DNA of 64,000 bases from Sulfitobacter sp. EhC04. GTDB lineage: Bacteria > Pseudomonadota > Alphaproteobacteria > Rhodobacterales > Rhodobacteraceae. The stretch lies in NCBI RefSeq assembly GCF_001650875.1, contig NZ_LXYI01000030.1, positions 1 to 64,000 of the forward strand. Direction: 5' to 3'. Under the pieces are notes generated by a model. That model ran no database searches. It was given only the letters and a program-made list of their open reading frames with translations, and was not told the DNA's origin. How positions within the stretch are numbered: the first letter of the stretch is position 1; every line of letters begins with the position of its first letter. A program made the translations under genes and the position numbers. Positions 1 to 64,000 of this stretch are shown piece after piece.

Positions 1-487
1 GTCGCCGCTGCAGCTCCCGCTGACAGCAGCCACAAACCTTGGACAAAGCGGCCGGCGATCACAAGCACCCAAGCCCGGAACAAGCCGAAAGCGCCCGGCC
101 ATCGCCTGCCCATCGCACCAAAGGTGCGCCGTCAATCGTCGGCATGCCTTTGGCATGACCGGCGGTTAGCCGACGGCCCGGCTTGCGTTTTTGTTACGTC
201 GGCGGTCAAAAGGCCCCATGCCCGCCGTCCGCCGCATCTTACGGCCCGAGGATGTGCAGGCCCCGGCATATCCGGCCACCTGAGCAAGATCTTGCCTCCC
301 CGCGCAGGACAAATTGAAGCACCTCATCACCCACTTGATTTGCCATGCGATTTCCGTTATGCGGGCAGGGCTAACGTTATTCTTTTTCGACCCACTGTCT
401 CCCTTACACGGCGTTCAGTCCCGATCCAGATCGACCACGCCACGCTGTCGCATAGTGCGGACAGACCCAAAAACGGAGACTACGGAT
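1..487. other. Non-coding left edge upstream of the cold-shock gene
   Basis: No open frame here resembles a protein family. The overlapping frames lack a ribosome-binding site and run through a dispersed repeat copy (71-187). The last 120 bases before the cold-shock gene become less GC-rich and should contain its promoter and 5' leader. I cannot place -35 and -10 boxes with confidence. Confidence 0.5.
71..187. repeat. Dispersed repeat family C, copy 1
   Basis: This stretch of about 117 bp closely matches 7641-7756. Shared blocks include AAGCCCGGAA near the left end, GGCCATCGCCTGCC, the small hairpin CATGCCTTTGGCATG and GGCCCGGCTTGCG at the right end. The right arm has drifted: the fully palindromic arm of copy 2 is interrupted here. 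It lies in a gap between genes and codes for nothing recognisable. The copy number in the genome cannot be judged from one window. Confidence 0.75.
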
Positions 488-694
488 ATGGCCACTGGCA
501 CCGTAAAATGGTTCAACACAACAAAAGGCTTCGGCTTTATCGCACCCGATGGCGGCAGCAAGGACGTTTTCGTCCACATTTCTGCTGTTGAGCGCGCAGG
601 CCTGACCGGCCTGGCAGACGACCAGAAAGTGACATTCGACATCGAAGCGGGCCGTGACGGTCGCGAATCGGCGACGAACATCGCGCTGGCATAA
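488..694 (+). CDS. cspA: Cold-shock domain protein (CspA family)
   Basis: A 68-residue single OB-fold protein, the normal length for CspA. It starts [10 protein letters not shown], has the RNP1 motif KGFGFI at residues 15-20 and the RNP2 motif VFVHIS around residue 30. Family members bind single-stranded RNA and DNA in the cytoplasm and act as RNA chaperones or antiterminators. The ATG at 488 was chosen because the family N-terminus begins exactly there and a GGAG lies about 9 bases upstream; the longer upstream frame has no family similarity. The gene is monocistronic, with a strong terminator just after it. Which Csp paralogue this is, and whether it is cold-induced, cannot be told from sequence. 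Confidence 0.95.
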
Positions 695-715
695 GCCACC
701 CTGCGACGACATTTG

Positions 716-746
716 AAACGCGGTCCCTGGAAAGGGGCCGCGTTTT
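716..746 (+). terminator. Rho-independent terminator of the cold-shock gene
   Basis: A 12-bp stem (AAACGCGGTCCC paired with GGGGCCGCGTTT, one G-T pair) with a 6-base loop is followed by a short T run. It lies 22 bases after the cspA stop codon. The convergent dehydrogenase gene ends at 763, so it may serve both strands. Confidence 0.85.
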
Positions 747-762
747 GCGTTTGCAGCAGGGG

Positions 763-1707
763 TTACCGGCGCACGGGCACTTCGTATCCGCGTTCCTCGG
801 GTTCATCATCGACCAATTCGGTCGGAAACCCCGGTGCGGTGATGCTGAGGCCCGTCGCCTCCTCCAGCCGTTCGATCATCCGGTCTGACTGGGCGCTGAC
901 CCCATAGCGGCGCTGCCCGTCACTCAGCATCCCGATGATCTGCGGCGACAGTTCCAGCGGCACGCCATTGTCATCAGCCAGTTTCTGAAACAGGCCCACG
1001 TCCTTTTGCACCAGGTCGAGGGTGAAATTCACATCCCGCGACCCCGACAGGATCAACTGGCTTTCGGTCTCATGCACGAATGAATTGCCCGACGAGGCCG
1101 CAATCGCCTCATAGGTCACGCCAAGGTCCATGCCCGCCGCCTTCATCACCGTCAGCGCCTCGCAGAGCGACAACAGGTTGATCGTGGCCAGATAGTTGGT
1201 CATCACCTTCAGCGTGCTGGACACGCCCACATCGCCCACATGCAGGATGCGGCGGCCCATATGGGTCAGGATCGGCAGTACCTTTTCAAAGGTCGGTCGC
1301 GTGCAGCCCGCATAGATACTGATGTTGCCCGTGTCCGCCCGGTGACAACCGCCCGAAACCGGGCAATCCACCGCTTCTCCCCCCTTTGCGATCACCACGT
1401 CGGCATGGGCCTTGATCTGGCCCGCATCGGTGGTGGACATCTCCATCCAGACCTTGCCGGGGCCGACATGGGGCAGCATCTGCGCCAGCACGGCGGCACA
1501 GGCGGCGGGGCTGGGCAGGCAGGTGATGACCACATCGCAGGTCTGCATCAACGCGCCGGGATCGGCGGCGGGTTTCGCGCCCCTGGCCACCTTCGCCGCC
1601 ACCAGTTCCGCATTCAGGTCATGGACATGCAGGTCCACGCCGTTGCGCAGCAACGATCCCGCCAGCTTGCCACCGACGTTTCCCAATCCAACAAATCCGA
1701 CTTTCAT
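763..1707 (-). CDS. NAD(P)-dependent beta-hydroxyacid dehydrogenase (3-hydroxyisobutyrate dehydrogenase family)
   Basis: 314 residues, typical for the family. The N-terminal Rossmann fold shows GLGNVGG at residues 7-13. The substrate-binding signature DCPVSGG is at 114-120 and the catalytic lysine is K167 in LKVMTNY. The C-terminal half is the all-helical NAD-binding_11 type domain. Family members oxidise 3-hydroxyisobutyrate, tartronate semialdehyde, 4-hydroxybutyrate or related acids; the substrate cannot be assigned from these motifs. An AGGAGAG ribosome-binding site precedes the ATG at 1707. The gene stands alone, and its neighbours give no pathway clue. Confidence 0.88.
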   Translation of the reverse strand: MKVGFVGLGNVGGKLAGSLLRNGVDLHVHDLNAELVAAKVARGAKPAADPGALMQTCDVVITCLPSPAACAAVLAQMLPHVGPGKVWMEMSTTDAGQIKAHADVVIAKGGEAVDCPVSGGCHRADTGNISIYAGCTRPTFEKVLPILTHMGRRILHVGDVGVSSTLKVMTNYLATINLLSLCEALTVMKAAGMDLGVTYEAIAASSGNSFVHETESQLILSGSRDVNFTLDLVQKDVGLFQKLADDNGVPLELSPQIIGMLSDGQRRYGVSAQSDRMIERLEEATGLSITAPGFPTELVDDEPEERGYEVPVRR

Positions 1708-1840
1708 ATGTCTCTCCTGTCGCAGTCCTACGCATCAGCGCGGCTGACCCGCGACCTGTCGCGCCTGATTGCGACGGGAAACCGGGGCAAAGCCGCAGGC
1801 AATGGATGAAATGGCCCGCAGCCTCCCCCCTGACGGCCGG

Positions 1841-3301
1841 TTACTTTGCGTAGCCGCCCAGAAAGCTGAAATCAGAGCGGTTGCCGCCCTTGTCGGTCGC
1901 AATGTCGTGGCAGTTGATACAGGAGGACGACCCGCCCCGGTTCAGCGTGCCATCGGGATGCACCACCGGCACATCCTGCAGAAAGGTCTCCAGCGTGCTG
2001 TTGACCATATAGATCGGGGCCGGGAATGGGCGCAGCGGGTCGGGGTGGTCCAACCCGCCATTGGCCCATTGCACGCCGATCAACTGATAATTCGCCCAGA
2101 CCGATCCGGCCAGCGCGTCCTGAAACACCTTGTCGACATTTTTTGCACTCTCATAGACTTCCCAGCAGCGGGTGACCTGCGTGCCAGCGCCGGATTGGGT
2201 CAGGTATTTCTCCGCATAGGGCATGTCCGGTTCCCACAGGTAATTCTTCAACTCCAGCCCGATATTTGGGGTACAGGCCCCCTGCGCGTCCGCGCAACTC
2301 GCATCGAAAAAGGCCCAGCCGGTGCCTGCGTCCTGCGGCACCGGGCAGGAGCCGACCGGCGGATAGGGTTCCAGCCCGCTGACCGTCGCGGCAGTGTTCT
2401 TCTGCGAGGGCGCGGCCCCTGCCGCATCCGGGGCGTTGCGGATATGTTCAAAGGTCGCCCAGACCCAATTGTCGGAAAATGCGGTGGGATTGGTGATCTT
2501 GTGCATGATGTGCATGCCCACAAGCCCCACCGTCACCTCAAGGCACAGCGGCTGCCCGGTTGCGGAATTCTCCGCCCCGATCATCAGCGTCGCGGGCAGT
2601 GTGAAATACCCCATCGGGTTGCTGTCATCGGCCAGCACGCGCCAGGCTGTCTTCAGTTCCATCGCGCCGGGCGATCCGGTCAGGCCGCGCGGCAGGTCCC
2701 AGCCCTGCGGATTCGCGGCGGCAAAGGCCTTTTGCCCCGCTTGCGTGGTCAACCCGTTGTCGCGCAGATAGCCGACTTCTACCGGGTTCATGCGGATGTC
2801 GTACATGACAAAATTGCCATCCACGTCAATCAGCGGCGACGCGGTGAAAGGCTCGATAAAGGAGGATGAGGTCAGCTTCGAGGTCTGCGCCAGCACCATG
2901 CGGCCCTGCGGCGTGCAGGCGGCCTCGGCGTCGTCGGCAACCAGATTGGCCTGTGGAAAGACCGCGTCGATGCCAAGATAGCTTTCCCAGACCCGTGGCG
3001 CATCGGGATCGTCCAGTATGCTGCCCATGGGCGCGCCGCTGGCATCCGCAGGCCAGTTCAGCGCGACAAAACTCTGCCAGCCGAAATAGTCGAAATTCTG
3101 CTGCTGCACCCCGTCTTCGGTTTCAAGGTTGGTGGTCGGCGTATAGCCCAGCGGCACATCGAGGTTCGGCATGTCACTGGGCAGGGTTGCGCAAAGCTCT
3201 GCCGCGCCGGTCACGCAAAGCGCATCCTGCTGGTAATCCGCAAATGCGGGTGCCGCACAAAGAACGAAGGCCGCAGCGAGGGCGGAAGGATAATGTCTCA
3301 T
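1841..3301 (-). CDS. Exported protein with a single C-terminal haem c motif
   Basis: The ATG at 3301 gives a 486-residue protein beginning with a clear Sec signal peptide (MRHYPSALAAAFVLCAAPAFA, cleavage near residue 21). A longer upstream frame would bury this signal and was rejected. The only haem-attachment site is CINCH at residues 461-465, about 20 residues from the C-terminus, so nearly all of the protein is a non-haem domain of roughly 430 residues that I do not recognise. It contains several Cys residues that could form disulfides in the periplasm. Convergent or divergent neighbours (dehydrogenase, pirin) are not obviously linked. It is probably a periplasmic mono-haem cytochrome or haem-containing enzyme of unknown reaction. 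Confidence 0.7.
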   Translation of the reverse strand: MRHYPSALAAAFVLCAAPAFADYQQDALCVTGAAELCATLPSDMPNLDVPLGYTPTTNLETEDGVQQQNFDYFGWQSFVALNWPADASGAPMGSILDDPDAPRVWESYLGIDAVFPQANLVADDAEAACTPQGRMVLAQTSKLTSSSFIEPFTASPLIDVDGNFVMYDIRMNPVEVGYLRDNGLTTQAGQKAFAAANPQGWDLPRGLTGSPGAMELKTAWRVLADDSNPMGYFTLPATLMIGAENSATGQPLCLEVTVGLVGMHIMHKITNPTAFSDNWVWATFEHIRNAPDAAGAAPSQKNTAATVSGLEPYPPVGSCPVPQDAGTGWAFFDASCADAQGACTPNIGLELKNYLWEPDMPYAEKYLTQSGAGTQVTRCWEVYESAKNVDKVFQDALAGSVWANYQLIGVQWANGGLDHPDPLRPFPAPIYMVNSTLETFLQDVPVVHPDGTLNRGGSSSCINCHDIATDKGGNRSDFSFLGGYAK

Positions 3302-3482
3302 CAAAATCTCCAAAACAAAAATGTTGCTGCTAAAATGCACGCTCAGGTTGTCACTTTTCGACCCGCCGCGCAAGGATTCCCCGCAGCTCCGCATTTTTGC
3401 ACAGTGGCCGTGCCGGCAATTCTCTTTTCAGGCGCGGCGCGCGCACCTATCTGTCTTGCAGCTTCAGACAAGGAGATTTGTC

Positions 3483-4394
3483 ATGTCCCTCAGACCCACA
3501 CTTGAGACACGTCGCGCAATCCCCACGCTTGAAGGGGCGGGCGTCAAGCTGCACCGCGCCTTTGGCTTTCAGGACCCGTCCGAACTGGACCCCTTCCTGC
3601 TGTTCGACGATTTCCGCAACGAACGGCCCGAGGATTTTGAAAAGGGCTTTCCCTGGCACCCGCACCGGGGGATCGAAACCATCACCTATGTGCTGGAAGG
3701 CACGGTCGAACATGGCGATTCCCTGGGCAATACCGGCACGCTGGGGGCCGGGGACGTGCAGTGGATGACAGCCGGGTCCGGCATCCTGCATCAGGAAATG
3801 CCTGCCGGAAACGCGCGTGGGCAGATGCATGGTTTCCAGCTTTGGGGCAACCTGCCCGCCGCGCAAAAGATGACGGCGCCACGGTATCAGGACGTGACCT
3901 CGGCGGACATTCCGGTGGTGACGGATGACGACGGCACGCAGGTCAAGGTGATCACCGGGAATTTCTGGGGCAAGACCGGCCCGGTGGACGGGATCGCCGC
4001 AGACCCGCAGTACCTCGACATTACCGTGCCTGCGGGGGTGAAGAAAACCTTCCGCATCGACACCTACCGCCGGGCATTCGCCTATGTGTTCCAGGGGGCC
4101 GGTGCCTTTGCCGATGCCTCCGCCCCGTCCGGCGTCCTGCTGGAAAAGGAAGTGGCGGGCGAAGAGATCAACATCCGCGACCTCAGCGGCGACCGCACCC
4201 TGATCCGGTTCGGCACCGGGGACGAGGTGACGGTGCAGGCGGGCGAGGAAGGTCTGCGCTTCCTGCTGATCTCCGGCGCGCCGATCGAAGAACCGGTGGC
4301 CTGGCACGGGCCCATCGTGATGAACACCCGCGCCGAGCTGGAACAGGCCTTTGCCGAGTTGCGCAATGGCAAGTTCATCAAACCGGCGCATTGA
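3483..4394 (+). CDS. Pirin family protein
   Basis: 303 residues and two cupin domains, the usual pirin size. The N-terminal cupin carries the metal-site motif HPHRGIETITYVLEG, followed by a second histidine and glutamate in GSGILHQEMP. Known pirins bind Fe(II) or act as quercetin 2,3-dioxygenases; some modulate transcription or pyruvate metabolism. Which role applies here is open. The ATG at 3483 is preceded by AAGGAG at 3470-3475, and the protein N-terminus (MSLRPTLETRRAI) fits the family, so the in-frame extension to 3321 was rejected. The gene is followed by a GC-rich hairpin. Confidence 0.92.
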   Translation: MSLRPTLETRRAIPTLEGAGVKLHRAFGFQDPSELDPFLLFDDFRNERPEDFEKGFPWHPHRGIETITYVLEGTVEHGDSLGNTGTLGAGDVQWMTAGSGILHQEMPAGNARGQMHGFQLWGNLPAAQKMTAPRYQDVTSADIPVVTDDDGTQVKVITGNFWGKTGPVDGIAADPQYLDITVPAGVKKTFRIDTYRRAFAYVFQGAGAFADASAPSGVLLEKEVAGEEINIRDLSGDRTLIRFGTGDEVTVQAGEEGLRFLLISGAPIEEPVAWHGPIVMNTRAELEQAFAELRNGKFIKPAH

Positions 4395-4399
4395 AACAG

Positions 4400-4420
4400 G
4401 GGTGGGCGATGCGCCCACCT
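4400..4420 (+). terminator. Hairpin after the pirin gene, possible terminator
   Basis: GGTGGGCG and CGCCCACC form a perfect 8-bp stem six bases after the pirin stop codon. There is no T tract, so factor-independent termination is uncertain. Confidence 0.4.
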
Positions 4421-4465
4421 CACGTTCTCAGGACAATGGGATGTGATCCGGTTGCAGGGTGCCGG

Positions 4466-4723
4466 TCAGAAATAGCCGTTCCGTTGCAGGCGCCACAGAA
4501 TCAGCGCGCCTGCCCCGATCACCACGACAAAGCCCTTGACCCCAAGAACGATCCGCGCGCCGTAGAGAAAAAGCACAAAGCCGAACATGATGCCCGCGAC
4601 CAGCAGCGCCGTGCCGTTGTCATGACTCGCCAGCCGGATCACGGCGAATGTGCCCAGGGTCATCAGGGTGGCCACCATGGGCATGATCTTTTTCAACCAT
4701 GCAAGATGTTCGTCCTCGGTCAT
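4466..4723 (-). CDS. Small two-helix membrane protein
   Basis: 85 residues. A charged N-terminus (MTEDEHLAWLKK) is followed by a hydrophobic helix near residues 14-30, a short polar turn with SHDNG, a long hydrophobic stretch near 38-60 and another near 63-78. I do not recognise a family. It is convergent with the pirin gene. It is preceded on its upstream side by repeat A copy 1 (4751-4852), which would lie in or next to its promoter region. Its size and amino-acid pattern look like a real conserved inner-membrane protein, but no function can be proposed. Confidence 0.6.
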   Translation of the reverse strand: MTEDEHLAWLKKIMPMVATLMTLGTFAVIRLASHDNGTALLVAGIMFGFVLFLYGARIVLGVKGFVVVIGAGALILWRLQRNGYF

Positions 4724-4750
4724 GCCGCTATCCCCGGGTCAGGCTCCATT

Positions 4751-4852
4751 ACAGCGTCCCGCCTTTAACCTGATACACTTCGTATCGCCGATGTCCCGAA
4801 AGCGCGAAGCGCGGCAGGGTATCGGCGATTCAAGTTTAAGGCGGGGCGCTTT
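4751..4852. repeat. Dispersed palindromic repeat family A, copy 1
   Basis: An element of about 102 bp, nearly identical to 14859-14961 and, in reverse orientation, to 56133-56235. Its ends, AGCGTCCCGCCTTTAAC and GTTTAAGGCGGGGCGCT, are inverted repeats. An inner pair (ATCGCCGATGTCCCG and CAGGGTATCGGCGAT) surrounds a small CGCGAAGCGCG core, so the whole unit can fold into one long imperfect stem. It is non-coding and lies in the 458-base gap between the small membrane protein and the TetR gene. Confidence 0.85.
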
Positions 4853-4870
4853 AACCCCGATCATAGCACA

Positions 4871-4888
4871 TTCCGGGATGTCCCGGAA
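4871..4888. promoter_or_regulatory. Palindrome TTCCGGGA-TG-TCCCGGAA, operator-like
   Basis: A perfect inverted repeat with 8-bp arms and a 2-base centre, placed 19 bases beyond repeat A copy 1 in an intergenic region. The symmetry suits a dimeric regulator, but neither flanking gene start is close enough to assign it. The rest of the gap up to 5181 shows nothing else I can support. Confidence 0.3.
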
Positions 4889-5181
4889 CGATCAGTCGGC
4901 AGCCCTGTTGCGCCCCCCGGCGCACGCCTGGGTCAGCATGTGTTAACCCCGCTGGCCTAAAACCTGCCCTGTCATGACACAGGCCGCAGGGCTTTCACCC
5001 CTGCGGTATCGACCCGGAGAAGAGGCCCGGCATCAGGGCCATATCTGAACGGTTCAGGAATGCGGGGTAAAATCCCGTCTCATACCTCCGATCTGGCGGC
5101 GCCGCCCTTTTTATCGACGCTTCGCGATCAACAGATATCAACAGCAGAACATCACCGCCGGGGATGCCCCGCGCGGGCGAT

Positions 5182-5766
5182 TCAGGCTGCGCTGACCGCC
5201 TTGCGCACCATGTCCCAGTATTGCGCGACGACCTCGTCCAGCGACAGCCGGCCGCTTTCGCGGAACCATGTGTTCACCCCGGTCAGCATCGCGATGATCG
5301 CCAGCGTCACGATCTTGGTGTCCTTGACGGCGAAATCGCCGCTGTCCACGCCTGTGCGCAGGACGTTTTCCAGCCGGTCCTCATACATCCGGCGCAGGCG
5401 TTCGACCTCGGCAAAGTTTTCCGCGTCGAGGTTGCGCAATTCCATATAGGCGATGAAGACCTCATCGGGCCGGTCCGCGTGGAACCGGATGTGAAAGGCG
5501 ACAAAGGATTCAAGCTGCGCCAATGCGCCGCCCTCGGGCACCGGCAGGGCCGCCAGCAGATCCACAAGGTGATCGCGCATCAGTTCGAACAGCAGGGTCT
5601 GCTTGTCGGGTGTATAGTTGTAAAGCGCCCCGGCCTGCACCCCGACCTCGGCCGCAATGGCGCGCATCGACACCGCCGCATAGCCGCCACGCGCGAACAG
5701 CCTCAGTGCGGCGGCACGGACCCGCGGCCCGGTGATGTCGGAATGTGAACCTGCTGTACGTGCCAT
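5182..5766 (-). CDS. TetR family transcriptional regulator
   Basis: 194 residues with a classic TetR N-terminal helix-turn-helix (about residues 10-56: AALRLFARGGYAAVSMRAIA, then a recognition helix ending in GALYNYTPDKQTLLF). The C-terminal ligand-binding part is all helical and resembles TetR_C groups seen with fatty-acid or acyl-CoA sensors, but the ligand cannot be assigned. It is divergent from a small lipoprotein gene with only 77 bases between starts. That gap holds a short palindrome, CTGTC-A-GACAG (5813-5823), which could be an autoregulatory operator. Confidence 0.92.
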   Translation of the reverse strand: MARTAGSHSDITGPRVRAAALRLFARGGYAAVSMRAIAAEVGVQAGALYNYTPDKQTLLFELMRDHLVDLLAALPVPEGGALAQLESFVAFHIRFHADRPDEVFIAYMELRNLDAENFAEVERLRRMYEDRLENVLRTGVDSGDFAVKDTKIVTLAIIAMLTGVNTWFRESGRLSLDEVVAQYWDMVRKAVSAA

Positions 5767-5843
5767 GGGCCCTGATTAATGAAACCGCATGGGAAAGCAA
5801 AGCCCGCTTGCGCTGTCAGACAGGCTGGTGCAAGAAAGTTGTC

Positions 5844-6134
5844 ATGAGCATTCGCCCCCTGATCGCCCTGCTGGCCGCCTGTTGCCTTGCCGCCTGCACC
5901 CAGTTTCCCGAACTGGACAGGACGATCTCGCCCGAGATGGCGGCCTCCGACTACCCTGCCCTTGTGCCGCTTGAACCGGTGCTGGCGCAGGCCACGGCGG
6001 GCCGGGTCGATGCGCAGGCCACCCAGGCCCAGTTGGAGGCGCGGGTGGCGCGGCTGAGGTCACGCGCAGCACGGATGCGCGGATCAATCCTGTCGGGCCG
6101 GGAACGTCAGCGTCTGGCAGAAGGTCTGCAATAG
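5844..6134 (+). CDS. Small lipoprotein, function unknown
   Basis: 96 residues from the ATG at 5844. The N-terminus is a lipoprotein signal (MSIRPLIALLAACCLAACTQ) with lipobox LAAC, so the mature protein should begin at Cys18 or so and be anchored in a membrane. The remainder is Ala/Arg-rich and helical: residues 50-85 look like a short amphipathic coiled region. The upstream in-frame extension to 5745 would destroy the signal and was rejected. It is divergent from the TetR gene and about 95 bases upstream of homoserine dehydrogenase. No known family recognised. Confidence 0.75.
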   Translation: MSIRPLIALLAACCLAACTQFPELDRTISPEMAASDYPALVPLEPVLAQATAGRVDAQATQAQLEARVARLRSRAARMRGSILSGRERQRLAEGLQ

Positions 6135-6229
6135 CGCCGCTTCCGCGGTCCTGCGTTGCGCGCCGCCTGTGAAACGGCTACATCGCGGCTGAACCCAAAA
6201 CGCCTGACCACAGCCAAAGGATTTCGCCC

Positions 6230-7516
6230 ATGTCTGACCCCCTTCGCCTTGGTATTGCCGGTCTGGGCACGGTGGGGGTTGGTGTGGTGCGCATCATCCG
6301 CCAGCAAGCCGCCCTGCTGGAGGCGCGGACCGGGCGCAAGATCACCATTTCCGCCGTCTCTGCCCGCACCAGGGGCCGCGACCGGGGTGTCAATCTGGAC
6401 AGCTACGCATGGGAGGACGATCCCGTCGCCCTGGCCAATCGTGACGATGTCGATGTCTTTGTCGAACTCATGGGCGGCGCAGATGGCCCCGCCAAAAACG
6501 CCACCGACGCGGCGCTGAAAGCGGGCAAGCAGGTGGTCACGGCAAACAAGGCGATGCTGGCGATCCATGGTCAGGCGCTGGCCGAACTGGCAGAGGCGCA
6601 GGGCGTCAACCTGCGTTTCGAGGCCGCCGTCGCGGGCGGCATCCCCGTCGTCAAGACGCTGATGGAAGGGCTGGCAGGCAACGCCATCACCCGTGTGATG
6701 GGCGTGATGAACGGGTCGTGCAACTATATCCTGACCCGGATGGAGAATTCCGGCAAAACCTATCAGGAGATCTTTGCCGAGGCCGACGGTCTGGGCTATC
6801 TGGAGGCCGATCCGCAACTGGACGTGGGCGGCATTGATGCGGCGCACAAGCTGGCGATCCTGTCCGCCATCGCCTTTGGCGCACAGGTGGATTTCGCGGG
6901 CATCCATTTGGAAGGCATTGAGCGGGTCAGCATCGAGGACATCCACGCCGCCGCCGACATGGGGTACAAGATCAAGCTGCTGGGCGTGGCGCAAAAGACC
7001 GGGCGCGGGTTGGAACAGCGGATGCAGCCCTGTCTGGTGCCCGAAACCTCCCCTCTGGGTCAGCTGGATGGTGGCACCAATATGGTCGTGCTGGATGGCG
7101 ATTCCGTGGGTCAGATCGTGCTGCGCGGCGCAGGTGCGGGCGAAGGCCCCACCGCCAGCGCGGTGATGGCCGATATCTGCGATATTGCACGCGGGATGCA
7201 GATGCCCGTCTTTGGCCAGCCTGCCGCCGGTCTGGAACTGGCCAAATCCGCCAAGTCCAAGACCCCGGCCCCCTATTACCTGCGCATGAAATTGGTCGAT
7301 AAACCCGGTGCCCTGGCCAAGATCGCCACGGTTCTGGGCGAAGCGGGCGTCAGCATCAACAGGATGCGGCAATACGAACATGATGCCGCCTCGGCCCCGG
7401 TGCTGATCGTGACCCACAAGACCATCCCCGCCGATCTGGACCGCGCGATTGCCGCGATGGATGGCACCGGCGTGATGGCGGGCCCGCCCGTCGCCCTGCG
7501 CATCGAAGAGGTCTGA
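6230..7516 (+). CDS. hom: Homoserine dehydrogenase
   Basis: 428 residues, the usual length for the ACT-containing monofunctional form. The NAD(P)-binding motif GLGTVGVGV is near residue 10. The catalytic region includes TANKAMLA, the GVMNGSCNYIL loop and DVGGIDAAHKLAIL. The C-terminal ACT domain (from about residue 350, YYLRMKLVDKPGALAKIA) gives feedback control, classically by threonine. The enzyme reduces aspartate semialdehyde to homoserine in Thr/Met/Ile synthesis in the cytoplasm. The gene is not in an obvious operon: a 424-base non-coding gap follows. Confidence 0.97.
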   Translation: MSDPLRLGIAGLGTVGVGVVRIIRQQAALLEARTGRKITISAVSARTRGRDRGVNLDSYAWEDDPVALANRDDVDVFVELMGGADGPAKNATDAALKAGKQVVTANKAMLAIHGQALAELAEAQGVNLRFEAAVAGGIPVVKTLMEGLAGNAITRVMGVMNGSCNYILTRMENSGKTYQEIFAEADGLGYLEADPQLDVGGIDAAHKLAILSAIAFGAQVDFAGIHLEGIERVSIEDIHAAADMGYKIKLLGVAQKTGRGLEQRMQPCLVPETSPLGQLDGGTNMVVLDGDSVGQIVLRGAGAGEGPTASAVMADICDIARGMQMPVFGQPAAGLELAKSAKSKTPAPYYLRMKLVDKPGALAKIATVLGEAGVSINRMRQYEHDAASAPVLIVTHKTIPADLDRAIAAMDGTGVMAGPPVALRIEEV

Positions 7517-7940
7517 GGCGCCAGACCTGGTTCATTTACGGGTCCGCTCTTTCATTGACGGCATGGTTTGCGACACAGGTCGGACATGTGCTGCGGTGTG
7601 AGTCTGCGTCGGGAATGCGGGAGGTTGCTGTCTTTCGCCAAAGCCCGGAATCAAGCCGAAGGTGCCGGGCCATCGCCTGCCCGCCGGTCGCACCAAGGTG
7701 CGCCCTTGATCGTCGGCATGCCTTTGGCATGACGGCAGGCGATGGCCCGGCTTGCGCGTTGCGTTGGTGGGAAAGGGCATTTCACGGACCGTTGTCGCGC
7801 CGCTGAAATCTGTCCCTGAAACACCCGCCCCCGGCGCGTGAACCCTGGGCCGGGGATACCCGTGCCGCCATGGCGTGCTTGTACGAAACCGCTTGGCGCG
7901 ATAGAGGACAGGGCAATATTAACACCGCCAAGGAATTACC
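7517..7940. other. Intergenic region between hom and glpX
   Basis: A 424-base gap. The centre is repeat C copy 2 (7641-7756). The last 20 bases hold the glpX ribosome-binding site (AAGGAATTACC before the ATG). Frames on either strand have no family similarity and follow the palindromic repeat. The glpX promoter should lie in 7800-7925, but no confident boxes were found. Confidence 0.5.
7641..7756. repeat. Dispersed repeat family C, copy 2
   Basis: This is the better-preserved copy. The 18-bp arms GCCGGGCCATCGCCTGCC (7664-7681) and its exact complement (7734-7751) enclose two smaller hairpins, GCACCAAGGTGC and CATGCCTTTGGCATG. The unit would fold as a cruciform or a branched RNA. It matches copy 1 at 71-187 along its length. 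Parts of it resemble family B (the CGGAATCAAG and CCGGGCC blocks), so B and C look like related modular repeats. Confidence 0.8.
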
Positions 7941-8909
7941 ATGCCCACATCCGCCGATTTCCAAGACCGTATGCTGTCGCTGGGCCTTGCCCGCGTGTCG
8001 GAAGCCGCCGCACTTGCCTCGGCCAGCCTGATTGGCAAGGGCGACGAGAAAGCCGCCGACCAGGCCGCCGTGAACGCCATGCGCACCCAGTTGAACATGC
8101 TGGACATCGCCGGGGTTGTGGTCATCGGCGAGGGCGAGCGCGACGAGGCACCGATGCTCTATATCGGCGAGGAAGTCGGCACCGGAAACGGACCCGGCGT
8201 GGACATCGCGCTGGACCCGCTGGAAGGCACCACGCTGACCGCCAAGGACATGCCCAATGCGCTGACCGTGATCGCCATGGGCCCGCGCGGTTCGATGCTG
8301 CACGCGCCCGACACCTATATGGACAAGCTGGCCATCGGGCCGGGCTATGCGACAGATGTTGTCACGCTGGACATGCGCCCCGCCGAGCGGGTCAAGGCGC
8401 TGGCGGCGGCCAAGGGCTGTGCGGTTGCGGACATCACCGTCTGTATCCTGGAACGCCCCCGCCACGAAGAGATGATCGCCGAGGTCCGCGCCACCGGTGC
8501 GGCGATCCGGCTGATCACCGATGGCGACGTGGCCGGTGTCATGCATTGCGCCGATCCGCAGACCGGGATCGACATGTACATGGGTGCCGGTGGCGCGCCC
8601 GAGGGGGTGCTGGCCGCCGCCGCGCTGAAATGCATGGGCGGGCAGATGTACGGGCGGCTGCTGTTTCGCAACGACGATGAGCGTGGCCGGGCCAGCAAGG
8701 CCGGCATCACCGATTTCGACCGCATCTACACCCGCGATGAAATGGTGACGGAAGACGTGATCTTTGCCGCGACCGGCGTCACCGGCGGCACCATCCTGCC
8801 GGGCGTGAAGCGCGAACCCGGCTGGATGACCACCGAGACCCTGATCATGCGGTCCAAGACCGGCTCTGTGCGGCGCATCAACTATCGCACGCCGGTCGCA
8901 AAAGACTGA
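7941..8909 (+). CDS. glpX: Class II fructose-1,6-bisphosphatase
   Basis: 322 residues, family length. Signature GEGERDEAPMLYIGEE near residues 57-72 and DIALDPLEGTT near 88-98 form the metal- and phosphate-binding site of GlpX enzymes. It hydrolyses fructose-1,6-bisphosphate to fructose-6-phosphate in gluconeogenesis; in alphaproteobacteria some homologues also act on sedoheptulose-1,7-bisphosphate. RecJ follows after 55 bases on the same strand, so the two may be co-transcribed, a pairing often seen in this group of bacteria as I recall it. Confidence 0.95.
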   Translation: MPTSADFQDRMLSLGLARVSEAAALASASLIGKGDEKAADQAAVNAMRTQLNMLDIAGVVVIGEGERDEAPMLYIGEEVGTGNGPGVDIALDPLEGTTLTAKDMPNALTVIAMGPRGSMLHAPDTYMDKLAIGPGYATDVVTLDMRPAERVKALAAAKGCAVADITVCILERPRHEEMIAEVRATGAAIRLITDGDVAGVMHCADPQTGIDMYMGAGGAPEGVLAAAALKCMGGQMYGRLLFRNDDERGRASKAGITDFDRIYTRDEMVTEDVIFAATGVTGGTILPGVKREPGWMTTETLIMRSKTGSVRRINYRTPVAKD

Positions 8910-8964
8910 CCGCGCGCCCGTGGCGGGCGGTGGCTTGTGTATATTTTTGGAACAATGAAGCGGG

Positions 8965-10710
8965 GTGACGGTGGGCTTTCTCGGGGTTGAGACTTCCCTG
9001 ACCGGGCGGCGCTGGGTTGGTCCCGGCGTCGAGGCGGAGCGTGCCGCCGAGCTGCTGGTGCAGCGCACCGGCCTGCCGCAGGCGGTGTGTCAGGTGCTGG
9101 CGCGGCGCGGGGTCCCGCCGGAGGAAGCGACAGGCTTTCTGGCCCCGGCCCTGCGCGCGTTGCTGCCCGATCCGCGTGGCCTGAAAGACATGGAAAAGGC
9201 AGCGGCGCGGTTCCTTGTGGCGCTGGCGCAGCGCCAGCGGATTGCGGTCTTTGCCGATTACGATGTGGATGGCGGCAGTTCCGCCGCGCTGCTGCTGATC
9301 TGGCTGCGCGAGATGGGCCATGGTGCCACGCTCTATGTGCCGGACCGGATCGACGAGGGCTATGGCCCCAATGACGCGGCGATGGCGGCGCTGGCGGCGG
9401 ATCATGACCTGATCGTCTGTGTCGATTGCGGCACGCTGTCCCATGGCCCGGTGGCGGCAGCGGCGGGCGCTGACGTGGTGATCCTGGATCACCACCTGGG
9501 CGGCGAGACACTGCCCGAGGCGCTGGCGGTGGTGAACCCGAACCGGCAGGACGAAGATGGCACGCTGGCGCATCTCTGCGCGGCGGGGGTTGTCTTCCTG
9601 ATGCTGGTCGAGGCCGGTCGCCAGTTGCGCGAGGCGGGCCGGAAAGGCCCCGATCTGATGGCGATGCTGGATCTGGTGGCGCTGGCGACGGTTGCGGATG
9701 TGGCGCCGCTGATCGGCGTGAACAGGGCCTTTGTCCGGCAGGGCCTCAAGGTCATGGCGCGGCGCGAGCGCGTGGGACTTGCGGCCCTGGCGGATGTGGC
9801 GCGGATGGATACCGCACCAACCGCCTATCACCTGGGCTTTCTGCTGGGGCCGCGGATCAACGCGGGCGGGCGCATCGGCCAGGCGGATCTGGGCGCGCGT
9901 CTGCTGGCCTCTGACGACCCGCATGAGGTGGCGGCCCTGGCCGAGCGGCTGGATGCGCTGAACAGCGAGCGGCGCGATGTCGAGGCAGGCGTGCGTGCCG
10001 CCGCACTCGAACAGGCCCAGGCGCGCGGGTTCGACGCGCCGCTGGTCTGGGCCTCCGGCCCCGGCTGGCACCCCGGCGTGGTCGGCATCGTGGCCTCGCG
10101 GCTCAAGGAGGCCTCCAACCGCCCCGCCATCGTGATCGGCTTTGAGGATGGCATCGGCAAGGGGTCGGGCCGCTCGGTCAGCGGCATCGACCTGGGCGCG
10201 CCGATCCAGCGGCTGGCGGCCGAGGGGCTGCTGATCAAGGGCGGCGGTCACAAGATGGCCGCCGGGCTGACCGTGGCCGAGGACAAGCTGGAGGCGGCGA
10301 TGACCCGGCTGGCAGACCTGCTGGCCAGACAGGGCGCGCATCTGACTGGCCCCTCCGACCTGAACGTGACCGGCTTGCTGATGCCCGGTGCCGCCTCTGT
10401 CGAGCTGGCCGAACAGGTCGAGGAGGCAGGCCCCTTCGGTGCCGCCGCCCCTTCCCCGCGCTTTGTCTTTGCGGAGATGAAGATTCACTTCGCCAAACGT
10501 GTCGGCGAAAGCCACCTCAAGATCAGCTTTGGCGACGGGATCGGCCCCAGGCTGGATGCGATCTGTTTCGGGGCCTATGACACCGCGCTGGGCGCCGCGC
10601 TGGAGGCCCATGGCGGCGCGCGGTTCCATCTGGCGGGGCGGCTGGACATCAACAGCTGGCGCGGACGGCAAAGCGTTCAGTTGCGCCTGGAAGACGCCGC
10701 GCGGGCCTGA
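8965..10710 (+). CDS. recJ: Single-stranded-DNA-specific 5'-3' exonuclease RecJ
   Basis: 581 residues starting at GTG 8965. The DHH phosphoesterase motifs are in order: DYDVDGG near residue 98, VDCGTLS near 153, DHHLGGE near 175. The DHHA1 region has RINAGGRIG and the C-terminal GGGHKMAAG. A C-terminal OB-like RecJ domain follows. The enzyme degrades single-stranded DNA with Mn/Mg in recombination and mismatch repair. The start is the only one that keeps the family N-terminus. It is the probable second gene of a glpX-recJ unit; tRNA-Glu follows 79 bases after the stop. Confidence 0.95.
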   Translation: MTVGFLGVETSLTGRRWVGPGVEAERAAELLVQRTGLPQAVCQVLARRGVPPEEATGFLAPALRALLPDPRGLKDMEKAAARFLVALAQRQRIAVFADYDVDGGSSAALLLIWLREMGHGATLYVPDRIDEGYGPNDAAMAALAADHDLIVCVDCGTLSHGPVAAAAGADVVILDHHLGGETLPEALAVVNPNRQDEDGTLAHLCAAGVVFLMLVEAGRQLREAGRKGPDLMAMLDLVALATVADVAPLIGVNRAFVRQGLKVMARRERVGLAALADVARMDTAPTAYHLGFLLGPRINAGGRIGQADLGARLLASDDPHEVAALAERLDALNSERRDVEAGVRAAALEQAQARGFDAPLVWASGPGWHPGVVGIVASRLKEASNRPAIVIGFEDGIGKGSGRSVSGIDLGAPIQRLAAEGLLIKGGGHKMAAGLTVAEDKLEAAMTRLADLLARQGAHLTGPSDLNVTGLLMPGAASVELAEQVEEAGPFGAAAPSPRFVFAEMKIHFAKRVGESHLKISFGDGIGPRLDAICFGAYDTALGAALEAHGGARFHLAGRLDINSWRGRQSVQLRLEDAARA

Positions 10711-10789
10711 ACACAGATTATCGCGGTCTTGGGGAAATTTCTGCTTGCGCGCGTTGTCTGAAAACCCTAATGAACCGCTCACGACCCGT

Positions 10790-10864
10790 GGCCCGTTCGT
10801 CTATCGGTTAGGACGCCAGGTTTTCAACCTGGAAAGAGGGGTTCGATTCCCCTACGGGCTGCCA
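10790..10864 (+). tRNA. tRNA-Glu (TTC)
   Basis: A full cloverleaf can be drawn: acceptor GGCCCGT with ACGGGCT (first pair G-U), D stem GTC with GAC, anticodon stem CCAGG/CCTGG around loop TTTTCAA with anticodon TTC, and T arm with TTCGATT loop. CCA is encoded at 10862-10864. The discriminator base is G, as usual for Glu. Confidence 0.95.
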
Positions 10865-11429
10865 CTTTCTCCCTCCAGTTCATCACTCATCTGATCCGGT
10901 CCTGCCGGTGCAGGGTGGAGAGTGTCGCATCTGGCCCTCCGGCCATTTCGCCCCCCAAACCATTGCGCCAACCAGGCAATGCGCCCGCGCCGTCAGAGGC
11001 GAAATCGCTGTGCGAGCTTCAATTGTGGCGCATAGGGTGCCGGTTGGCAGACAATCAACGCTTTCGCGCAGGATTGTCCGGCCCGGAGCAGTCTCATTTG
11101 ACAGAAAATACCTCGAAATTCCCGCAAAAGGGGAGATTTGACTGTGTTTCGAGCGTGAAACAAACTGTTTCCGACAAATGAGGCCAAAAAGTGCCGAAAA
11201 GTGTTAAGAATTGCGCCATGGTGCGCTTCCCAACCGGCCATCGAACGCATGCTGCGTCTGCAAAAAAAGTGATCGGGCGCCCCCTATCACGCTGCGCGGA
11301 TTGAGCGTATGCAGCGACGGTATCCACTGCCGGTGTTCCATGGTGCCGGCGGGGTGAGTGACCAGTAAGGACCCGGGGCGGCATTGCCGCAGCGGGACAA
11401 TTTTTAATATGCGGCCCTGGGGGGTTGTG
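10865..11429. other. Long intergenic region upstream of the exopolysaccharide genes
   Basis: 565 bases between tRNA-Glu and the priming glycosyltransferase. Base composition becomes less GC-rich around 11090-11215. That part holds an alternating GTTTC/GAAAC motif (11146-11171) and is the likely regulatory region for the exopolysaccharide genes. No protein family is seen; the long antisense frame here has shadow-type composition. Confidence 0.5.
11146..11171. promoter_or_regulatory. Alternating inverted repeat GTTTC-N6-GAAAC-N5-GTTTC
   Basis: Three half-sites with centre spacings of 11 and 10 bases occur about 260 bases upstream of the first exopolysaccharide gene. Spacing near one helical turn suggests binding of regulator protomers on one DNA face. 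The regulator is unknown. Part of the match may reflect chance in an AT-richer stretch. Confidence 0.3.
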
Positions 11430-12194
11430 ATGAAGAGATTCCGAATGGATCAGCCAGGCTACGGCCTGTTCGATCTTGGTGAACATCGGTCTGCGGCAGA
11501 GGGTATTCTGGGCCGCGTGGACTTGGTTACGGCGGACGCATCCACCTTGTGGGATGCGGCGATCGCCCGCAAACATGCACCGGCAAAACCCTATCGGAAC
11601 GGTCTGAAACGGCTGCTGGATCTGGCCCTTGTCGTGCTGGCCATGCCGTTCTGGCTGCCGGTCATTGCGGTCTGTGCGCTGGCCCTGTGGATCGAGGGCG
11701 GGCAGCCGTTCTATCAGCAGCAGCGCCTGGGCCGCGACGGCAGCAGGTTTTCGATTCTCAAGCTGCGCACCATGGTCCGCGATGCCGATCAGGTGTTGCA
11801 GAACCTGCTGGCATCCAACCCGGAGGTCAAAGCCGAATGGGACGCCTTGCAAAAGCTGCGCAACGATCCCCGGATCACCCCGGTCGGCCGGTTCCTCCGC
11901 GCGACATCGCTTGACGAATTTCCTCAGCTTATCAACGTGTTGAAAGGCGAAATGTCTCTGGTTGGGCCGCGCCCGATGATGCCGGATCAGCTTGGCCTTT
12001 ATGGCAACCCGCGTGCCTATTTCGCGGTGCGCCCCGGTCTGACCGGCCTGTGGCAGGTCAGTGCGCGCAACAACAACAAGTTCACCTATCGTCATGGGGT
12101 CGATGAAGCCTATGAAAACGCCCTGAACTTCCGGCTGGACCTGACCATCCTGTTCAAGACCGTTGGTGTGGTCCTGCGCCAGACGGGGTATTGA
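11430..12194 (+). CDS. Priming sugar transferase, ExoY/WcaJ-like (Bac_transf family)
   Basis: 254 residues from the ATG at 11430, which lies after a G-rich Shine-Dalgarno. One hydrophobic re-entrant or transmembrane helix lies near residues 62-82 (LLDLALVVLAMPFWLPVIAV). The Bac_transf core follows: QQRLGRDG, FSILKLRTM, TPVGRFLRATSLDEFPQL and GEMSLVGPRPMM, then RPGLTGLWQVS. These enzymes transfer hexose-1-phosphate to undecaprenyl phosphate at the inner membrane and begin repeat-unit synthesis. It is the small ExoY-type without the extra N-terminal membrane domain. It is followed by a CpsD-like ATPase and a Wzz-like protein, as in Wzx/Wzy exopolysaccharide loci. The sugar cannot be predicted. 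Confidence 0.92.
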   Translation: MKRFRMDQPGYGLFDLGEHRSAAEGILGRVDLVTADASTLWDAAIARKHAPAKPYRNGLKRLLDLALVVLAMPFWLPVIAVCALALWIEGGQPFYQQQRLGRDGSRFSILKLRTMVRDADQVLQNLLASNPEVKAEWDALQKLRNDPRITPVGRFLRATSLDEFPQLINVLKGEMSLVGPRPMMPDQLGLYGNPRAYFAVRPGLTGLWQVSARNNNKFTYRHGVDEAYENALNFRLDLTILFKTVGVVLRQTGY

Positions 12195-12270
12195 GCGATG
12201 CCTTGCTTTTGCACCGATAAACACTGTGGTATGATCCATTCCCATGTCAGACACCCCAAAGGAGCCCGGT

Positions 12271-13317
12271 ATGAAGGATAATCTTCTCAGGGCCGATCCC
12301 ACCGCGCAGGGCACGGAGGATGAGTCCTGGTCCCAGACCAGCGGTCTGCGGCACAGCATCAGACCGCGCCGCCACCTGCCCGATGATCTGATGGCGGATG
12401 CCCCTGTTGACATGTTGGACGTGCTGCGGAGCAAACCCCCGGTGCAAACCGCACCGGAAGCCCCGGAAACCATAGCGGAGCCAACCATGCAGACGCCCGC
12501 CCAGCCTGCGCCGGTTCAGCCCGCCTCCGCCCTGTCAGCCCCTGCCCTGACCTCTGCAGTCGATGCGGCAGCTCACCAAACGCCCGGTGCCGATGTCGCC
12601 GGGCGGAACGTGCCCCATTGGGACGACCTTGACCTTGTGACGCCGGGCGACCGGCGCAACCGCGCAACCGCAATCCCGGTGGTGGATGCGGCGCGCGACA
12701 GCCTGGCGGTGCAGGCCTTTGATCTGCTGCGCACCCGTCTCCGCAAGACCACGGGCGAAAACGGCTGGGTCAATATTGCGATCACCGCCCCGACACGGGG
12801 CTGTGGCACCACCTTTACCGCGCTCAACCTCGCGCTGAGCCTGTCGCGCATTGCCGGGTCCCGCACCGTGCTGATGGACTTCAACCTGCGCGATCCGGGC
12901 CTGGCGCCTGCGCTGGATGTGGCGGCACCGGGCGAAATGCGTGATTTTCTGAGCGGTGATGCGCGGATCGAGGATCAAATCCAGCGGGTCAGCGACACGC
13001 TGGCGCTGGGGCTGAACGCCGCACCGGACATGGATGCGGCGGAAACGCTTCAGAACCCCGCGCTGTCGCGGACCCTGGACCAGATGCGCGCGGCCCTGCG
13101 CCCGGATCTGGTGATCTACGACATGCCGCCGATGCTGGGCCATGACGATGTGTCGGCCTTCCTGCCGCATCTCGATGGCATCCTGCTGGTATCGGACGGG
13201 TCACAGACGATGGGCAAGCAACTGGTCGAATGCGAACATATGCTGGATGGCCAGGTGCCCCTGCTGGGCGTGGTCCTGAACAGGGCGCGCAGCAACAGTC
13301 TGCCGCGCTATAAATAG
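12271..13317 (+). CDS. CpsD/CapB-like exopolysaccharide ATPase lacking the P-loop lysine
   Basis: 348 residues from the ATG at 12271, chosen because AAAGGAG lies 6 bases upstream; an ATG 27 bases earlier has no such site. Residues 1-130 are Pro/Ala-rich and probably disordered. The BY-kinase/MinD-like fold begins near 150. Its P-loop reads PTRGCGTTFT (about 174-183), so the lysine expected before S/T is Thr. The Walker A'-like strand reads VLMDFNLRDPG and Walker B reads LVIYDMPPM. The C-terminus has one tyrosine (LPRYK), not a tyrosine cluster. In classical systems this protein partners with Wzz to control polymer length. Here it may bind nucleotide poorly or serve as a structural partner. 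Confidence 0.85.
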   Translation: MKDNLLRADPTAQGTEDESWSQTSGLRHSIRPRRHLPDDLMADAPVDMLDVLRSKPPVQTAPEAPETIAEPTMQTPAQPAPVQPASALSAPALTSAVDAAAHQTPGADVAGRNVPHWDDLDLVTPGDRRNRATAIPVVDAARDSLAVQAFDLLRTRLRKTTGENGWVNIAITAPTRGCGTTFTALNLALSLSRIAGSRTVLMDFNLRDPGLAPALDVAAPGEMRDFLSGDARIEDQIQRVSDTLALGLNAAPDMDAAETLQNPALSRTLDQMRAALRPDLVIYDMPPMLGHDDVSAFLPHLDGILLVSDGSQTMGKQLVECEHMLDGQVPLLGVVLNRARSNSLPRYK

Positions 13318-13444
13318 GTCAGGAATCCGGTGCGACCTGGCCAATTTGTGCCTCAACTTCGCCCGATTTTCATGGTGAAAGCCGAAGAACCCCTTGATGG
13401 CATTGGCTGTCTGTGGGGTCATTTTGCATTGAGGTGACAGGTAC

Positions 13445-14755
13445 ATGGGGCCGATCTATTCCCTTGCAGACTTTCTGGACATGGTGCGCCGCCGCATCGG
13501 GGTGATCTCCTTTGTGTTCATTGCCGGGTGTTTTCTGTCGCTCTACTGGGCCCTGTCGCAGCCGCATGTTTACGAATCCGCCGAAGTCATCCAGATCGAA
13601 CAACCCAAGATTGCCGACTCGCTGGCCCCTTCCACGGTCGAAGGGTCCTCGGCACGGCGTCTGCAACTGATCCAGCAGCAATTGATGGCGCGCAGCAGCC
13701 TGACGGAAATCATTGAGGACTTTGACCTGTTCGAGAACCTGACCGCCCTGCGGATGTCCGAAAAGGTCGATCTGCTGCGCAGGTCCGTGTCCATCAACGG
13801 GGTCGCCGCCACCCGCGAGGGCTTTGCCGATGATGGCACCATCGCGGTGCTGACCATCACCGCGCGGCTGGACAATGCCGAACAGGCACAGGCCGTCGCC
13901 CATGAGCTTGCCAACCGCACCCGTGATCTGACCGCCGCACAGCGCCGCGAGCAGACCCGCGAGACATTGGAGTTCTTCTCTGCCCAGGAGGACCAGCTGA
14001 TCGCGGAAATCGCCAGGCTGGACGACGAAATGGCCACCTTTCGCAGTGCCAATGACATTTCCATCGAAGGCAGCCTCGAATTTGTCCGCTCCGAAATCAC
14101 CAGCCTGAACGACGCCTTGCTTGAGCTGGACCGCGAGATCATCGCAACCCAGCTTGCCCGCAGCCGGATCGACCGCAACGCACGCGCCGCGACGGTTGCC
14201 AAGGAGGAAGCCGACCTTGACGCGGAACTGGCCAGCCTGGGCACCCAGCGCGACCTGTTGCAGGACCGCCGTGCGGAACTGGCGGCCAGCATCGAAACCT
14301 CCCCCGAGGTCGAAAGCACGCTGATCAAGTTTCAACGCCGCATGGAGCAGTTGCAGGGGCAGTTGGACGTGATCGCCACCCGCCGGAACGAGGCGGAAGT
14401 GGGCTATTCGCTGGAGGCCGCTGCGCGCGGCGAGCGGCTGATCACCCTGGAAGAGGCCCGCGTGCCGGATTTCCCGGTCAGCATGAGCCGCAAGAAACGG
14501 GCCGCCATGGGAGGCGCTGCCGCGCTGTTTGCGGGGCTTGCGCTGGCGTTTCTGATGGAACTGCGCCGCCCCGTGATCCGCACCGCCCGCCAGATGGAGC
14601 GGGAAACCGGCCTTGTCCCTGTCGTGTCCATTCCGCAGGTCGGTCGGGTGAAGGCAAGCAAGGGTCTGGCCAAACTCTGGCAGGACCGCAGGGAAGCCGG
14701 TCAGAAGGGGCGCAATGCCCGTCTGGCCAGACAGTCGGATGCCCGGCGCAGCTGA
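13445..14755 (+). CDS. Wzz/GumC-type polysaccharide chain-length determinant
   Basis: 436 residues. A first membrane helix near residues 17-38 (GVISFVFIAGCFLSLYW) and a second near 357-377 (AAMGGAAALFAGLALAFLM) bracket a large periplasmic part with long coiled coils (about 165-320, rich in E, L and R). This is the PCP co-polymerase layout. The cytoplasmic tail after the second helix carries RQMERETGLVPVVSIPQV, a segment typical where the kinase-like partner is a separate protein, as here. GAGGTGA before the ATG at 13445 supports the start. It presumably controls polymer length with the upstream CpsD-like protein and the Wzy-like protein at 35973-37427. Confidence 0.9.
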   Translation: MGPIYSLADFLDMVRRRIGVISFVFIAGCFLSLYWALSQPHVYESAEVIQIEQPKIADSLAPSTVEGSSARRLQLIQQQLMARSSLTEIIEDFDLFENLTALRMSEKVDLLRRSVSINGVAATREGFADDGTIAVLTITARLDNAEQAQAVAHELANRTRDLTAAQRREQTRETLEFFSAQEDQLIAEIARLDDEMATFRSANDISIEGSLEFVRSEITSLNDALLELDREIIATQLARSRIDRNARAATVAKEEADLDAELASLGTQRDLLQDRRAELAASIETSPEVESTLIKFQRRMEQLQGQLDVIATRRNEAEVGYSLEAAARGERLITLEEARVPDFPVSMSRKKRAAMGGAAALFAGLALAFLMELRRPVIRTARQMERETGLVPVVSIPQVGRVKASKGLAKLWQDRREAGQKGRNARLARQSDARRS

Positions 14756-14858
14756 GCGGCGGTTCTGTCGAATGTCGCGCAACGCCGACTCCTGGCGGCA
14801 AATTTGCTGAATCATGTCAGTGGGCCGTGCCAAGCAGCTCCGACCCAAACCAGCTTTT

Positions 14859-14961
14859 ACAGCGTCCCGCCTTTAACCTGATACGCTCCGTATCGCCAAT
14901 GTCCCGAGAGCGCGAAGCGCGGCAGGGTATTGGCGATTCAAGTTTAAGGCGGGGCGCTTTA
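14859..14961. repeat. Dispersed palindromic repeat family A, copy 2
   Basis: Nearly identical to 4751-4852 and in the same orientation. Differences are few and partly paired: ATCGCCAAT faces ATTGGCGAT here, while copy 1 has ATCGCCGAT facing ATCGGCGAT. Such compensating changes suggest that the stem is maintained. It lies about 100 bases after the Wzz stop codon. Confidence 0.88.
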
Positions 14962-14986
14962 GGCGTGGTATGGGCCAAGGACCGGT

Positions 14987-15232
14987 GAGCGGGACGAAAC
15001 CGACGTTGGCATCGAAACGCCAAGCCGCGCATCGCAGGGACGTGGTGCGGCGATCAGACAGCAGTGACTGGCACTTTATGGGAGCCAAGCACTTCCTACC
15101 TAACGATGAGGCACAACAGCAGCCAAATCGCCGTGCCGGGGGACGGCCCGGAGATGCGCGGCGGCCTGCGGCCTTGATTCCGCGCGGGGGAATGCGGAAA
15201 GGACTCCCTCCCGCCATCCGCTGCAATTTTCA
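14987..15232 (+). repeat. Dispersed repeat family B, copy 1
   Basis: About 245 bp that align with 57400-57670 in the same orientation and with 35690-35910 in the opposite one. Shared blocks are AAGCCGCGCAT, GTGACTGGCACTT, GGAGCCAAGCACTTCC, AGCCAAATCGCCGTGCC, and GCGCGGCGGCCTGCGGCCTTG followed by ATTCCGCGCGG. Frames inside it give low-complexity Arg-rich peptides, not proteins. Confidence 0.82.
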
Positions 15233-15451
15233 CGAATGACCGCCTGGGCCCTGCCCCGTCCTTCGGACGTAGCGCCGCGCTCTGGGTCAGCGATGTGGCG
15301 CAAAAATCGGTTATTCTTGGGTACTGACAGGTTCTCTGCGGCTGGCCCACGGAATCCAGGTTCGCAGCGTCGCGACAGGCGCGTGACTGAGGCTCGCGCC
15401 CGGCCGCGAGGGTGGGCGCGAAACGCTTCGGCGCATCAAGCCGCTTCGGAC

Positions 15452-15501
15452 GACATGTCATGCAAGACATGTCAAAAATGACAGGTCTTGCATGACATGT
15501 C
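15452..15501. repeat. 22-bp inverted repeat with nested palindromes
   Basis: GACATGTCATGCAAGACATG continuing to TC (15452-15473) pairs with 15480-15501 with one mismatch across a 6-base AAAAAT spacer. Each arm itself contains the palindrome GACATGTC. It lies 160 bases past the end of the minus-strand flippase gene and may terminate it (there is no clear T run) or be a recombination or protein-binding site. Confidence 0.6.
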
Positions 15502-15660
15502 TGCAGGTGCGGGAAGTGGGCGGCACATGTCGGCAGCCAAGGTGCAGAGCGCAAAGTGCAAAGCGCAAAGCAGGAAGCCTATGGTTTCGACTTTGACTCC
15601 AACCACCTGAAATCTAAGATTTCAATGCGTCAAAGCCCGCGCGAAACAACCCCTGCCAGG

Positions 15661-17007
15661 TCAGACCGACGCGCCCAGGGCGCGCAGAACATCCAGATGC
15701 AGCCACAAAGCCAATACCGCTGCAACACCGCCCGCCACAAAGAAGGTCAGATCGTGCCGCGCGTCCCAGACGGCATGGACCCGCGCCAGCCAGATCAGCA
15801 CCAGATGCGACAGCGCCATGGCCAACCCCATGCCCAGAATCGCCCCCACCAGCCCGGCATAGACCGCGCCGATCAGCAGCAGCGACACCTGCAAGCTGGA
15901 GCGCAGCGCGGAGTAGATGAAAAAGCGCCGCGAATCTCCCGCCGCAAGGGCAGCCTGATCGTAGGTCATGCCAATTACCTGCGGAATCAGCGCCAGCGCC
16001 AGCAAAACCACAACCCCGCCGGAACTGGCGTAGCGGCTGTCATAGAGGTGATCGACCAGCCAGGGCCCGATCAGCGCCATCACCACCAGCATGCCCCCGA
16101 TGCCAAGGGTGAGACCATAGCGGATGCGGGCCAGACGATGTGGCTCTGCCCCTTCGCGGTAGATGGGGATCATGACACGGCCCGTCACGCTCAGCCCCAG
16201 CAGCAGGGGAAAGCTGGCCAGGAAATAGCCGATGTTGTAGATGCCCAGCGTCTCCAGCGTCAGGAACTTGCCCAGGATCGCCTTGTCCCCCTGACTGGCA
16301 AAGAACCAGAACAGCGTGGACAGGAATATCCATTTGCCAAAGCTGATCAGCTCGACCGCCGCGGTCTTTTCCCAGCGCAACCGGTTGCGCTGGCCCGGCA
16401 GGCCATAATGGGTCAGCAGCAGCTTTGCCCCCGCCCCCGCGACGCCACCGATGACCAGGGCGGACACCGATTGCAACACCACGGCAAGGCCGATCATCAC
16501 CCCGATGCCGATCACCTGCGATGTCAGGTCCAGCACCGTCAGCCGCCCCATCAGCAGGTGGCGCTGCGCAGTGTCGATCCGGGTCGGGTTCAGCCCGCCC
16601 AGAATCAGCGCCAGACCGGCGATGGGCAGATAGCGGGCCAGGTCGGGCTGGTCGTAGAACAGCGACACCGGGTAGGCCAGCACACAGGCCGCGATCCACA
16701 GCCCGATGCCGCGCATGACCTGGATCGTCCAGGCGGTATCGAGGAACGCTGGGTCATCGCCCCGCTTGCTCTGCGAGATCGAGGGCGAGATGCCGACATC
16801 GGAAAACAGCGTCAGCCCGACAGTGATCACGCTGATCAGCGCCATCAGGCCAAAGGCCTCCGGGAACAGCAGCCGCGTCAGGATCAGGTTCGACGCCAGC
16901 CTGATCGCCTGCGATGCGCCATAGCCCAGCAGGATCCACGAGGCCGAGCGCAGGGCGCGCGCCATCAGACGGTTATCCTTCAGCACATCAAAAACCCGTG
17001 CAATCAC
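15661..17007 (-). CDS. Wzx-like polysaccharide flippase (MOP superfamily)
   Basis: 448 residues with about 12-14 hydrophobic helices and the N-terminal pattern typical of Wzx/RfbX proteins (SASWILLGYGASQAIRLASN, LTRLLFPEAFGLMALI). Family members flip undecaprenyl-linked repeat units across the inner membrane. The assigned start is GTG 17007; an ATG at 16965 (MARALRSAS) with AAGGA upstream is a good alternative and would remove 14 residues. It is the only flippase in the region, so it probably serves the locus that includes the priming transferase, the Wzz-like protein and the Wzy-like protein. It faces the Wzz gene and is divergent from the GT4 gene, with 109 bases between starts. Confidence 0.9.
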   Translation of the reverse strand: MIARVFDVLKDNRLMARALRSASWILLGYGASQAIRLASNLILTRLLFPEAFGLMALISVITVGLTLFSDVGISPSISQSKRGDDPAFLDTAWTIQVMRGIGLWIAACVLAYPVSLFYDQPDLARYLPIAGLALILGGLNPTRIDTAQRHLLMGRLTVLDLTSQVIGIGVMIGLAVVLQSVSALVIGGVAGAGAKLLLTHYGLPGQRNRLRWEKTAAVELISFGKWIFLSTLFWFFASQGDKAILGKFLTLETLGIYNIGYFLASFPLLLGLSVTGRVMIPIYREGAEPHRLARIRYGLTLGIGGMLVVMALIGPWLVDHLYDSRYASSGGVVVLLALALIPQVIGMTYDQAALAAGDSRRFFIYSALRSSLQVSLLLIGAVYAGLVGAILGMGLAMALSHLVLIWLARVHAVWDARHDLTFFVAGGVAAVLALWLHLDVLRALGASV

Positions 17008-17116
17008 TCGAAAAAAGCCTCACTTCTGCCTCAGGCGCTGAATAGAGCGTCCTTGCGTCCTGCGCCAGCGCCATGACACGCCAATGGGGCAAAGTTATGA
17101 AGAACAAGGAAGAGCC

Positions 17117-18313
17117 GTGAAGATCGCCTATATCCTGAATACCTATCCGCAACCCTCGCAAAGTTTCATCCGCCGCGAGATACGCGCGCTGGAACGTCAG
17201 GGACACGCGGTGACGCGGATGGCCATGCGGCGCTTTGACGGCACATTGGTGGACCCGCAAGACATCTCTGAGGCGGAAAAGACCGACTACCTGCTTGCCA
17301 AGGGGCCGATGACACTGGTCCGCGACAGCCTGCGCGCCCTGCGCCGGGACGCGGCCGGTTTCTTTGCCGCCTTGCGGACTGCGCTGAAACTCGGCCGCCT
17401 GTCCGAAGTCGGCCGCCTGCGTCATCTGATCTATCTTGCCGAAGCGGCCCATGTGGCCGAGCAATGCCGCGCCGCCGGGATCACCCATGCCCACGCCCAT
17501 TTCGGCACAAACGCCCCCGCCGTGGCGATGCTGGCGCGGATGCTGGGCGGGCCGAAGTTTTCCTTCACCGTACATGGCCCCGAAGAATTCGATTCGCCCC
17601 GCGCCCTGTCACTGGGGGCCAAGATGCAGGCCGCCGATTTCACCGTCGCGATCAGCCAGTTTTGCCGCTCGCAGCTGATGCGCTGGGCCGATCACGCCGA
17701 TTGGGACCGCATCCATGTCGTCCATTGCGGCGTCGAACCCGCCCGGTTCAAGGACCCCGCACCACTTCCCCAGGGGCCGCGCCGTGTCGTGGCAATCGGA
17801 CGGTTGGTCGAGCAGAAAGGCCAGCTTGCCCTCATACAGGCGATGGCAGAGGTCACGTCCGACCTGCACCTGACCCAGATTGGCGACGGCGAAATGCGCG
17901 CGCAGATCGAGGCGCTGATCGACAAGCTTGACCTGCGCGCGCGCATCACCCTGACCGGCTGGGTCGATGAGACACGGGTGAACGCGGAACTGGCAGCAGC
18001 CCATGCGATGGTCATGCCCAGCTTGGCCGAGGGCCTTCCCATGGTGGTGATGGAGGCGATGGCCGCTGCACGCCCCGTCATCGCAACCTATATCGCGGGC
18101 ACGCCCGAACTGGTGCGCCCCGATGAAACCGGCTGGCTCGTGCCTGCGGGCGATGTCACGGCCCTGGCGAAGGCCCTGGACGGGCTTGCCACGGTGCCAC
18201 TGGCCAGATTGTCCGAGATGGCGCAGGCCGGACGCACACGGGTGCTGGCGCGGCATGACATTGACAAAGAGGCGCAGAAGCTGGCGGCGCTCATGGCCTC
18301 CGACCGGGTCTGA
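17117..18313 (+). CDS. GT4-family glycosyltransferase (WcaL-like)
   Basis: 398 residues from GTG 17117, preceded by AAGGAAGAG. N-terminal acceptor domain begins KIAYILNTYPQPSQSFIRRE, the usual opening of WcaL/exopolysaccharide GT4 enzymes. C-terminal nucleotide-sugar domain shows GRLVEQKGQ near residue 230 and the EX7E pair in EGLPMVVMEAM (about 305 and 313), followed by GTPELVRP. These are retaining transferases of GT-B fold at the cytoplasmic membrane face. It is convergent with the last GT2 of the PKS/NRPS operon and divergent from the flippase. The donor sugar is unknown. An upstream ATG at 17084 is possible but less well spaced. Confidence 0.9.
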   Translation: MKIAYILNTYPQPSQSFIRREIRALERQGHAVTRMAMRRFDGTLVDPQDISEAEKTDYLLAKGPMTLVRDSLRALRRDAAGFFAALRTALKLGRLSEVGRLRHLIYLAEAAHVAEQCRAAGITHAHAHFGTNAPAVAMLARMLGGPKFSFTVHGPEEFDSPRALSLGAKMQAADFTVAISQFCRSQLMRWADHADWDRIHVVHCGVEPARFKDPAPLPQGPRRVVAIGRLVEQKGQLALIQAMAEVTSDLHLTQIGDGEMRAQIEALIDKLDLRARITLTGWVDETRVNAELAAAHAMVMPSLAEGLPMVVMEAMAAARPVIATYIAGTPELVRPDETGWLVPAGDVTALAKALDGLATVPLARLSEMAQAGRTRVLARHDIDKEAQKLAALMASDRV

Positions 18314-18332
18314 CCGCCCCCCGCCTGCCCGC

Positions 18333-19166
18333 TCAGCGCCCCCGCACCCAACGGTTCTTGCTGCGCAGGACGGGCAGGTGAATCGCAAGGCGCACCGCAC
18401 AAAAGGCGGCAAAACCCGGCGGGTCGGCCAGGGCCCGACGCCACAGCGGCGCAGCACCGGGCTGCGGGTCGTCATTTGCCATCAGTTCGGGATAGCGGCT
18501 TTCGATCTCGGCCACGCCGATGTCCTGCCTGCGCCGGACCTGCACCAACCGCGCAAAACCTTCGACCATGGGCCAGTCATAGGTGGCGGGCACGGCGAGG
18601 CGTTCACCGGGGGTAAAGTTCAGCCGCGCATAGGTGTCATCCGAGATGATGTCCGGCCAACCGCCCCAGCGCGCCCGGCCCGCCCGGTTCATGGCAAAGA
18701 CACCAAAGCCCGGTACGCCGCGCGTCATGAAAGGCGTTGTCAGCCAGAACCTTGTATAGGGCCGTGTCACGCCCCCGCCCTGCACCGTCACATTGGGCCG
18801 CCCGCTGGCGTAGCGCGGCGCATCCACGTCCAGCACCCCGGCCAGTTGCGCAATCAGCGGCGGTGACACAATCACATCCGCATCGAGATAGATCAGCACC
18901 CTGCCTGCTGCCGCCGCCTCGCCCGCGTTCAGCGCGCCCAGCTTGTTGCCCTCGGCCAGCTCCAGCACCTGCAGATGCCAGCCTTTCAACCCGGCCTGTT
19001 CGGCAAAGCCGCGCGCAATCGCCGCCGTGTCATCGGTGCAGCCATTGGCCACCACGATCACCTGCACGCCCCCCGCGACATCGTCCGAGGCCAGCAGCGC
19101 CGTCAGGCAGGCGGCCAGATAGGCGGCCTCGTCATGGGCCGGGATCAGAATGCTTGCCCGGCTCAC
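18333..19166 (-). CDS. GT2-family glycosyltransferase, last gene of the PKS/NRPS operon
   Basis: 277 residues. GT-A fold signature: SILIPAHDEAAYLAACL at the N-terminus, VVANGCTDDT near residue 39 and the DXD motif YLDADV near residue 94, then an acidic WPDIISDDTYARL segment near 165 that fits the catalytic base region. There is no clear membrane helix, so it probably acts at the cytoplasmic face. Its ATG overlaps the stop of the SGNH-glycosidase gene by 4 bases (19163-19166), showing translational coupling. It ends 20 bases from the convergent GT4 gene. The substrate is unknown; operon membership suggests a sugar on or near the PKS/NRPS product or the exopolysaccharide. Confidence 0.88.
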   Translation of the reverse strand: MSRASILIPAHDEAAYLAACLTALLASDDVAGGVQVIVVANGCTDDTAAIARGFAEQAGLKGWHLQVLELAEGNKLGALNAGEAAAAGRVLIYLDADVIVSPPLIAQLAGVLDVDAPRYASGRPNVTVQGGGVTRPYTRFWLTTPFMTRGVPGFGVFAMNRAGRARWGGWPDIISDDTYARLNFTPGERLAVPATYDWPMVEGFARLVQVRRRQDIGVAEIESRYPELMANDDPQPGAAPLWRRALADPPGFAAFCAVRLAIHLPVLRSKNRWVRGR

Positions 19167-21700
19167 TGAAACGCCACCAGCGCATCCCAGCGGGGGTTTT
19201 CATCCTCAAGATAGCGCAGCGCACCCCATGCCCCCCATTTGGTCGGGGCATAGACATCGGAATAGGCGTTGAACAACTGTCCGCCGACCGCTTTCCACCC
19301 CTCCAGCAAGGTGGTGTAGAGCGCGCCCATCTGCGGCGCGTAGTTCAGCGCCTGAAAGAAGGCGGTCAGTTCCGCGTCATCGACCATTGCGCCAATGCCC
19401 ACCACATGGCTGCCGCCCTCGTACATGATCAGGTCCAGCCCATGCGCCTGCGCCACCTGCGCGTGATAGGGCCAGACACGGGTGATCAGGTCACTGACCG
19501 TATCGGCACCGTCACCGCTGACCGCCCCGTCACGCAATTCGCGGCCCGCCAGTTCAAAGGCGAAATCAAAACGGTGCCGGGTGATGTACTCCTCCGCCGC
19601 CGCGCCGGTCAGACCTTCTGCATTGGCGGCGGCCACGGCCCGCGTGCGGCTTTCCTCCAGCCAGTTGCGGAGCATCGGCGCGCGTTCCGCCGTGCCAAGC
19701 CCGCCTGCGAAATAGCCCGACACCGCATAGGCATCAAAAGCCTCTGCCGGGGCTGGCACCCCCTCTGCCACCGCCAGCGGGGCGGTCAGCGCCTCGGTTT
19801 CCAGCCCCAGCCAGCCGGTCTGGCTTGAGATCACATTGACCAGCCGCGCGCGGTCTTCCCCGGCAAAGACCCCGGACCAGATCCGCGCCACTTCTGCCGC
19901 GCGCAGCCCGTAGTATTGCATCCACTTGTCCTGCGCATTCCAGCGCGCGCGGGCCTGCACATCGGCCCAGCGGGCCTGTTCGAACTGCCAGTTCCAGACC
20001 TCGTTGGAGAATTCCACATAGACCTTCAGCGCGGGATCAAGCCTGTCTTTCACCAGCGCCGCGAGTTGGCGCACAAAGCCGTCATCCGCCAGATGCGGCA
20101 CATTCAGCCAGATGTCGGCCTCAAGCTCATTGGCAAGCTGCACCATCACCTCGACCGGGACACCGCCTGCCCAGGTCACGTCACCGGGCAAGGGGCGGTC
20201 GGCCCATGCGGCCAGCTTGGCATTGTTCGTCTCCATCCAGTCCATCATGCGCAACGCGCTGAACTGGCCGATCCGCGCGGTCCAGGCCGGGTTGAACAGC
20301 GCGCCCGCCGCGTGGCGTTCAAGGTTTCCGAGTTTGACCACCGAAATGTCATGCGGCGGGTCAGACGTTTTAATGCGCTGAATGCGGATGTCCACGCTGC
20401 CGGGACCGGGCGTGTAGTCAAAACTCACTTCGCCCTTGCCATAACGCACATTCTGCGCGCGCCCCGTCACCTCGATCACGCCCTTGCCACGATAGGCCAG
20501 ACGATACCGCCCCTTGAGCGATGCAGCCTCTGGCGGCATGTCGGTCAGGATCAGCGTGCCGATGCTGCTCAGGCTGCGGGGCATCCGTATCGGCCAGCCG
20601 TTTTCATCCAGATGCCCGCCCGCCAGCAGTTCGGCGTATTCCATGCCGCCGAAGCGACCGGGTTCATGGCCCAGCCAGGGCCGCGCGGTCTTCATCACGT
20701 CGATAAACGGGGCCTGGGTGCTCCAGTCCGAGACGGCGGCAAGGCCGATGGCCACCCGGTTGGTGCCCTCGACCGTACCGCGCGCCGCCGCAACCAGATC
20801 AACAGCGGGTGTCTCTGGCAAAACCGGCGGGCCGGTGGGGGCCGCAGGAGCGGTGCTGGCGCGCGCTGGCCCATTGGCAGGGGGCACCGGGGCCACCACG
20901 CTGCCGCCATAGGCCTGCACCGCCTCAAATGCGACGCGCTGAAGCTGGCGGGCAAGGTCCGCGTCCGGCGTGTCAAAGGGCTGCCCCCAGCGGTCGTTGA
21001 AATCCACCGGCAGGCCCAGCGGGTCCTGCCCGGTCAGCGTGGCATATTGCACCATCGCGACAAAGTAATGGCCGGTGTCATTCAGGTGGATGTCATCGGC
21101 AAAAAGCGCGGACATATCCGTGAGCCCCGGTATCCGCTCCGCCGCAATCTCATCATAGAGACGCGCCATCGCCTGCCCGGCAGGGATCAGCCCGACCTGC
21201 GCACTGTCCGACCGGGTTGCGGCACCGACCTGGGCCACGATTTCCTCCCAGACCGGCAGATCCTGATCCAGCCGTTCCCGCCAGGGCGTGGCTGCGCCCT
21301 CGTCATGCTCAACCGCCGCACCTGTGCCGCTTTTCAGCGAATGCCAGGTTTCCTGCACATAGATATGCACATCCGGATTGGCCGAGGCCGCAAGCCCCGC
21401 AAAGGCCTGCGCATAGACATAGGTATCGGACCACTTCACATGGTTTGCCAGCGGAATGGCCTCGGTCAGGATCAAGTGGGTTGTGCCGCCTTCGGGCAGG
21501 ATCAACCGGGCGTCGATCCCTTCGGCATTGGCGGATTCGTCCCAATTGTATTTCAGCGGCGCGCCATTGATGATCTGGGCGCGCACCGTGCCTGCGCCGG
21601 TGCCCGCGCGCAGCGCCTCTTGCAGCATGTCGGGGCCGTCGGAACCGAACAGGCTGTGGCCCACCATCACCACCGATGCAGCAACCCCAAGCAGGCTCAT
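19163..21700 (-). CDS. Two-domain protein: SGNH hydrolase fused to a clan-A-like glycosidase
   Basis: 845 residues. The N-terminal domain (1-260) is an SGNH hydrolase: nucleophile S16 in VGHSLFG, and block V DDIHLND near residue 200 supplies Asp and His. A Pro/Ala linker (about 268-300) leads to a long C-terminal part. That part holds VYVEFSNEVWNW near 560, matching the NE acid/base motif of clan GH-A, and LIMYEGGSH near 760, a candidate nucleophile Glu. The N-terminal domain is a paralogue of the next gene upstream (both have ETWH and LIPAGQ.MA). No cleavable signal peptide is possible because the GHS strand begins at residue 9, so the location is puzzling. It may deacylate and cleave a glycan linked to this locus. 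The glycosidase call rests on motifs only. Confidence 0.72.
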   Translation of the reverse strand: MSLLGVAASVVMVGHSLFGSDGPDMLQEALRAGTGAGTVRAQIINGAPLKYNWDESANAEGIDARLILPEGGTTHLILTEAIPLANHVKWSDTYVYAQAFAGLAASANPDVHIYVQETWHSLKSGTGAAVEHDEGAATPWRERLDQDLPVWEEIVAQVGAATRSDSAQVGLIPAGQAMARLYDEIAAERIPGLTDMSALFADDIHLNDTGHYFVAMVQYATLTGQDPLGLPVDFNDRWGQPFDTPDADLARQLQRVAFEAVQAYGGSVVAPVPPANGPARASTAPAAPTGPPVLPETPAVDLVAAARGTVEGTNRVAIGLAAVSDWSTQAPFIDVMKTARPWLGHEPGRFGGMEYAELLAGGHLDENGWPIRMPRSLSSIGTLILTDMPPEAASLKGRYRLAYRGKGVIEVTGRAQNVRYGKGEVSFDYTPGPGSVDIRIQRIKTSDPPHDISVVKLGNLERHAAGALFNPAWTARIGQFSALRMMDWMETNNAKLAAWADRPLPGDVTWAGGVPVEVMVQLANELEADIWLNVPHLADDGFVRQLAALVKDRLDPALKVYVEFSNEVWNWQFEQARWADVQARARWNAQDKWMQYYGLRAAEVARIWSGVFAGEDRARLVNVISSQTGWLGLETEALTAPLAVAEGVPAPAEAFDAYAVSGYFAGGLGTAERAPMLRNWLEESRTRAVAAANAEGLTGAAAEEYITRHRFDFAFELAGRELRDGAVSGDGADTVSDLITRVWPYHAQVAQAHGLDLIMYEGGSHVVGIGAMVDDAELTAFFQALNYAPQMGALYTTLLEGWKAVGGQLFNAYSDVYAPTKWGAWGALRYLEDENPRWDALVAFQ

Positions 21701-22653
21701 GCCGCGACCCCGGTTTCAGGATGGCGCGCGATGACCTGCCAGACCACGTCCTGCATCACAGCGGCAACATCGGCAGAGGGCGCTGTTGCAGGGGCGCCGT
21801 CGGCGCGGGTCAACGCATGCGGCAGGCCGCGCGGATCGCGGTGATAGAGGACAGCGTAGTGGGTCAGTGCCACCAGATAGGCCCCCAGGTCATTGAAATG
21901 AATGGTGTCCGGGGTGCCATCGTCCCGTTTGGTAAAGAGATCATGCAGGCTGGTGACGCCGCCGATGCCGCCCGCGGCCTCGACCCGGCGGACAAAGGCC
22001 GCCATGACCTGACCGGCGGGGATCAGGTGGATCGGCGCATCGGTCGCGGCCAGCGCGGGGTATTTGACCCGGCCCTGCCAGAATTTGCGCAGGTCCCGGT
22101 CGATGCGCAGCAGCCAGCCGTTGCCATCGTCGGTGTGATGCCATGTCTCATAAAGGTAGATCCGAGTCTGCGGGTTCGCGTCCCAGGCCAGCCCGGCCCA
22201 GCGCGCGAGATATTCCGCCGCATCGTGATGGCGGATCGCATCGCGGATCTCGACCATCTCGGTCAGGACCAGGGCGTCATAACTGCCGGTGGCAAGCGCC
22301 TGTTTCGCGGGGCGAAACCACGCATGGGCGTTTTCCTCGGCAAAGCCGTTGATGGGCACGTCTTCCTCCCAATGGTCGCGCAGGGAGGTGCCCCAGCCCA
22401 GTTGCGAATGATAGCGATGTCCTGCCCCGGCAAGCTGCGCCAGCATCGCGGGCATGTCGCGCCCCACAAGGCTGTGACCCAGATGATAGACATTGAGCGC
22501 CGCATCGGGCGGATTGAGCGGCACCGCATAAAGCGCCTGCGCCTCTGCCGCGCCCTGCCGCCGGTCGCGGGTCCAGAACTGCCGACCTGCTGCCGCCACC
22601 AGCGCGAGGGCTCCCAGACCTGCAAGGGCGGTTCGGCGCGAGGCGGGTTTCAT
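21697..22653 (-). CDS. Tat-exported SGNH/GDSL-type hydrolase
   Basis: 318 residues from the ATG at 22653. A twin-arginine signal (KPASRRTALAGLGALALVAA) is followed by an SGNH fold with HLGHSLVG (S61) and DTIHFND near residue 252. It therefore probably acts as an esterase in the periplasm. Paralogue of the N-terminal domain of the downstream fusion, sharing ETWH, LIPAGQ and H-N-D blocks, so a duplication seems to have produced one exported and one apparently unexported form. Stop and next start overlap by 4 bases; the PPTase stop lies 4 bases upstream of this start. The substrate is unknown: an O-acyl group on a glycan or on the PKS/NRPS product would fit the context. Confidence 0.8.
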   Translation of the reverse strand: MKPASRRTALAGLGALALVAAAGRQFWTRDRRQGAAEAQALYAVPLNPPDAALNVYHLGHSLVGRDMPAMLAQLAGAGHRYHSQLGWGTSLRDHWEEDVPINGFAEENAHAWFRPAKQALATGSYDALVLTEMVEIRDAIRHHDAAEYLARWAGLAWDANPQTRIYLYETWHHTDDGNGWLLRIDRDLRKFWQGRVKYPALAATDAPIHLIPAGQVMAAFVRRVEAAGGIGGVTSLHDLFTKRDDGTPDTIHFNDLGAYLVALTHYAVLYHRDPRGLPHALTRADGAPATAPSADVAAVMQDVVWQVIARHPETGVAA

Positions 22654-22657
22654 CGGG

Positions 22658-23335
22658 TCAGGCTCCTTTGCCGTCACGTTGCCCAATCGCAACCCCGGTG
22701 ACAAGATGCCCGGCCACTTCGGCGAACCGCCCCGGCAGGCTATCGCCGACGGAAAACGGGCCGATGGGGTGCAGGAATCTCGCGTCAAAGCGCCCTGCGG
22801 GCGGATCGAACGTCACATCCAGAACCTCAAACCCAAAGAGCTGCCCCGTCAGCGGAAACTGCGCCTTGTAGGCGGCTTCCTTGGCCGCAAAGATCATCAG
22901 GCCAAGTTCCGCCAGCGGGATACCTGCATGACGGGATATTTCCACATCAGAACAAATGATTGGAATGATATCTTCATCCAATCTGTGAAGCTGTTCGGCA
23001 TCGAGGCCCAGCGATCTGACGCGGTTTGACACAACCGCCAGGCAAAGCTGCCTTGTATGGGTGATGCTGCCTGCCAGCCCCTGCGGCCAGTCCGGCGCGC
23101 GGTTGGCCTGAACCGGGACCGCCTGTGCGGGGCAACCGGCATCCTGCATCGCCATCCGCGCGGCGGCGCGGCCCGCTGCGAATTCGTTGCGGCGGGCGGG
23201 AACTGCCCCTGCCAGCGCTTCGGCTTCCCCCGCCCAGACCGGAGGTTGTGGCGCGCTCGGATCGGTCAGGCCAAGGCCCACCGGCACATCGAACAACCCG
23301 CGCACCGCCCGTTCAATTGCTTTTGCATCAGGCAT
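22658..23335 (-). CDS. 4'-phosphopantetheinyl transferase, EntD/Sfp class
   Basis: 225 residues from the ATG at 23335. Family motifs present: SLGLDAE near residue 107 (Mg-binding Asp and Glu) and IFAAKEAAYKAQ near 150 (the (W/F)xxKEA core). N-terminal WAGEAEAL and RRNEFAAGRAAAR fit EntD-like enzymes. It transfers phosphopantetheine from CoA to the conserved serine of carrier domains, here most likely the NRPS PCP (S1446) and the PKS ACP near residue 1806. The start lies inside the last codons of the NRPS gene (8-base overlap), so the two are coupled. A longer frame runs back to 23809 inside the NRPS gene and was rejected. Confidence 0.92.
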   Translation of the reverse strand: MPDAKAIERAVRGLFDVPVGLGLTDPSAPQPPVWAGEAEALAGAVPARRNEFAAGRAAARMAMQDAGCPAQAVPVQANRAPDWPQGLAGSITHTRQLCLAVVSNRVRSLGLDAEQLHRLDEDIIPIICSDVEISRHAGIPLAELGLMIFAAKEAAYKAQFPLTGQLFGFEVLDVTFDPPAGRFDARFLHPIGPFSVGDSLPGRFAEVAGHLVTGVAIGQRDGKGA

Positions 23336-26300
23336 CCGCTGTGCGCCGCCCTGCCCGCATGGCACGACGTTTCTGAACGATATCAGCAGTTTCGGCAGGC
23401 AGAACCGGCGCGGCATGGCGCATTTCCGCGCCCCTTTGCGGTGCAGGCTCTGACGGTGACGGCTGGCGCTTGCGCCTTGTGCCACCGGTGGCCTTGTCCA
23501 GATGCCCGGCCAAGGCCCCAAGGGTCGGAAAGCGAAAGATGTCGGTGATCGACAGCGCCACGCCGCCCAATGCCGCCTTGATGTCGCGGTGCGCCTGTAC
23601 CGCCAGCAGGGAATGACCCCCGAGGGAAAAGAAGTTGTCCTCCGCCCGGATGTCGGCGACGCCCAGCAGCCCGGTCCAGACTTCTGCAATGCGCTGCACC
23701 GTCTCTGCGCTGCCTTGTGTCGGCGCGTCCTCGACCCGATCCGGCGTGACCGCTTTGGGCCGGGGGGCTGCACCCCGCGCTGTCGGTGCGGGCAAGGCCT
23801 TGCGGTCAATTTTCTTGTTTGGGGTCAACGGCATGGCAGCCAACCCTACCACGGCGCCGGGGACCATGATGGCAGGCAGGTCCTGCATCAACGCCGCCTT
23901 CGCGGCCGCCTCGCTTATCGCGTTGGCGGGGGTGACATAGCCCACCAGTTGCGCCCCGCCGGGACCGTCGCGCGCGATGACAACGGCCTGTGTGACACCC
24001 GGCAGGCCCGCAAGCCGCGCCTCGATCTCACCCAGTTCGATCCGGTGACCGCGTATCTTGACCTGCGCATCGGCGCGGCCTGCAAAATGCAGGCATCCCG
24101 CCGCATCCCATGACACCACATCACCGGTGCGGTAGAGCTTGCCAGCGCCAAAGGGATTGTCCACGAACCGCTCTGCCGTCATCTCCTCGCGGTGCCAGTA
24201 ACCGAGGGTGACGCCGTCACCGCCGATCCACAATTCCCCAGCAACACCAGCTGGTTGCGGCAGCATCTTTTCATCCAGGATGAAGACCTGCGTATTGGCG
24301 ATGGGCGTCCCGATGGGGGCTGTGACATCTGCGGCATCCGCCACCATCTGCGTGGTTGACCAGATGGTTGTTTCGGTCGGGCCATACATGTTCTGGATGC
24401 TGGCCTGTGTATGCGATTGCAGCGCCGCGACCAGTGAGCCGGGCAAGGCCTCCCCCCCGATCATCAGCTGTTGCACCCCTGCCAGGGCCTGCTGCGCTTC
24501 CTCGTTGATGACCAGCATCTGCGCCATCGAGGGGGTGCATTGCAGATGCGTCACCCCATGGCGCTGGATCTGCGCGGCGATGGAGAAATCATCCGCCGCC
24601 AGCGTGATCTCGCGGTTGGCTTCGGCCAGCACCTGCGCCAGCGGTTTCAGCCCTTCCAGCACATCCGGCACCGGAATGCCGTAGTCGATCAGGCAGGCAA
24701 CCTCGTCCACGCCGATCGCCTTGAGTTCTTCAGTACGCGCCAGCCCGTCCGCCACGGTGCCGAACATGCCGCTGTCGTTGAAATACCGCTGAAAGGCGAA
24801 TTCCAGAATCGCGTCCATTTCCTCATCGGACAGGCCCTCAAGGTTGACGTCAAAGGGGTTGGTCGCGCCTTCGGGCTTTTTGAAGGCGGGGAAGGCCCAG
24901 GCGTATTGCTTGATCAGACCGGCGGCGGAGCGCAGGTAATCCTTCATCGGCTCGCGCGCGACCTCTTCGGCGGCTTCGCGGGTGTCGTCGAGATAGGTGT
25001 GCAGCATCACCGTGACCGTGAAATCCGCCGGGTCATGGCCCGCCTCGCGCAGGGCGGCGTGGTAGATCTTGATCTTGCCCGCGACTTCCTCGACCGATTG
25101 GCCCAGCAGGTGGGTCAGCACATTGGCCCCGATCTCGCCCGCTTCTTTCCAGGTCTGCGGGTTCCCGGCGGTTGTGACCCAGATCGGCAGCTTTGCCGAG
25201 ACCGGGCGCGGCTGGGTGATGACGGCGTGGGGAGTGCCGTCTTTCTTTGGAAATTCAACCGCTTCCCCGGCCCAGAGCCTGCGCAGCTGGTCGATGGCTG
25301 CATACATTGCGGGCTTGTTTTCGGGCGGCGTGTTTTCTGGGCGCAGCACGAAGTCATCCGGCTGCCAGCCGCTGGCGATGGCCAGCCCGACGCGCCCGTT
25401 GGTCAGATTGTCGATCACCGCCCATTCCTCGGCGATGCGGGCGGGATGGTGCAGCGGGGCGACGCAGGACCCGGCCCGGATCGCAAGGTTCGAGGTCACC
25501 GCAGCAACCGCGGCGCCGGTGACAGAGGGGTTCGGATAGGGGCCACCAAAGGCGTGGAAATGCCGCTCCGGCGTCCAGACGGCATTGAAGCCGTGGGTGT
25601 CGGCGAACCTCGCGCCTTCCAGCAAGAGTTCGTATTTGGCAGGGCCGACGCCATCGTCGTTGCCCCAGTAGAAGATGTTGAAATCAATGGCGCGCGCTGA
25701 CCGCGCAAGGGGGCCATTCGACACCAGCGTGCGGCTTTCGTCGCCGGTCAGCACGAGCTTCACGCCGCGCGAGATGGTCCAGAACAGTTCCAGCACCGAG
25801 ATGTCGAAAGACAGCGAGGTGACGGCCAGCCAGACCGACGCGCTGTCATGGTCGATGCGGTCGTCCATCCCGGCAAAGAAATTGGCGACATTGCCGTGGC
25901 TGACCATCACCCCCTTGGGCGTGCCGGTAGAACCGGAGGTATAGATCAGATAGGCCAGATCGTCGGGGGTGGCGCGGGCATCGGGATTGTGGTCGGGCAT
26001 GGCCGAATGATCGGCACCCACCATCACGGTTTTCGCTTCGTTTTCAGGCAGCTGCGCGGCGATCTTCGCCTGTGTCACGATCAGCGGTGCTGCGCTGTCG
26101 CTGATGTAATGCGCAATGCGGTCGGCTGGATAGGCCGGGTCGAGCGGGACATAGGCCCCCCCCGATTTCAGGATCGCCAGCGCCCCGATCATGAGGTCAG
26201 GCCCCCGCGTGCAATAAAGACCGATGGGCATGTCCGGTCCGGCCCCCTCTGCCAGCAGGGCATGGGCCAGCCGGTTCGCCGCGACATTGAGCGCGGCATA

Positions 26301-27947
26301 GGTGAATGTCTGATCCTCGAACACCAGCGCGACCGCATCAGGCGTGCGGGCGACCTGCGCCTCGAATGCGGCATGCACGGTTGTGCGGTCATAGGCGCGG
26401 TTGGTGGCGTTCCAGCCGGTGAGCATCTGCTGCATTTCACCTTCCGGCAGCGCCCAGAGCGCCCCGCTGCTTGTGGCATCCGGCAGCGCGGCAAAGGCGG
26501 TGTTCAGGCGGTCGGCAATCAGGCGGGCCGCATCGTCGGGGACCCGCGCGGCATCGTAATGCAGGCTGCCGGACAGGCTGACCGTCAGGGCGGTGCCGGG
26601 GAACAGCGCCTCATCCTCGGACAGGCCGACGTCGGGCATCGCGCCTGGGTCGACTTGCGGGTCCCGCAGGCCAAGGTCGGCGGCACGGCCCGTGCTGGCG
26701 CGCGCGCGTTCCATTCCCCTGGCGATCCGGTCGGCAGCGGTTGTGAGCGGTGTGTCATCCTCTGCCGTGACGGCGAGGGGCAACCAGGGTGCCAGCAGCG
26801 GGTTTGTCGTGTCGGCCTGCACCGCCAGTGTCGCCGCCACCTGACCGGAAGAGCGCAGCGCGACAAGCGCCGCGATGCTTGCGATCTGATCGGCATTCAA
26901 GGCGCCGGTGGTCAAGGGGATGGAGGCCGGTTCTGCCGGGCGGGTGGCGGCCCCTGCCAGCAGCAGTTTCAAGGGTTCATTTCCCGCCAGAACCCCGCGC
27001 CAATGTGCCTCATCCGCGACCGGGGTATCCGGCAAGGACGGTTTTGGCAGCACGTCCCCGACCTTCAGCCATTGGGTCAGGTCCACGGGTGTGCCGCTGA
27101 AATCACTGAGGTCGCTCAGGCGCACCGCCTGTGTCGCCGTGCCCAGGGTGACGGCATTGCGGGAAAGCTCCAGCACCGTGCCGGGGGCGGCGGTCTGCGC
27201 CGTGACCTCAAGCCCGCCGACCACCAGAACCGCATGTTCCAGCGCCAGTTTCGGCAGGCAGAGCGGGTTCCAGTAGTCACCGAAATCCAAGCCCCGCATC
27301 AGCGCGGACAGATCGGCGGCGGGGCGGGTCAGGTTCAGAACGCCCTGCCCCTCTGGCCGCTGGTCGCGGGCGAAATAGCTGCGCTGGCTCAGGTCCTGCG
27401 GCCTGCGCTCAAGGCTACCCGCCTCAAGCTGTGACAGCACCGCGCCAAAGCTTTCCATCCCGGCGGCGTAACATTTCGAATTGAGGCTGAAGGCGGTCTC
27501 ATCCGGCGCGATGTCGATCATCTTCTGCGCCAGCAGGTCGCCCTCGTCCACGCCGCCCTCAATCAGGTGCCAGCTTATGCCATGGGTTTTTTCGCCGTTG
27601 ATGACGGCCCATGCGGGGGTGTTGAGCCCGGCATAGGCGGGCAATGGTCCGTCGTGAAAGTTGATCGCGCCCTTGGCTGGGATCGCCAGCACGTCGTCGG
27701 GGATCATCCGCAGATTGGCGATGCTGAGCAGCCAGTCGGCGCTCACGTCTGCCGCCAGCAGATCGCGGGGGGCTGTGAGCGTGGCAATCCCCTGCCCCTC
27801 GGCCCAGCCGCGCACAGCGGCATCGCGCGTCACAACCGCCGCGATGCCATGCCCCCCGGCCAGGATCATGTCGCCACAGGCGATGGTCAGGCTTTCATCC
27901 CCGATCAGGATCGCGCTGAAACCGGCGGGCTGGAAAGTGGCGGTCAT
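23328..27947 (-). CDS. NRPS: formyltransferase, partial C, A domain split by luciferase-like monooxygenase, PCP
   Basis: 1539 residues from the ATG at 27947 (GGAGGA upstream). Domains by position: 1-305 formyltransferase fold (INFHDGPLPAYAG, WHLIEGGVDEGDLL); about 330-520 the C-terminal half of a condensation domain, ending WNATNRAYD, with no HHxxxDG; 520-745 adenylation A1-A4 (YIYTSG is replaced by LIYTSGSTGTPKG, FDISVLELF near 715); about 750-1112 luciferase-like flavin monooxygenase of the Atu3671/MupA type (FNAVWTPERHFHAFGG, SGWQPDDFV); then A5-A10 (NMYGPTETT, YRTGD, NKKIDRKAL near 1390); PCP with DNFFSLGGHS, S1446; then a 90-residue basic tail. Specificity residues read DILQMGMIWK, close to the glycine code. 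No TE is present. It should activate glycine, possibly oxidise and formylate it, and pass it to the PKS. Confidence 0.93.
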   Translation of the reverse strand: MTATFQPAGFSAILIGDESLTIACGDMILAGGHGIAAVVTRDAAVRGWAEGQGIATLTAPRDLLAADVSADWLLSIANLRMIPDDVLAIPAKGAINFHDGPLPAYAGLNTPAWAVINGEKTHGISWHLIEGGVDEGDLLAQKMIDIAPDETAFSLNSKCYAAGMESFGAVLSQLEAGSLERRPQDLSQRSYFARDQRPEGQGVLNLTRPAADLSALMRGLDFGDYWNPLCLPKLALEHAVLVVGGLEVTAQTAAPGTVLELSRNAVTLGTATQAVRLSDLSDFSGTPVDLTQWLKVGDVLPKPSLPDTPVADEAHWRGVLAGNEPLKLLLAGAATRPAEPASIPLTTGALNADQIASIAALVALRSSGQVAATLAVQADTTNPLLAPWLPLAVTAEDDTPLTTAADRIARGMERARASTGRAADLGLRDPQVDPGAMPDVGLSEDEALFPGTALTVSLSGSLHYDAARVPDDAARLIADRLNTAFAALPDATSSGALWALPEGEMQQMLTGWNATNRAYDRTTVHAAFEAQVARTPDAVALVFEDQTFTYAALNVAANRLAHALLAEGAGPDMPIGLYCTRGPDLMIGALAILKSGGAYVPLDPAYPADRIAHYISDSAAPLIVTQAKIAAQLPENEAKTVMVGADHSAMPDHNPDARATPDDLAYLIYTSGSTGTPKGVMVSHGNVANFFAGMDDRIDHDSASVWLAVTSLSFDISVLELFWTISRGVKLVLTGDESRTLVSNGPLARSARAIDFNIFYWGNDDGVGPAKYELLLEGARFADTHGFNAVWTPERHFHAFGGPYPNPSVTGAAVAAVTSNLAIRAGSCVAPLHHPARIAEEWAVIDNLTNGRVGLAIASGWQPDDFVLRPENTPPENKPAMYAAIDQLRRLWAGEAVEFPKKDGTPHAVITQPRPVSAKLPIWVTTAGNPQTWKEAGEIGANVLTHLLGQSVEEVAGKIKIYHAALREAGHDPADFTVTVMLHTYLDDTREAAEEVAREPMKDYLRSAAGLIKQYAWAFPAFKKPEGATNPFDVNLEGLSDEEMDAILEFAFQRYFNDSGMFGTVADGLARTEELKAIGVDEVACLIDYGIPVPDVLEGLKPLAQVLAEANREITLAADDFSIAAQIQRHGVTHLQCTPSMAQMLVINEEAQQALAGVQQLMIGGEALPGSLVAALQSHTQASIQNMYGPTETTIWSTTQMVADAADVTAPIGTPIANTQVFILDEKMLPQPAGVAGELWIGGDGVTLGYWHREEMTAERFVDNPFGAGKLYRTGDVVSWDAAGCLHFAGRADAQVKIRGHRIELGEIEARLAGLPGVTQAVVIARDGPGGAQLVGYVTPANAISEAAAKAALMQDLPAIMVPGAVVGLAAMPLTPNKKIDRKALPAPTARGAAPRPKAVTPDRVEDAPTQGSAETVQRIAEVWTGLLGVADIRAEDNFFSLGGHSLLAVQAHRDIKAALGGVALSITDIFRFPTLGALAGHLDKATGGTRRKRQPSPSEPAPQRGAEMRHAAPVLPAETADIVQKRRAMRAGRRTADA

Positions 27948-28939
27948 GTTCTGTCCTCCGTAGCGGGGCGGCGGGGTGTTGCGGTGCCGGATTCGGTGCG
28001 CAGGCCAAGCCCGTGCCGCGCAAGATCGCGGGTGAAAAAGGCGGGGTCCTGCGGCCTGCGCCCGGTGAGGGTGCAGCGCAGGGCGTGCAGCGCCGAGCCG
28101 GTCAGCCGCGCGCCCCATGCGGCGGCGGCATAGGCCCGGCCATGGGTCTTGATGAAATAGTGGCGGCGCGAGGCGAACCAATAGGCCGGCATGCGCTGCC
28201 ATTCCTTCATGCCGGTGGAGACGGAGCCGATGTGGACCACTTTGGCCTCTGGCACGTACCAGCAGGACCAGCCCGCGTGCGCGCCGCGCTTCATCAGGTC
28301 GGTTTCCTCGAAATAAAGAAAGAAGGTCTCGTCAAATCTGCCGATTTCATCCAGTGCCTCGGCGCGGATCATCACGCTGGCCCCTGCGGCCCAGTCCACC
28401 TGCGTGGTCTGTTCCGGCAGCGGGGGGGCCACGATGGCATGGCGCAGCAGGCGCGAGACGGGGCCGAAACGCACCGCGCCCTCGAATTCTCCCGCGATGG
28501 AGGGGAAGCGGAAGGCGGTGGTATGGGGCAGATCATCCTCGCCCCGCACATGGCTGGCGGCGAACCCGGCGCGCGGATGGCGCGCCATGTGGTCCAGCAA
28601 GGTTGCGATGCAGCCCGGATCGGGAAAGGCATCGGAATTCAGCAGATAGAAGAAATCCGGCGCGCTGCCGTCGGACATCTGTTCGGCCAGCCCGATGTTG
28701 CAGCCCGCCCCGAAGCCGCCGTTGTGCCCCGACAGGATCAGCCGCACCCGCGTGCCCAGATTCCATTCGGCCAGCGCCTGTTCGAAAATCCCCATCGACC
28801 CGTCGCCGGAGGCATTGTCGACAATCACCAGTTCCGCCGTTTCCGGCATGTCGGCCAATGCCGCCCTTGCCGCGCGCAGGGTCATCTGCGGGGTGCGGTA
28901 GTTCAGCAGCACAACAAGCAATCGGGGGTCAGCCATCAT
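27944..28939 (-). CDS. GT2-family glycosyltransferase, rhamnosyltransferase-like
   Basis: 331 residues. N-terminal LLVVLLNYRTPQMTLRA and VIVDNASGDGS, then GHNGGFGAGCNIGL and the DXD-type LLNSDAFPDPG, with EETDLMKR near residue 220. This pattern is typical of WbbL/rhamnosyl- or galactofuranosyl-transferase-like GT2 proteins. It sits between the PKS and NRPS genes with 4-base overlaps at both ends, so it is co-translated with them. Two adjacent ATG codons (28939 and 28936) are possible starts. Its position strongly suggests that a sugar is attached to, or made alongside, the PKS/NRPS product. Donor and acceptor are unknown. Confidence 0.9.
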   Translation of the reverse strand: MMADPRLLVVLLNYRTPQMTLRAARAALADMPETAELVIVDNASGDGSMGIFEQALAEWNLGTRVRLILSGHNGGFGAGCNIGLAEQMSDGSAPDFFYLLNSDAFPDPGCIATLLDHMARHPRAGFAASHVRGEDDLPHTTAFRFPSIAGEFEGAVRFGPVSRLLRHAIVAPPLPEQTTQVDWAAGASVMIRAEALDEIGRFDETFFLYFEETDLMKRGAHAGWSCWYVPEAKVVHIGSVSTGMKEWQRMPAYWFASRRHYFIKTHGRAYAAAAWGARLTGSALHALRCTLTGRRPQDPAFFTRDLARHGLGLRTESGTATPRRPATEDRT

Positions 28940-31900
28940 TCCGCCGCCGTCGCCTGCAGGTCATCGTGATGCACCAATGCGGCGGCAATCACCTCGCGCA
29001 ACTCCTGCGCCAGAACCGTCACATTCGGGGCCAGCACCATGCTGACGTGATCGCCCGGCACTTCGATCACCTCCATATGCGGCGCGTATCTGCGCCAGTC
29101 GTTGTCCGCAAAGACATATTCGCGTTCGGCGCTGACCCAATTGCCGTTGGTCACCTGCCAGTGGAAATCCTGCGGCGGGCGGAACAGGGTCATCGGCCCG
29201 TCCCAGGTTGGCGTCTGATACTGGCCGACCGCGTTCAGGAAGGCCGCCTGAATCTTGTGGTTGTTGAACTCCGCCCCCGGCGCGTCCTGTCCGGGGCTGT
29301 GCAGGCCCTTGCGTTTCTCCATCTCCCAGGCCCAGCGGTTGCGCGCCCATTCGGCCAGATATCCCGGCCCCTTGGCGCGCAGTTCCGCCAGTTTGATCAG
29401 CGCCTTGTCGGGGCGGCTGAGCGACGGGCGCACCGGCAGCGGCGTGTCGAGCATCGCCAGCACGGCCACCTCATCGCCTGCCGCGCGCAACTGCTGTGCC
29501 ATTTCATAGGCGGTGATCCCGCCGCCGGAATAGCCCGCTAGAAGATAGGGGCCTTCGGGTTGCAGGCGCTTGATTTCGTTCAGATAATCCTCTGCCGCCT
29601 CGGGGATTGTCGCATGGGGCTGGGTCTCTCCGATCAGGCCGCGCGCCTGCACGCCGATCACCCGGCGTTCGGCGCTGAACGGCAAGGCCATATGGCGCAG
29701 GTTCAGCACATTGCCGAACATCCCCGCCACCACAAAAAGCGGTGCCGCCTGCTTGTGGCTGCTCTGGTTCAGCGGCACCAGGAATTCGAACTTCTCCGGT
29801 GCCACGACCCCGTCGCCGCCACCGCCTGAAACCTCGCCCGCGCCGCCGGTTTCCGCCGCGATCAGGGCGGCGCATTTCGCGATGGTCGGGGCCTCGAACA
29901 GGACCGAGATCGGGAATTCCACCTTGAACGTGCGTTTGACGTTGGCGAACAGGCGCACGGCGATCAGCGAATGCCCGCCGAGATCAAAGAAACTGTCCTC
30001 GACCCCCACGGGGCTGACGCCCAGCAGGTTCTCCCACATCCCGGCCAGACGTTCCTCTATCCCGTTGCGGGGCGCGACATAGCTGCCGTCCAGATCGGGG
30101 CGATCAAAGCTCTGACCGCTTTTCACCGGGGCCACGGCGGGCAGATCGGCCTGCGCCATCAGCGCGGACAGCGGCAGGGAAGAGACCATGACCTGCGGGC
30201 GGTTCAGCGCCATCGCGCGGCGCAATGCCTCCGGCCCTTCGGCAGCGCGGATGCCTTGCGATACCAGATAGGCCAGCCGTTCCTCGGCGGCGGAGAGCGG
30301 CGTGTCGTCCCGGCCCTCATCCTCAAAGCGGACCTCGGCCGCGGTCAGGGGGGTGGTGCCGAAACCGCCCTCAAGGCGTTTCATCGCAAAATCGCGGACC
30401 TCGACCAGCACCTTGCCGGACGGGTCGGTCAGGGTGACGTCGAAACGGGCAAAACCATCGCTGGCCTTGCCGGAGGCGAGCCGCACATGCGAGCGGATTT
30501 CGGCAGGCAGGCTGCCATGCACCCGGATCAGCCCATAAGAGACCGGCACCCACAGATGTGTCGCGCCATAGCCCGGCACCAACGATATGGCCCAGCCGGT
30601 TGCAAGGTCCATCAGGCCGGGATGCAGGATATGACCGGCTTGCAGGTCCTCCCGCGCGTCATCCGGCAGGGCGAGTGTCGCAAGCCCCTCGCCCGCGCCA
30701 AGGGCGGTTTCGCGCAGCACATGCCAGCGCGGCCCAAAGGACAGATGCGCCTCCTGCGGGGAGATCAGGCGCGTCTCGCCGGCCCTTTGCACGTCACCGC
30801 AGCGCGCGGAAATCGCTGCGAGGTCCAGCGCATGGGGTCGCGCCTCGGCCAGCGGGGCCAGATTGGCCTGGGCGTTCAACTGCCAGCCCTGCTGGCCGCC
30901 AAAGACGCAATCGCTGCGCATTTCGGCGCTGAAGCCACGGCCCCGGCCCTGAAGCGTGATCTGCATCTGGCGCGCGTCGCCCTCGGCCACCGGCATGGCG
31001 CGCAGGAAATAGAGGTCTTCGATGTCAAAGGCCTTGAAGCCCTGCGCCGCTGCCGCTTCGGCCAGCAGTTCGATATAGCCGGTGCCGGGCAGGATCGCCT
31101 GCCCGTCCCTGGTGCGGTGCTGGTCCAGCAGCCAGTGATCGGTGCCCAGCGGGGCACTCAGCACCGGATCGCCGCCTGCATCCGCACCGGCAGATTTGAT
31201 CAGCGCCGCATCGACCGGGCGGGGTGGCAGCACGTCGCTGGCCGCCCCCGGCAACGCATTGGCGGCCATGCCGACATCTGACCAGACCCCCCAGTTGACC
31301 GCGACAACCTTTGTCTTGCCGCCCCGGCGCGCGGCGGCAAAGGCGTTGAGCCAGGCGTTTGCGGCCACATAATCGACCTGCCCCGCCGACCGGGTCGCGG
31401 TGGAGGTCGAAGAGAACAGCACCAGCAGATCCAGCGCGCCGTCGGGCAGCAACTGGTCCAGCACCCGCAGACCCTGCACCTTGGGCGACAGGACCGCATC
31501 CATCTGGGCATCGCTCTTGCCCAGCATCGGCGCATCGTCCAGCACACCGGCGGCGTGGATCACCCCGGTCAGCCCGCCGTGCCGCGCTGTCAGATCGTCA
31601 ATCACCCGGCGCATCTGGGCAAGGTTGGCCACATCGCCGCCCGCCACCTCGACGCTGCCGCCTTTGGCTTTTGCGATCTCTTCCAGACGCATCACCGCCT
31701 GCATCCGCCGCGCAGAGCGGTCGGCGGTGCCGTTTTTGGCGATATGGGCCTGCCAGGTGGTCCGTTCGGGCATGGCATCGCGTGCCAGCAGCACCACATT
31801 GGCCTTGTGCCGGGTCAGGATATCCGCCGCGAGCGTCTGGCCGATCCCGCCAAAGCCGCCGGTGATCAGATATGTGCCGCCGTCGCGGAACTGCGCTGTT

Positions 31901-34900
31901 TCAGCCGGGGCCAGCGGCAGGGGTTTATAGCCCATCTCGAACCGCTTTTCGCCGCGATAGGCCGCAATGCGGTTGGCGGGGGTGACCATCAGGTCCTCGA
32001 TCAGCCGGTTGGTCAGGTCAGGTTGGGGAATTGCCGGGGCGGATTTGGCGAACCACCCTGCCCGCGCGGCCAGCGGCGGCACCGGGTCAAGGTCGATCTG
32101 GGTCGCGGTGACACCCGGCACTTCGCGGGTGATCACGCCGACCGGGCCGGACACCAGCGCCTTTTCGGGATGCGGCAAGGGTTCATCCGTCACCTGTGCC
32201 GCACCGGTGGTAAAGACGCTCAGATGCAAGGGCGCGTCGATGCCTGCCTCGGTGATGGCCTGTGCCAGCCAGGTCAGACTCCAGAAGCCCTGTTCGATGT
32301 TGCGGTCAAAGGTGCTTGAGCCGGGGCGCGGGGCGACCTGATCGTCGGTCAGCCAGAAATGCGCGATCCGGTCGGGCATTTGCCCCCCCTCGCGCAGGGC
32401 CGCGATCAGCTGGTCATAGCCCGCCCGCCCCTGTTCGGCGGCAAGGGTGAAACTGTCATCGCCGGTGCTGGCAAAGGCATCGCCCGCGCGGACCGTGACA
32501 ACCCGGTGACCGGCTGCGCGCAGCTTTGTCCGCATCGGGGCGGAAAGCCCGGCCTCATCCGCGAAGAACAGCCAGGTCAGCGGCGTTGCTGCCAGATCGG
32601 CCACTGCATCCACATCCACATCGGCAAAGGCAGGCCGCCAGCTTGGCACCGCACCCCACTCGGCAATGTCATCCGCCCGCGTCAGCGCAGGCGCGGCTGC
32701 GGCGCTGACCGCCTTGCCCGGTTCGATGAAAAAGCGCGCGCGCTGGAACTGATAGGTCGGCAGCAGCACCCGGTTGCGCCGCGCCTCGCCCCAGATCTGC
32801 GACCAGTCGGCATTGACGCCGCAGGCCCAGAGCCGCGCGAAGACGGAGATGAAATAGACATCATCGGCGATGTTCTGTTCGGGATGCCGCAGCGATGACA
32901 TCACCTGCCCCACGCCGACATTCGGATGCATCATCGCAAGCGAGGACAGCGCCTTGCCCGGACCAACCTCCAGATAGACCCGTTTGCGCGCGGCGCTGAG
33001 CGTGGTCATGCATTCGGCGAAGTTCACGGTATTGCGCAGTTGGGCGACCCAGTAATCGGGGTCAGTCGCCTGTTCCGGCGTGATCATCTCGCCCGTGCGG
33101 TTGGAGGCAAAGGGCATCTGCGGCGTTTGCAGGTTCAGATCCCCAAGGAAGGCGCGGTAGCGGTCAAGGATGCCTTCCAGCATCCGGCTGTGCGCGGCAA
33201 TGTCGATGGCGATGCGCCGGTGGTCCAGCCCCGCCCCGGTCAGCCGGTCCTGCATGGCATCCAATGCGGCCTGCGGGCCGGATACGGCGATCAGTTCAGC
33301 GGCGTTCACCGAAGCAATGTCCAGATCCTCGCCCAGCAGCGGTTCGATCGCCGCCAGCGGGGCCGAGATTGACAGCATGCCGCCTGCGGGCACTTCGTCA
33401 AACAAGCGTCCGCGCAGCAGCACCAGATCAATCAGGTTCTCGAATGTCATCACCCCCGCCAGACAGGCCGCGACGTTTTCGCCCATGGAATGGCCGACCA
33501 TGGCGGCGGGTTTCACGCCCCATGACATCCAGAGCCGCGCCAGCGCATATTCGGTGATGGCGATCAGCGGCAATTGCACGGATGGTTTTTTCAGCGTCTC
33601 GTCCGCGGCCTGCACCTGATCCGCATCCGGCAGCCAGAGCGCGCGAATGTCATAGTCGAGCTGCGGTTGCAGATGCGCCAGCCCGCGGTCCATCCACTCG
33701 GCAAAGACCGGCTCTGTCTCGTAGAGGTCGCGCGCCATGCCTGCGTATTGCGCGCCGCCGCCGGGGAACATGAAGACCACTTCCGGGCTCTCGCCCAGCG
33801 CATCATGGGTAAAGACGCGGCGGGCATCGCCTGCCTCCAGCAGATCGGCGGCCTGCGTTGCGGTTTCGGCGACTACGACGCGGCGCTTGTCAAAGGCGCG
33901 GCGGCCCTGTTTGAGCGTAAAGGCCACATCGGCCAGCGGCTGTTCGGGATGGGCGCGCAGATGGGCGACCAGGGCGGCGGTATTGGCATCCAGCGCCGCC
34001 TTGGTATGGCCTGAGATCACCAGCGGCTGGAACGGCCAGTCGCTGGCGTCAGAGGCGGCGCGCGCCGGTGCTTCCTCGATGATCGCATGGGCATTGGTGC
34101 CGCCCACGCCCAGCGCGTTGATCGCGGCGCGGCGCGGGGTGTCGGCGGGCGCCCAGTCGGTCAGCTGGTCGTTGACGCGGAACGGGCTGCCCGCGAAGGG
34201 GATTGCGGGGTTCGGGGCCTCAAACCCCAGGGACGGGGGAATTTGTTTGTGATGCAGGGCCAGTGCGGCCTTGGCAAAGCCTGCGACCCCGGCGGCGGTG
34301 TCCAGATGGCCGATGTTGGTCTTGACCGACCCGATGCGGCAGAAATCCGTGGCGTCGGTCTCGCTCCGGTAGGCTTCGGTCAGGGCCGCCACCTCGATCG
34401 GGTCGCCCAGATAGGTGCCGGTGCCGTGGCATTCGACCATGCCGATGCTTTGCGCCGCAACTCCGGCGGCATCCAGTGCCGCCGTGATCGCGGTGGTCTG
34501 GCCATCGACCGAAGGTGCGAGATACCCCGCCTTGGCCGCGCCATCGTTGTTGACCGCCGATCCCTTGATCACCGCCCAGATGTGATCGCCGTCCGCGACC
34601 GCATCGCTGAGCCTGCGCAGCGCCACGCAGCCCGCGCCGGAGCCAAAGACGGTGCCCTGCGCGCGGTGGTCGAAGGCATGGCAATGCCCGTCGGGCGACA
34701 GGATTTCGTTTTCCTTGAACAGATACCCCCGCCCCTGCGGCAATTCGATGGTCACGCCGCCCGCCAGCGCCATGTCCACCTCGCCCGCGCGCAGGGCGGC
34801 GCAGGCATAGTGGATCGCCACCAGCGAGGTGGAACAGGCGGTCTGGAGGTTGATCGACGGCCCCTTGAGGTCAAACACATGGCTGACGCGGGTGGACAGG

Positions 34901-35388
34901 AAATCCTTGTCGTTGCCGGTGTGGCGCAGCAGGAACATGCCCACATCGTCCACCAGGTCGGGGTTGGAGCAGATGTTGAAATAGAAATAGCTGCCCATGC
35001 CGCAGCCCGCATAAACGCCGATGTCGCCGGGAATCGTTTCAGGCGGATGGCCCGCCTGTTCCATCGCTTCCCATGCCACTTCGAGGAACTTGCGGTGCTG
35101 GGGGTCGAGGATTGCCGCATCCTTGGGAGAAAAGCCAAAGAAGTCTGGGTCGAAGGTCTCGAACCCGTCCAAGACAGCGGCGGCGGGCACGTAGTTCTTG
35201 CGGGCGATGTTTTCGGGGCTTTCGCCCGCCTCCAGAAGCTCCTGCTTGGACAGGCGGCGGATGCTTTCCACGCCATCGCGCAGGTTGGCCCAATAGGCAT
35301 CGACACCGGCGGCACCGGGGAGGTTCACGGACATGCCGACAATGGCAATGTCTTCACCGGTCAGGGTGCGGTTTTTTGACGTGCTCAT
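28936..35388 (-). CDS. Type I polyketide synthase, KS-AT-KR-DH-ACP-TE
   Basis: 2150 residues from the ATG at 35388 (GGGGTGA 7 bases upstream; an in-frame TTG 6 bases earlier is less likely). KS: C185 (TACSTS), H321 (ECHGTG), H361 (NIGHLD). AT: S634 in GHSMGE; the specificity position reads IAAH, which is neither the malonyl HAFH nor the methylmalonyl YASH form. A structural KR-like part lies before the KR at about 1168-1370 (TGGFGGIG, LDD motif, S-Y-N set), which points to B-type reduction. DH about 1405-1690 with DQHRTRDGQAILPG and HPGLMD. ACP S near 1806 (DLGGHSL). TE about 1870-2150 with GYSGGG near 1953. KR before DH reverses the usual order. It is the first gene of the operon. One round of extension, reduction and dehydration, then release, is predicted. 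Confidence 0.94.
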   Translation of the reverse strand: MSTSKNRTLTGEDIAIVGMSVNLPGAAGVDAYWANLRDGVESIRRLSKQELLEAGESPENIARKNYVPAAAVLDGFETFDPDFFGFSPKDAAILDPQHRKFLEVAWEAMEQAGHPPETIPGDIGVYAGCGMGSYFYFNICSNPDLVDDVGMFLLRHTGNDKDFLSTRVSHVFDLKGPSINLQTACSTSLVAIHYACAALRAGEVDMALAGGVTIELPQGRGYLFKENEILSPDGHCHAFDHRAQGTVFGSGAGCVALRRLSDAVADGDHIWAVIKGSAVNNDGAAKAGYLAPSVDGQTTAITAALDAAGVAAQSIGMVECHGTGTYLGDPIEVAALTEAYRSETDATDFCRIGSVKTNIGHLDTAAGVAGFAKAALALHHKQIPPSLGFEAPNPAIPFAGSPFRVNDQLTDWAPADTPRRAAINALGVGGTNAHAIIEEAPARAASDASDWPFQPLVISGHTKAALDANTAALVAHLRAHPEQPLADVAFTLKQGRRAFDKRRVVVAETATQAADLLEAGDARRVFTHDALGESPEVVFMFPGGGAQYAGMARDLYETEPVFAEWMDRGLAHLQPQLDYDIRALWLPDADQVQAADETLKKPSVQLPLIAITEYALARLWMSWGVKPAAMVGHSMGENVAACLAGVMTFENLIDLVLLRGRLFDEVPAGGMLSISAPLAAIEPLLGEDLDIASVNAAELIAVSGPQAALDAMQDRLTGAGLDHRRIAIDIAAHSRMLEGILDRYRAFLGDLNLQTPQMPFASNRTGEMITPEQATDPDYWVAQLRNTVNFAECMTTLSAARKRVYLEVGPGKALSSLAMMHPNVGVGQVMSSLRHPEQNIADDVYFISVFARLWACGVNADWSQIWGEARRNRVLLPTYQFQRARFFIEPGKAVSAAAAPALTRADDIAEWGAVPSWRPAFADVDVDAVADLAATPLTWLFFADEAGLSAPMRTKLRAAGHRVVTVRAGDAFASTGDDSFTLAAEQGRAGYDQLIAALREGGQMPDRIAHFWLTDDQVAPRPGSSTFDRNIEQGFWSLTWLAQAITEAGIDAPLHLSVFTTGAAQVTDEPLPHPEKALVSGPVGVITREVPGVTATQIDLDPVPPLAARAGWFAKSAPAIPQPDLTNRLIEDLMVTPANRIAAYRGEKRFEMGYKPLPLAPAETAQFRDGGTYLITGGFGGIGQTLAADILTRHKANVVLLARDAMPERTTWQAHIAKNGTADRSARRMQAVMRLEEIAKAKGGSVEVAGGDVANLAQMRRVIDDLTARHGGLTGVIHAAGVLDDAPMLGKSDAQMDAVLSPKVQGLRVLDQLLPDGALDLLVLFSSTSTATRSAGQVDYVAANAWLNAFAAARRGGKTKVVAVNWGVWSDVGMAANALPGAASDVLPPRPVDAALIKSAGADAGGDPVLSAPLGTDHWLLDQHRTRDGQAILPGTGYIELLAEAAAAQGFKAFDIEDLYFLRAMPVAEGDARQMQITLQGRGRGFSAEMRSDCVFGGQQGWQLNAQANLAPLAEARPHALDLAAISARCGDVQRAGETRLISPQEAHLSFGPRWHVLRETALGAGEGLATLALPDDAREDLQAGHILHPGLMDLATGWAISLVPGYGATHLWVPVSYGLIRVHGSLPAEIRSHVRLASGKASDGFARFDVTLTDPSGKVLVEVRDFAMKRLEGGFGTTPLTAAEVRFEDEGRDDTPLSAAEERLAYLVSQGIRAAEGPEALRRAMALNRPQVMVSSLPLSALMAQADLPAVAPVKSGQSFDRPDLDGSYVAPRNGIEERLAGMWENLLGVSPVGVEDSFFDLGGHSLIAVRLFANVKRTFKVEFPISVLFEAPTIAKCAALIAAETGGAGEVSGGGGDGVVAPEKFEFLVPLNQSSHKQAAPLFVVAGMFGNVLNLRHMALPFSAERRVIGVQARGLIGETQPHATIPEAAEDYLNEIKRLQPEGPYLLAGYSGGGITAYEMAQQLRAAGDEVAVLAMLDTPLPVRPSLSRPDKALIKLAELRAKGPGYLAEWARNRWAWEMEKRKGLHSPGQDAPGAEFNNHKIQAAFLNAVGQYQTPTWDGPMTLFRPPQDFHWQVTNGNWVSAEREYVFADNDWRRYAPHMEVIEVPGDHVSMVLAPNVTVLAQELREVIAAALVHHDDLQATAAE

Positions 35389-35972
35389 TTTCAAATCACC
35401 CCATACCTGAAAGCGCGGCAGATTTGGGCCCCATATTCGAGTTCTGAAATACCGGGCGTTTCAACAGGGCAATTGCGGCAATTTTATGCCCTATTTTATC
35501 GAACCCTCATATTTTTAAGAGGTTTTGCAGCAAGTTCGACGGTTCACGGATCTGGTTTAGCACAACAATCGAGGGGCTGTCCGGGGAATTTTGCCGCAGA
35601 TGGAAACAGTCGCGCCACATTTGCCAGAATCGGTGGTTTTGGCCGGACAGAAACGGGAGGTTGGCAGATCCTGCGGTGCGCAGAAGGTCCGGTTGGAGGC
35701 CTTTCCGCTTCCCCCCGCGCGGAATCAAGGCCGCAGGCCGCCGCGCATCGCCGGGCCGTCCCCTGGCACGGCGATTTGGCTGCTGTTGTCTTCCATGGAT
35801 AGCTCGGAAGTGCTTGGCTGCCATTAAGTGCCATTCACCGAGGTCGGATCGCCGAACCACGGCCCGTCAATGCGCGGCTTGACGTTTCGTAGCCAACAGC
35901 AGCAATCTCCGCACACCGGACATAAACCTCTTGCCAGAACCCACGCGCCAAAAACCGTGGTTTTGCCCCGGG
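35389..35972. other. Intergenic region upstream of the PKS/NRPS operon
   Basis: 584 bases between the PKS start and the end of the Wzy-like gene, both on the minus strand. The part near the PKS start (35389-35600) is AT-rich for this genome and is the probable operon promoter; no clear boxes or operator were identified. Repeat B copy 2 fills 35690-35910. No coding region seen. Confidence 0.5.
35690..35910 (-). repeat. Dispersed repeat family B, copy 2 (reverse orientation)
   Basis: Reads on the minus strand as the same ordered blocks as 14987-15232 and 57400-57670: GCCAAACGTC-type left end with AAGCCGCGCAT, then GCACTTAATGGCAGCCAAGC, then AAATCGCCGTGCC, and then GCGCGGCGGCCTGCGGCC. It lies directly upstream of the operon's promoter region, so it may affect expression. 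Confidence 0.82.
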
Positions 35973-37427
35973 TCAAAGCACCGTGCGCTTGCCCTCTGCG
36001 CGGGTCCGGGACATCGCCGTTTGCCCCAGCGCATGGCGCGGGGCGGCCGCCCCCCTTGGCATCAGGCGTTCCGCATGCCCCAGCAACGCACCTGCCGTCA
36101 GCCAGGTCAGCGGTGTCAGCGTGGCATTCAGCAGCATGTCCACCATCGTCACCCCCAGGATCAGGCACAAGGGGGCCACCAGCGGCGACAGCGCCGCCTC
36201 GCCGTGCCGCCGCATGTAGAGCGCCAGCATCGCCAGCGGCAGGGCCAGCAGACCGAATTCACAGATGTAGCCCAGCCAGCCGAAGGTGCCGAAGATGATG
36301 ATCCAGCGGCCATCCGGGATCGACAGGATCTGCCCGGTCTCGCCGTCGCGGATCAGGCTGCGGCCCCAGCCGCCCCAGCCGAACAGCGGCTTTTCCGCCG
36401 CCCGCGCCAGCAGTTGCTCCTCGTTGTTGAAACGGTATTCCAGCGATTGCGCGCGCGCGGGGTTGATCGCCTCGGCCTGGGCGATGATCGCGTCCAGCGG
36501 GATCAGCTGGAAGTTGCGCAGCATCGGATAGACCACCGCGACAACGGCAAAGAGCAGCGCCAACCGGACCTGCCAGCGCAGCGGCGCGAACAGCACCAGC
36601 GGGGTCAGCACCATGCCATAGGCCAGCGACGCAAGGCTTTTGCACAGGACCAGCAGCACCGCGAGATAGGCGACCACGCAGAAGCCCCGCAGCCGGCGTT
36701 CGGGTTCGGCCACCCGCGCCAGACCGGCAGCGGCAATCAGCCCGGTGCAGACAAACAGCGCCAGCCACAACCCATGCGGCAGGAAGACGATGGGTCTGAA
36801 CCCGCCGTCGCGCATCATCTGCTCGAAGGAATGCTGGAAAAAGCCGTAGATCCAGACGTTCATCTGCGGGCTGAGGCGAATTTCGATCAGCGATGGCACC
36901 GAATAGATCAACGCCCCGACCATAAACGCGGTCAGCAGTTCGCGCAGCCCGCTTTCTGTCGCCAGAAACTGGCGCGCCAGCAGGAAGGGCACCAGGCTCA
37001 GCAGTTGCGCGATCAGCACCGACCCGATGTCGCGCACCGATTGTCCCGGCAGCTGGTCCACCATGAACACAATCGGGTCGGTATTGCGCAGCACCTCGAA
37101 AATGATCGGGTCGCTGTTGGTCAGCACGGTCGGAATGGCCGACAGGACCAGCCCCGCCACCAGCAACTGCGCCAGCCGCGCATCGGGCCAGAGGTTGACC
37201 CGGTATTTCACCCCGAACAGCAGGATCAACAACACGCTCAGATTGGGGATCGAGGTCTTGTCCATCGCCGGAACGAGCGGCAGGTTGAACTCTGCCAGCG
37301 GTGGCAGAAACAGATAGCCCCCCAGAATCGACCAGATCAGCGCACGGTCCAGCTTCTGGGTCCGGAACAGGATCAGACAGACCAGCGGCCAGATCAGCAG
37401 CATCAGATATGCAAGGCCGTTGGGCAT
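35973..37427 (-). CDS. Wzy-like polymerase / O-antigen-ligase family membrane protein
   Basis: 484 residues with about 11-12 hydrophobic helices and a large hydrophilic loop near residues 300-370 that contains RFNNEEQLLARA and PLFGWGGWGRS, typical of the WaaL/Wzy O-antigen ligase superfamily. These integral proteins polymerise undecaprenyl-linked repeats or ligate polymer in the periplasm. In this locus the polymerase role fits best, together with the flippase and the Wzz-like protein. Sequence conservation in the family is low, so the call depends on topology, loop motif and context. It has the same orientation as the PKS operon but is separated from it by 584 bases. Confidence 0.82.
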   Translation of the reverse strand: MPNGLAYLMLLIWPLVCLILFRTQKLDRALIWSILGGYLFLPPLAEFNLPLVPAMDKTSIPNLSVLLILLFGVKYRVNLWPDARLAQLLVAGLVLSAIPTVLTNSDPIIFEVLRNTDPIVFMVDQLPGQSVRDIGSVLIAQLLSLVPFLLARQFLATESGLRELLTAFMVGALIYSVPSLIEIRLSPQMNVWIYGFFQHSFEQMMRDGGFRPIVFLPHGLWLALFVCTGLIAAAGLARVAEPERRLRGFCVVAYLAVLLVLCKSLASLAYGMVLTPLVLFAPLRWQVRLALLFAVVAVVYPMLRNFQLIPLDAIIAQAEAINPARAQSLEYRFNNEEQLLARAAEKPLFGWGGWGRSLIRDGETGQILSIPDGRWIIIFGTFGWLGYICEFGLLALPLAMLALYMRRHGEAALSPLVAPLCLILGVTMVDMLLNATLTPLTWLTAGALLGHAERLMPRGAAAPRHALGQTAMSRTRAEGKRTVL

Positions 37428-37632
37428 GGGGTCCGGGCGTGTCCTGAGGTCGCGTGAGAGGGTCGAGCGGGTAAATTACCATCTGGCCCGCGCCCTGTCA
37501 TCTGGGTAGATTTGGCAAAACCCCGGAGATCGACAAAAAGAACGCCTGCAAGATTTTGTTAATGAATAAGAATATATGGTTACCCATGGCGCGCCTGCCC
37601 TGCGCCCCGTGCTGCGCTTGGGCAGGTGACGT

Positions 37633-38379
37633 GTGAAATTTGGCACGCCCCCGGCCGAAGTCGCGGTCAATGTGCCGACACGCGCGGGATTGTTTCGCGC
37701 CGTCCGGGAAAAATTCGACGCCCGCGACGGATTCGCGCTGGCCACCCTGAACCTCGATCACCTGACCAAACTGCCCCGTGATCCGGCCTTTCTGGCGGCG
37801 TATCGCGCCCATGACATGGTGGTGGCCGATGGCCGCCCCATCGTCTGGCTGTCGAAACTGGCGCGGCAGCCGGTCGAACTCATGCCCGGCTCTGACATGA
37901 TCCTGCCGCTGTGCGCCCTTGCGGCCGAGACCGGCACAACGGTTTCGCTGATCGGCAGCAGCGCGGCGGCGCTGAGGGGGGCGGCGCAGGCGTTGACGGA
38001 CCGCACAGCGGGTCTGGAAGTCACCCATATCCACGCCCCGGCCTATGGGTTCGACCCGCAGGGTGCCACTGCCGATGCGCTGCTGGCCGAACTGGCCGCG
38101 TCGGGCGCAGGCCTGTGTTTCATTGCACTTGGCGCGCCGAAACAGGAGTTGTTTGCCGCACGGGGCCGGGAAAAGGCACCGGGGGTCGGCTTCGCCTCGA
38201 TCGGGGCGGGGCTTGATTTTCTGTCGGGTCATCAGGTCCGCGCGCCGCGTGTCATGCGGATGCTGGCGCTGGAATGGCTGTGGCGGGCGCTGCAGGCCCC
38301 GCGCCGGATGGTGCCGCGCTATGCGAAATGTTTCGCGATCCTGCCGGGGCTTGTGGCACAGGCGTTGCGCCAGCGCTGA
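37633..38379 (+). CDS. WecG/TagA/CpsF-family glycosyltransferase (GT26)
   Basis: 248 residues from GTG 37633. GT26 signatures: ATLNLDHL near residue 38, ADGRPIVWLSKL near 70, the LIGSS segment near 117 and the hallmark FIALGAPKQELFAARGR near 167 followed by VGFASIGAGLDFLSG. These enzymes add a ManNAc(A)-type or glucose-type sugar to a lipid-linked acceptor and are peripheral to the inner membrane. It is divergent from the Wzy-like gene with a 205-base gap that should hold both promoters. It ends 9 bases from a convergent GT2 gene. Sugar specificity cannot be predicted. Confidence 0.93.
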   Translation: MKFGTPPAEVAVNVPTRAGLFRAVREKFDARDGFALATLNLDHLTKLPRDPAFLAAYRAHDMVVADGRPIVWLSKLARQPVELMPGSDMILPLCALAAETGTTVSLIGSSAAALRGAAQALTDRTAGLEVTHIHAPAYGFDPQGATADALLAELAASGAGLCFIALGAPKQELFAARGREKAPGVGFASIGAGLDFLSGHQVRAPRVMRMLALEWLWRALQAPRRMVPRYAKCFAILPGLVAQALRQR

Positions 38380-38388
38380 CGTCCGGGG

Positions 38389-39324
38389 CTATTTGTATTC
38401 GATGATCCGGCCCCTGCGGCGGCCCAGCAGGTATTGCAACGCGCCTTGCGCCTCGGGGAATTTGCCCAAGACGGTGAAAGTCGCCTGCGCAACCCCGCCC
38501 CGCCGCGACAGGCGCAGCACCTGCAATGGATAGACCAGCAGCAGCAACAGCGCCCAGGGCGTCAAGAAAACCGCCAGAACCAGGATTGCCAGCGGCAGGC
38601 CCGCGCCCCAGGTCAGCGCGCGCCGGGTCTCGGTCACCCAGTGACGCTCGGGCGGGGCGCCGTGCAGCGCTGCTCCTTCGGCAAAGGCATGACCGGCCCG
38701 GCGCGTGCGTTTCCACCATTGGCCGAAGCGGGTGATGTCGGCATCATGCCAGGTCATCTCCGCCTCCAGCCGCCAGACCTGCCATCCCTCCGCGCGCAGG
38801 CGGACGCAAAGCTCCGGCTCCTCCCCAGCGATCAGAGTGTCGCGGTAGCCGCCGACCGCGCGCAGGGCTGCCACACGCATCAGCGCGTCACCGCCGCAGG
38901 CCCTGGCCTGCCCCACGGCTGTGTTCCATTCCGCGTCGATCAGCGCGTTGTAGGTGCTGGCCTCTGGGTGGCGCTCACGGCGGCGACCACAGGCCACGGC
39001 GGCCTGCGGATGGTCCGCCAGAAAGCTGCGGGCCGTCTCGATCCAGCCGTCGCGCAAGACGCAATCGCCATCCAGCAGCTGCACCAGTTCGGCATCGGCG
39101 GGCAGCGCCGCCAGCCCGGCATTGCGCGCACGCGCGGCGGTGAAGGGCTGCGTCATGTCCAGCGCGATCACCTGCGCGCCGCGCGCCTGCGCCGCCGCCA
39201 CCGAGCCATCGGTGGACCCTGAATCCACATAGATCACCGGATCGGCGCGGCCTGACAGCGCATCAAGGCAGGCAATCAGCCGCGCCCCTTCGTTGCGGCC
39301 AATGACGATCGCCGCGACCTTCAC
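38389..39324 (-). CDS. GT2-family glycosyltransferase with C-terminal membrane helices
   Basis: 311 residues. MKVAAIVIGRNEGARLIACL and VIYVDSGSTDGS form the GT-A start; QLLDGDCVLRDGW near residue 84 carries the DXD motif and AGEEPELCVRLR near 165 the acidic acceptor motif. A hydrophobic region near 240-275 (LPLAILVLAVFLTPWALLLLLVYPL) gives one or two membrane helices, so it is membrane-bound with the catalytic domain in the cytoplasm. Its start overlaps the end of the upstream GT gene by 4 bases, making a two-gene unit. Close relatives occur in exopolysaccharide loci; the sugar is unknown. Confidence 0.9.
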   Translation of the reverse strand: MKVAAIVIGRNEGARLIACLDALSGRADPVIYVDSGSTDGSVAAAQARGAQVIALDMTQPFTAARARNAGLAALPADAELVQLLDGDCVLRDGWIETARSFLADHPQAAVACGRRRERHPEASTYNALIDAEWNTAVGQARACGGDALMRVAALRAVGGYRDTLIAGEEPELCVRLRAEGWQVWRLEAEMTWHDADITRFGQWWKRTRRAGHAFAEGAALHGAPPERHWVTETRRALTWGAGLPLAILVLAVFLTPWALLLLLVYPLQVLRLSRRGGVAQATFTVLGKFPEAQGALQYLLGRRRGRIIEYK

Positions 39325-40364
39325 GGCGACAGGTCCGCGAGGTGGTCGGCATAGTCCTGTGTCGTCACGGTAAAGCCCGCGCGCGCCAGCAGTTCCACCC
39401 GGTTCCAGCGCCGCGCCTCCAGCGAAAACAGGCTGACATCGGGGCTGTCCGTCAGCACTTTGGCGCGGGCCGCGTCCTCGCCATGGGCCAGATCGCCCGA
39501 GGACAGCGAGGCGGCATCACGGGCCAGCGGGTTGTTGGCAAACTTGTAATGCTGGATCACCGGCGTCACGTCCGACACCGTCACCCCCATCGACAGATGC
39601 GGATGCGGCGCGGGTGTGACACCCGGCCCGTTGAAGATCAGCGGATGTTTCGTCAGGCAGCAGTTTTCACCAAACACCTTGCCCCGCACCCCGCCAAAGC
39701 AGAATTTCACCGCATCGCTGGCAAGCCGGTTGTCGCGCAACAGGGCGGAAAAGGCGATGTCAGGGCTGTGGTAGTCAAAGCGGGTGATGTGGCTGATGTC
39801 GTAATAGACAAAATCGCGCAGCACGCGGTCATAGGGCAGATCGGCCACCTGCGACAGCGGCGCCTTGGGGAACATCTCCAGCATCTGCGCCGCCATCGCG
39901 GTATGGCCCCGCGCCTGCATATAGGTGGTCAGGGCGCGGATGCCGTGGGTTGAAGCCCCCTGAAAATCCAGGATCTCGTCCATATCCACGTATAGACACC
40001 AGCGGTTCTGCCCATAGGTCCGGGCGGGATAGGCGCGCAGCAGGTCCTCGTAGCCTGCCAGCGGCAGGGTGCATTGGTCGATCACCGTGCCCGGCTCTGC
40101 CGCGATCCGCGCGAGCGTTTCGTCGGTCGACCCGTTGTCGATGAAGACGAAATGCCGGATGCCGATGCTGCGGTAATGGTCGAGAAAGGCGTCAAGGTAA
40201 TAGCTGCCGTTGCGCACCAGCACGATGGCGATCACATCATCCTTGCCGGTCTCCAGCGTGGTTGGCCCATGAACATGGCGCAGGGCGGCCGCGAATCGCG
40301 CGCGGCGGCGGCGTTCGGCGGCACGCCGTATGACACGGCGCAGGATATGAAGCGGTGTTTTCAT
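39321..40364 (-). CDS. Glycosyltransferase of the Glyco_tranf_2_4 type
   Basis: 347 residues. A basic N-terminal 30 residues are followed by AIVLVRNGSYYLDAFLDHYR and FVFIDNGSTDETL, then LYVDMDEILDFQG with the D-x-D motif near residue 128. The family acts on diverse glycans. A later His/Cys-rich segment near 225-250 (FGGVRGKVFGENCCLTKHP) may be part of the acceptor domain. It is the first gene of a two-gene unit with the following GT2 (4-base overlap). About 90 bases separate it from the GGDEF gene, so it marks the right end of the exopolysaccharide region. Confidence 0.85.
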   Translation of the reverse strand: MKTPLHILRRVIRRAAERRRRARFAAALRHVHGPTTLETGKDDVIAIVLVRNGSYYLDAFLDHYRSIGIRHFVFIDNGSTDETLARIAAEPGTVIDQCTLPLAGYEDLLRAYPARTYGQNRWCLYVDMDEILDFQGASTHGIRALTTYMQARGHTAMAAQMLEMFPKAPLSQVADLPYDRVLRDFVYYDISHITRFDYHSPDIAFSALLRDNRLASDAVKFCFGGVRGKVFGENCCLTKHPLIFNGPGVTPAPHPHLSMGVTVSDVTPVIQHYKFANNPLARDAASLSSGDLAHGEDAARAKVLTDSPDVSLFSLEARRWNRVELLARAGFTVTTQDYADHLADLSP

Positions 40365-40454
40365 GCGTCGGGTGATACGACAGCCCCGCGCAGGGGTCCA
40401 TGACCTGGCTGCATCCGCCGTGGTTTTGCCGTGGCACTGTGGCCATGAAAGGCG

Positions 40455-41489
40455 TCAGGCGGGGTGTTGTCCAGGGGCATCCCGCGCGGATACCTTCCCG
40501 GCAAGATCGCGCAGGGAAGGATCATAAATTGTCTGGCGGGCGCGCCCGGCGTGTTTGGACGCATAAAGCGCCACATCCGCATCATCCATCAGTTCGTGCA
40601 TTGCCGGGCTGATGCCGGATTGAATCCAGACGGTGCCGATGCTGGCGGAAATCCGGCACAGCTGCCCTTTGAAGGAAATCGGCTCTTCCAGCCGGTTGAT
40701 GATGCGTCGCCCGACACGGCGCAGAATGTCATCGCCGCGCACATCCGCAAGTACGATGGTAAATTCATCCCCGCCGACCCGCGCAACCGTGTCCTTCTTG
40801 CGGGTTTCTTCAGCCATGATCCGCGCGACGGTCTGCAAGACATGGTCGCCCGCCGCATGGCCCAGGGTATCGTTGACGGCCTTGAAGTAGTCCAGGTCGA
40901 TCTGCATGACCGCAAAAGGCACCTGGCCCGCCACCAAGCGCGTCAGCACAGTGTTCAGCGCGCGCCGGTTGGCAAGGCCGGTCAGCATATCGGTATCGGC
41001 CTTTTGTTCCGCCGCGACCTTGGCCCCCTGCAGGCGCAGGTTCAGGCGGCGGGATTCGTCCATCGCCGCTGTCTTTGCCTCGATCAGGTAGAGCATTTCG
41101 ATGGCCAGATCCGTCGCCGCGAAATCGGCATTGCTGAGCGCATAATCCCGCACGCCATCGACAATCGAAATCCCGAACGACAGGTTCACGATCATCTTGC
41201 CATCCCCGTCCGGCAAGGGCACCAGCACCGCCTTGAGCGCGGTGTGCGGCGCGGCGCGCATTTCAAGATGCAGTTTCGCGCCACCCGACCGCTTCAGATC
41301 CTCCATGCTGGCGACGGCCCGTGGCCGGTTGACGGCAAACACTTCGAGAAAGCGGGCCCCGACCATCGGCCTGTCGCCGGTCAGCTTGCGGGCTGTCGGC
41401 CCGGCGTGGGTGATATGCCCTGTCTCGCTGATCACGATGTGCATGGGGCACAGGACATCCAGCACCGATGCGTCGCCAGGTCCCGTCAT
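40455..41489 (-). CDS. Diguanylate cyclase with an N-terminal HNOBA-like sensor domain
   Basis: 344 residues. The N-terminal 150 residues (MHIVISETGHITHAG, VGARFLEVF, and a helix ending in LNLRLQGAKV) resemble the H-NOX-associated (HNOBA) domain. The C-terminal GGDEF domain has the active-site loop VGGDEFTIV near residue 240 and an intact inhibitory I-site, RKKD, five residues before it. It should make c-di-GMP from two GTP. The start overlaps the H-NOX-like gene by 4 bases, so the pair is translated together and the H-NOX-like protein probably controls this cyclase. It sits next to the exopolysaccharide genes, a classical target of c-di-GMP. Confidence 0.9.
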   Translation of the reverse strand: MTGPGDASVLDVLCPMHIVISETGHITHAGPTARKLTGDRPMVGARFLEVFAVNRPRAVASMEDLKRSGGAKLHLEMRAAPHTALKAVLVPLPDGDGKMIVNLSFGISIVDGVRDYALSNADFAATDLAIEMLYLIEAKTAAMDESRRLNLRLQGAKVAAEQKADTDMLTGLANRRALNTVLTRLVAGQVPFAVMQIDLDYFKAVNDTLGHAAGDHVLQTVARIMAEETRKKDTVARVGGDEFTIVLADVRGDDILRRVGRRIINRLEEPISFKGQLCRISASIGTVWIQSGISPAMHELMDDADVALYASKHAGRARQTIYDPSLRDLAGKVSARDAPGQHPA

Positions 41490-42073
41490 CCCGCCCGTGC
41501 TCCCAGTTCAAATGCACGTCCTTCGGCATAATCCGGTTCGATCAGCGAGATCGAAAGGGTTTCAACCCCCTGCACCGCGCCGGTCGGCTCAAGCAGGGCC
41601 AGGGCCCCGTAGTCATCGGCCATGGCGCGCAGAACCCCCATCATCAGATGGGCAAAACCGGCCACGTCGGATTTGCAGATCAGGCTGTATCGTCCATCGC
41701 CCACGGCGCGCAATTCGATCTGTGGCAGATGCAGGTCCGGGACCGCAAGCCGCGCCCGGTCCGGCAGGTCGTCCAGCGAATGCAGAAAATCCTCAAAGCT
41801 GACGCCCCCGAACCGCAACAGCCGACGCACCGCCTCAAACTTCGGGTCTGCCACGATGAAAGTGCCAAAATCCTCAAGCAGGTCGCCGCGGCTGCGCCGG
41901 GTGATATCGGCCAGCGCGTCCAGGACGGCATGTGTCAGGCTGTCCTCATAGGTCAGCATCGCCTCAAAACTGTTGAATGCCAATCCGGCATGCCGCACGA
42001 CATCTTCCCATATGTGCGCGCCGAAACTGGCACAGATGTAGTTCTGGATGCTGCGGTTGATAAGACCGTGCAT
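41486..42073 (-). CDS. H-NOX-like (HNOB) sensor protein without the usual haem ligand
   Basis: 195 residues from the ATG at 42073 (MHGLINRSIQNYICASFG), which matches the start of bacterial H-NOX proteins; an upstream in-frame ATG was rejected. Typical blocks are AFNSFEAMLTYEDSLTHAVLD and LRFGGVSFEDFLHSLDDLPD. In canonical H-NOX the latter reads F-x7-H, the His binding haem iron. Here that position is Pro. The YxSxR haem-propionate motif is also absent: the segment reads SLICKSDVAGF. The haem may be lost, or another His (for example in FLHS) may be used. The family senses NO or O2 and controls a partner, here the coupled GGDEF protein. Confidence 0.82.
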   Translation of the reverse strand: MHGLINRSIQNYICASFGAHIWEDVVRHAGLAFNSFEAMLTYEDSLTHAVLDALADITRRSRGDLLEDFGTFIVADPKFEAVRRLLRFGGVSFEDFLHSLDDLPDRARLAVPDLHLPQIELRAVGDGRYSLICKSDVAGFAHLMMGVLRAMADDYGALALLEPTGAVQGVETLSISLIEPDYAEGRAFELGARAG

Positions 42074-42292
42074 TGTTCCCTCATTCCCTTGGAGCCCCGC
42101 AGGCACCTTGGGGCAAAGGGATTAACAGAGGGTCAACATGTACAATTGTCGGTAAAGTTCCTGCCAGTCGGCTGCCCCGGAATCAGGACCCTGAAGCGTC
42201 CGGCCTTGAACATGAAACACTTGTTCGCTGCCTTCGCCTGCGGCGGGGCGCGAAAAGTGATCTGCGATGCCTCAGGTAAAAGGCCGGAGGCT

Positions 42293-43855
42293 CTAGAAAT
42301 CTGTCGGTGCGCCGCCTTCGGCCTTCCGTCGCGCCACGAAATCGGCCAGTTCGTCGCGGATCGCGATATCCATCGGGGGCGGCTCGAAACTGGTGACGAT
42401 ATCCTTGAACATGTGATGCGCACGCTCGGGCGTCCAGATGGCGCCTGCGGCCTCCCAGCCCTCGTAGTTCTTCCAGTCCGACAGGAAAGGTTGGTAAAAG
42501 GCAGTGGTATAGCGGTCCTGGGTGTGCTGAATGCCAAAGAAATGGCCCGCATTCCCCACCGATTTGATCGCATCCAGCGCGATCTCATCCGGGCCGGTGG
42601 CGCAGATTTCCGGCTGCATATAGCGCTGGATCTGTTGCAGGACTTCGCAATCCATGATGAACTTTTCAGGGCTGGCGATCAGCCCGCCTTCGAGCCAGCC
42701 TGCGGCGTGATACACCATGTTGGTGCCGGACTGCACCGCCGCCCAGAGCGAATTGGAGGTTTCCCACATCGCCTGCCCGTCCGGCACATTGGCCGCGCAG
42801 ACGCCGGAGGACCGCAGCGGCAGGCCATAGAACCGCGCCAGTTGGCCGGTCATCTGGGTCGCACGCATATATTCCGGCGTACCAAAGGCGGGCGCGCCCG
42901 ATTTCATGTCCACGTTGGAGGTGAATGTGCCGATCGCAACCGGGCAGCCGGGCCGGATGATCTGCGCCAGCACCACGGCGCAGAGCGCCTCTGCCAGCGA
43001 CTGGGCCACGGCACCGGACATGGTGACAGGGGCCATTGCCCCCGCCAGCGTGAAAGGTGTCACCACCAGCCCCTGCCCCCGCCGCGCCAGCCGCATCCAG
43101 CCGTCCATCATCGGGAAGTCGTGCTTCAGCGGCGATGTGGAGTTGATGTTGGTGTACATATGCGGCGTGGCGTCGAATTCATCATGGGTCAGACCGCCCG
43201 CAATCCGCACCATCTCCATCACGTCCTCGACCCGCTCGCGGCCCAGCGAATAGGCGTGCATGACCTTGTCGGTCAGCGTCAGCTTGTCAAAAAGCACATC
43301 AAGGTGCCGCACCGAGGCATGCACATCGACCGGTTCGACAGGATAGCCGCCTGCAAAGTGGATGCAGTTGAAATACTGCGTCAGCCGCAGCAGATCCTTG
43401 CACATCTCGCGGGTGCCGGGGACCTTCTTGCCAATCGCGAGGTCCCAGTAGTTGGGCGGCGAGGACACGTTGCCGAACAGCAGGTTCCTGCCGCCCACGG
43501 TGATCTGGCGGTCGGGGTTGCGCGGGGTCAGGGTGAATTCGGAGGGCGCCTTGCCGATCCATTCCATCACAAAGTCGCGCCCCATGCGGACGTTCTCGCC
43601 ATTCACGGTGCAGCCCGCCTTGCCCAGGATTTCCAGGGCCTCGGGGTTCAGGAACTCGATCCCGATCTCTTCCAGTATCCGCATTGCGCCATCGTGAATC
43701 GCCGCGATGCCTTCCTCGTCCAGCGGCTCGGTGGGGCGGTCGATATTGACCGGCGGGTTCCAGGGCATCTGTTCGATGACCGCGCTGCCTCGCCGGGTCT
43801 TGGCCCCCGCGCGCCCGCCGCTGCGCGTTTTGCGTCTGGGTTGGGTCTCTGTCAT
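42293..43855 (-). CDS. MttB-family (non-pyrrolysine) methyltransferase
   Basis: 520 residues from the ATG at 43855 with AGGAGAG upstream. The N-terminus is basic and disordered (TRSGGRAGAKTRR). The body is the MttB/COG5598 TIM barrel, with EEGIAAIHDGAMRILEEIG near residue 45 and GAPAFGTPEYMRA near 320. No internal TAG interrupts the frame, so it is a non-pyrrolysine member. Such homologues include the glycine betaine:corrinoid methyltransferase MtgB, but most family members are of unknown substrate. No corrinoid protein or methyltransferase partner gene lies next to it in this window, which is unusual for a corrinoid-dependent route. Confidence 0.9.
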   Translation of the reverse strand: MTETQPRRKTRSGGRAGAKTRRGSAVIEQMPWNPPVNIDRPTEPLDEEGIAAIHDGAMRILEEIGIEFLNPEALEILGKAGCTVNGENVRMGRDFVMEWIGKAPSEFTLTPRNPDRQITVGGRNLLFGNVSSPPNYWDLAIGKKVPGTREMCKDLLRLTQYFNCIHFAGGYPVEPVDVHASVRHLDVLFDKLTLTDKVMHAYSLGRERVEDVMEMVRIAGGLTHDEFDATPHMYTNINSTSPLKHDFPMMDGWMRLARRGQGLVVTPFTLAGAMAPVTMSGAVAQSLAEALCAVVLAQIIRPGCPVAIGTFTSNVDMKSGAPAFGTPEYMRATQMTGQLARFYGLPLRSSGVCAANVPDGQAMWETSNSLWAAVQSGTNMVYHAAGWLEGGLIASPEKFIMDCEVLQQIQRYMQPEICATGPDEIALDAIKSVGNAGHFFGIQHTQDRYTTAFYQPFLSDWKNYEGWEAAGAIWTPERAHHMFKDIVTSFEPPPMDIAIRDELADFVARRKAEGGAPTDF

Positions 43856-43946
43856 GGTTGCTCTCCTGAGGTTGATCTCAGAAAGCCCCAGCCCATCGCC
43901 CACATCCGTTCCGTTCGCGACGGAAGATGTCGCTTCCGGGCCGCCG

Positions 43947-44663
43947 CTAGTCGGTTGGCGGAATTTGAGCGTCGAGCCAGGCGGGCAGATGGCCGATATC
44001 GGGCAAGACCACATCGGCCAGCGGGGCCAGCGCATCGGCTGTGGCCATGCCGGTCAGGACCGCGACACAGACCATGCCCGCCGCGCGCCCTGCAACCAGA
44101 TCATGCGCGCTGTCGCCGATCATGGCAATCCGTTCAGGCGGCAGGCCCGTCGATGTGGCAAAGGCCTGCATCTGGCCCGGCGTGGGTTTGGCCCCGTGGC
44201 CACTGTCGAAACCGGCAATGAAGTCGAACAGGCCTTCGATCCCGGCCGCCGACAGATGCGCCCGCGCAGGCACAATTGCATCATTGGTCGCGACACCAAG
44301 CGCCAGCCCGCGCCCGCGCAGGACGTTCAACAGGGGAATCAGCGGCACCGCCTCGCGCTGCGGCGCGCGCGCGGCTTCCTCGTTCAACACCGTGATCAGC
44401 TGCTGGCCCGAAAACTCGGGGAAGGACGGCAGCAACGCTTCGGTTACTTCTCCGGGCGTGCCTGCGATGACGATGCTGTCAGGCGCAAATACCCCCGCGT
44501 CATGGTCAAAGCCGATCCGCGCGCCCGCGCGCAGCGCGCGTGCATGATCGCCGTCGCACAAACGGTTCAGGAACGCCGTGGCCCAGGCCTCCCATGTGGC
44601 GGCAAAGTCGAACAAGGTGCCATCCTTGTCAAAGAGCAACCCTTTGATTTCACTCATGTCCAA
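43947..44663 (-). CDS. HAD-superfamily phosphatase, phosphoglycolate phosphatase-like
   Basis: 238 residues. HAD motif I is LLFDKDGTLFDF near residue 9, motif II is VATNDA near 123, the motif III lysine is in GAKPTPGQM near 156, and motif IV is MIGDSAHDLVAG near 178. The helical cap between I and II is the C1 type of Gph-like enzymes. It hydrolyses a small phosphorylated metabolite in the cytoplasm; the true substrate is not known. The start overlaps the next gene upstream (44654-44938) by about 10 bases, giving a two-gene unit with the DUF3572 protein. Two near-by starts (MDMSEIKG or MSEIKG) are possible. Confidence 0.88.
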   Translation of the reverse strand: MDMSEIKGLLFDKDGTLFDFAATWEAWATAFLNRLCDGDHARALRAGARIGFDHDAGVFAPDSIVIAGTPGEVTEALLPSFPEFSGQQLITVLNEEAARAPQREAVPLIPLLNVLRGRGLALGVATNDAIVPARAHLSAAGIEGLFDFIAGFDSGHGAKPTPGQMQAFATSTGLPPERIAMIGDSAHDLVAGRAAGMVCVAVLTGMATADALAPLADVVLPDIGHLPAWLDAQIPPTD

Positions 44664-44938
44664 TTCACCTGCTCACCACCGGGCAAGGCCGCCCGTGCCA
44701 TCATCGGCCTGTCGTAGGATGCGTTGACTTCATCACAGAAGGCGACCACCCAGGCATCATCCATCATCAGGAAATCCAGCACCCCGCCCAGAAAGGCAGG
44801 ATCGGTCGCGCGATCCTTCAGGTCGGTTTCCGACGCCCCGGTACTGCCCAGGAAAACCGGCAGAAGGTCGTCATTGCCGACCAGCCAGGCCAGCGCATGC
44901 AGGGCAAAGCTTTCGGCGGACTCTCGCGTATTGGACAT
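44654..44938 (-). CDS. DUF3572 family protein
   Basis: 94 residues. Sequence AESFALHALAWLVGNDDLLPVFLGSTGASETDLKDR (shown here as family features: FALHALAWL, FLGSTG and FLMMDDAWV) matches my memory of the DUF3572 family, a short helical alphaproteobacterial protein of unknown function. It overlaps the HAD phosphatase gene and is divergent from the PleD-like gene, 100 bases away. In other alphaproteobacteria I recall it beside a PleD-type regulator, which agrees with this context. Confidence 0.8.
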   Translation of the reverse strand: MSNTRESAESFALHALAWLVGNDDLLPVFLGSTGASETDLKDRATDPAFLGGVLDFLMMDDAWVVAFCDEVNASYDRPMMARAALPGGEQVNWT

Positions 44939-45038
44939 GGCTTTTCCGGTTTTTAGGGTTCCAGCAACGCTTTGTTAACCAATGAGTTCAAGAAAGAACC
45001 TATGGAATGCGTTCTTACATCACGCGGAGGTCGGAGGC

Positions 45039-46454
45039 ATGCAAGGTAAAATCCTCATTGCCGATCCGATTGTCACCAACCGCATCGTGCTGAAGGTCAA
45101 ACTGGCCAGCGCATTCTATACGGTTGTCCAGGCGGGTACGATTTCCGAAGCGGTGGAAATCGCGGCATCCCACGCGCCGGACCTGATCATCAGCGCGTTG
45201 GAATTGCCGGACGGGTCCGCCGCGGACCTTTGCAGGCAACTGGCCAAATGGCCCCAGACCCGGCAGATCGGCATCCTGGCGCTGGCTGGTGCCATCGACC
45301 ATGCCACGCGCATGGCGACGCTGGAATCGGGCGTGCATGATGTTCTGGTCAAACCCTATGACGAGACTTTGCTGCTGAGCCGGGTGCGCAGCCTGATCCG
45401 CACCTACAATGCGGAGGCGGAGTGGCAGATACGTGACGATACCACACGCGCATTGGGCTTTGCTGAAGCGGAGGTTTCCTTTGCGCCGCAGGGCGAATTT
45501 GTGCTGGTGGGCCAGGACAGGGCCACGATCCAGCGATGGGCAACCGGGCTGCGCCCCCTGCTGGGCGGCAAGATAACCCTGGCCAGCGGCAAGGAGGTCA
45601 TGAGCAAGCGGCTGGACGGTGCCCCGCCGGATGTCTTTGTCCTTGTCATCGGGCCGGAAAGGACAAGCGCCGAGGACAGGTTGCAGCTGATCTCTGCCTT
45701 GCGGTCAAATGCCAGGACGCGGCATTGCGGCATCCTTGTCCTGCAAACGCGGCCCGATGCCACACTGGCGACCAATGCGCTGGACCTGGGCGCGGACGAC
45801 CTGATGATCGACGGTTTCGACGCTGCCGAACTTGCCCTGCGGCTCAAGGCGCTGCTGCGGCGCAAACGGATGTCGGAAAAGCTGCGCCAGACCGTGCGGA
45901 CGGGGTTGGAGGCGGCAGTCTATGACCCGCTGACCGGGCTGTACAACAGACGCTATGCAATGCCACATCTGATGCGCGTGGCAGAACAGGCGCGCGGCAC
46001 GAGGCGGCCCTTTGCGGTGATGGTCTGCGATCTGGATCACTTCAAACGCGTCAATGACCTGTACGGCCATGCCTCTGGCGACGCGGTGCTGATCGAGGTT
46101 GCCAAACGGCTGCGCGGGTCCCTGCGGGCGATGGATATGGTGGCCCGGATCGGCGGCGAGGAATTCATGATCGTGATGCCAGCCACCACCCTGCCAGCGG
46201 CGCGCAAGGCCGCGTTGCGCCTGTGCGACCTGATTGGCGAACGCCCCTTCGACCTTCCCGGCAGCCCCGAGCCTGTCCGCATCACGATCAGCATCGGCAT
46301 GGCGCTGGACACCCTGCCTCAATCTTCTTCGGAAACTGCCGAAGTCTCGGCGCAGGATGCGGGGGCCAGACTGATGGATCAGGCGGACAAGGCGCTTTAT
46401 GCCGCCAAGGTCAAAGGCCGCAACCAGGTCAAGCTTGGCCGCCCTGCGGCCTGA
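45039..46454 (+). CDS. pleD: PleD-like response regulator with diguanylate cyclase domain
   Basis: 471 residues from the ATG at 45039, with GGAGGTCGGAGG upstream. Two receiver domains (about 1-120 and 150-275) and a GGDEF domain (about 305-465), the PleD layout. In the first receiver the acceptor position in DLIISALELPDG is Ala in place of the expected Asp. The second receiver is also degenerate. The GGDEF loop reads IGGEEFMIV near residue 371, active in many cyclases, with an I-site RAMD five residues before it. PleD in Caulobacter drives c-di-GMP synthesis at the pole. Here activation must differ if the receiver cannot be phosphorylated at the canonical residue. Confidence 0.88.
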   Translation: MQGKILIADPIVTNRIVLKVKLASAFYTVVQAGTISEAVEIAASHAPDLIISALELPDGSAADLCRQLAKWPQTRQIGILALAGAIDHATRMATLESGVHDVLVKPYDETLLLSRVRSLIRTYNAEAEWQIRDDTTRALGFAEAEVSFAPQGEFVLVGQDRATIQRWATGLRPLLGGKITLASGKEVMSKRLDGAPPDVFVLVIGPERTSAEDRLQLISALRSNARTRHCGILVLQTRPDATLATNALDLGADDLMIDGFDAAELALRLKALLRRKRMSEKLRQTVRTGLEAAVYDPLTGLYNRRYAMPHLMRVAEQARGTRRPFAVMVCDLDHFKRVNDLYGHASGDAVLIEVAKRLRGSLRAMDMVARIGGEEFMIVMPATTLPAARKAALRLCDLIGERPFDLPGSPEPVRITISIGMALDTLPQSSSETAEVSAQDAGARLMDQADKALYAAKVKGRNQVKLGRPAA

Positions 46455-46497
46455 CCTGCCAAAACGGCCGTGATCGCACTTGCGGCGCGGCTTGATA

Positions 46498-47211
46498 TCA
46501 CCCTGCCTGACCCGGCCAACGCGCCGCATCCGGCGCACTCAGCGACGCCACAACCGGGCCAAGCAACCGCCGCGGCACCATCATCAAAAGCGCGGGCGCT
46601 GAAACCTTGACCGTCATCGGCCCGGTGGCGTGGTTCGAGGTGCCCGACTGGACGCCCGGCGCGAAATCAAGCCCGTCGAGCGGCCAATGCAACCCCGTAC
46701 TTTGCGCCGTGACAAAGGCCAGCGGAAACATTGAGATAACCTCTGATCGTTCCGTCGGCAGGCTGATACGGGGCGGCGCAAGGAACACAAGTTCCTCCGC
46801 CCCGAGCAGGACACAGGGACGATCTGCACAAACCATCAGCGTATGCAGGGCCGCCAATTGATGATCCATCCGCCCGCCGGTGAAACCCACCGCGATGACA
46901 ACGGGGGCCGCGATGCGGGTCAGCGCCTTTTCGAAATCCGTGCTGTCCTGCTCCGTGATCAGATGCAGACGGTCGGACGGGATCGCGCGCCTTGCCTCGG
47001 GCGAGAGTGAGTCGAAATCCCCGATCACGGCTTCGGGCGTTACCCCTGCCGCCAGCGCCAGCGCCGCGCCGCTGTCTGCCGCGACGCAGCGGGGGGCCAG
47101 CGTCAATGCTTTGTGAAGGTCTTGCGGCGTAGCCTGCCCACCACCGACCAAAGTGATTGGACCGTCCCCGTGAACAATGCTCTTCGTTTTGGCAAAAACA
47201 CCGTCAATCAT
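46498..47211 (-). CDS. thiN: Thiamine pyrophosphokinase
   Basis: 237 residues. Family motifs are all visible: LVGGG near residue 22, ADSGAALAL near 45, VIGDFDSLSPEAR near 62, DSTDFEKAL near 89 and GFTGGRMDHQLAAL near 108. The C-terminal beta-sandwich domain binds thiamine (SGTSNHATG near 190). It converts thiamine and ATP to thiamine diphosphate in the cytoplasm. It is convergent with the PleD-like gene and divergent from the acidic-protein gene. No thiamine riboswitch was identified in the 138-base upstream gap. Confidence 0.94.
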   Translation of the reverse strand: MIDGVFAKTKSIVHGDGPITLVGGGQATPQDLHKALTLAPRCVAADSGAALALAAGVTPEAVIGDFDSLSPEARRAIPSDRLHLITEQDSTDFEKALTRIAAPVVIAVGFTGGRMDHQLAALHTLMVCADRPCVLLGAEELVFLAPPRISLPTERSEVISMFPLAFVTAQSTGLHWPLDGLDFAPGVQSGTSNHATGPMTVKVSAPALLMMVPRRLLGPVVASLSAPDAARWPGQAG

Positions 47212-47349
47212 GGCCTATTTGCCCTTATTCCGGAAACTGACCACATTCTGGCCATGAAATGATACGATACCTTGCACAGATTCGGACCGCTTTGGTCTTG
47301 GACATCATGGTAAACAGATATCTGCAGAACCGCAGAGGACGAGCATCCG

Positions 47350-49689
47350 ATGATGAGTAACAACAAGATCCTGACCGTCTCCTATGGCACGTTTTCGTGC
47401 ACGCTGGAAGGTTTCGATGACAGCTTCGGCACCATGAAGGCGATCGCGGAGTATTTCCGCGACCTGGCGGCGGACGACCGTTACTTTGGTGCTGAACCTC
47501 CCCAGCCCGATGCCGAAATGCTCGCGCGGATTGCGCAAAAGGAAATTTCGCGCCGGGTTCAGGCCCGCGAGCATGAGGGCAAGATCGTGCTGAGCGCGCT
47601 GGAAGATCACCGCGACGCGCCCGAGCAACCGGCCCCCGAAGCCCAGGCAGCACCCCAGGCAGAGGGCAGCGGCCCCGCCTTCGGCACGCCCGCCGCCGGT
47701 ATCGCGGCACTGGCCGGTGCCGCCGCCGATGCAGCGCAGCCCGCCGAAGCTGAGACAGCCTCCGAACCCGCCGCACCGGCACCCGTCGAAGAAGCCGACA
47801 CCGCCATCGCCGCAGAAGCGCATGTTGAACTGGCGGATCTGGCCAGGGAAGACATGGCCAAGGAAGATTTGACCAAGACGGACGGCGCAGCAGTCGCAGA
47901 GCCCGCCGCGGCACCCGAACAGTCGCAAGAGGGTGACGTTGCCGAGGACGCTGTGGCCGACGACCAGCCCGACACCGTGGCCCAGGATGAAGACGAAAAT
48001 GACATCGTGCCAGGCCAGCCCGATTCGGACGTCGAAGCCTTCTTTGCCGACACCGCAGAATCTGACGACTTTGAGGACGAAGCGGCAGAAGCCACCGAAC
48101 TGCCCGAAACGGCACAGGCCGACCCGATGCCGATTGCGGCGGCCCCAGCCCCTGCCAAACCCGCGCCCGCCCCTGACAGCATTGCCGCCAAACTTCAGCG
48201 CATCCGCGCGGTTGTGGCTCAGCAGGATGACACCGCCGACGAGGACGGCTACGCCGAAGACGAAAATGACATCGCAGGCAGCAACGCCCCGGTCGCGTTT
48301 GATGATGCGGAAGCCTTTGCAGAGGATGACCATGCCGAGGACGACGCGCAGCAAGACCTCGTCGCCCGCGCCCGCCACGACATCGAAGACGCGCTTGATG
48401 CGGATGATGCGGCGGACCAGGCAGAAGATCAAGACGACTATAGCGACATCCTGAGCCGTCTTGCGATGGATGATGATGCCGTGGCACAGGCCGAGGAAGT
48501 TCAGGACGGGGAAGTTCAGGACGGGGAAGTTCAGGACGAGGAAGCATTTTCCAACCTGTTTGACGACGAGGACGAGGCAGAAGTCGAGGATGCCGCCGAA
48601 GCCGGGGATGCAGCCGAAACCGCTGACGATGCCGAGGAAATGGCCGGGCTTTCCAACCAGCCCGAAGCAGCCCCCGCCCCGCAGCCCCGCGCCCGCGTGA
48701 TCAAGGTCAAGCGCGCCGATCTGGAAGCGGCGATCAACCGTGGCGAGTTGGAAGAATACGACGACGACGAGGACGAAGACGATTTCGACATGAGCGATTT
48801 CGACATGTCCGACGAGGATGATGGGGACATGGCGCTGGACGATCTGGCACCTTCCAAATCGGCCGATACCTCGCTCTCGCCCGAAGATGAACAGGAACTG
48901 GCCCGCGAGCTTGCCGCACTTGAGAAAGACATCGAAGGCGACAACATCGCGCCCGCCGCGCGCAAGACCGAAGACCGCGCTTCCGGCACGTCCCGGCACG
49001 CACTGCCCGCCATCGAGGATGAAGCAAGCGACGACATGTCCCGCCTGATGGCCGAAGCCGACCACCACATGGACGAACCCGAGAGCACGACACGCCGGAA
49101 TGCCTTTGCCCATCTGCGTGCCGCTGTCGCCGCCAAGAAGGCAGATGGCGGGATCGGCACCGACGCCGAGCAGGAAAAGAAGGACCGCGCGTTCCGCTCG
49201 GATCTGGCAGAGGTGGTGCGACCGCGCCGCCCGGTTGGGTCCGGCAGCCGCACCGCGCGCCCCGAAGAATCGCGCCCCGCACCGCTCAAGCTGGTGGCCG
49301 AACAGCGTATCGACATCGACAAGTCCCGCGCCGCAGGCCCGGTGCGCCCGCGCCGCGTTTCTGCCGTTGTGACAGAACAGAAACCCGCCGCTCATGACAC
49401 TGTCCCCTTTGCGGAATATGCCGAGGAGATGGGCGCGCATTCGCTCTCCGAACTGCTGGAAGCGGCAGCGGCCTATATGTCCTTTGTCGAAGGCTTCGAG
49501 CAGTTCTCGCGCCCGCAACTGATGACAAAGGTGCGTCAGGTCGGCCCAGAAGAGGGCTTCAGCCGCGAAGACGGTTTGCGGTCCTTTGGCCAGTTGCTGC
49601 GCGCAGGCAAGATCGAAAAGATCAAAGGCGGGCGCTTTACCGTGTCCGAGGATATCGGCTATCGCCCCGACCAGCGCGCCGTGGGGTGA
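47350..49689 (+). CDS. Large, very acidic protein of unknown function
   Basis: 779 residues. The first 80 (ILTVSYGTFSCTLEGFDDSF, AIAEYFRDLAADDRYFGAEP) form a compact domain. Residues 80-690 are low-complexity and extremely rich in Ala, Glu and Asp, with internal repeats such as EVQDG three times (nucleotides 48496-48540) and DFDMS twice. The last 90 residues (MGAHSLSELLEAAAAYMSF, GFSREDGLRSFGQLLRAGK) form a second conserved-looking helical domain. The protein is probably cytoplasmic and largely disordered; two folded ends joined by an acidic tether suggest a scaffold. I recall similar proteins across Rhodobacterales but know no function. The frame is supported by GC pattern and by a terminator just after the stop. 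Confidence 0.75.
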   Translation: MMSNNKILTVSYGTFSCTLEGFDDSFGTMKAIAEYFRDLAADDRYFGAEPPQPDAEMLARIAQKEISRRVQAREHEGKIVLSALEDHRDAPEQPAPEAQAAPQAEGSGPAFGTPAAGIAALAGAAADAAQPAEAETASEPAAPAPVEEADTAIAAEAHVELADLAREDMAKEDLTKTDGAAVAEPAAAPEQSQEGDVAEDAVADDQPDTVAQDEDENDIVPGQPDSDVEAFFADTAESDDFEDEAAEATELPETAQADPMPIAAAPAPAKPAPAPDSIAAKLQRIRAVVAQQDDTADEDGYAEDENDIAGSNAPVAFDDAEAFAEDDHAEDDAQQDLVARARHDIEDALDADDAADQAEDQDDYSDILSRLAMDDDAVAQAEEVQDGEVQDGEVQDEEAFSNLFDDEDEAEVEDAAEAGDAAETADDAEEMAGLSNQPEAAPAPQPRARVIKVKRADLEAAINRGELEEYDDDEDEDDFDMSDFDMSDEDDGDMALDDLAPSKSADTSLSPEDEQELARELAALEKDIEGDNIAPAARKTEDRASGTSRHALPAIEDEASDDMSRLMAEADHHMDEPESTTRRNAFAHLRAAVAAKKADGGIGTDAEQEKKDRAFRSDLAEVVRPRRPVGSGSRTARPEESRPAPLKLVAEQRIDIDKSRAAGPVRPRRVSAVVTEQKPAAHDTVPFAEYAEEMGAHSLSELLEAAAAYMSFVEGFEQFSRPQLMTKVRQVGPEEGFSREDGLRSFGQLLRAGKIEKIKGGRFTVSEDIGYRPDQRAVG
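48496..48540 (+). repeat. 15-bp in-frame tandem repeat, three units
   Basis: GAAGTTCAGGACGGG occurs three times in a row (last unit with one change), coding EVQDG twice, then EVQDE. It lies inside the acidic linker of the 779-residue protein and adds no stop. Near identity at DNA level suggests recent expansion by slippage. Confidence 0.9.
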
Positions 49690-49721
49690 ACCCGGCACCG
49701 TTGCAATCTATCATGCGAAAT

Positions 49722-49746
49722 GCCGTCCCTTCGGGGGCGGCTTTTT
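49722..49746 (+). terminator. Rho-independent terminator after the acidic-protein gene
   Basis: GCCGTCCC and GGGGCGGC form an 8-bp stem (one G-T pair) with a short TTCG-type loop, followed by CTTTTTG. It starts 32 bases past the stop codon. Confidence 0.85.
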
Positions 49747-49809
49747 GCTGTGGCGATGCAGGAACCGGGCTACTGCGTCACGCCTGATGGCAGGGCGCGC
49801 GGCGCTTTT

Positions 49810-50034
49810 TCAATCGTCGCGCGCGTCCGGGTCGGCCTGGCCGATCCCCTTGAACACGAACTTGAACGGGATCGCCCATAGCACGCCAAGACCCACGTAG
49901 ATCGCCAGTTCCACAAGGATAGACGGCCGGTCGAACAGGGCCACCAGGTTCAGCGCCACAACGATATAAAGCGGCAGACCGACCAGCAGAATCACCAGCG
50001 CCCAGCGGCGGCGGGCTTTGTAGCTCAGGGCCAT
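49810..50034 (-). CDS. DUF2842 family small membrane protein
   Basis: 74 residues with two hydrophobic helices (about 10-30, WALVILLVGLPLYIVVALNLV, and 42-61, AIYVGLGVLWAIPFKFVF) and short polar ends. The pattern fits DUF2842, a small alphaproteobacterial membrane protein of unknown function. It lies 9 bases after the purA stop codon on the same strand, so it is probably the last gene of a purA-DUF2842 unit. Confidence 0.8.
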   Translation of the reverse strand: MALSYKARRRWALVILLVGLPLYIVVALNLVALFDRPSILVELAIYVGLGVLWAIPFKFVFKGIGQADPDARDD

Positions 50035-50043
50035 GGTGCCTCC

Positions 50044-51336
50044 TCAGTCCGCAAAGGGATCGGTGACCAGGATCGTGTCTTCCCGCTCCGGCGAGGTGGA
50101 GAGCAGCGCCACGGGGCATTGGATCAACTCTTCGACACGGCGCACGTATTTGATCGCCTCGGCGGGCAGATCGGCCCAGCTGCGCGCGCCCTCGGTCGAT
50201 TGCGACCAGCCCGGCATTTCCTCGTAAACCGGGGTGCAGCGGGCCTGCTGATCGGCGGCGGTGGGCAGGTATTCCAGCGTCTTGCCGTCCAGCTCGTAGC
50301 CCACGCAGATCTTGAGGGTGTCAAAACCGTCCAGCACATCCAGCTTGGTAAAGGCGATGCCGTTCACGCCGGATGTGGCGCAGGTCTGGCGCACCAGCAC
50401 GGCGTCGAACCAGCCGCAGCGGCGCTTGCGCCCGGTCACGGTGCCAAATTCATGCCCCCGCTCGCCCAGCCGCTGACCATCCGCGTCGTGCAGTTCGGCG
50501 GGGAACGGCCCCTCGCCCACGCGGGTGGTATAGGCTTTCACGATGCCAAGCACAAAGTCGATGGAGCCGGGCCCGATGCCGGTGCCGGTCGCCGCCTGAC
50601 CCGCGATCACATTCGACGAGGTGACAAAGGGATAGGTGCCAAAGTCGATGTCCAGCAGCGCGCCCTGTGCGCCCTCGAACAGGATGCGTTTGCCGGCCTT
50701 GCGCTGTTCGTTCAGCACCTTCCAGACCGGGGCTGCATATTCCAGCACTGCCGGGGCGATCTCTTTCAGCGCCGCGATCAGCGCGTCGCGGTCCACCGGC
50801 TCAAGCCCCAGCCCCCGGCGCAGCGCGTCGTGATGCACCAGCGCGCGGTCCACCCGCAACTCCAACGTCGCCGCATCCGCCAGATCGGCCACGCGCACCG
50901 CGCGGCGGCCCACCTTGTCCTCATAGGCCGGGCCGATGCCGCGCCCGGTGGTGCCGATCTTGGCCACCGAATTCTGCGCCTCGCGCGCGCGGTCCAGCTC
51001 ACCGTGGATCGGCAGGATCAGCGATGTATTTTCGGCAATCATCAGGGTCTCGGGGGTGATGGTCACCCCCTGCCCGCGCAGCCCCTCGATTTCCTTGATC
51101 AGGTGCCAGGGGTCCAGCACGACACCGTTGCCGATCACGCTCAGCTTGCCGCCGCGCACGATGCCCGAGGGCAGCAGGCTCAGCTTGAAGACCTCACCGT
51201 CGATCACCAGCGTATGGCCCGCGTTATGCCCGCCCTGGAAACGTGCGATCACATCGGCACGCTCGGACAGCCAGTCGACAATCTTGCCTTTTCCCTCGTC
51301 TCCCCACTGGGCTCCGACAACAACGACATTGGCCAT
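50044..51336 (-). CDS. purA: Adenylosuccinate synthetase
   Basis: 430 residues from the ATG at 51336 ([20 protein letters not shown]). P-loop GDEGKGK at 12-18, [10 protein letters not shown] near 38, [15 protein letters not shown] near 126, [18 protein letters not shown] near 217, and [14 protein letters not shown] near 290 are all family landmarks. It joins IMP and aspartate with GTP in the first committed step of AMP synthesis. A longer frame to 51459 adds residues unlike the family and was rejected. The DUF2842 gene follows directly. Confidence 0.98.
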
Positions 51337-51518
51337 ATTGAACTTCCCCTTTTGGCAACCGGCCTTGCTATAACGTCGAAGACGCGCGGGTGAAACTGAA
51401 AAACGCGGCAGGGCACCGATCGCCGCGCATTCCCGCGCGCTGCGGGCGGGGAGAGGCATGGACTTTCCCGGCCGGACAGCGGTAATTTCGGCATGAAACG
51501 GCGAAAAGGGTCCGCACT

Positions 51519-51914
51519 ATGGGTTTTGTGATGCGCTGGGTCTGCGCCTTTGTCCTGCTGGCGGTGACCTTCAATCCGACCGAATACAATTACACCAACT
51601 GGGTGATGGATTATGGCAGCGCCAATATGTCCATCGCGGTGCTGCTGGGGCTGTTGCTGCTGATCGGTTACATCATCTACCTGCGCGCGACCCTGCGCTC
51701 CATCGGGGCTTTCGGCATGTTGCTGGTGCTTGCGGTCGTGGGGGCCGCATTATGGGTGCTTTATGATCTGGGGGTGCTGCGGCTGGACAATTCCAGCTTC
51801 AATGTCTGGCTGTCGCTGGTGGCGCTCAGCTTTGTCCTGGGCATCGGGCTCAGCTGGAGCCATGTGCGCCGGGCGCTCTCCGGTCAGGCCGACATGGATG
51901 ATGTGGACGAATAA
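51519..51914 (+). CDS. Four-helix membrane protein, DUF6524-like
   Basis: 131 residues with four hydrophobic segments: about 3-18 (FVMRWVCAFVLLAV), 38-54 (IAVLLGLLLLIGYIIYL), 64-82 (AFGMLLVLAVVGAALWV) and 96-112 (LSLVALSFVLGIGLSW), and an acidic tail (ADMDDVDE). The N-terminal TFNPTEYNY patch before the second helix is a family mark as I remember it. It may belong to DUF6524, a Rhodobacterales membrane protein of unknown role. It is divergent from purA with a 182-base gap and is followed by the convergent nitrile hydratase genes. Confidence 0.7.
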   Translation: MGFVMRWVCAFVLLAVTFNPTEYNYTNWVMDYGSANMSIAVLLGLLLLIGYIIYLRATLRSIGAFGMLLVLAVVGAALWVLYDLGVLRLDNSSFNVWLSLVALSFVLGIGLSWSHVRRALSGQADMDDVDE

Positions 51915-51965
51915 CGGGACGGCTGACGGGACGCTTAACGGGACGGGGGGCGGGGCGGGCTGGCG

Positions 51966-52289
51966 TCAGCCAGCAGCGTCGTCCAGCCGGACGGGCGCGC
52001 CATGCGGGGTCCGCAGATAGGCTGCCTCCCAGGCGTCCCGCAATGCCGTGACATCACCGGAGTCTGCCAGCCCCGTCTCTGCCAAGACCCCCTCAAGCGT
52101 TTCCAGCCAGGCGGCAAAGTAATCCTCGCCGCCGTTCAATTCCCGCGCCAGCCCGTGCCGCCGCAGGGTTGCGCCGAAACGCGCGGCCCAGTCGCCCCAG
52201 GTGAATTGGCCGATTTCGTTCAAATGCACCGTCAGGGCAAAGACCTGCGCATGCCAGAGTGCCTCAAAGGCGGGTTCCGGCCGAGTCAC
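51966..52289 (-). CDS. Nitrile hydratase accessory protein
   Basis: 107 residues from GTG 52289, which overlaps the nitrile hydratase beta stop codon as GTGA; a longer start at 52316 would overlap by 31 bases. Sequence FEALWHAQVFALTVHLNEIG, FTWGDWAARFG and DYFAAWLETLEGVL matches the accessory/activator family, which resembles the N-terminal helix region of the beta subunit. In cobalt-type systems this protein helps insert the metal into the alpha subunit. It is the last gene of an alpha-beta-accessory operon. Confidence 0.85.
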   Translation of the reverse strand: MTRPEPAFEALWHAQVFALTVHLNEIGQFTWGDWAARFGATLRRHGLARELNGGEDYFAAWLETLEGVLAETGLADSGDVTALRDAWEAAYLRTPHGAPVRLDDAAG

Positions 52290-52963
52290 GGGGCGGCACT
52301 CAGATAGCTTTGCCACAGGTCCAGCACCACCTCGTCATCCGGATGTTCGGGATGCGCCCAAAGTTCGGATGCCGGGAAAACCACGGCATAAAGCGGCTCT
52401 GGCGCCTCGCCCTGCCCATGCGCATTGCTGTCGGGGAAAACATGTGTTCCGTGCTGCCGCAGAATGCGCCCCCGCGCGCCTGCCGCATAGGCGGGCAGCC
52501 GCGTGTGGCCCCCCGGAACCTCCGCATTTTCGGCAAGCGCCCGTGTCACCACCGCATCGCCCGCCGCAAAGATCGGTGTCACCGCACTGGGCCGATCCAC
52601 CGGCCCGCCGCGCGCCAGCACCTCAGCCACCCTTGCGCGGGTCAACGCGTGGTCCGCCAGCGGGCTGGGTTGTACCTCTGACGCGCCCGCCAGTTCGTCG
52701 CGGGTGACCAGCCCCTTGTCCACCAGCAGGTTGGCCAGCGCCGCCATCCACTTTTCGTAATAGGAAAAGCGCGCGTAGTCCTTGGGGGCCAGACATTCCC
52801 GCGCATGGCGCGACATGTCGATGTTCCATTGCCCCAGCGGGCCGGTCGCCACCGTGACCGCCATGGCACGCGGGTGCCAACCGGCGTGGAAAATCACGCC
52901 TTCATCCTCGGGCACCACCGGGCCGTCGCCAAACCGCCCGCCCATGTCGTGGACGCGGCTCAC
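52286..52963 (-). CDS. nthB: Nitrile hydratase beta subunit
   Basis: 225 residues, family length. N-terminus SRVHDMGGRFGDGPV is the classical opening, followed by helical SYYEKWMAALANLLVDKG near residue 75. The C-terminal SH3-like barrel has LPAYAAGARGRILR and HVFPDSNAHG. It pairs with the alpha subunit to hydrate nitriles to amides; beta residues shape the active-site pocket. It starts 31 bases after the alpha gene stop and overlaps the accessory gene by 4. Confidence 0.94.
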   Translation of the reverse strand: MSRVHDMGGRFGDGPVVPEDEGVIFHAGWHPRAMAVTVATGPLGQWNIDMSRHARECLAPKDYARFSYYEKWMAALANLLVDKGLVTRDELAGASEVQPSPLADHALTRARVAEVLARGGPVDRPSAVTPIFAAGDAVVTRALAENAEVPGGHTRLPAYAAGARGRILRQHGTHVFPDSNAHGQGEAPEPLYAVVFPASELWAHPEHPDDEVVLDLWQSYLSAAP

Positions 52964-52994
52964 GCGGCTGCGCCAATATGGTCATGAACGCGGG

Positions 52995-53603
52995 TCATGG
53001 CCGCCGCGCCAGGCCGGTGCCGATCATGCTGTCGCGGCTGACAAGGGCCATCAGCGCCTCTTCGTCCATGCCTTCGCTGCCCTCGGGCCTGCGCGGGATC
53101 ACCAGATAGCGCATCTCGGCGGTCGAATCCCAGACCCGCACCGATGTCTCGGGCGGCAGTTCAACGCCGAAATCCGCCAGTACCCTGCGCGGCTCGCGCA
53201 CCACGCGGGCGCGGTAGGCATCGGATTTGTACCAGCCGGGCGGTATCCCCAACAACGGCCAGGGATAGCAACTGCACAGGGTACAAACGACCATGTTGTG
53301 TTGCTGCGCCGTGTTCTCTACCGCCATCATATGTTCGCCCTGGCGCCCGTAAAACCCCATCTCGGCCACCACGGCGGTCGCATCCGCCATCAGTGCGGCA
53401 TGAAATGCCGGGTCGGACCAGGCCCGCGCCACCACCCGCGCGCCATTGCGCGGGCCGATCCGGTTTTCATAGGTGTCGATGATTTCATCCACCGCCGCCG
53501 GGTCGATCAGCCCCTTGCGCGTCAAAAGCGTTTCAAGCGCCTTGACCCGCAAGGCAGGGTCAGAGGGCAGCAGGCTGTGAGGTTCATCATGGTCATGTGG
53601 CAT
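52995..53603 (-). CDS. nthA: Nitrile hydratase alpha subunit, cobalt type
   Basis: 202 residues from the ATG at 53603 ([10 protein letters not shown]); an upstream frame to 53687 adds non-family residues. The metal-binding claw is VCTLCSC near residue 107; Thr in the second place is typical of cobalt enzymes, while iron enzymes have Ser. Two of the cysteines are oxidised to sulfinic and sulfenic acids in the mature protein. The [10 protein letters not shown] stretch follows as in the family. In aldoxime-nitrile routes it works with an amidase, but none lies in this window. The acting location is the cytoplasm. Confidence 0.95.
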
Positions 53604-53724
53604 GCGGCAATGATTGCCGCAGGCCCGCCCGCTTGTCCATGGGCAGAAACCCGCAGAACCGGCCAAGTCCTTCTGATTTCTGATCACTTTACAGGCGAAA
53701 TCCGCGGAAAAATATGGTATACAG

Positions 53725-53838
53725 GTTGCATGAAGCGAGTCTGATACACCTCATTTCCAGGGAAAACCTCTTAAACAAAGGCGTGGTAGAGCACCGCTTC
53801 GAGAAAGACCGCCCACCGCAATGGGCGGTCTTTGTTTT
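53725..53838 (+). ncRNA. Candidate small RNA between nthA and secG
   Basis: The 352-base gap holds a transcription-unit-like stretch: a TATGGTATAC -10-like element near 53714-53723, about 85 bases without a convincing frame, and a very strong terminator at 53804-53836. Nothing coding precedes that terminator on the plus strand. The piece GTGGTAGAGCACCGCTT resembles a tRNA D arm, but no cloverleaf can be completed. Could be a small RNA or a decayed tRNA. Confidence 0.35.
53804..53836 (+). terminator. Strong Rho-independent terminator upstream of secG
   Basis: AAAGACCGCCCA pairs with TGGGCGGTCTTT across a CCGCA-type loop, followed by GTTTT. It separates whatever is transcribed from about 53725 from secG, and it can also act on transcripts from the minus strand because it is symmetrical. 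Confidence 0.85.
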
Positions 53839-53955
53839 GGGCAGGGCAGCGGGGTTTCACCGCTGTGGCGCGCCTGACGCGCAGTGGGCCAATCCTCCCT
53901 TGCCCCGCGTGGCAAAGATGCCTAGATACGCCCAAACCAAATCGAAAGCGGTCCC

Positions 53956-54312
53956 ATGGAAAACGTCCTTCTGATCATTCACCTTCTGCTGGCCCTTGGC
54001 CTGATTGCGGTTGTCCTGCTGCAACGATCAGAGGGTGGCGGTCTTGGCATGGGCGGCGGCGGTGCCGTTTCGGGCCGCGCGGCGGCAACCGCATTGGGCA
54101 AGCTGACCTGGCTGCTGGGCGTGGCCTTCCTGATCACCTCGATATCGCTGACCATCATCGTGGCGCAGAAATCATCGGGGGCTTCCGTCATCGACCGTCT
54201 GGGCGCGGCACCAGCCAGCCAGTCCGAGGATGGCGGCACCGCCCCTGCAAGCGACAACCTGCTGCCACCGACCGCAGATGACAACGCACCTTTGGTGCCC
54301 GCAGCCGATTAA
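53956..54312 (+). CDS. secG: Preprotein translocase subunit SecG
   Basis: 118 residues. The first membrane helix (VLLIIHLLLALGLIAVVLLQRSE, whose QRSEGGGLGMGGGG tail is the SecG hallmark) is followed by a second near residues 53-72 (WLLGVAFLITSISLTIIVA). The C-terminal 40 residues are Ala/Pro/Asp-rich, a common extension in alphaproteobacteria. It assists SecYEG-mediated protein export at the inner membrane. pyrG follows after 175 bases, an arrangement that I recall as common in this class. Confidence 0.95.
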   Translation: MENVLLIIHLLLALGLIAVVLLQRSEGGGLGMGGGGAVSGRAAATALGKLTWLLGVAFLITSISLTIIVAQKSSGASVIDRLGAAPASQSEDGGTAPASDNLLPPTADDNAPLVPAAD

Positions 54313-54487
54313 CCTGCAAACACAATACCTTGAGGATAGGATGATTTTCGCAACATGATGTTGCGGGCGACTCTTGCCTCGACCAACCGAATCCTGTTAG
54401 GCTTAAGTCCCGTGGTGCTGCGGTTTTCTGCAGCGCGTCTGGCTGGTTTTTGCCACAGAAATGCGAATACACGGGGGCTGTCCGAAC

Positions 54488-56134
54488 ATGGCGCGATATA
54501 TCTTCATCACCGGTGGTGTGGTCTCTTCACTGGGCAAGGGGCTGGCCTCCGCGGCGCTGGGGGCCTTGCTGCAGGCGCGGGGCTTTTCGGTGCGGCTGCG
54601 CAAACTTGACCCCTATCTGAACGTCGATCCTGGCACGATGTCGCCTTTCGAACATGGCGAAGTCTTCGTCACCGATGACGGGGCCGAAACCGATCTCGAC
54701 CTGGGCCATTACGAACGCTTTACCGGGGTCCCCGCAAGGATGACCGATTCCGTCTCCTCCGGCCGCATCTATTCCAACGTGCTGGAGAAAGAGCGCCGCG
54801 GCGATTACCTGGGCAAGACCATCCAAGTGGTGCCGCATGTTACCAATGAAATCAAGGATTTCCTGCACATCGGTGACGACGAGGTCGATTTCATGCTCTG
54901 CGAGATCGGCGGCACCGTGGGCGACATCGAAGGCCTGCCCTTTTTCGAGGCGATCCGCCAGTTTTCCCATGACAAGCCGCGCGGGCAATGCATCTTCATG
55001 CATCTGACCCTGCTGCCCTACCTTGCCGCCTCCGGCGAGTTGAAGACCAAGCCGACGCAGCACTCCGTCAAGGAACTGCAAAGCATCGGCATCGCCCCCG
55101 ACATTCTGGTCTGCCGCTCGGAACAGCCGATCCCGGAAAAGGAACGCGAGAAAATCGCGCTGTTCTGCAACGTGCGCAAGGAATCCGTGGTTGCCGCCTA
55201 TGATCTGAAGTCGATCTACGAGGCCCCGCTGGCCTATCATGCCCAAGGGCTGGATCAGGCCGTGCTGGACGCCTTTGAAATCTCCCCCGCGCCGCGCCCC
55301 GATCTGGCGATGTGGCACGATGTCTATGACCGCATCCACAACCCCGAGGGCGAGGTCAAGGTCGCCATCGTCGGCAAATACACCCAGCTTGAGGACGCCT
55401 ATAAATCCATCGCAGAGGCGCTGACCCATGGCGGCATGGCCAATAGGGTCAAGGTCCGCGTCGAATGGGTGGATTCGGAGATTTTCGACAAGGCGCAGGA
55501 TGTCGGCCCGCATCTGGAAGGGTTCCACGCCATCCTTGTGCCCGGCGGTTTTGGCGAGCGTGGCACCGAGGGTAAGATCAAGGCGGCGCAATACGCCCGA
55601 GAGCACAAGGTGCCCTATTTGGGTATCTGTCTGGGCATGCAGATGGCGGTGATCGAGGCCGCCCGCAATCTGGCCGGTCTGAAGACAGCCGGTTCAGAGG
55701 AATTTGACCACGAAGCCGGAAAAAAGCGTTTCGAGCCGGTGGTGTACCACCTCAAGGAATGGGTGCAGGGCAATCACAAGGTCGAACGCAAACTGGGCGA
55801 CGACAAGGGCGGCACCATGCGTCTGGGCGCCTATGACGCGGTGCTCAAGGCGGGGTCCCGCGTGGCGGAGGCCTATGGCACCACCGAGATCGACGAACGC
55901 CACCGCCACCGCTACGAGGTGGACATCGCCTATCAGGAGCAGCTTGAGAAAACCGGTATGGTCTTTTCCGGCATGTCCCCTGACGGCCGCCTGCCCGAGA
56001 TTGTGGAATGGCCCGATCACCCGTGGTTCATCGGCGTGCAATTCCACCCCGAGCTGAAATCCAAACCCTTTGCCCCGCATCCCCTGTTCAAGGATTTCGT
56101 GCGCGCCGCCAAGGAGAACTCGCGGCTGGTCTAA
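54488..56134 (+). CDS. pyrG: CTP synthase
   Basis: 548 residues from ATG 54488 ([20 protein letters not shown]). The N-terminal synthetase domain has the P-loop [10 protein letters not shown] and [19 protein letters not shown]. The C-terminal glutamine amidotransferase domain has the nucleophile Cys near residue 381 in GICLGMQ and the FHPEL His-Glu pair near 520. It makes CTP from UTP, ATP and glutamine. The 27-base longer frame lacks family support. The stop codon at 56132-56134 lies within the first bases of repeat A copy 3, which may serve as the terminator. Confidence 0.98.
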
Positions 56135-56235
56135 AGCGCCCCGCCTTAAACTTGAATCGCCAATACCCTGCCGCGCTGCGCGCTCTCGGGACATTGGCGA
56201 AGTGATATGTTTCAGGTTAAAGGCGGGACGCTGTA
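56133..56235. repeat. Dispersed palindromic repeat family A, copy 3 (reverse orientation)
   Basis: Complement of copies 1 and 2: AAAGCGCCCCGCCTTAAACTT at the left (first 20 bases quoted in part: AGCGCCCCGCCTTAAAC) and GTTAAAGGCGGGACGCT at the right, with inner arms ATCGCCAATACCCTG and CGGGACATTGGCGA. It begins inside the pyrG stop codon, so an element of this family can directly follow a coding region and could end transcription. Copies 2 and 3 share the AAT/ATT variant of the stem. Confidence 0.88.
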
Positions 56236-56424
56236 GGGCGTTTCAACGCCACAGGGACGACACGGAAAGAAAGCGGGCATGGCGGTTGAACCTGCCAGCC
56301 GGGCCACGGGCAAGGACGGCTGACACCGGGCAGCGGGGCAAGCACCCCCTCCCGTCTTGCGGGAATAACGTATTGGTAGTACCCTTGGCGGCATTTCACA
56401 CCGCCATTTCAGAAAGCCAGATCC

Positions 56425-57267
56425 ATGCAAGTATTTCAGACCGGTGCCGACCGGTATCAAAACCCGTCAAAAGACCCCTATGCGACAATCAACCAGCGCA
56501 CCCTTGCCTTTTTTGTCGGGCTGGTCGCGCTTGGCCTGCCCATCATCATGCTGTTCGGGGTGTTCAACCCTTACTGGCCGACCTGCTACCGCGCCTCCAT
56601 CAGCCATTATTACTATGCGCCCTTCCTGGGCGGCCCCTTTATCGGGGCGCTGGTCTTTATCGGCACTTATTTGTGGGTCTATCAGGGCGAGGACAAGGAC
56701 GGCGCAGAGGGGCGTCTGGCCACCTGGGCCGGTGTTTTTGCCATCGGCGTCGCGTTGTTTCCAACCTCCGGCTTTGGCTGCGATGCAGAAAGCTTCACCG
56801 CCCGCGCCATGGTCAGCTTTGGCCCCGACCCCGATCAGCTGGACCTGATCAAGGTGCCGCCGATCGACGGGCTGCCCGATCTTGCGCCGTACTTCCAGCT
56901 TACCACCTTTTCGGCCAGCGTGCATTACGCCTGTGCGGCCCTGCTGTTTTCCTTCCTGGCGTGGTTCGCGCTGTTTGTCTTTACCGCCGTGGAGCCGCAT
57001 CAGCGCAAGCTCGACGGGTCGTTGAAACAGACCAAGATCATCCGCAACAGTCTGTATGTCGCCTGTGGCAGCATCATGATCTGCTGTATCCTTGCCATGG
57101 CAGCCTACGCCGCGCTTGGTGCATGGACCGATCTGGACCTGAGTTGGTGGCCCCGCAACAAACTGACGTTCTGGTTCGAGACCGTGGCGCTCTGGGCCTT
57201 TGGGCTGTCCTGGATGGTCAAGGGCCGGTTCTGGGGCAACGCGCTGGAGGATGCGCGCGAAAGCTGA
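56425..57267 (+). CDS. Six-helix membrane protein of unknown function
   Basis: 280 residues with six likely membrane segments: about 26-48, 70-87, 98-115, 170-192, 210-232 and 250-268. A conserved-looking HYYYAPFLGGPFIG motif lies before the second helix, and FPTSGFGCDAE after the third; both contain residues that could bind ligand or metal on one side. The general layout resembles DUF998-type proteins, but I cannot confirm it. It stands alone between repeat A copy 3 and repeat B copy 3, so it is flanked by dispersed repeats on both sides. Confidence 0.7.
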   Translation: MQVFQTGADRYQNPSKDPYATINQRTLAFFVGLVALGLPIIMLFGVFNPYWPTCYRASISHYYYAPFLGGPFIGALVFIGTYLWVYQGEDKDGAEGRLATWAGVFAIGVALFPTSGFGCDAESFTARAMVSFGPDPDQLDLIKVPPIDGLPDLAPYFQLTTFSASVHYACAALLFSFLAWFALFVFTAVEPHQRKLDGSLKQTKIIRNSLYVACGSIMICCILAMAAYAALGAWTDLDLSWWPRNKLTFWFETVALWAFGLSWMVKGRFWGNALEDARES

Positions 57268-57802
57268 GGCCTTGCGAAAGTGACTCGAACCAAGGGGTTT
57301 CCTGAATCCTGTCGGAAGGCCGTGCCAGGCTATCCCGGTTCAAATGCCAATAATTTCCGACCCAAACCAGACCCTCGACGCGGCACACTCGGGGGTCTGC
57401 TCAGCGGGACGTTGTTGCCGTTTGCTGCGAAACGTCAAGCCGCGCATCGACGGGCCGTGGTTCGGCGATCCGACCTCAGTGACTGGCACTTAATGGCAGC
57501 CAAGCACCTCCTAACTATCTGTCAGACACTACAGAAGCCAAATCGCCGTGCCGGCGGACGGCCCGTCATGTCGCAGACATGCCTCTGGCATGATGCGCGG
57601 CGGCCTGCGGCCTTGAATCCGCGCGAGGGTAGAGGAAAGGGCTCGCTCCCGACTTTCGCCGCAAAGCGCAGGAACGGCAGCTTATCCTTGGCAGAAGCGA
57701 TCCGGGGTCAGCGACCTGACAGGAAAGTCGCTTTTGTCTGACACCTGACACCCGCGAAAGCTGAGCCCTTGCCACGCCGCTGCAATCCACTACACCCCTC
57801 CC
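57268..57802. other. Intergenic region before rlmJ
   Basis: 535 bases, about half of which is repeat B copy 3 (57400-57670). Remaining sequence shows no family-like frame. The rlmJ start at 57803 lacks a strong Shine-Dalgarno. Confidence 0.5.
57400..57670 (+). repeat. Dispersed repeat family B, copy 3, with a family C-like insert
   Basis: Aligns with 14987-15232 in order and orientation, but between GGACGGCCCG and GATGCGCGGCGG it carries extra bases containing GACATGCCTCTGGCATGA. That is close to the central hairpin of family C (GGCATGCCTTTGGCATGA). The copy is therefore a B/C hybrid and shows that the two families exchange modules. Confidence 0.82.
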
Positions 57803-58582
57803 ATGCTGAGCTATCAACATATCTACCACGCGGGCAATCTGGCGGATGTGCACAAACACGGGCTTCTGGCCTGGATGTTGGCGTATCTGACCGCCAAGAA
57901 CAAACCGCTGACCTATCTTGAGACCCACGGCGGCCGCGCGCTCTATGATCTGGACGATGCGGCCGCGCGCAAGACCGGCGAGGCGGCGCAGGGCATCGAC
58001 CGCGCGCGCGGCTGGTTCGGTGCGGATCACCCCTATGCGCAGGTGCTGGATACGGTGCGCGCGGATCACGGGCCACGGGCCTATCCCGGCTCCCCGCTGA
58101 TCGCGGCGCGGCTGCTGCGCCCGGACGACAGGATCCATCTGGCCGAGCTGCACCCCGCCGAACATGCCGCCCTTGACCTTGCAATGTCGCCCTACCCCGC
58201 GACCTGCCATCTGCGCGACGGGGTGGAAATGGCCTTTGCCCTGACCCCGCCGACCCCGCGCCGGGGGATCATGCTGATCGACCCCAGCTATGAGATCAAG
58301 ACCGACTACGACAGCCTGCCGCGTACCATCGCCAAACTGGCGCGGGCCTGGAATGTCGGCATCATCGCGCTGTGGTATCCGATCCTGACCAGCAAGGCGC
58401 ATCAGCCGATGCTGTCAGACCTGGCCCGCAGCCACCCAGACGCCCTGCGCCACGAGGTCCGCTTCCCGCCTGCGCGCCCCGGCCACGGGATGGTGGGGTC
58501 AGGGCTGTTCATCATCAACCCGCCCTACGGGCTGGAGGCCGAGGCCAAACGCCTGGCCACCCATTTTGCACAACTGAAATAG
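57803..58582 (+). CDS. rlmJ: 23S rRNA (adenine-2030-N6)-methyltransferase
   Basis: 259 residues. N-terminus MLSYQHIYHAGNLADVHKH is diagnostic of RlmJ. The catalytic motif DPSYE near residue 160 fits the (D/N)PP(Y/F) class in its RlmJ form, and YPGSPLIAARLLRPDD near 95 is also conserved. The enzyme methylates A2030 of 23S rRNA using S-adenosylmethionine. A DUF1330 gene follows after 9 bases, so the two are probably co-transcribed. Confidence 0.94.
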   Translation: MLSYQHIYHAGNLADVHKHGLLAWMLAYLTAKNKPLTYLETHGGRALYDLDDAAARKTGEAAQGIDRARGWFGADHPYAQVLDTVRADHGPRAYPGSPLIAARLLRPDDRIHLAELHPAEHAALDLAMSPYPATCHLRDGVEMAFALTPPTPRRGIMLIDPSYEIKTDYDSLPRTIAKLARAWNVGIIALWYPILTSKAHQPMLSDLARSHPDALRHEVRFPPARPGHGMVGSGLFIINPPYGLEAEAKRLATHFAQLK

Positions 58583-58591
58583 GAGCCCCCG

Positions 58592-58885
58592 ATGCCCAAG
58601 GGATACTGGATTGCCCGGTTGGATGTGAATGACGCCGAAACCTACGACAGCTACCGCGCGGCCAATGCGAAACCCTTTGCCGATTTCGGGGCAAGGTTCC
58701 TGGTGCGCGGCGGCACCCAGAACCTGCGCGAAGGCACCTGGCGCAGCCGCACCGTGGTGCTGGAGTTCGACAGCCTTGCCGATGCCATCGCCTGTTACGA
58801 AAGCGATGCCTACCAGAAAGCCAGGGAAATCCGCCTGCCGGTCTCGGAAGGCGATATGATCATCGTCGAGGGGTACGACGGCTGA
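58592..58885 (+). CDS. DUF1330 family protein
   Basis: 97 residues, standard length. KGYWIARLDVNDAETYDSYR, FLVRGG and SRTVVLEFDSLADAIACYES are features of the dimeric ferredoxin-like alpha/beta-barrel DUF1330 fold. No catalytic role is established for the family. Position directly after rlmJ suggests co-transcription; the following lipoprotein gene starts 22 bases later and may belong to the same unit. Confidence 0.9.
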   Translation: MPKGYWIARLDVNDAETYDSYRAANAKPFADFGARFLVRGGTQNLREGTWRSRTVVLEFDSLADAIACYESDAYQKAREIRLPVSEGDMIIVEGYDG

Positions 58886-58907
58886 AAATCCGTGATAGGC
58901 TGCGCCG

Positions 58908-59558
58908 ATGATCCTGTTGCGCGCCCTTTTGTTCGCCTTGCTGCCCACCGGCCTGCTTGCCTGTGGCGCGCCGGTCTGTCTGGTGAACCCCGACAGCCTG
59001 GCACTGACCCGTGTCATCACCTTTGACGACATTCCGTCCGGAGGCGGACCGGGCCTGCTGACAGATGATGTGCTGAACCTAGACGGGGCGCAGTTCGGCG
59101 AACATTTCGCAGGTCAGGGCCTCGCGGCGGCGGACACCCACGATCAGGTCATCGGCGCGGCGCTGGGTCCGCTGATCCTGCTGCCGGGTGCGCCGGGACA
59201 GAACCTGTCAGTGGTCCATTTCTACGGCAATGCGGTGTTGAATGGCTATGGTCCCGCAGGCTTTCCCCGCCGCGAGGGTCAGGGCGAAGGGGCGATTGCC
59301 TTTCTCTTCGACAATGACCAGAGCGCCCTCTCCTTTGCCCTGCGTGGCGGCGAATCCGGTGCGGCGCTTGCCCAGTTCCTGCGCCGCGACGGGTCGGTCA
59401 TCGGGGCCGTTCCGATAGAGCCCACGGGCGAATTCACCCTTGGCTTTGCCCGCGCCGGTGACATCCGTGACATTGCAGGCGTTGTTTTGACAAATACTGA
59501 CCCAGAAGGCATCGCAATCGACACTTTACGCTTTGGAAATCCGCCGGACCTGAGCTAG
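58908..59558 (+). CDS. Exported protein, probable lipoprotein, unknown function
   Basis: 216 residues. The N-terminus ILLRALLFALLPTGLLACG has a lipobox-like LLAC, with Cys near residue 19; a second Cys near residue 24 could suggest disulfide formation instead. The mature part is beta-rich, with FDDIPSGGGPGLLTDDVLNLDGAQF and later VVLTNTDPEGIAIDTLRFG, resembling an extracellular beta-sandwich of the PEP-CTERM-like or carbohydrate-binding kind, but without a recognised family. It lies between the DUF1330 gene and a pair of TerB-like genes on the same strand. Confidence 0.65.
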   Translation: MILLRALLFALLPTGLLACGAPVCLVNPDSLALTRVITFDDIPSGGGPGLLTDDVLNLDGAQFGEHFAGQGLAAADTHDQVIGAALGPLILLPGAPGQNLSVVHFYGNAVLNGYGPAGFPRREGQGEGAIAFLFDNDQSALSFALRGGESGAALAQFLRRDGSVIGAVPIEPTGEFTLGFARAGDIRDIAGVVLTNTDPEGIAIDTLRFGNPPDLS

Positions 59559-59568
59559 ACACGCCTTC

Positions 59569-60006
59569 ATGTTTGAACGCCTTTTCCCCCGCCGCAAACC
59601 CGCGCCGAAACCCCTGCCGCAGCCCAATGCGCAGCTTGCCCTTGGGGCATTGCTGGTGCGCGTGGCGCTGGCCGACCGCAATTACAACGTGGCCGAAGTC
59701 GGACAGATCGACCGCATCCTGGCCCGGACATTCGGGTTGAAACCGCTTGAGGCCGCGAAACTGCGCGCCACCTGCGAGGCGCTGGAACGGGACGCGCCGG
59801 GCACGCCCGAATTCGTGGATATCCTGCGCGAAGAGGTCGACTATGCCCAGCGCAAGGCCCTGGGCGATGCCATGTGGTCCGTCGCATTGGCCGACGGCGA
59901 TCGCGATGAAAAGGAAGAAATCCAACTGCTTGCCATCGAAACAGCCCTGGGCCTGACCGATGACGACATGCAGGCCGCACGCGATGATGCCCTGCGCAAT
60001 CTCTGA
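59569..60006 (+). CDS. TerB-like protein, first of a tandem pair
   Basis: 145 residues. After a basic, Pro-rich N-terminus, LALGALLVRVALADRNYNVAEV and LGDAMWSVALADGDRDEKEE are the two halves of a TerB/DjlA-like all-helical domain with an acidic face, which may bind metal. The second gene downstream (60043) shares the pattern LLVRVA, DADEV/VAEV, ALWKVVLADG, so the pair arose by duplication. TerB is named from tellurite resistance, but many such proteins have other unknown roles. No other ter genes are near. Confidence 0.85.
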   Translation: MFERLFPRRKPAPKPLPQPNAQLALGALLVRVALADRNYNVAEVGQIDRILARTFGLKPLEAAKLRATCEALERDAPGTPEFVDILREEVDYAQRKALGDAMWSVALADGDRDEKEEIQLLAIETALGLTDDDMQAARDDALRNL

Positions 60007-60042
60007 GTTGGCAAGGCGCGCACACGGGCCTATATCCTGATC

Positions 60043-60480
60043 ATGTTTGCTGATTTCATCAAACGGCTGACCCAGCCGGATCCCGCCCCGCTTGCCGATA
60101 CCGACGCCCGCCTTGCGCTGACAGCGCTTCTGGTGCGTGTCGCGCGGTCGGACAATGACTATGACGCCGACGAGGTGCTGCGGATCGAGGAAATCGCCCG
60201 CGACCGCTATGGGCTGTCCCCGAGTGAGGCGACTGCCCTGCGCGCCGACGCCGAAGAGCTGGAGGCCCAGGCCCCCGACACTGTGCGCTTTACCCGCGCG
60301 ATCAAGGATGCGGTGCCTTACGAGGATCGCCTTGGCGTGATCGAGGCGCTGTGGAAGGTGGTGCTGGCCGACGGCACCCGCGCCGACGAGGAAGACGCGC
60401 TGTTGCGCCTGGTTGCCAGCTTGCTGGGGGTCGAGGACAAGGACAGCGCCATGGCTCGCCAAAGGGTCGCGGGCACATAG
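60043..60480 (+). CDS. TerB-like protein, second of a tandem pair
   Basis: 145 residues, equal in length to its neighbour. LALTALLVRVARSDNDYDADEVLRIEEI and VIEALWKVVLADGTRADEED give the two TerB halves. The start is 36 bases after the previous stop, so both are likely co-transcribed. The two differ strongly outside these motifs, so the duplication is old and the copies may form a heterodimer. Confidence 0.85.
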   Translation: MFADFIKRLTQPDPAPLADTDARLALTALLVRVARSDNDYDADEVLRIEEIARDRYGLSPSEATALRADAEELEAQAPDTVRFTRAIKDAVPYEDRLGVIEALWKVVLADGTRADEEDALLRLVASLLGVEDKDSAMARQRVAGT

Positions 60481-60936
60481 GCAGCGGTCAACGTCAGGGC
60501 AAGGTCGATCCCGATGCCCTGCTGGTCACATCGGGCACACGGCACGGGCTGGCGATCACCGCGCCTGGCTTCCTGCGGCGCGGGAATGCGCGCTGGCTCC
60601 ATCGTCACCAGTCTGAAACAAAAGCGAATTTCGGTATCAGGTGCCGAAGCTTTCGCCACGGCCACTGCCATTCCCCAGGCCCTGAGGCGGGCCTTTGGCG
60701 GCACCCCGACAGGCAATCTGACCACAGCCCTGCGCAGGTTGGTGACGCCAGCGCGACATCGAAAGTCATCCCCGCAGACTGACCCGCAACGCAGCGCCTC
60801 AGAACAGCGGTGCCGGCATCTGCCCTGACCTTCAGCGATTTACCCGAGGTCAGCACGCAAATAATGTGGCCCTGCCAAACACGGCGTTGCAATCTGAGGG
60901 AAATTATTCCCTTATGTCACATCGAAACGGTAAGAA
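60481..60936. other. Intergenic region, possibly decayed coding sequence
   Basis: 456 bases between the TerB pair and the ABC ATPase gene. Translations of the plus strand give pieces such as DALLVTSGTRHGLAI and QALRRAFGGTPTGNL in different frames. These faintly resemble aminotransferase or AraC-type fragments, but no intact domain can be built. Coding-like composition without an open frame suggests a remnant. The promoter of the ABC operon should lie in the last 100 bases. Confidence 0.3.
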
Positions 60937-61722
60937 GTGACACAAGTGGCCCCTGAGACCCCCGTCATCCAGATCAATGACCTGCACAAGGCCTATGGCG
61001 CATTGGAAGTGCTCAAGGGCGTCAGCCTGAGTGCCCCCAAGGGCAACGTGATCTCCCTGATCGGATCGTCCGGGTCGGGCAAGTCCACCCTGTTGCGCTG
61101 CTGCAACCTGCTGGAAGACAGCCAGCAGGGCGAGATCCTGTTCAAGGGCGAGCCCGTCAGATGGAAGGGCACCGGCCATGGCCGCAGACCCAGCGACCCC
61201 AAACAGGTGCTGCGCATCCGTACCAACCTCAGCATGGTGTTCCAGCAGTTCAACCTGTGGTCCCATATGACCATCCTGCAAAACGTGATGGAGGCCCCGC
61301 TGACCGTGCTGGGGCGCGACCGGGCCGAGGTCGAAGAGGCCGCGCGCGGCTATCTGGAAAAGGTCGGGATCGGTGACAAATGCGATGTCTACCCGGCGCA
61401 ACTGTCCGGCGGCCAGCAACAGCGTGCCGCGATTGCGCGGGGGTTGTGCATGGAGCCGGAGGCGCTGCTGTTCGACGAACCGACCAGCGCGCTGGACCCG
61501 GAACTGGAACAGGAGGTGGTCCGCGTGATCAAGGATCTGGCCACCGAGGGGCGCACAATGCTGATCGTCACCCACGACATGAAACTGGCCGCCGATGTGT
61601 CTGACCACGTCATTTTCCTGCATCAGGGCCTGATCGAGGAACAGGGAGCGCCCGACATTCTGTTCGGCGCGCCCAAATCAGAACGCCTGCGCGGGTTCCT
61701 TTCGGCAACCCACGCAACGTAA
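60937..61722 (+). CDS. Polar amino-acid ABC transporter, ATPase subunit
   Basis: 261 residues from GTG 60937. Walker A GSSGSGKST near residue 45, Q-loop VFQQFNLW near 105, signature LSGGQQQR near 157, Walker B LLFDEPTSALD near 176 and H-loop VTHD near 212, all intact. Closest to the HisP/OccP/ArtP group that serves basic or polar amino acids, including the small insert VRWKGTGHGRRPSDPKQV. It powers import through the two permeases downstream. A second possible start, GTG 60949, also fits. It is first in an operon with binding protein and permeases. Confidence 0.95.
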   Translation: MTQVAPETPVIQINDLHKAYGALEVLKGVSLSAPKGNVISLIGSSGSGKSTLLRCCNLLEDSQQGEILFKGEPVRWKGTGHGRRPSDPKQVLRIRTNLSMVFQQFNLWSHMTILQNVMEAPLTVLGRDRAEVEEAARGYLEKVGIGDKCDVYPAQLSGGQQQRAAIARGLCMEPEALLFDEPTSALDPELEQEVVRVIKDLATEGRTMLIVTHDMKLAADVSDHVIFLHQGLIEEQGAPDILFGAPKSERLRGFLSATHAT

Positions 61723-61757
61723 ACCAAAAACGAAAACCAGAACGGGAGTAACACGTT

Positions 61758-62492
61758 ATGAAAAAGATTATCCTTTCAGCCACAGCCCTGGCAATGATGG
61801 CCGGTGCGGCCTTTGCCGACGCCCATGGCAAGACCATCCGCATGGGGACAGAGGGTGCCTACCCTCCCTACAACTTCCTCAACGATTCCGGTGAAGTGGA
61901 CGGGTTCGAGCGCGAAGTGGGCGACGAGCTGTGCGCGCGCGCCGAACTGACCTGCGAATGGGTCACCAATGAGTGGGACAGCATCATCCCCAACCTGACA
62001 TCAGGCAACTACGACACCATCATCGCTGGCATGTCGATCACCGACGAGCGGGACGAAGTCATCGACTTCACGCAGAACTACTTCCCGCCCGCCGCATCCG
62101 CATATGCCGCGAAATCGGCTGACGCGGATCTGACAGGCGGCGTGATCGCGGCGCAGACCAGCACGATCCAGGCCGGCTATGTTGCGGAATCCGGTGCCAC
62201 CCTGCTGGAATTCGCCACCTATGACGAAACCGTCGCCGCCGTGATGTCCGGCGAAGCCGACGCCGTGTTTGCCGACAAGGACGCGCTGGCCCCCACAGTC
62301 GAGGAATCGGGCGGCGAGATGGTATTTGCCGGTGACGACGTGCCGCTGGGCGGTGGTATCGGCCTTGGCCTGCGCGAAAGCGACACAGAGCTGAAGGAAA
62401 AGTTCGACGCGGCGATCCAGTCCATGAAGGATGACGGCAGCCTGAACGAATTGATCGTCAAATGGTTCGGCGCAGACGCCAAAACCTTCTGA
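61758..62492 (+). CDS. Periplasmic amino-acid-binding protein (SBP family 3)
   Basis: 244 residues with a Sec signal peptide (MKKIILSATALAMMAGAAFA). The mature protein begins RMGTEGAYPPYNFLNDSGE, with FEREVGDELCARAEL and DSIIPNLTSGNYDTIIAGMSITDER, the SBP_bac_3 signature. It resembles the Lys/Arg/Orn and octopine/nopaline group. One disulfide can form between C54 and C61 or so, as in HisJ/ArgT. It delivers ligand to the permease. A hairpin after the gene would allow higher expression than the permeases. Confidence 0.95.
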   Translation: MKKIILSATALAMMAGAAFADAHGKTIRMGTEGAYPPYNFLNDSGEVDGFEREVGDELCARAELTCEWVTNEWDSIIPNLTSGNYDTIIAGMSITDERDEVIDFTQNYFPPAASAYAAKSADADLTGGVIAAQTSTIQAGYVAESGATLLEFATYDETVAAVMSGEADAVFADKDALAPTVEESGGEMVFAGDDVPLGGGIGLGLRESDTELKEKFDAAIQSMKDDGSLNELIVKWFGADAKTF

Positions 62493-62505
62493 TCCGATGA
62501 GGAAC

Positions 62506-62528
62506 GGGGCGGTCCGACGGTCCGCCCC
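62506..62528 (+). terminator. Hairpin between binding-protein and permease genes, likely attenuator
   Basis: GGGGCGG and CCGCCCC form a 7-bp GC stem with a 9-base loop, 14 bases after the binding-protein stop. There is no T run, so it may partly end transcription or protect the mRNA 3' end, a common feature of such ABC operons. Confidence 0.6.
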
Positions 62529-62599
62529 ATTCCATACAATGATCCCGCATATGCCCCCCTTCCGCCCTGCGCATGTGGCCCCTTCACCCGAGGTGCACC

Positions 62600-63481
62600 A
62601 TGTTTGAAGCCTGCGCCGACCCGTCGACGCTGGAGGGGCTCGGCTGGCTGGCGTGCTTCCTGACCACGGGCAAGCATCTGGCCTTTTACGGCGCATTCGG
62701 CACCGTGCTGCTGCTGCTGGCCATCACTGCGCCCACAGCCCTTGCTTTCGGCTTTGGCGGTGCAATGGCGGCGCGTGCGCAGTTTGCCCCGCTGCGGTGG
62801 TTCGGCAAGGGCTATATCGCCATCGTGCGCGGCGTGCCGGACATCGCGTTCTTTCTGTTCTTTGTGATCGCTTTGGATCAGGGCATCGAATACCTGCGCC
62901 ACAAGGTGAAATGCCCCGACTGGGATCAGCCGATCCGCCAGGGCAGTGATTTTCTGGTCTGCCAGGCCGCCAAGATGCCGCTGGGCAACTCACCCCAATG
63001 GGTGCATGAGACCTATGGCTTTGCCCTTGCGGTCCTGACATTCGCCATCGTTTTCGGGGCTTTCGCGGCCAATGTGCTGTTTGGTGCCATGCGCGCCGTG
63101 CCCCGCGCCCAGCTTGAGACCGCCGAGAGCTATGGCATGTCCCCGCGCCAGTCCTTCTGGCGCATCCTGGTGCCGCAGATGTGGGTCTATGCCCTGCCCG
63201 GCCTGTCGAACCTGTGGATGGTTCTGATCAAATCCACCCCCCTGCTGTTTCTGCTCGGGGTCGAGGATATCGTCTATTGGGCGCGCGAGCTGGGCGCGGC
63301 CAAGACGCCCCGCTTTACCGACTACCCGCACGGCGACTGGCGCGTGTGGTACTTCCTCGCGCTGCTGGTCTTCTACCTTGCTTTCACGCGGGTCTCCGAG
63401 ATCGTGCTGGGCCGCCTGATGACCCGGCTGACACGCGGTCAGGCCACCATGGCAGGCGAAGCGCAAAGGAAGAACGCATGA
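62600..63481 (+). CDS. Amino-acid ABC transporter permease, first subunit
   Basis: 293 residues from ATG 62600; a 9-residue longer frame lacks a ribosome-binding site. Membrane helices near residues 30-52, 68-85, 145-170, 200-220 and 255-275. The EAA loop is visible in AESYGMSPRQSFWRILVPQMW near 180, which docks the ATPase. It resembles HisQ/OccQ-type permeases and probably pairs with the partial gene at 63567. The stop codon overlaps the ATG of a 30-codon small frame (63478). Confidence 0.92.
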   Translation: MFEACADPSTLEGLGWLACFLTTGKHLAFYGAFGTVLLLLAITAPTALAFGFGGAMAARAQFAPLRWFGKGYIAIVRGVPDIAFFLFFVIALDQGIEYLRHKVKCPDWDQPIRQGSDFLVCQAAKMPLGNSPQWVHETYGFALAVLTFAIVFGAFAANVLFGAMRAVPRAQLETAESYGMSPRQSFWRILVPQMWVYALPGLSNLWMVLIKSTPLLFLLGVEDIVYWARELGAAKTPRFTDYPHGDWRVWYFLALLVFYLAFTRVSEIVLGRLMTRLTRGQATMAGEAQRKNA

Positions 63482-63570
63482 CCTGTTCTTCACATTCAAA
63501 TGGGGCCGGACGCGCATGCTCCGTATACGCTCATCCGGCCGCGTTGCTCCACAAGGAGCAACGGACATGA
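63478..63570 (+). CDS. 30-codon linking ORF between two permease genes
   Basis: Starts ATGA on the permease-1 stop codon and ends ATGA on the start of permease 2. Peptide MTCSSHSNGAGRACSVYAHP then AALLHKEQRT, with no family. Its translation would pass ribosomes through a hairpin (63542-63563) that contains the permease-2 Shine-Dalgarno. I treat it as a probable translation-coupling device, not as a protein with its own function. Confidence 0.45.
   Translation: MTCSSHSNGAGRACSVYAHPAALLHKEQRT
63542..63563 (+). promoter_or_regulatory. Hairpin masking the permease-2 ribosome-binding site
   Basis: CGTTGCTCC and GGAGCAACG pair perfectly over a 4-base ACAA loop. The right arm contains the Shine-Dalgarno AAGGAG of permease 2, whose ATG is at 63567. 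A second pair, GGCCGGA and TCCGGCC, lies just upstream at 63505-63541. The ribosome of the small ORF would open the stem. Confidence 0.6.
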
Positions 63571-64000
63571 CCTGCCTGCAAACCATCCAGGACTATGGCC
63601 TGCGGTCGCTGGGCATCGGTGAACGCCTGCTGCCGCGCGACAACTTCACCCTGTGCGACCAGTTCACCCTGATCGGGTCGGGGATGCTGTGGAACGTCTA
63701 TTTCGGGCTGCTGGCCCTGGTCAGCGGCTTCTTTCTGGCGACAGCCCTGGGCGTCGGCAAGGCCAGCCCCAACCCCCTGCTGCGCAAGCCGTCGGAATGG
63801 TTCATCTTCATCTTCCGGGGCTCGCCGCTCTTTATCCAGTTCTTCTTTGGCTACTTCCTGTTCCTGACTCTGAAACAGCAGGCGGCCTTCTTTGACCCCT
63901 TCTCTGCCGCCTGGCTCGGCGCGCTGGTTGTGCTTTTCTGCAACACCGCCGCCTATACCGGCGAAATCTTCTATGGCGCGCTGCTGTCGGTGCCCAAGGG
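63567..64000 (+). CDS. Amino-acid ABC transporter permease, second subunit (partial)
   Basis: The first 144 codons of a permease; the rest lies beyond the window. Two membrane helices near residues 38-62 and 80-100 and the FIFRGSPLFIQFFFGYFLFL segment, which is typical of HisM/OccM-type permeases, are visible, then NTAAYTGEIFYGALLSVP as the start of the EAA-region. It should form the heterodimer with the previous permease. Translation is probably coupled to the small upstream frame. Confidence 0.92.
   Translation, partial: MTCLQTIQDYGLRSLGIGERLLPRDNFTLCDQFTLIGSGMLWNVYFGLLALVSGFFLATALGVGKASPNPLLRKPSEWFIFIFRGSPLFIQFFFGYFLFLTLKQQAAFFDPFSAAWLGALVVLFCNTAAYTGEIFYGALLSVPK

Follow-up and report, generated by a model that had tools for sequence, protein, structure and literature searches.

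Why should genes for a polyketide synthase (PKS) and a nonribosomal peptide synthetase (NRPS) lie among genes for exopolysaccharide export? The question arises from a window of 64,000 nucleotides of Sulfitobacter sp. EhC04 (contig NZ_LXYI01000030.1), in which a sequence-only reading had described a seven-gene PKS/NRPS operon and suggested that its small product is glycosylated, or is joined to the polymer and trimmed from it. We consider it somewhat more probable than otherwise that all seven genes work together within a Wzx/Wzy exopolysaccharide pathway and supply its polymer with a small acyl group.

The operon and its polysaccharide neighbours

All seven genes lie on the minus strand with intact frames at 18333-35388. 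Their junctions, from PKS to GT2b, are overlaps of 4, 4 and 8 bases, a gap of 4 bases and two overlaps of 4 bases, which bears out the gene set, strand and spacing (overlaps of 4-8 bases or a gap of 4) described earlier. The features of the locus are as follows.

11358..12194, plus strand: priming sugar-phosphate transferase, ExoY-like (PF02397, E 7.8e-57)
12244..13317, plus strand: probable cytoplasmic P-loop partner of Wzz, a weak match (PF01656, E 0.0038, below cut-off)
13445..14755, plus strand: Wzz-like co-polymerase (PF02706, E 0.0019, below cut-off)
15661..17007, minus strand: Wzx flippase (PF13440, E 8.6e-46)
17084..18313, plus strand: GT4 glycosyltransferase (PF13692)
18333..19166, minus strand: GT2b, glycosyltransferase family 2 (PF00535)
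19163..21700, minus strand: fusion of an SGNH hydrolase and a putative clan GH-A-like glycosidase, SGNH-GH (residues, structure matches)
21697..22653, minus strand: SGNH hydrolase, twin-arginine, DUF4886-like fold (residues, model against 4i8i)
22658..23335, minus strand: 4'-phosphopantetheinyl transferase, PPTase (PF17837, PF01648)
23328..27947, minus strand: NRPS of 1539 aa with formyl transferase, vestigial C domain, A domain interrupted by a luciferase-like monooxygenase, and PCP (Pfam/NCBIfam, motifs)
27944..28939, minus strand: GT2a, glycosyltransferase family 2 in the PKS-NRPS interval, with a 4-base overlap on each side (PF00535)
28936..35388, minus strand: type I PKS of 2150 aa, KS-AT-KR-DH-ACP-TE (Pfam domains)
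35973..37427, minus strand: Wzy-like polymerase, co-directional with the PKS and upstream of it across a 584-base gap (PF04932 below cut-off; NRPS co-inheritance)
37633..38379, plus strand: WecG/TagA/CpsF family glycosyltransferase (PF03808, E 2.4e-42)
38389..39324, minus strand: GT2c glycosyltransferase (PF00535)
39321..40364, minus strand: GT2d glycosyltransferase (PF13704)

Pfam and NCBIfam profiles back the names of the PKS, NRPS, PPTase and both GT2 genes of the operon; the same search gave no match for the SGNH hydrolase or SGNH-GH, and no transporter family match among the seven genes. The surroundings named in the earlier reading (a priming transferase, Wzz-, Wzx- and Wzy-like genes and glycosyltransferases) are present. 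The matches of the priming transferase and Wzx are clear. The Wzy-like gene scores 27.7 bits against PF04932, where the cut-off is 31.7, and since the Wzz match also falls below its cut-off, both of these names combine a weak match with position. No acyltransferase for placing an acyl group on a sugar was found among the cluster genes scanned, which counts against the acyl substituent proposed below. Two OPX genes (PF02563) are present in the same genome on contigs other than that of the window, and are candidate exporters only. From its gene content, the locus is predicted to encode a Wzx/Wzy-dependent polysaccharide pathway.

For the two hydrolases we used conserved residues and structure models. 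In the smaller enzyme R6 R7, H60 S61, N102, D249 and H252 are kept in 15/15 aligned rows, and in SGNH-GH S16, N45, D202 and H205, together with N566, E567 and E761, are kept in 16/16, with roles assigned by eye in both proteins. The SGNH fold test covers the small enzyme, whose model aligns over 222 residues with the DUF4886 protein 4i8i, an SGNH hydrolase (Z 19.0, rmsd 3.0); the SGNH part of the fusion is poorly modelled. The SGNH-GH model matches TIM barrels of the GH51 and heparanase type with Z 20-23 (about 23 for GH51, at about 10% identity), and the Asn-Glu pair, the second Glu and the barrel point to a clan GH-A-like glycosidase half, an assignment at the level of the clan. Homologues of this larger hydrolase start with signal-like segments.

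Conservation and co-inheritance

Gene order is kept in all 17 of the congeners that carry a full-length NRPS (23 were searched, and 6 are without it), with few losses and at NRPS identities of 61-68%, so the arrangement is more than chance. More widely, co-inheritance ties the NRPS and PKS to a particular Wzy and to a glycosyltransferase of the WecG type, and their usual neighbours are polysaccharide genes. In a family sample of 198 genomes from 197 genera, the NRPS was found in 73, this Wzy type in 75 and both in 68 (Fisher p 2e-38, shared ancestry ignored). Seven Wzy-matched genomes are without the NRPS, and five NRPS genomes, mostly fragmented assemblies, are without a Wzy match (G502, G562, G548, G559 and G428); the Wzy search of G305, G364, G548, G562, G559 and G502 returned nothing at E 1e-5, an empty answer that is no proof of absence. 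The PKS is present in 74 of the 198, one NRPS genome having no PKS match and two PKS genomes no NRPS match. The WecG family occurs in 69 of the 73 NRPS genomes against 21 of the 125 others, and wherever such a gene shares a contig with the NRPS it lies within 30 kb (59/59), nearly always within 15 kb (57/59).

All 64 rows of the core Wzy clade (support 98/98) come from genomes with the NRPS, compared with 4 of the 11 rows outside this clade. SGNH-GH was found in 59 genomes, 58 of them with the NRPS, several of these pairs being far apart or on other contigs. Among the genomes in which the genes share a contig yet are separated, three have Wzy 50, 176 and 416 kb from the NRPS, and a further three have SGNH-GH at distances of 163, 229 and 581 kb.

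A homologous NRPS/PKS pair outside the family, in G305 and at about 40% identity, has Wzz, DegT, GT4 and Wzy_C genes as its neighbours. The pair also occurs without polysaccharide genes nearby, alone in G364 (outside the family) and in G589 (within it), and G548 carries a related NRPS within a different, larger PKS cluster. An operon far from polysaccharide genes had been named beforehand as evidence against a functional link, and G364 and G589 are two such cases among the loci read. The earlier interpretation is upheld in part: conserved linkage and co-inheritance argue strongly for the functional link, and these two loci stand apart.

The gene content flanking the NRPS/PKS pair differs between clades.

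Three loci (L103, L113 and L114) had seemed to hold polysaccharide genes and the trio of SGNH, SGNH-GH and GT2b genes without PKS/NRPS, and ten more were without the NRPS in their flanks, a pattern suggestive of an accessory cassette. We dropped this idea because the pattern is an artefact of 10-kb flanks: the NRPS lies elsewhere in 12 of these 13 genomes, in a recheck that excluded six short or cut NRPS-less loci (L058, L102, L118, L121, L122 and L125). Provided that the contig numbers correspond, the NRPS of L103 and L114 is found some 7.6-7.7 kb beyond wzy.

Predicted chemistry of the NRPS and PKS

The NRPS-PKS assembly line is small and looks intact. The term peptide-ketide used for its product in the earlier reading was generous, as the actual content is one glycine-type A domain and one PKS module. 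The PKS catalytic residues (KS, AT, KR, DH, TE) are kept in 29/29 rows. In the formyl transferase, the Asn, His and Asp that we take to be catalytic read NHD in 95/96 rows and NFD in G364. The C domain is vestigial, HHxxxD being absent in 15/15 rows, and no Pfam condensation domain was found in the NRPS at E 0.001. A TIGR04020 monooxygenase domain (466.5 bits) lies between the A-domain halves, at about NRPS residues 756-1106.

With code positions placed by motif anchors, the A-domain code is DILQLGMIW or DILQMGMIW in 89/96 NRPS rows. The available part of one report gives DILQLGMIWK as common to four glycine A domains with a monooxygenase (PMC12283262); the first nine letters are identical to that code in 35/96 of our rows and one letter off in 54/96. 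From the code we predict a glycine-type A domain. An alignment to LgrA did not settle the substrate, and we found no open-licence paper carrying DILQMGMIWK, DILQLGLIWK or the shortened forms.

As far as the accessible text of PMC5764310 describes them, the FT-A(Gly)-PCP loading modules of phthoxazolin, oxazolomycin, conglobatin and rhizopodin likewise fuse a formyl transferase to a glycine-type A domain and a PCP and feed a PKS, whereas here a monooxygenase splits the A domain, a C remnant stays, and the PKS is one module with a TE. Unlike the oxazole-polyketide examples, this operon is without a partner cyclodehydratase, none of its seven genes matching an ATP-dependent cyclodehydratase. In the MtaG type of myxothiazol biosynthesis a monooxygenase interrupts a glycine A domain, as here (TIGR04020), within a terminal, amide-releasing module; in contrast, the protein here has no working C or TE domain and probably acts before, not after, the PKS. 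Because the glycine monooxygenase of myxothiazol ends the chain as an amide, that precedent would not yield the acyl product drawn below and counts against it.

Proposed role, rival readings and published counterparts

The NRPS and PKS lie inside the polysaccharide genes and are inherited with them, and so probably make a small non-sugar part of the polymer. The PPTase would arm the carriers, the NRPS would load glycine, formylate it and oxidise it through the inserted monooxygenase, and the PKS would add a malonate-type unit, which would be reduced and dehydrated. The TE would then free a small (about C4) acyl group, to be placed on a sugar of the repeat unit before flipping and polymerisation. 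GT2a and GT2b may build the acyl-bearing part of the repeat unit, and editing or trimming of the exported polymer may fall to the glycosidase and both SGNH enzymes. We infer both the chemistry of the acyl unit and its attachment to the polymer.

That the product is a free secreted small molecule (an antibiotic, a signal or a metallophore), to which GT2a may add a sugar and which is merely co-regulated with the polymer, both serving surface life, seems to us unlikely. It would suit the unaccompanied pairs of G364 and G589, the larger cluster of G548 and the cataloguing of such a hybrid, in the available text of PMC10584327, as an orphan secondary-metabolite cluster, but against it stand the nearness of a WecG-type gene in every same-contig case, a core Wzy clade with zero rows from NRPS-less genomes, and seven operon genes with no transporter match. 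A siderophore with an N-formyl-N-hydroxyglycine hydroxamate is a further, purely hypothetical product. We give a little less weight still to a polymer anchor, primer or end cap, that is, a lipid-like terminus or starter and not a repeated substituent. Multidomain PKS/FAS-like genes occur in surface-polysaccharide capsule loci, RkpA in Sinorhizobium and WcbR in Burkholderia, and these precedents, which like the present locus set a multidomain PKS among surface-polysaccharide genes, favour such a product; those loci are not known to have an NRPS bearing a formyl transferase and a monooxygenase. Iterative action of the PKS, a single module with KR and DH, would also be compatible with the sequence. 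However, the priming transferase is of the usual sugar-phosphate type, so the chain start appears ordinary, and a glycine/formyl/monooxygenase module would be more in keeping with a small polar unit than with a lipid.

Co-location without shared function, by one insertion of the pair into the locus followed by joint descent, we regard as very improbable. Shared ancestry inflates all of the co-occurrence counts, and the varying surroundings of the pair also speak for this reading, but co-inheritance persists where Wzy or SGNH-GH has moved away, and the polysaccharide linkage recurs in the other family represented by G305.

Our preferred reading, an acyl unit made for the polymer, also bears on published clusters. 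The sequence-only reading knew of no described pathway with this gene set. Published work already lists the operon, as an orphan NRPS-like/T1PKS cluster, and probably covers the exopolysaccharide (EPS) locus too, as that of Phaeobacter inhibens; as far as their available text goes, the papers do not connect the two (PMC10584327, PMC4062626, PMC10984933). No title or abstract start in the open-licence literature joined this PKS/NRPS to polysaccharide. In the portions available, the Roseibaca domitiana cluster has an NRPS of 4527 nt, an interval of 992 nt and a T1PKS of 6333 nt, sizes and spacing like those of NRPS-GT2a-PKS here, and is discussed beside antitumour argyrin enzymes (PMC10584327), while the P. 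inhibens T5 tags Inhi_1972 (PKS) and Inhi_1974 (NRPS) leave one gene between them, like GT2a (PMC4062626). Both sources handle the cluster, in that text, as secondary metabolism, whereas our comparison ties it to a Wzx/Wzy locus; the words exopolysaccharide and glycosyltransferase are absent from the Roseibaca main text (PMC10584327).

The P. inhibens chromosomal EPS locus, as the accessible text presents it, builds a joint matrix with algae, and exoY deletion lowers attachment and matrix (PMC10984933). Like the present locus, with its putative Wzy and Wzz, it has an ExoY-like primase, Wzx, Wzy, Wzz, unusual glycosyltransferases and no OPX in the cluster; its authors report no sugar-modification genes around it, where this locus has the PKS/NRPS, and 'polyketide', 'nonribosomal' and 'NRPS' are absent from the main text (PMC10984933). 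If our reading is true, the PKS/NRPS could be those missing genes, and an orphan 'NRPS-like/T1PKS' cluster carried by 73/198 family genomes would be part of a matrix polymer, a role directly testable in a genetically tractable laboratory strain. More tentatively, at a little under even confidence, the EPS repeat unit of many marine Rhodobacterales may carry an NRPS-PKS group (a formylated, oxidised glycine plus one ketide), making this orphan 'natural-product' cluster class matrix-polysaccharide machinery active in algal-bacterial aggregates.

By locus tags and gene content, the operon probably belongs to the P. inhibens chromosomal EPS locus. The published chromosomal exoY qPCR primers, compared with 80 named loci, gave a best total of 6 mismatches, uninformative on identity. 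In the available text, the PKS of the same strain is printed as PGA1_c04930; this is 42 tags away from its NRPS (PGA1_c05350) and at odds with the placement, unless two strains had their numbers exchanged in printing (PMC4062626). The exoY gene is PGA1_c05260 in Table 1 and c05320 in the methods (PMC10984933). The nine steps from PGA1_c05260 to c05350, as given in those portions, equal the NRPS-to-primase distance among the matched genes of our Phaeobacter locus, L092.

The operon and its polysaccharide neighbours

The seven minus-strand genes described in the sequence-only reading are all present. On re-measurement, in order from PKS to GT2b, the first three junctions overlap by 4, 4 and 8 bases, the fourth is a 4-base gap and the last two overlap by 4 bases each.

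18333-35388, minus strand: operon of PKS, GT2a, NRPS, PPTase, SGNH, SGNH-GH and GT2b
19163-21700, minus strand: SGNH-GH, the hydrolase-glycosidase fusion within it

In domain profile searches the PKS has the order KS-AT-KR-DH-ACP-TE, and the NRPS joins a formyl transferase to an A domain, which a TIGR04020 luciferase-like monooxygenase interrupts, and to a carrier; no condensation domain turned up in it. Polysaccharide genes flank the operon as that reading had it: an ExoY-type primase, a Wzz-like pair, Wzx, GT4 and a Wzy-like gene (the Wzy and Wzz names come from sub-threshold profile matches), together with a WecG-type glycosyltransferase and two further GT2-type genes. RkpA and WcbR are precedents for a PKS-like gene within a capsule locus. 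The nearest named locus is that of Sulfitobacter sp. DFL-14 (93% in SGNH-GH). The window's own genome carries a second NRPS-like gene (contig C23, about 174755-176521), which matches stretches of the A and carrier domains at 38% identity.

Full-length NRPS was found in 18 of 40 genomes searched, the window's own included; all 18 belong to the window's genus, and a full-length copy is missing from 6 of 23 other members. Gene order from the primase to GT2d is the same in the 17 other NRPS-bearing congeners, save that no wzx was detected nearby in G007, G006, G018 and G013, no PPTase in G006, no GT2c in G007 and G018, and no GT2d in G002. At 40455-42106 (minus strand), after the glycan genes, are a diguanylate cyclase (GGDEF) gene and a putative H-NOX-type heme-NO sensor gene, the latter named by eye. 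Homologues of both lie inside the 40 kb examined in 14 of 17 congeners, and their retention near the locus suggests that c-di-GMP controls the polymer.

Linkage and co-inheritance across the Rhodobacteraceae

We sampled 198 genomes of the family, from 197 genera, and found NRPS in 73, PKS in 74, Wzy in 75, SGNH-GH in 59 and the WecG family in 90. NRPS and Wzy occur together in 68 genomes, NRPS alone in 5, Wzy alone in 7 and neither in 118. NRPS and SGNH-GH are both present in 58, with NRPS alone in 15 and SGNH-GH alone in 1, and the WecG family is found in 69 of 73 NRPS genomes versus 21 of 125 others. Fisher p values for co-occurrence (2e-38, 1e-34 and 4e-29) take no account of shared ancestry and serve purely as description. 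In 53 of the 73 NRPS genomes Wzy shares the NRPS contig at a distance of up to 30 kb (up to 15 kb in 42), and in 3 it lies farther off on that contig (50, 176 and 416 kb); it is on a different contig in 12, and 5 have no Wzy match. The WecG family shares the NRPS contig in 59 of 73, always within 30 kb, is confined to other contigs in 10, and is absent in 4.

In a Wzy tree of 75 rows, 64 form a core clade with 98/98 support; all 64 are from NRPS genomes, including loci L103 and L114, whose genomes proved to carry NRPS on genome-wide search; outside the clade, 4 of 11 rows come from NRPS genomes. That every core row comes from an NRPS genome argues, within the limits of shared ancestry, that this Wzy subfamily goes with the assembly line.

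For ARRANGEMENTS and exceptions, 13 of the 73 NRPS genomes, picked for diversity, were read over about 30-40 kb. In eight of the first ten the NRPS-PKS pair adjoins Wzz-, Wzx-, WecG- or other glycan genes, and in G557, G503 and G511 it is likewise polysaccharide-linked. G589 has PPTase-NRPS-PKS amid housekeeping genes, and G548 has a related NRPS inside a larger PKS cluster, apparently a different hybrid cluster; a search of that genome gave no match to a Wzy of the window's type. On G548 contig C1, 377000-416800 (L167, L168), the 44% NRPS is flanked by two very large PKS genes. In the class sample, 11 of 385 genomes gave an NRPS match at E 1e-100, and two of these matches are full-length and outside the family: in G305 the pair has Wzz, DegT, GT4 and Wzy_C genes as neighbours, whereas in G364 it stands alone.

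NRPS was not seen in the 10-kb flanks of 19 of 80 named loci. Reading it there as an optional cassette was dropped, since a genome-wide search of 13 of these 19 genomes, leaving out six short or cut loci, found NRPS in 12; SGNH-GH is therefore often distant from NRPS and rarely without it. Linkage and co-inheritance of the operon with polysaccharide genes are strong, and the operon is likely the maker of a putative polymer substituent.

Probable assembly-line chemistry, and the hydrolases

Among 96 NRPS rows, some of which are one genome twice, the formyl transferase residues NHD are kept in 95 and the carrier Ser in all 96, and the A-domain code is DILQMGMIW in 54, DILQLGMIW in 35 and one of five other variants in 7. 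Residues of the PKS KS, AT, KR, DH and TE domains are kept in 29 of 29 rows. According to the available part of PMC12283262, DILQLGMIWK is common to four glycine A domains whose monooxygenase domain cleaves the glycine backbone, and the available part of PMC5764310 describes formylglycyl loading modules. The code and these modules make glycine the likely NRPS substrate and a small product likely. Alpha-hydroxylation of formylglycine could lead to a break into formamide and a glyoxylyl thioester.

The twin arginine and SGNH residues of the small SGNH enzyme are invariant in the homologue alignment. Its model best matches 4i8i (DUF4886; Z 19.0), with acetyl xylan esterases next near Z 13; plain Foldseek at E 0.001 gave no match. 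In the SGNH-GH model (mean pLDDT 76, SGNH part poorly modelled), residues 305-845 match GH51 at Z 22-23 and heparanase/beta-glucuronidase enzymes at Z 20-21 (Foldseek E 3.5e-4). Judged by eye, four SGNH-GH homologues from other clades have a signal-peptide-like start and those of the window and Sulfitobacter do not; the enzyme may leave the cell along with the Tat-type protein next to it, or work within the cell. A 757-residue fusion homologue (stop to stop) at about 1831-4011 of L175 (G467) retains the glycosidase and begins with a signal-like segment, but its SGNH part seems to be missing.

Relation to published loci

According to the available text of PMC10584327, 18 of 37 species carry an NRPS-like/T1PKS hybrid; as gene sizes agree, the Roseibaca hybrid is the window's operon, an identification covering Roseibaca only among the 18. 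The accessible part of PMC4062626 lists PKS Inhi_1972 with NRPS Inhi_1974 and, for DSM 17395, NRPS PGA1_c05350 with PKS PGA1_c04930; the latter two do not suit a pair, unless a printing error interchanged the numbers of two strains. In the available portion of PMC10984933, deletion of chromosomal exoY (PGA1_c05260 in Table 1, c05320 in the methods) reduced attachment, and the matrix bound neither ConA nor SBA; the authors note no OPX in that cluster and report no sugar-modification genes around it. On locus tags rather than sequence, this EPS locus is taken to be the same as the window's: the nine tags from c05260 to the NRPS equal the step count between the matched genes of a Phaeobacter locus (L092).
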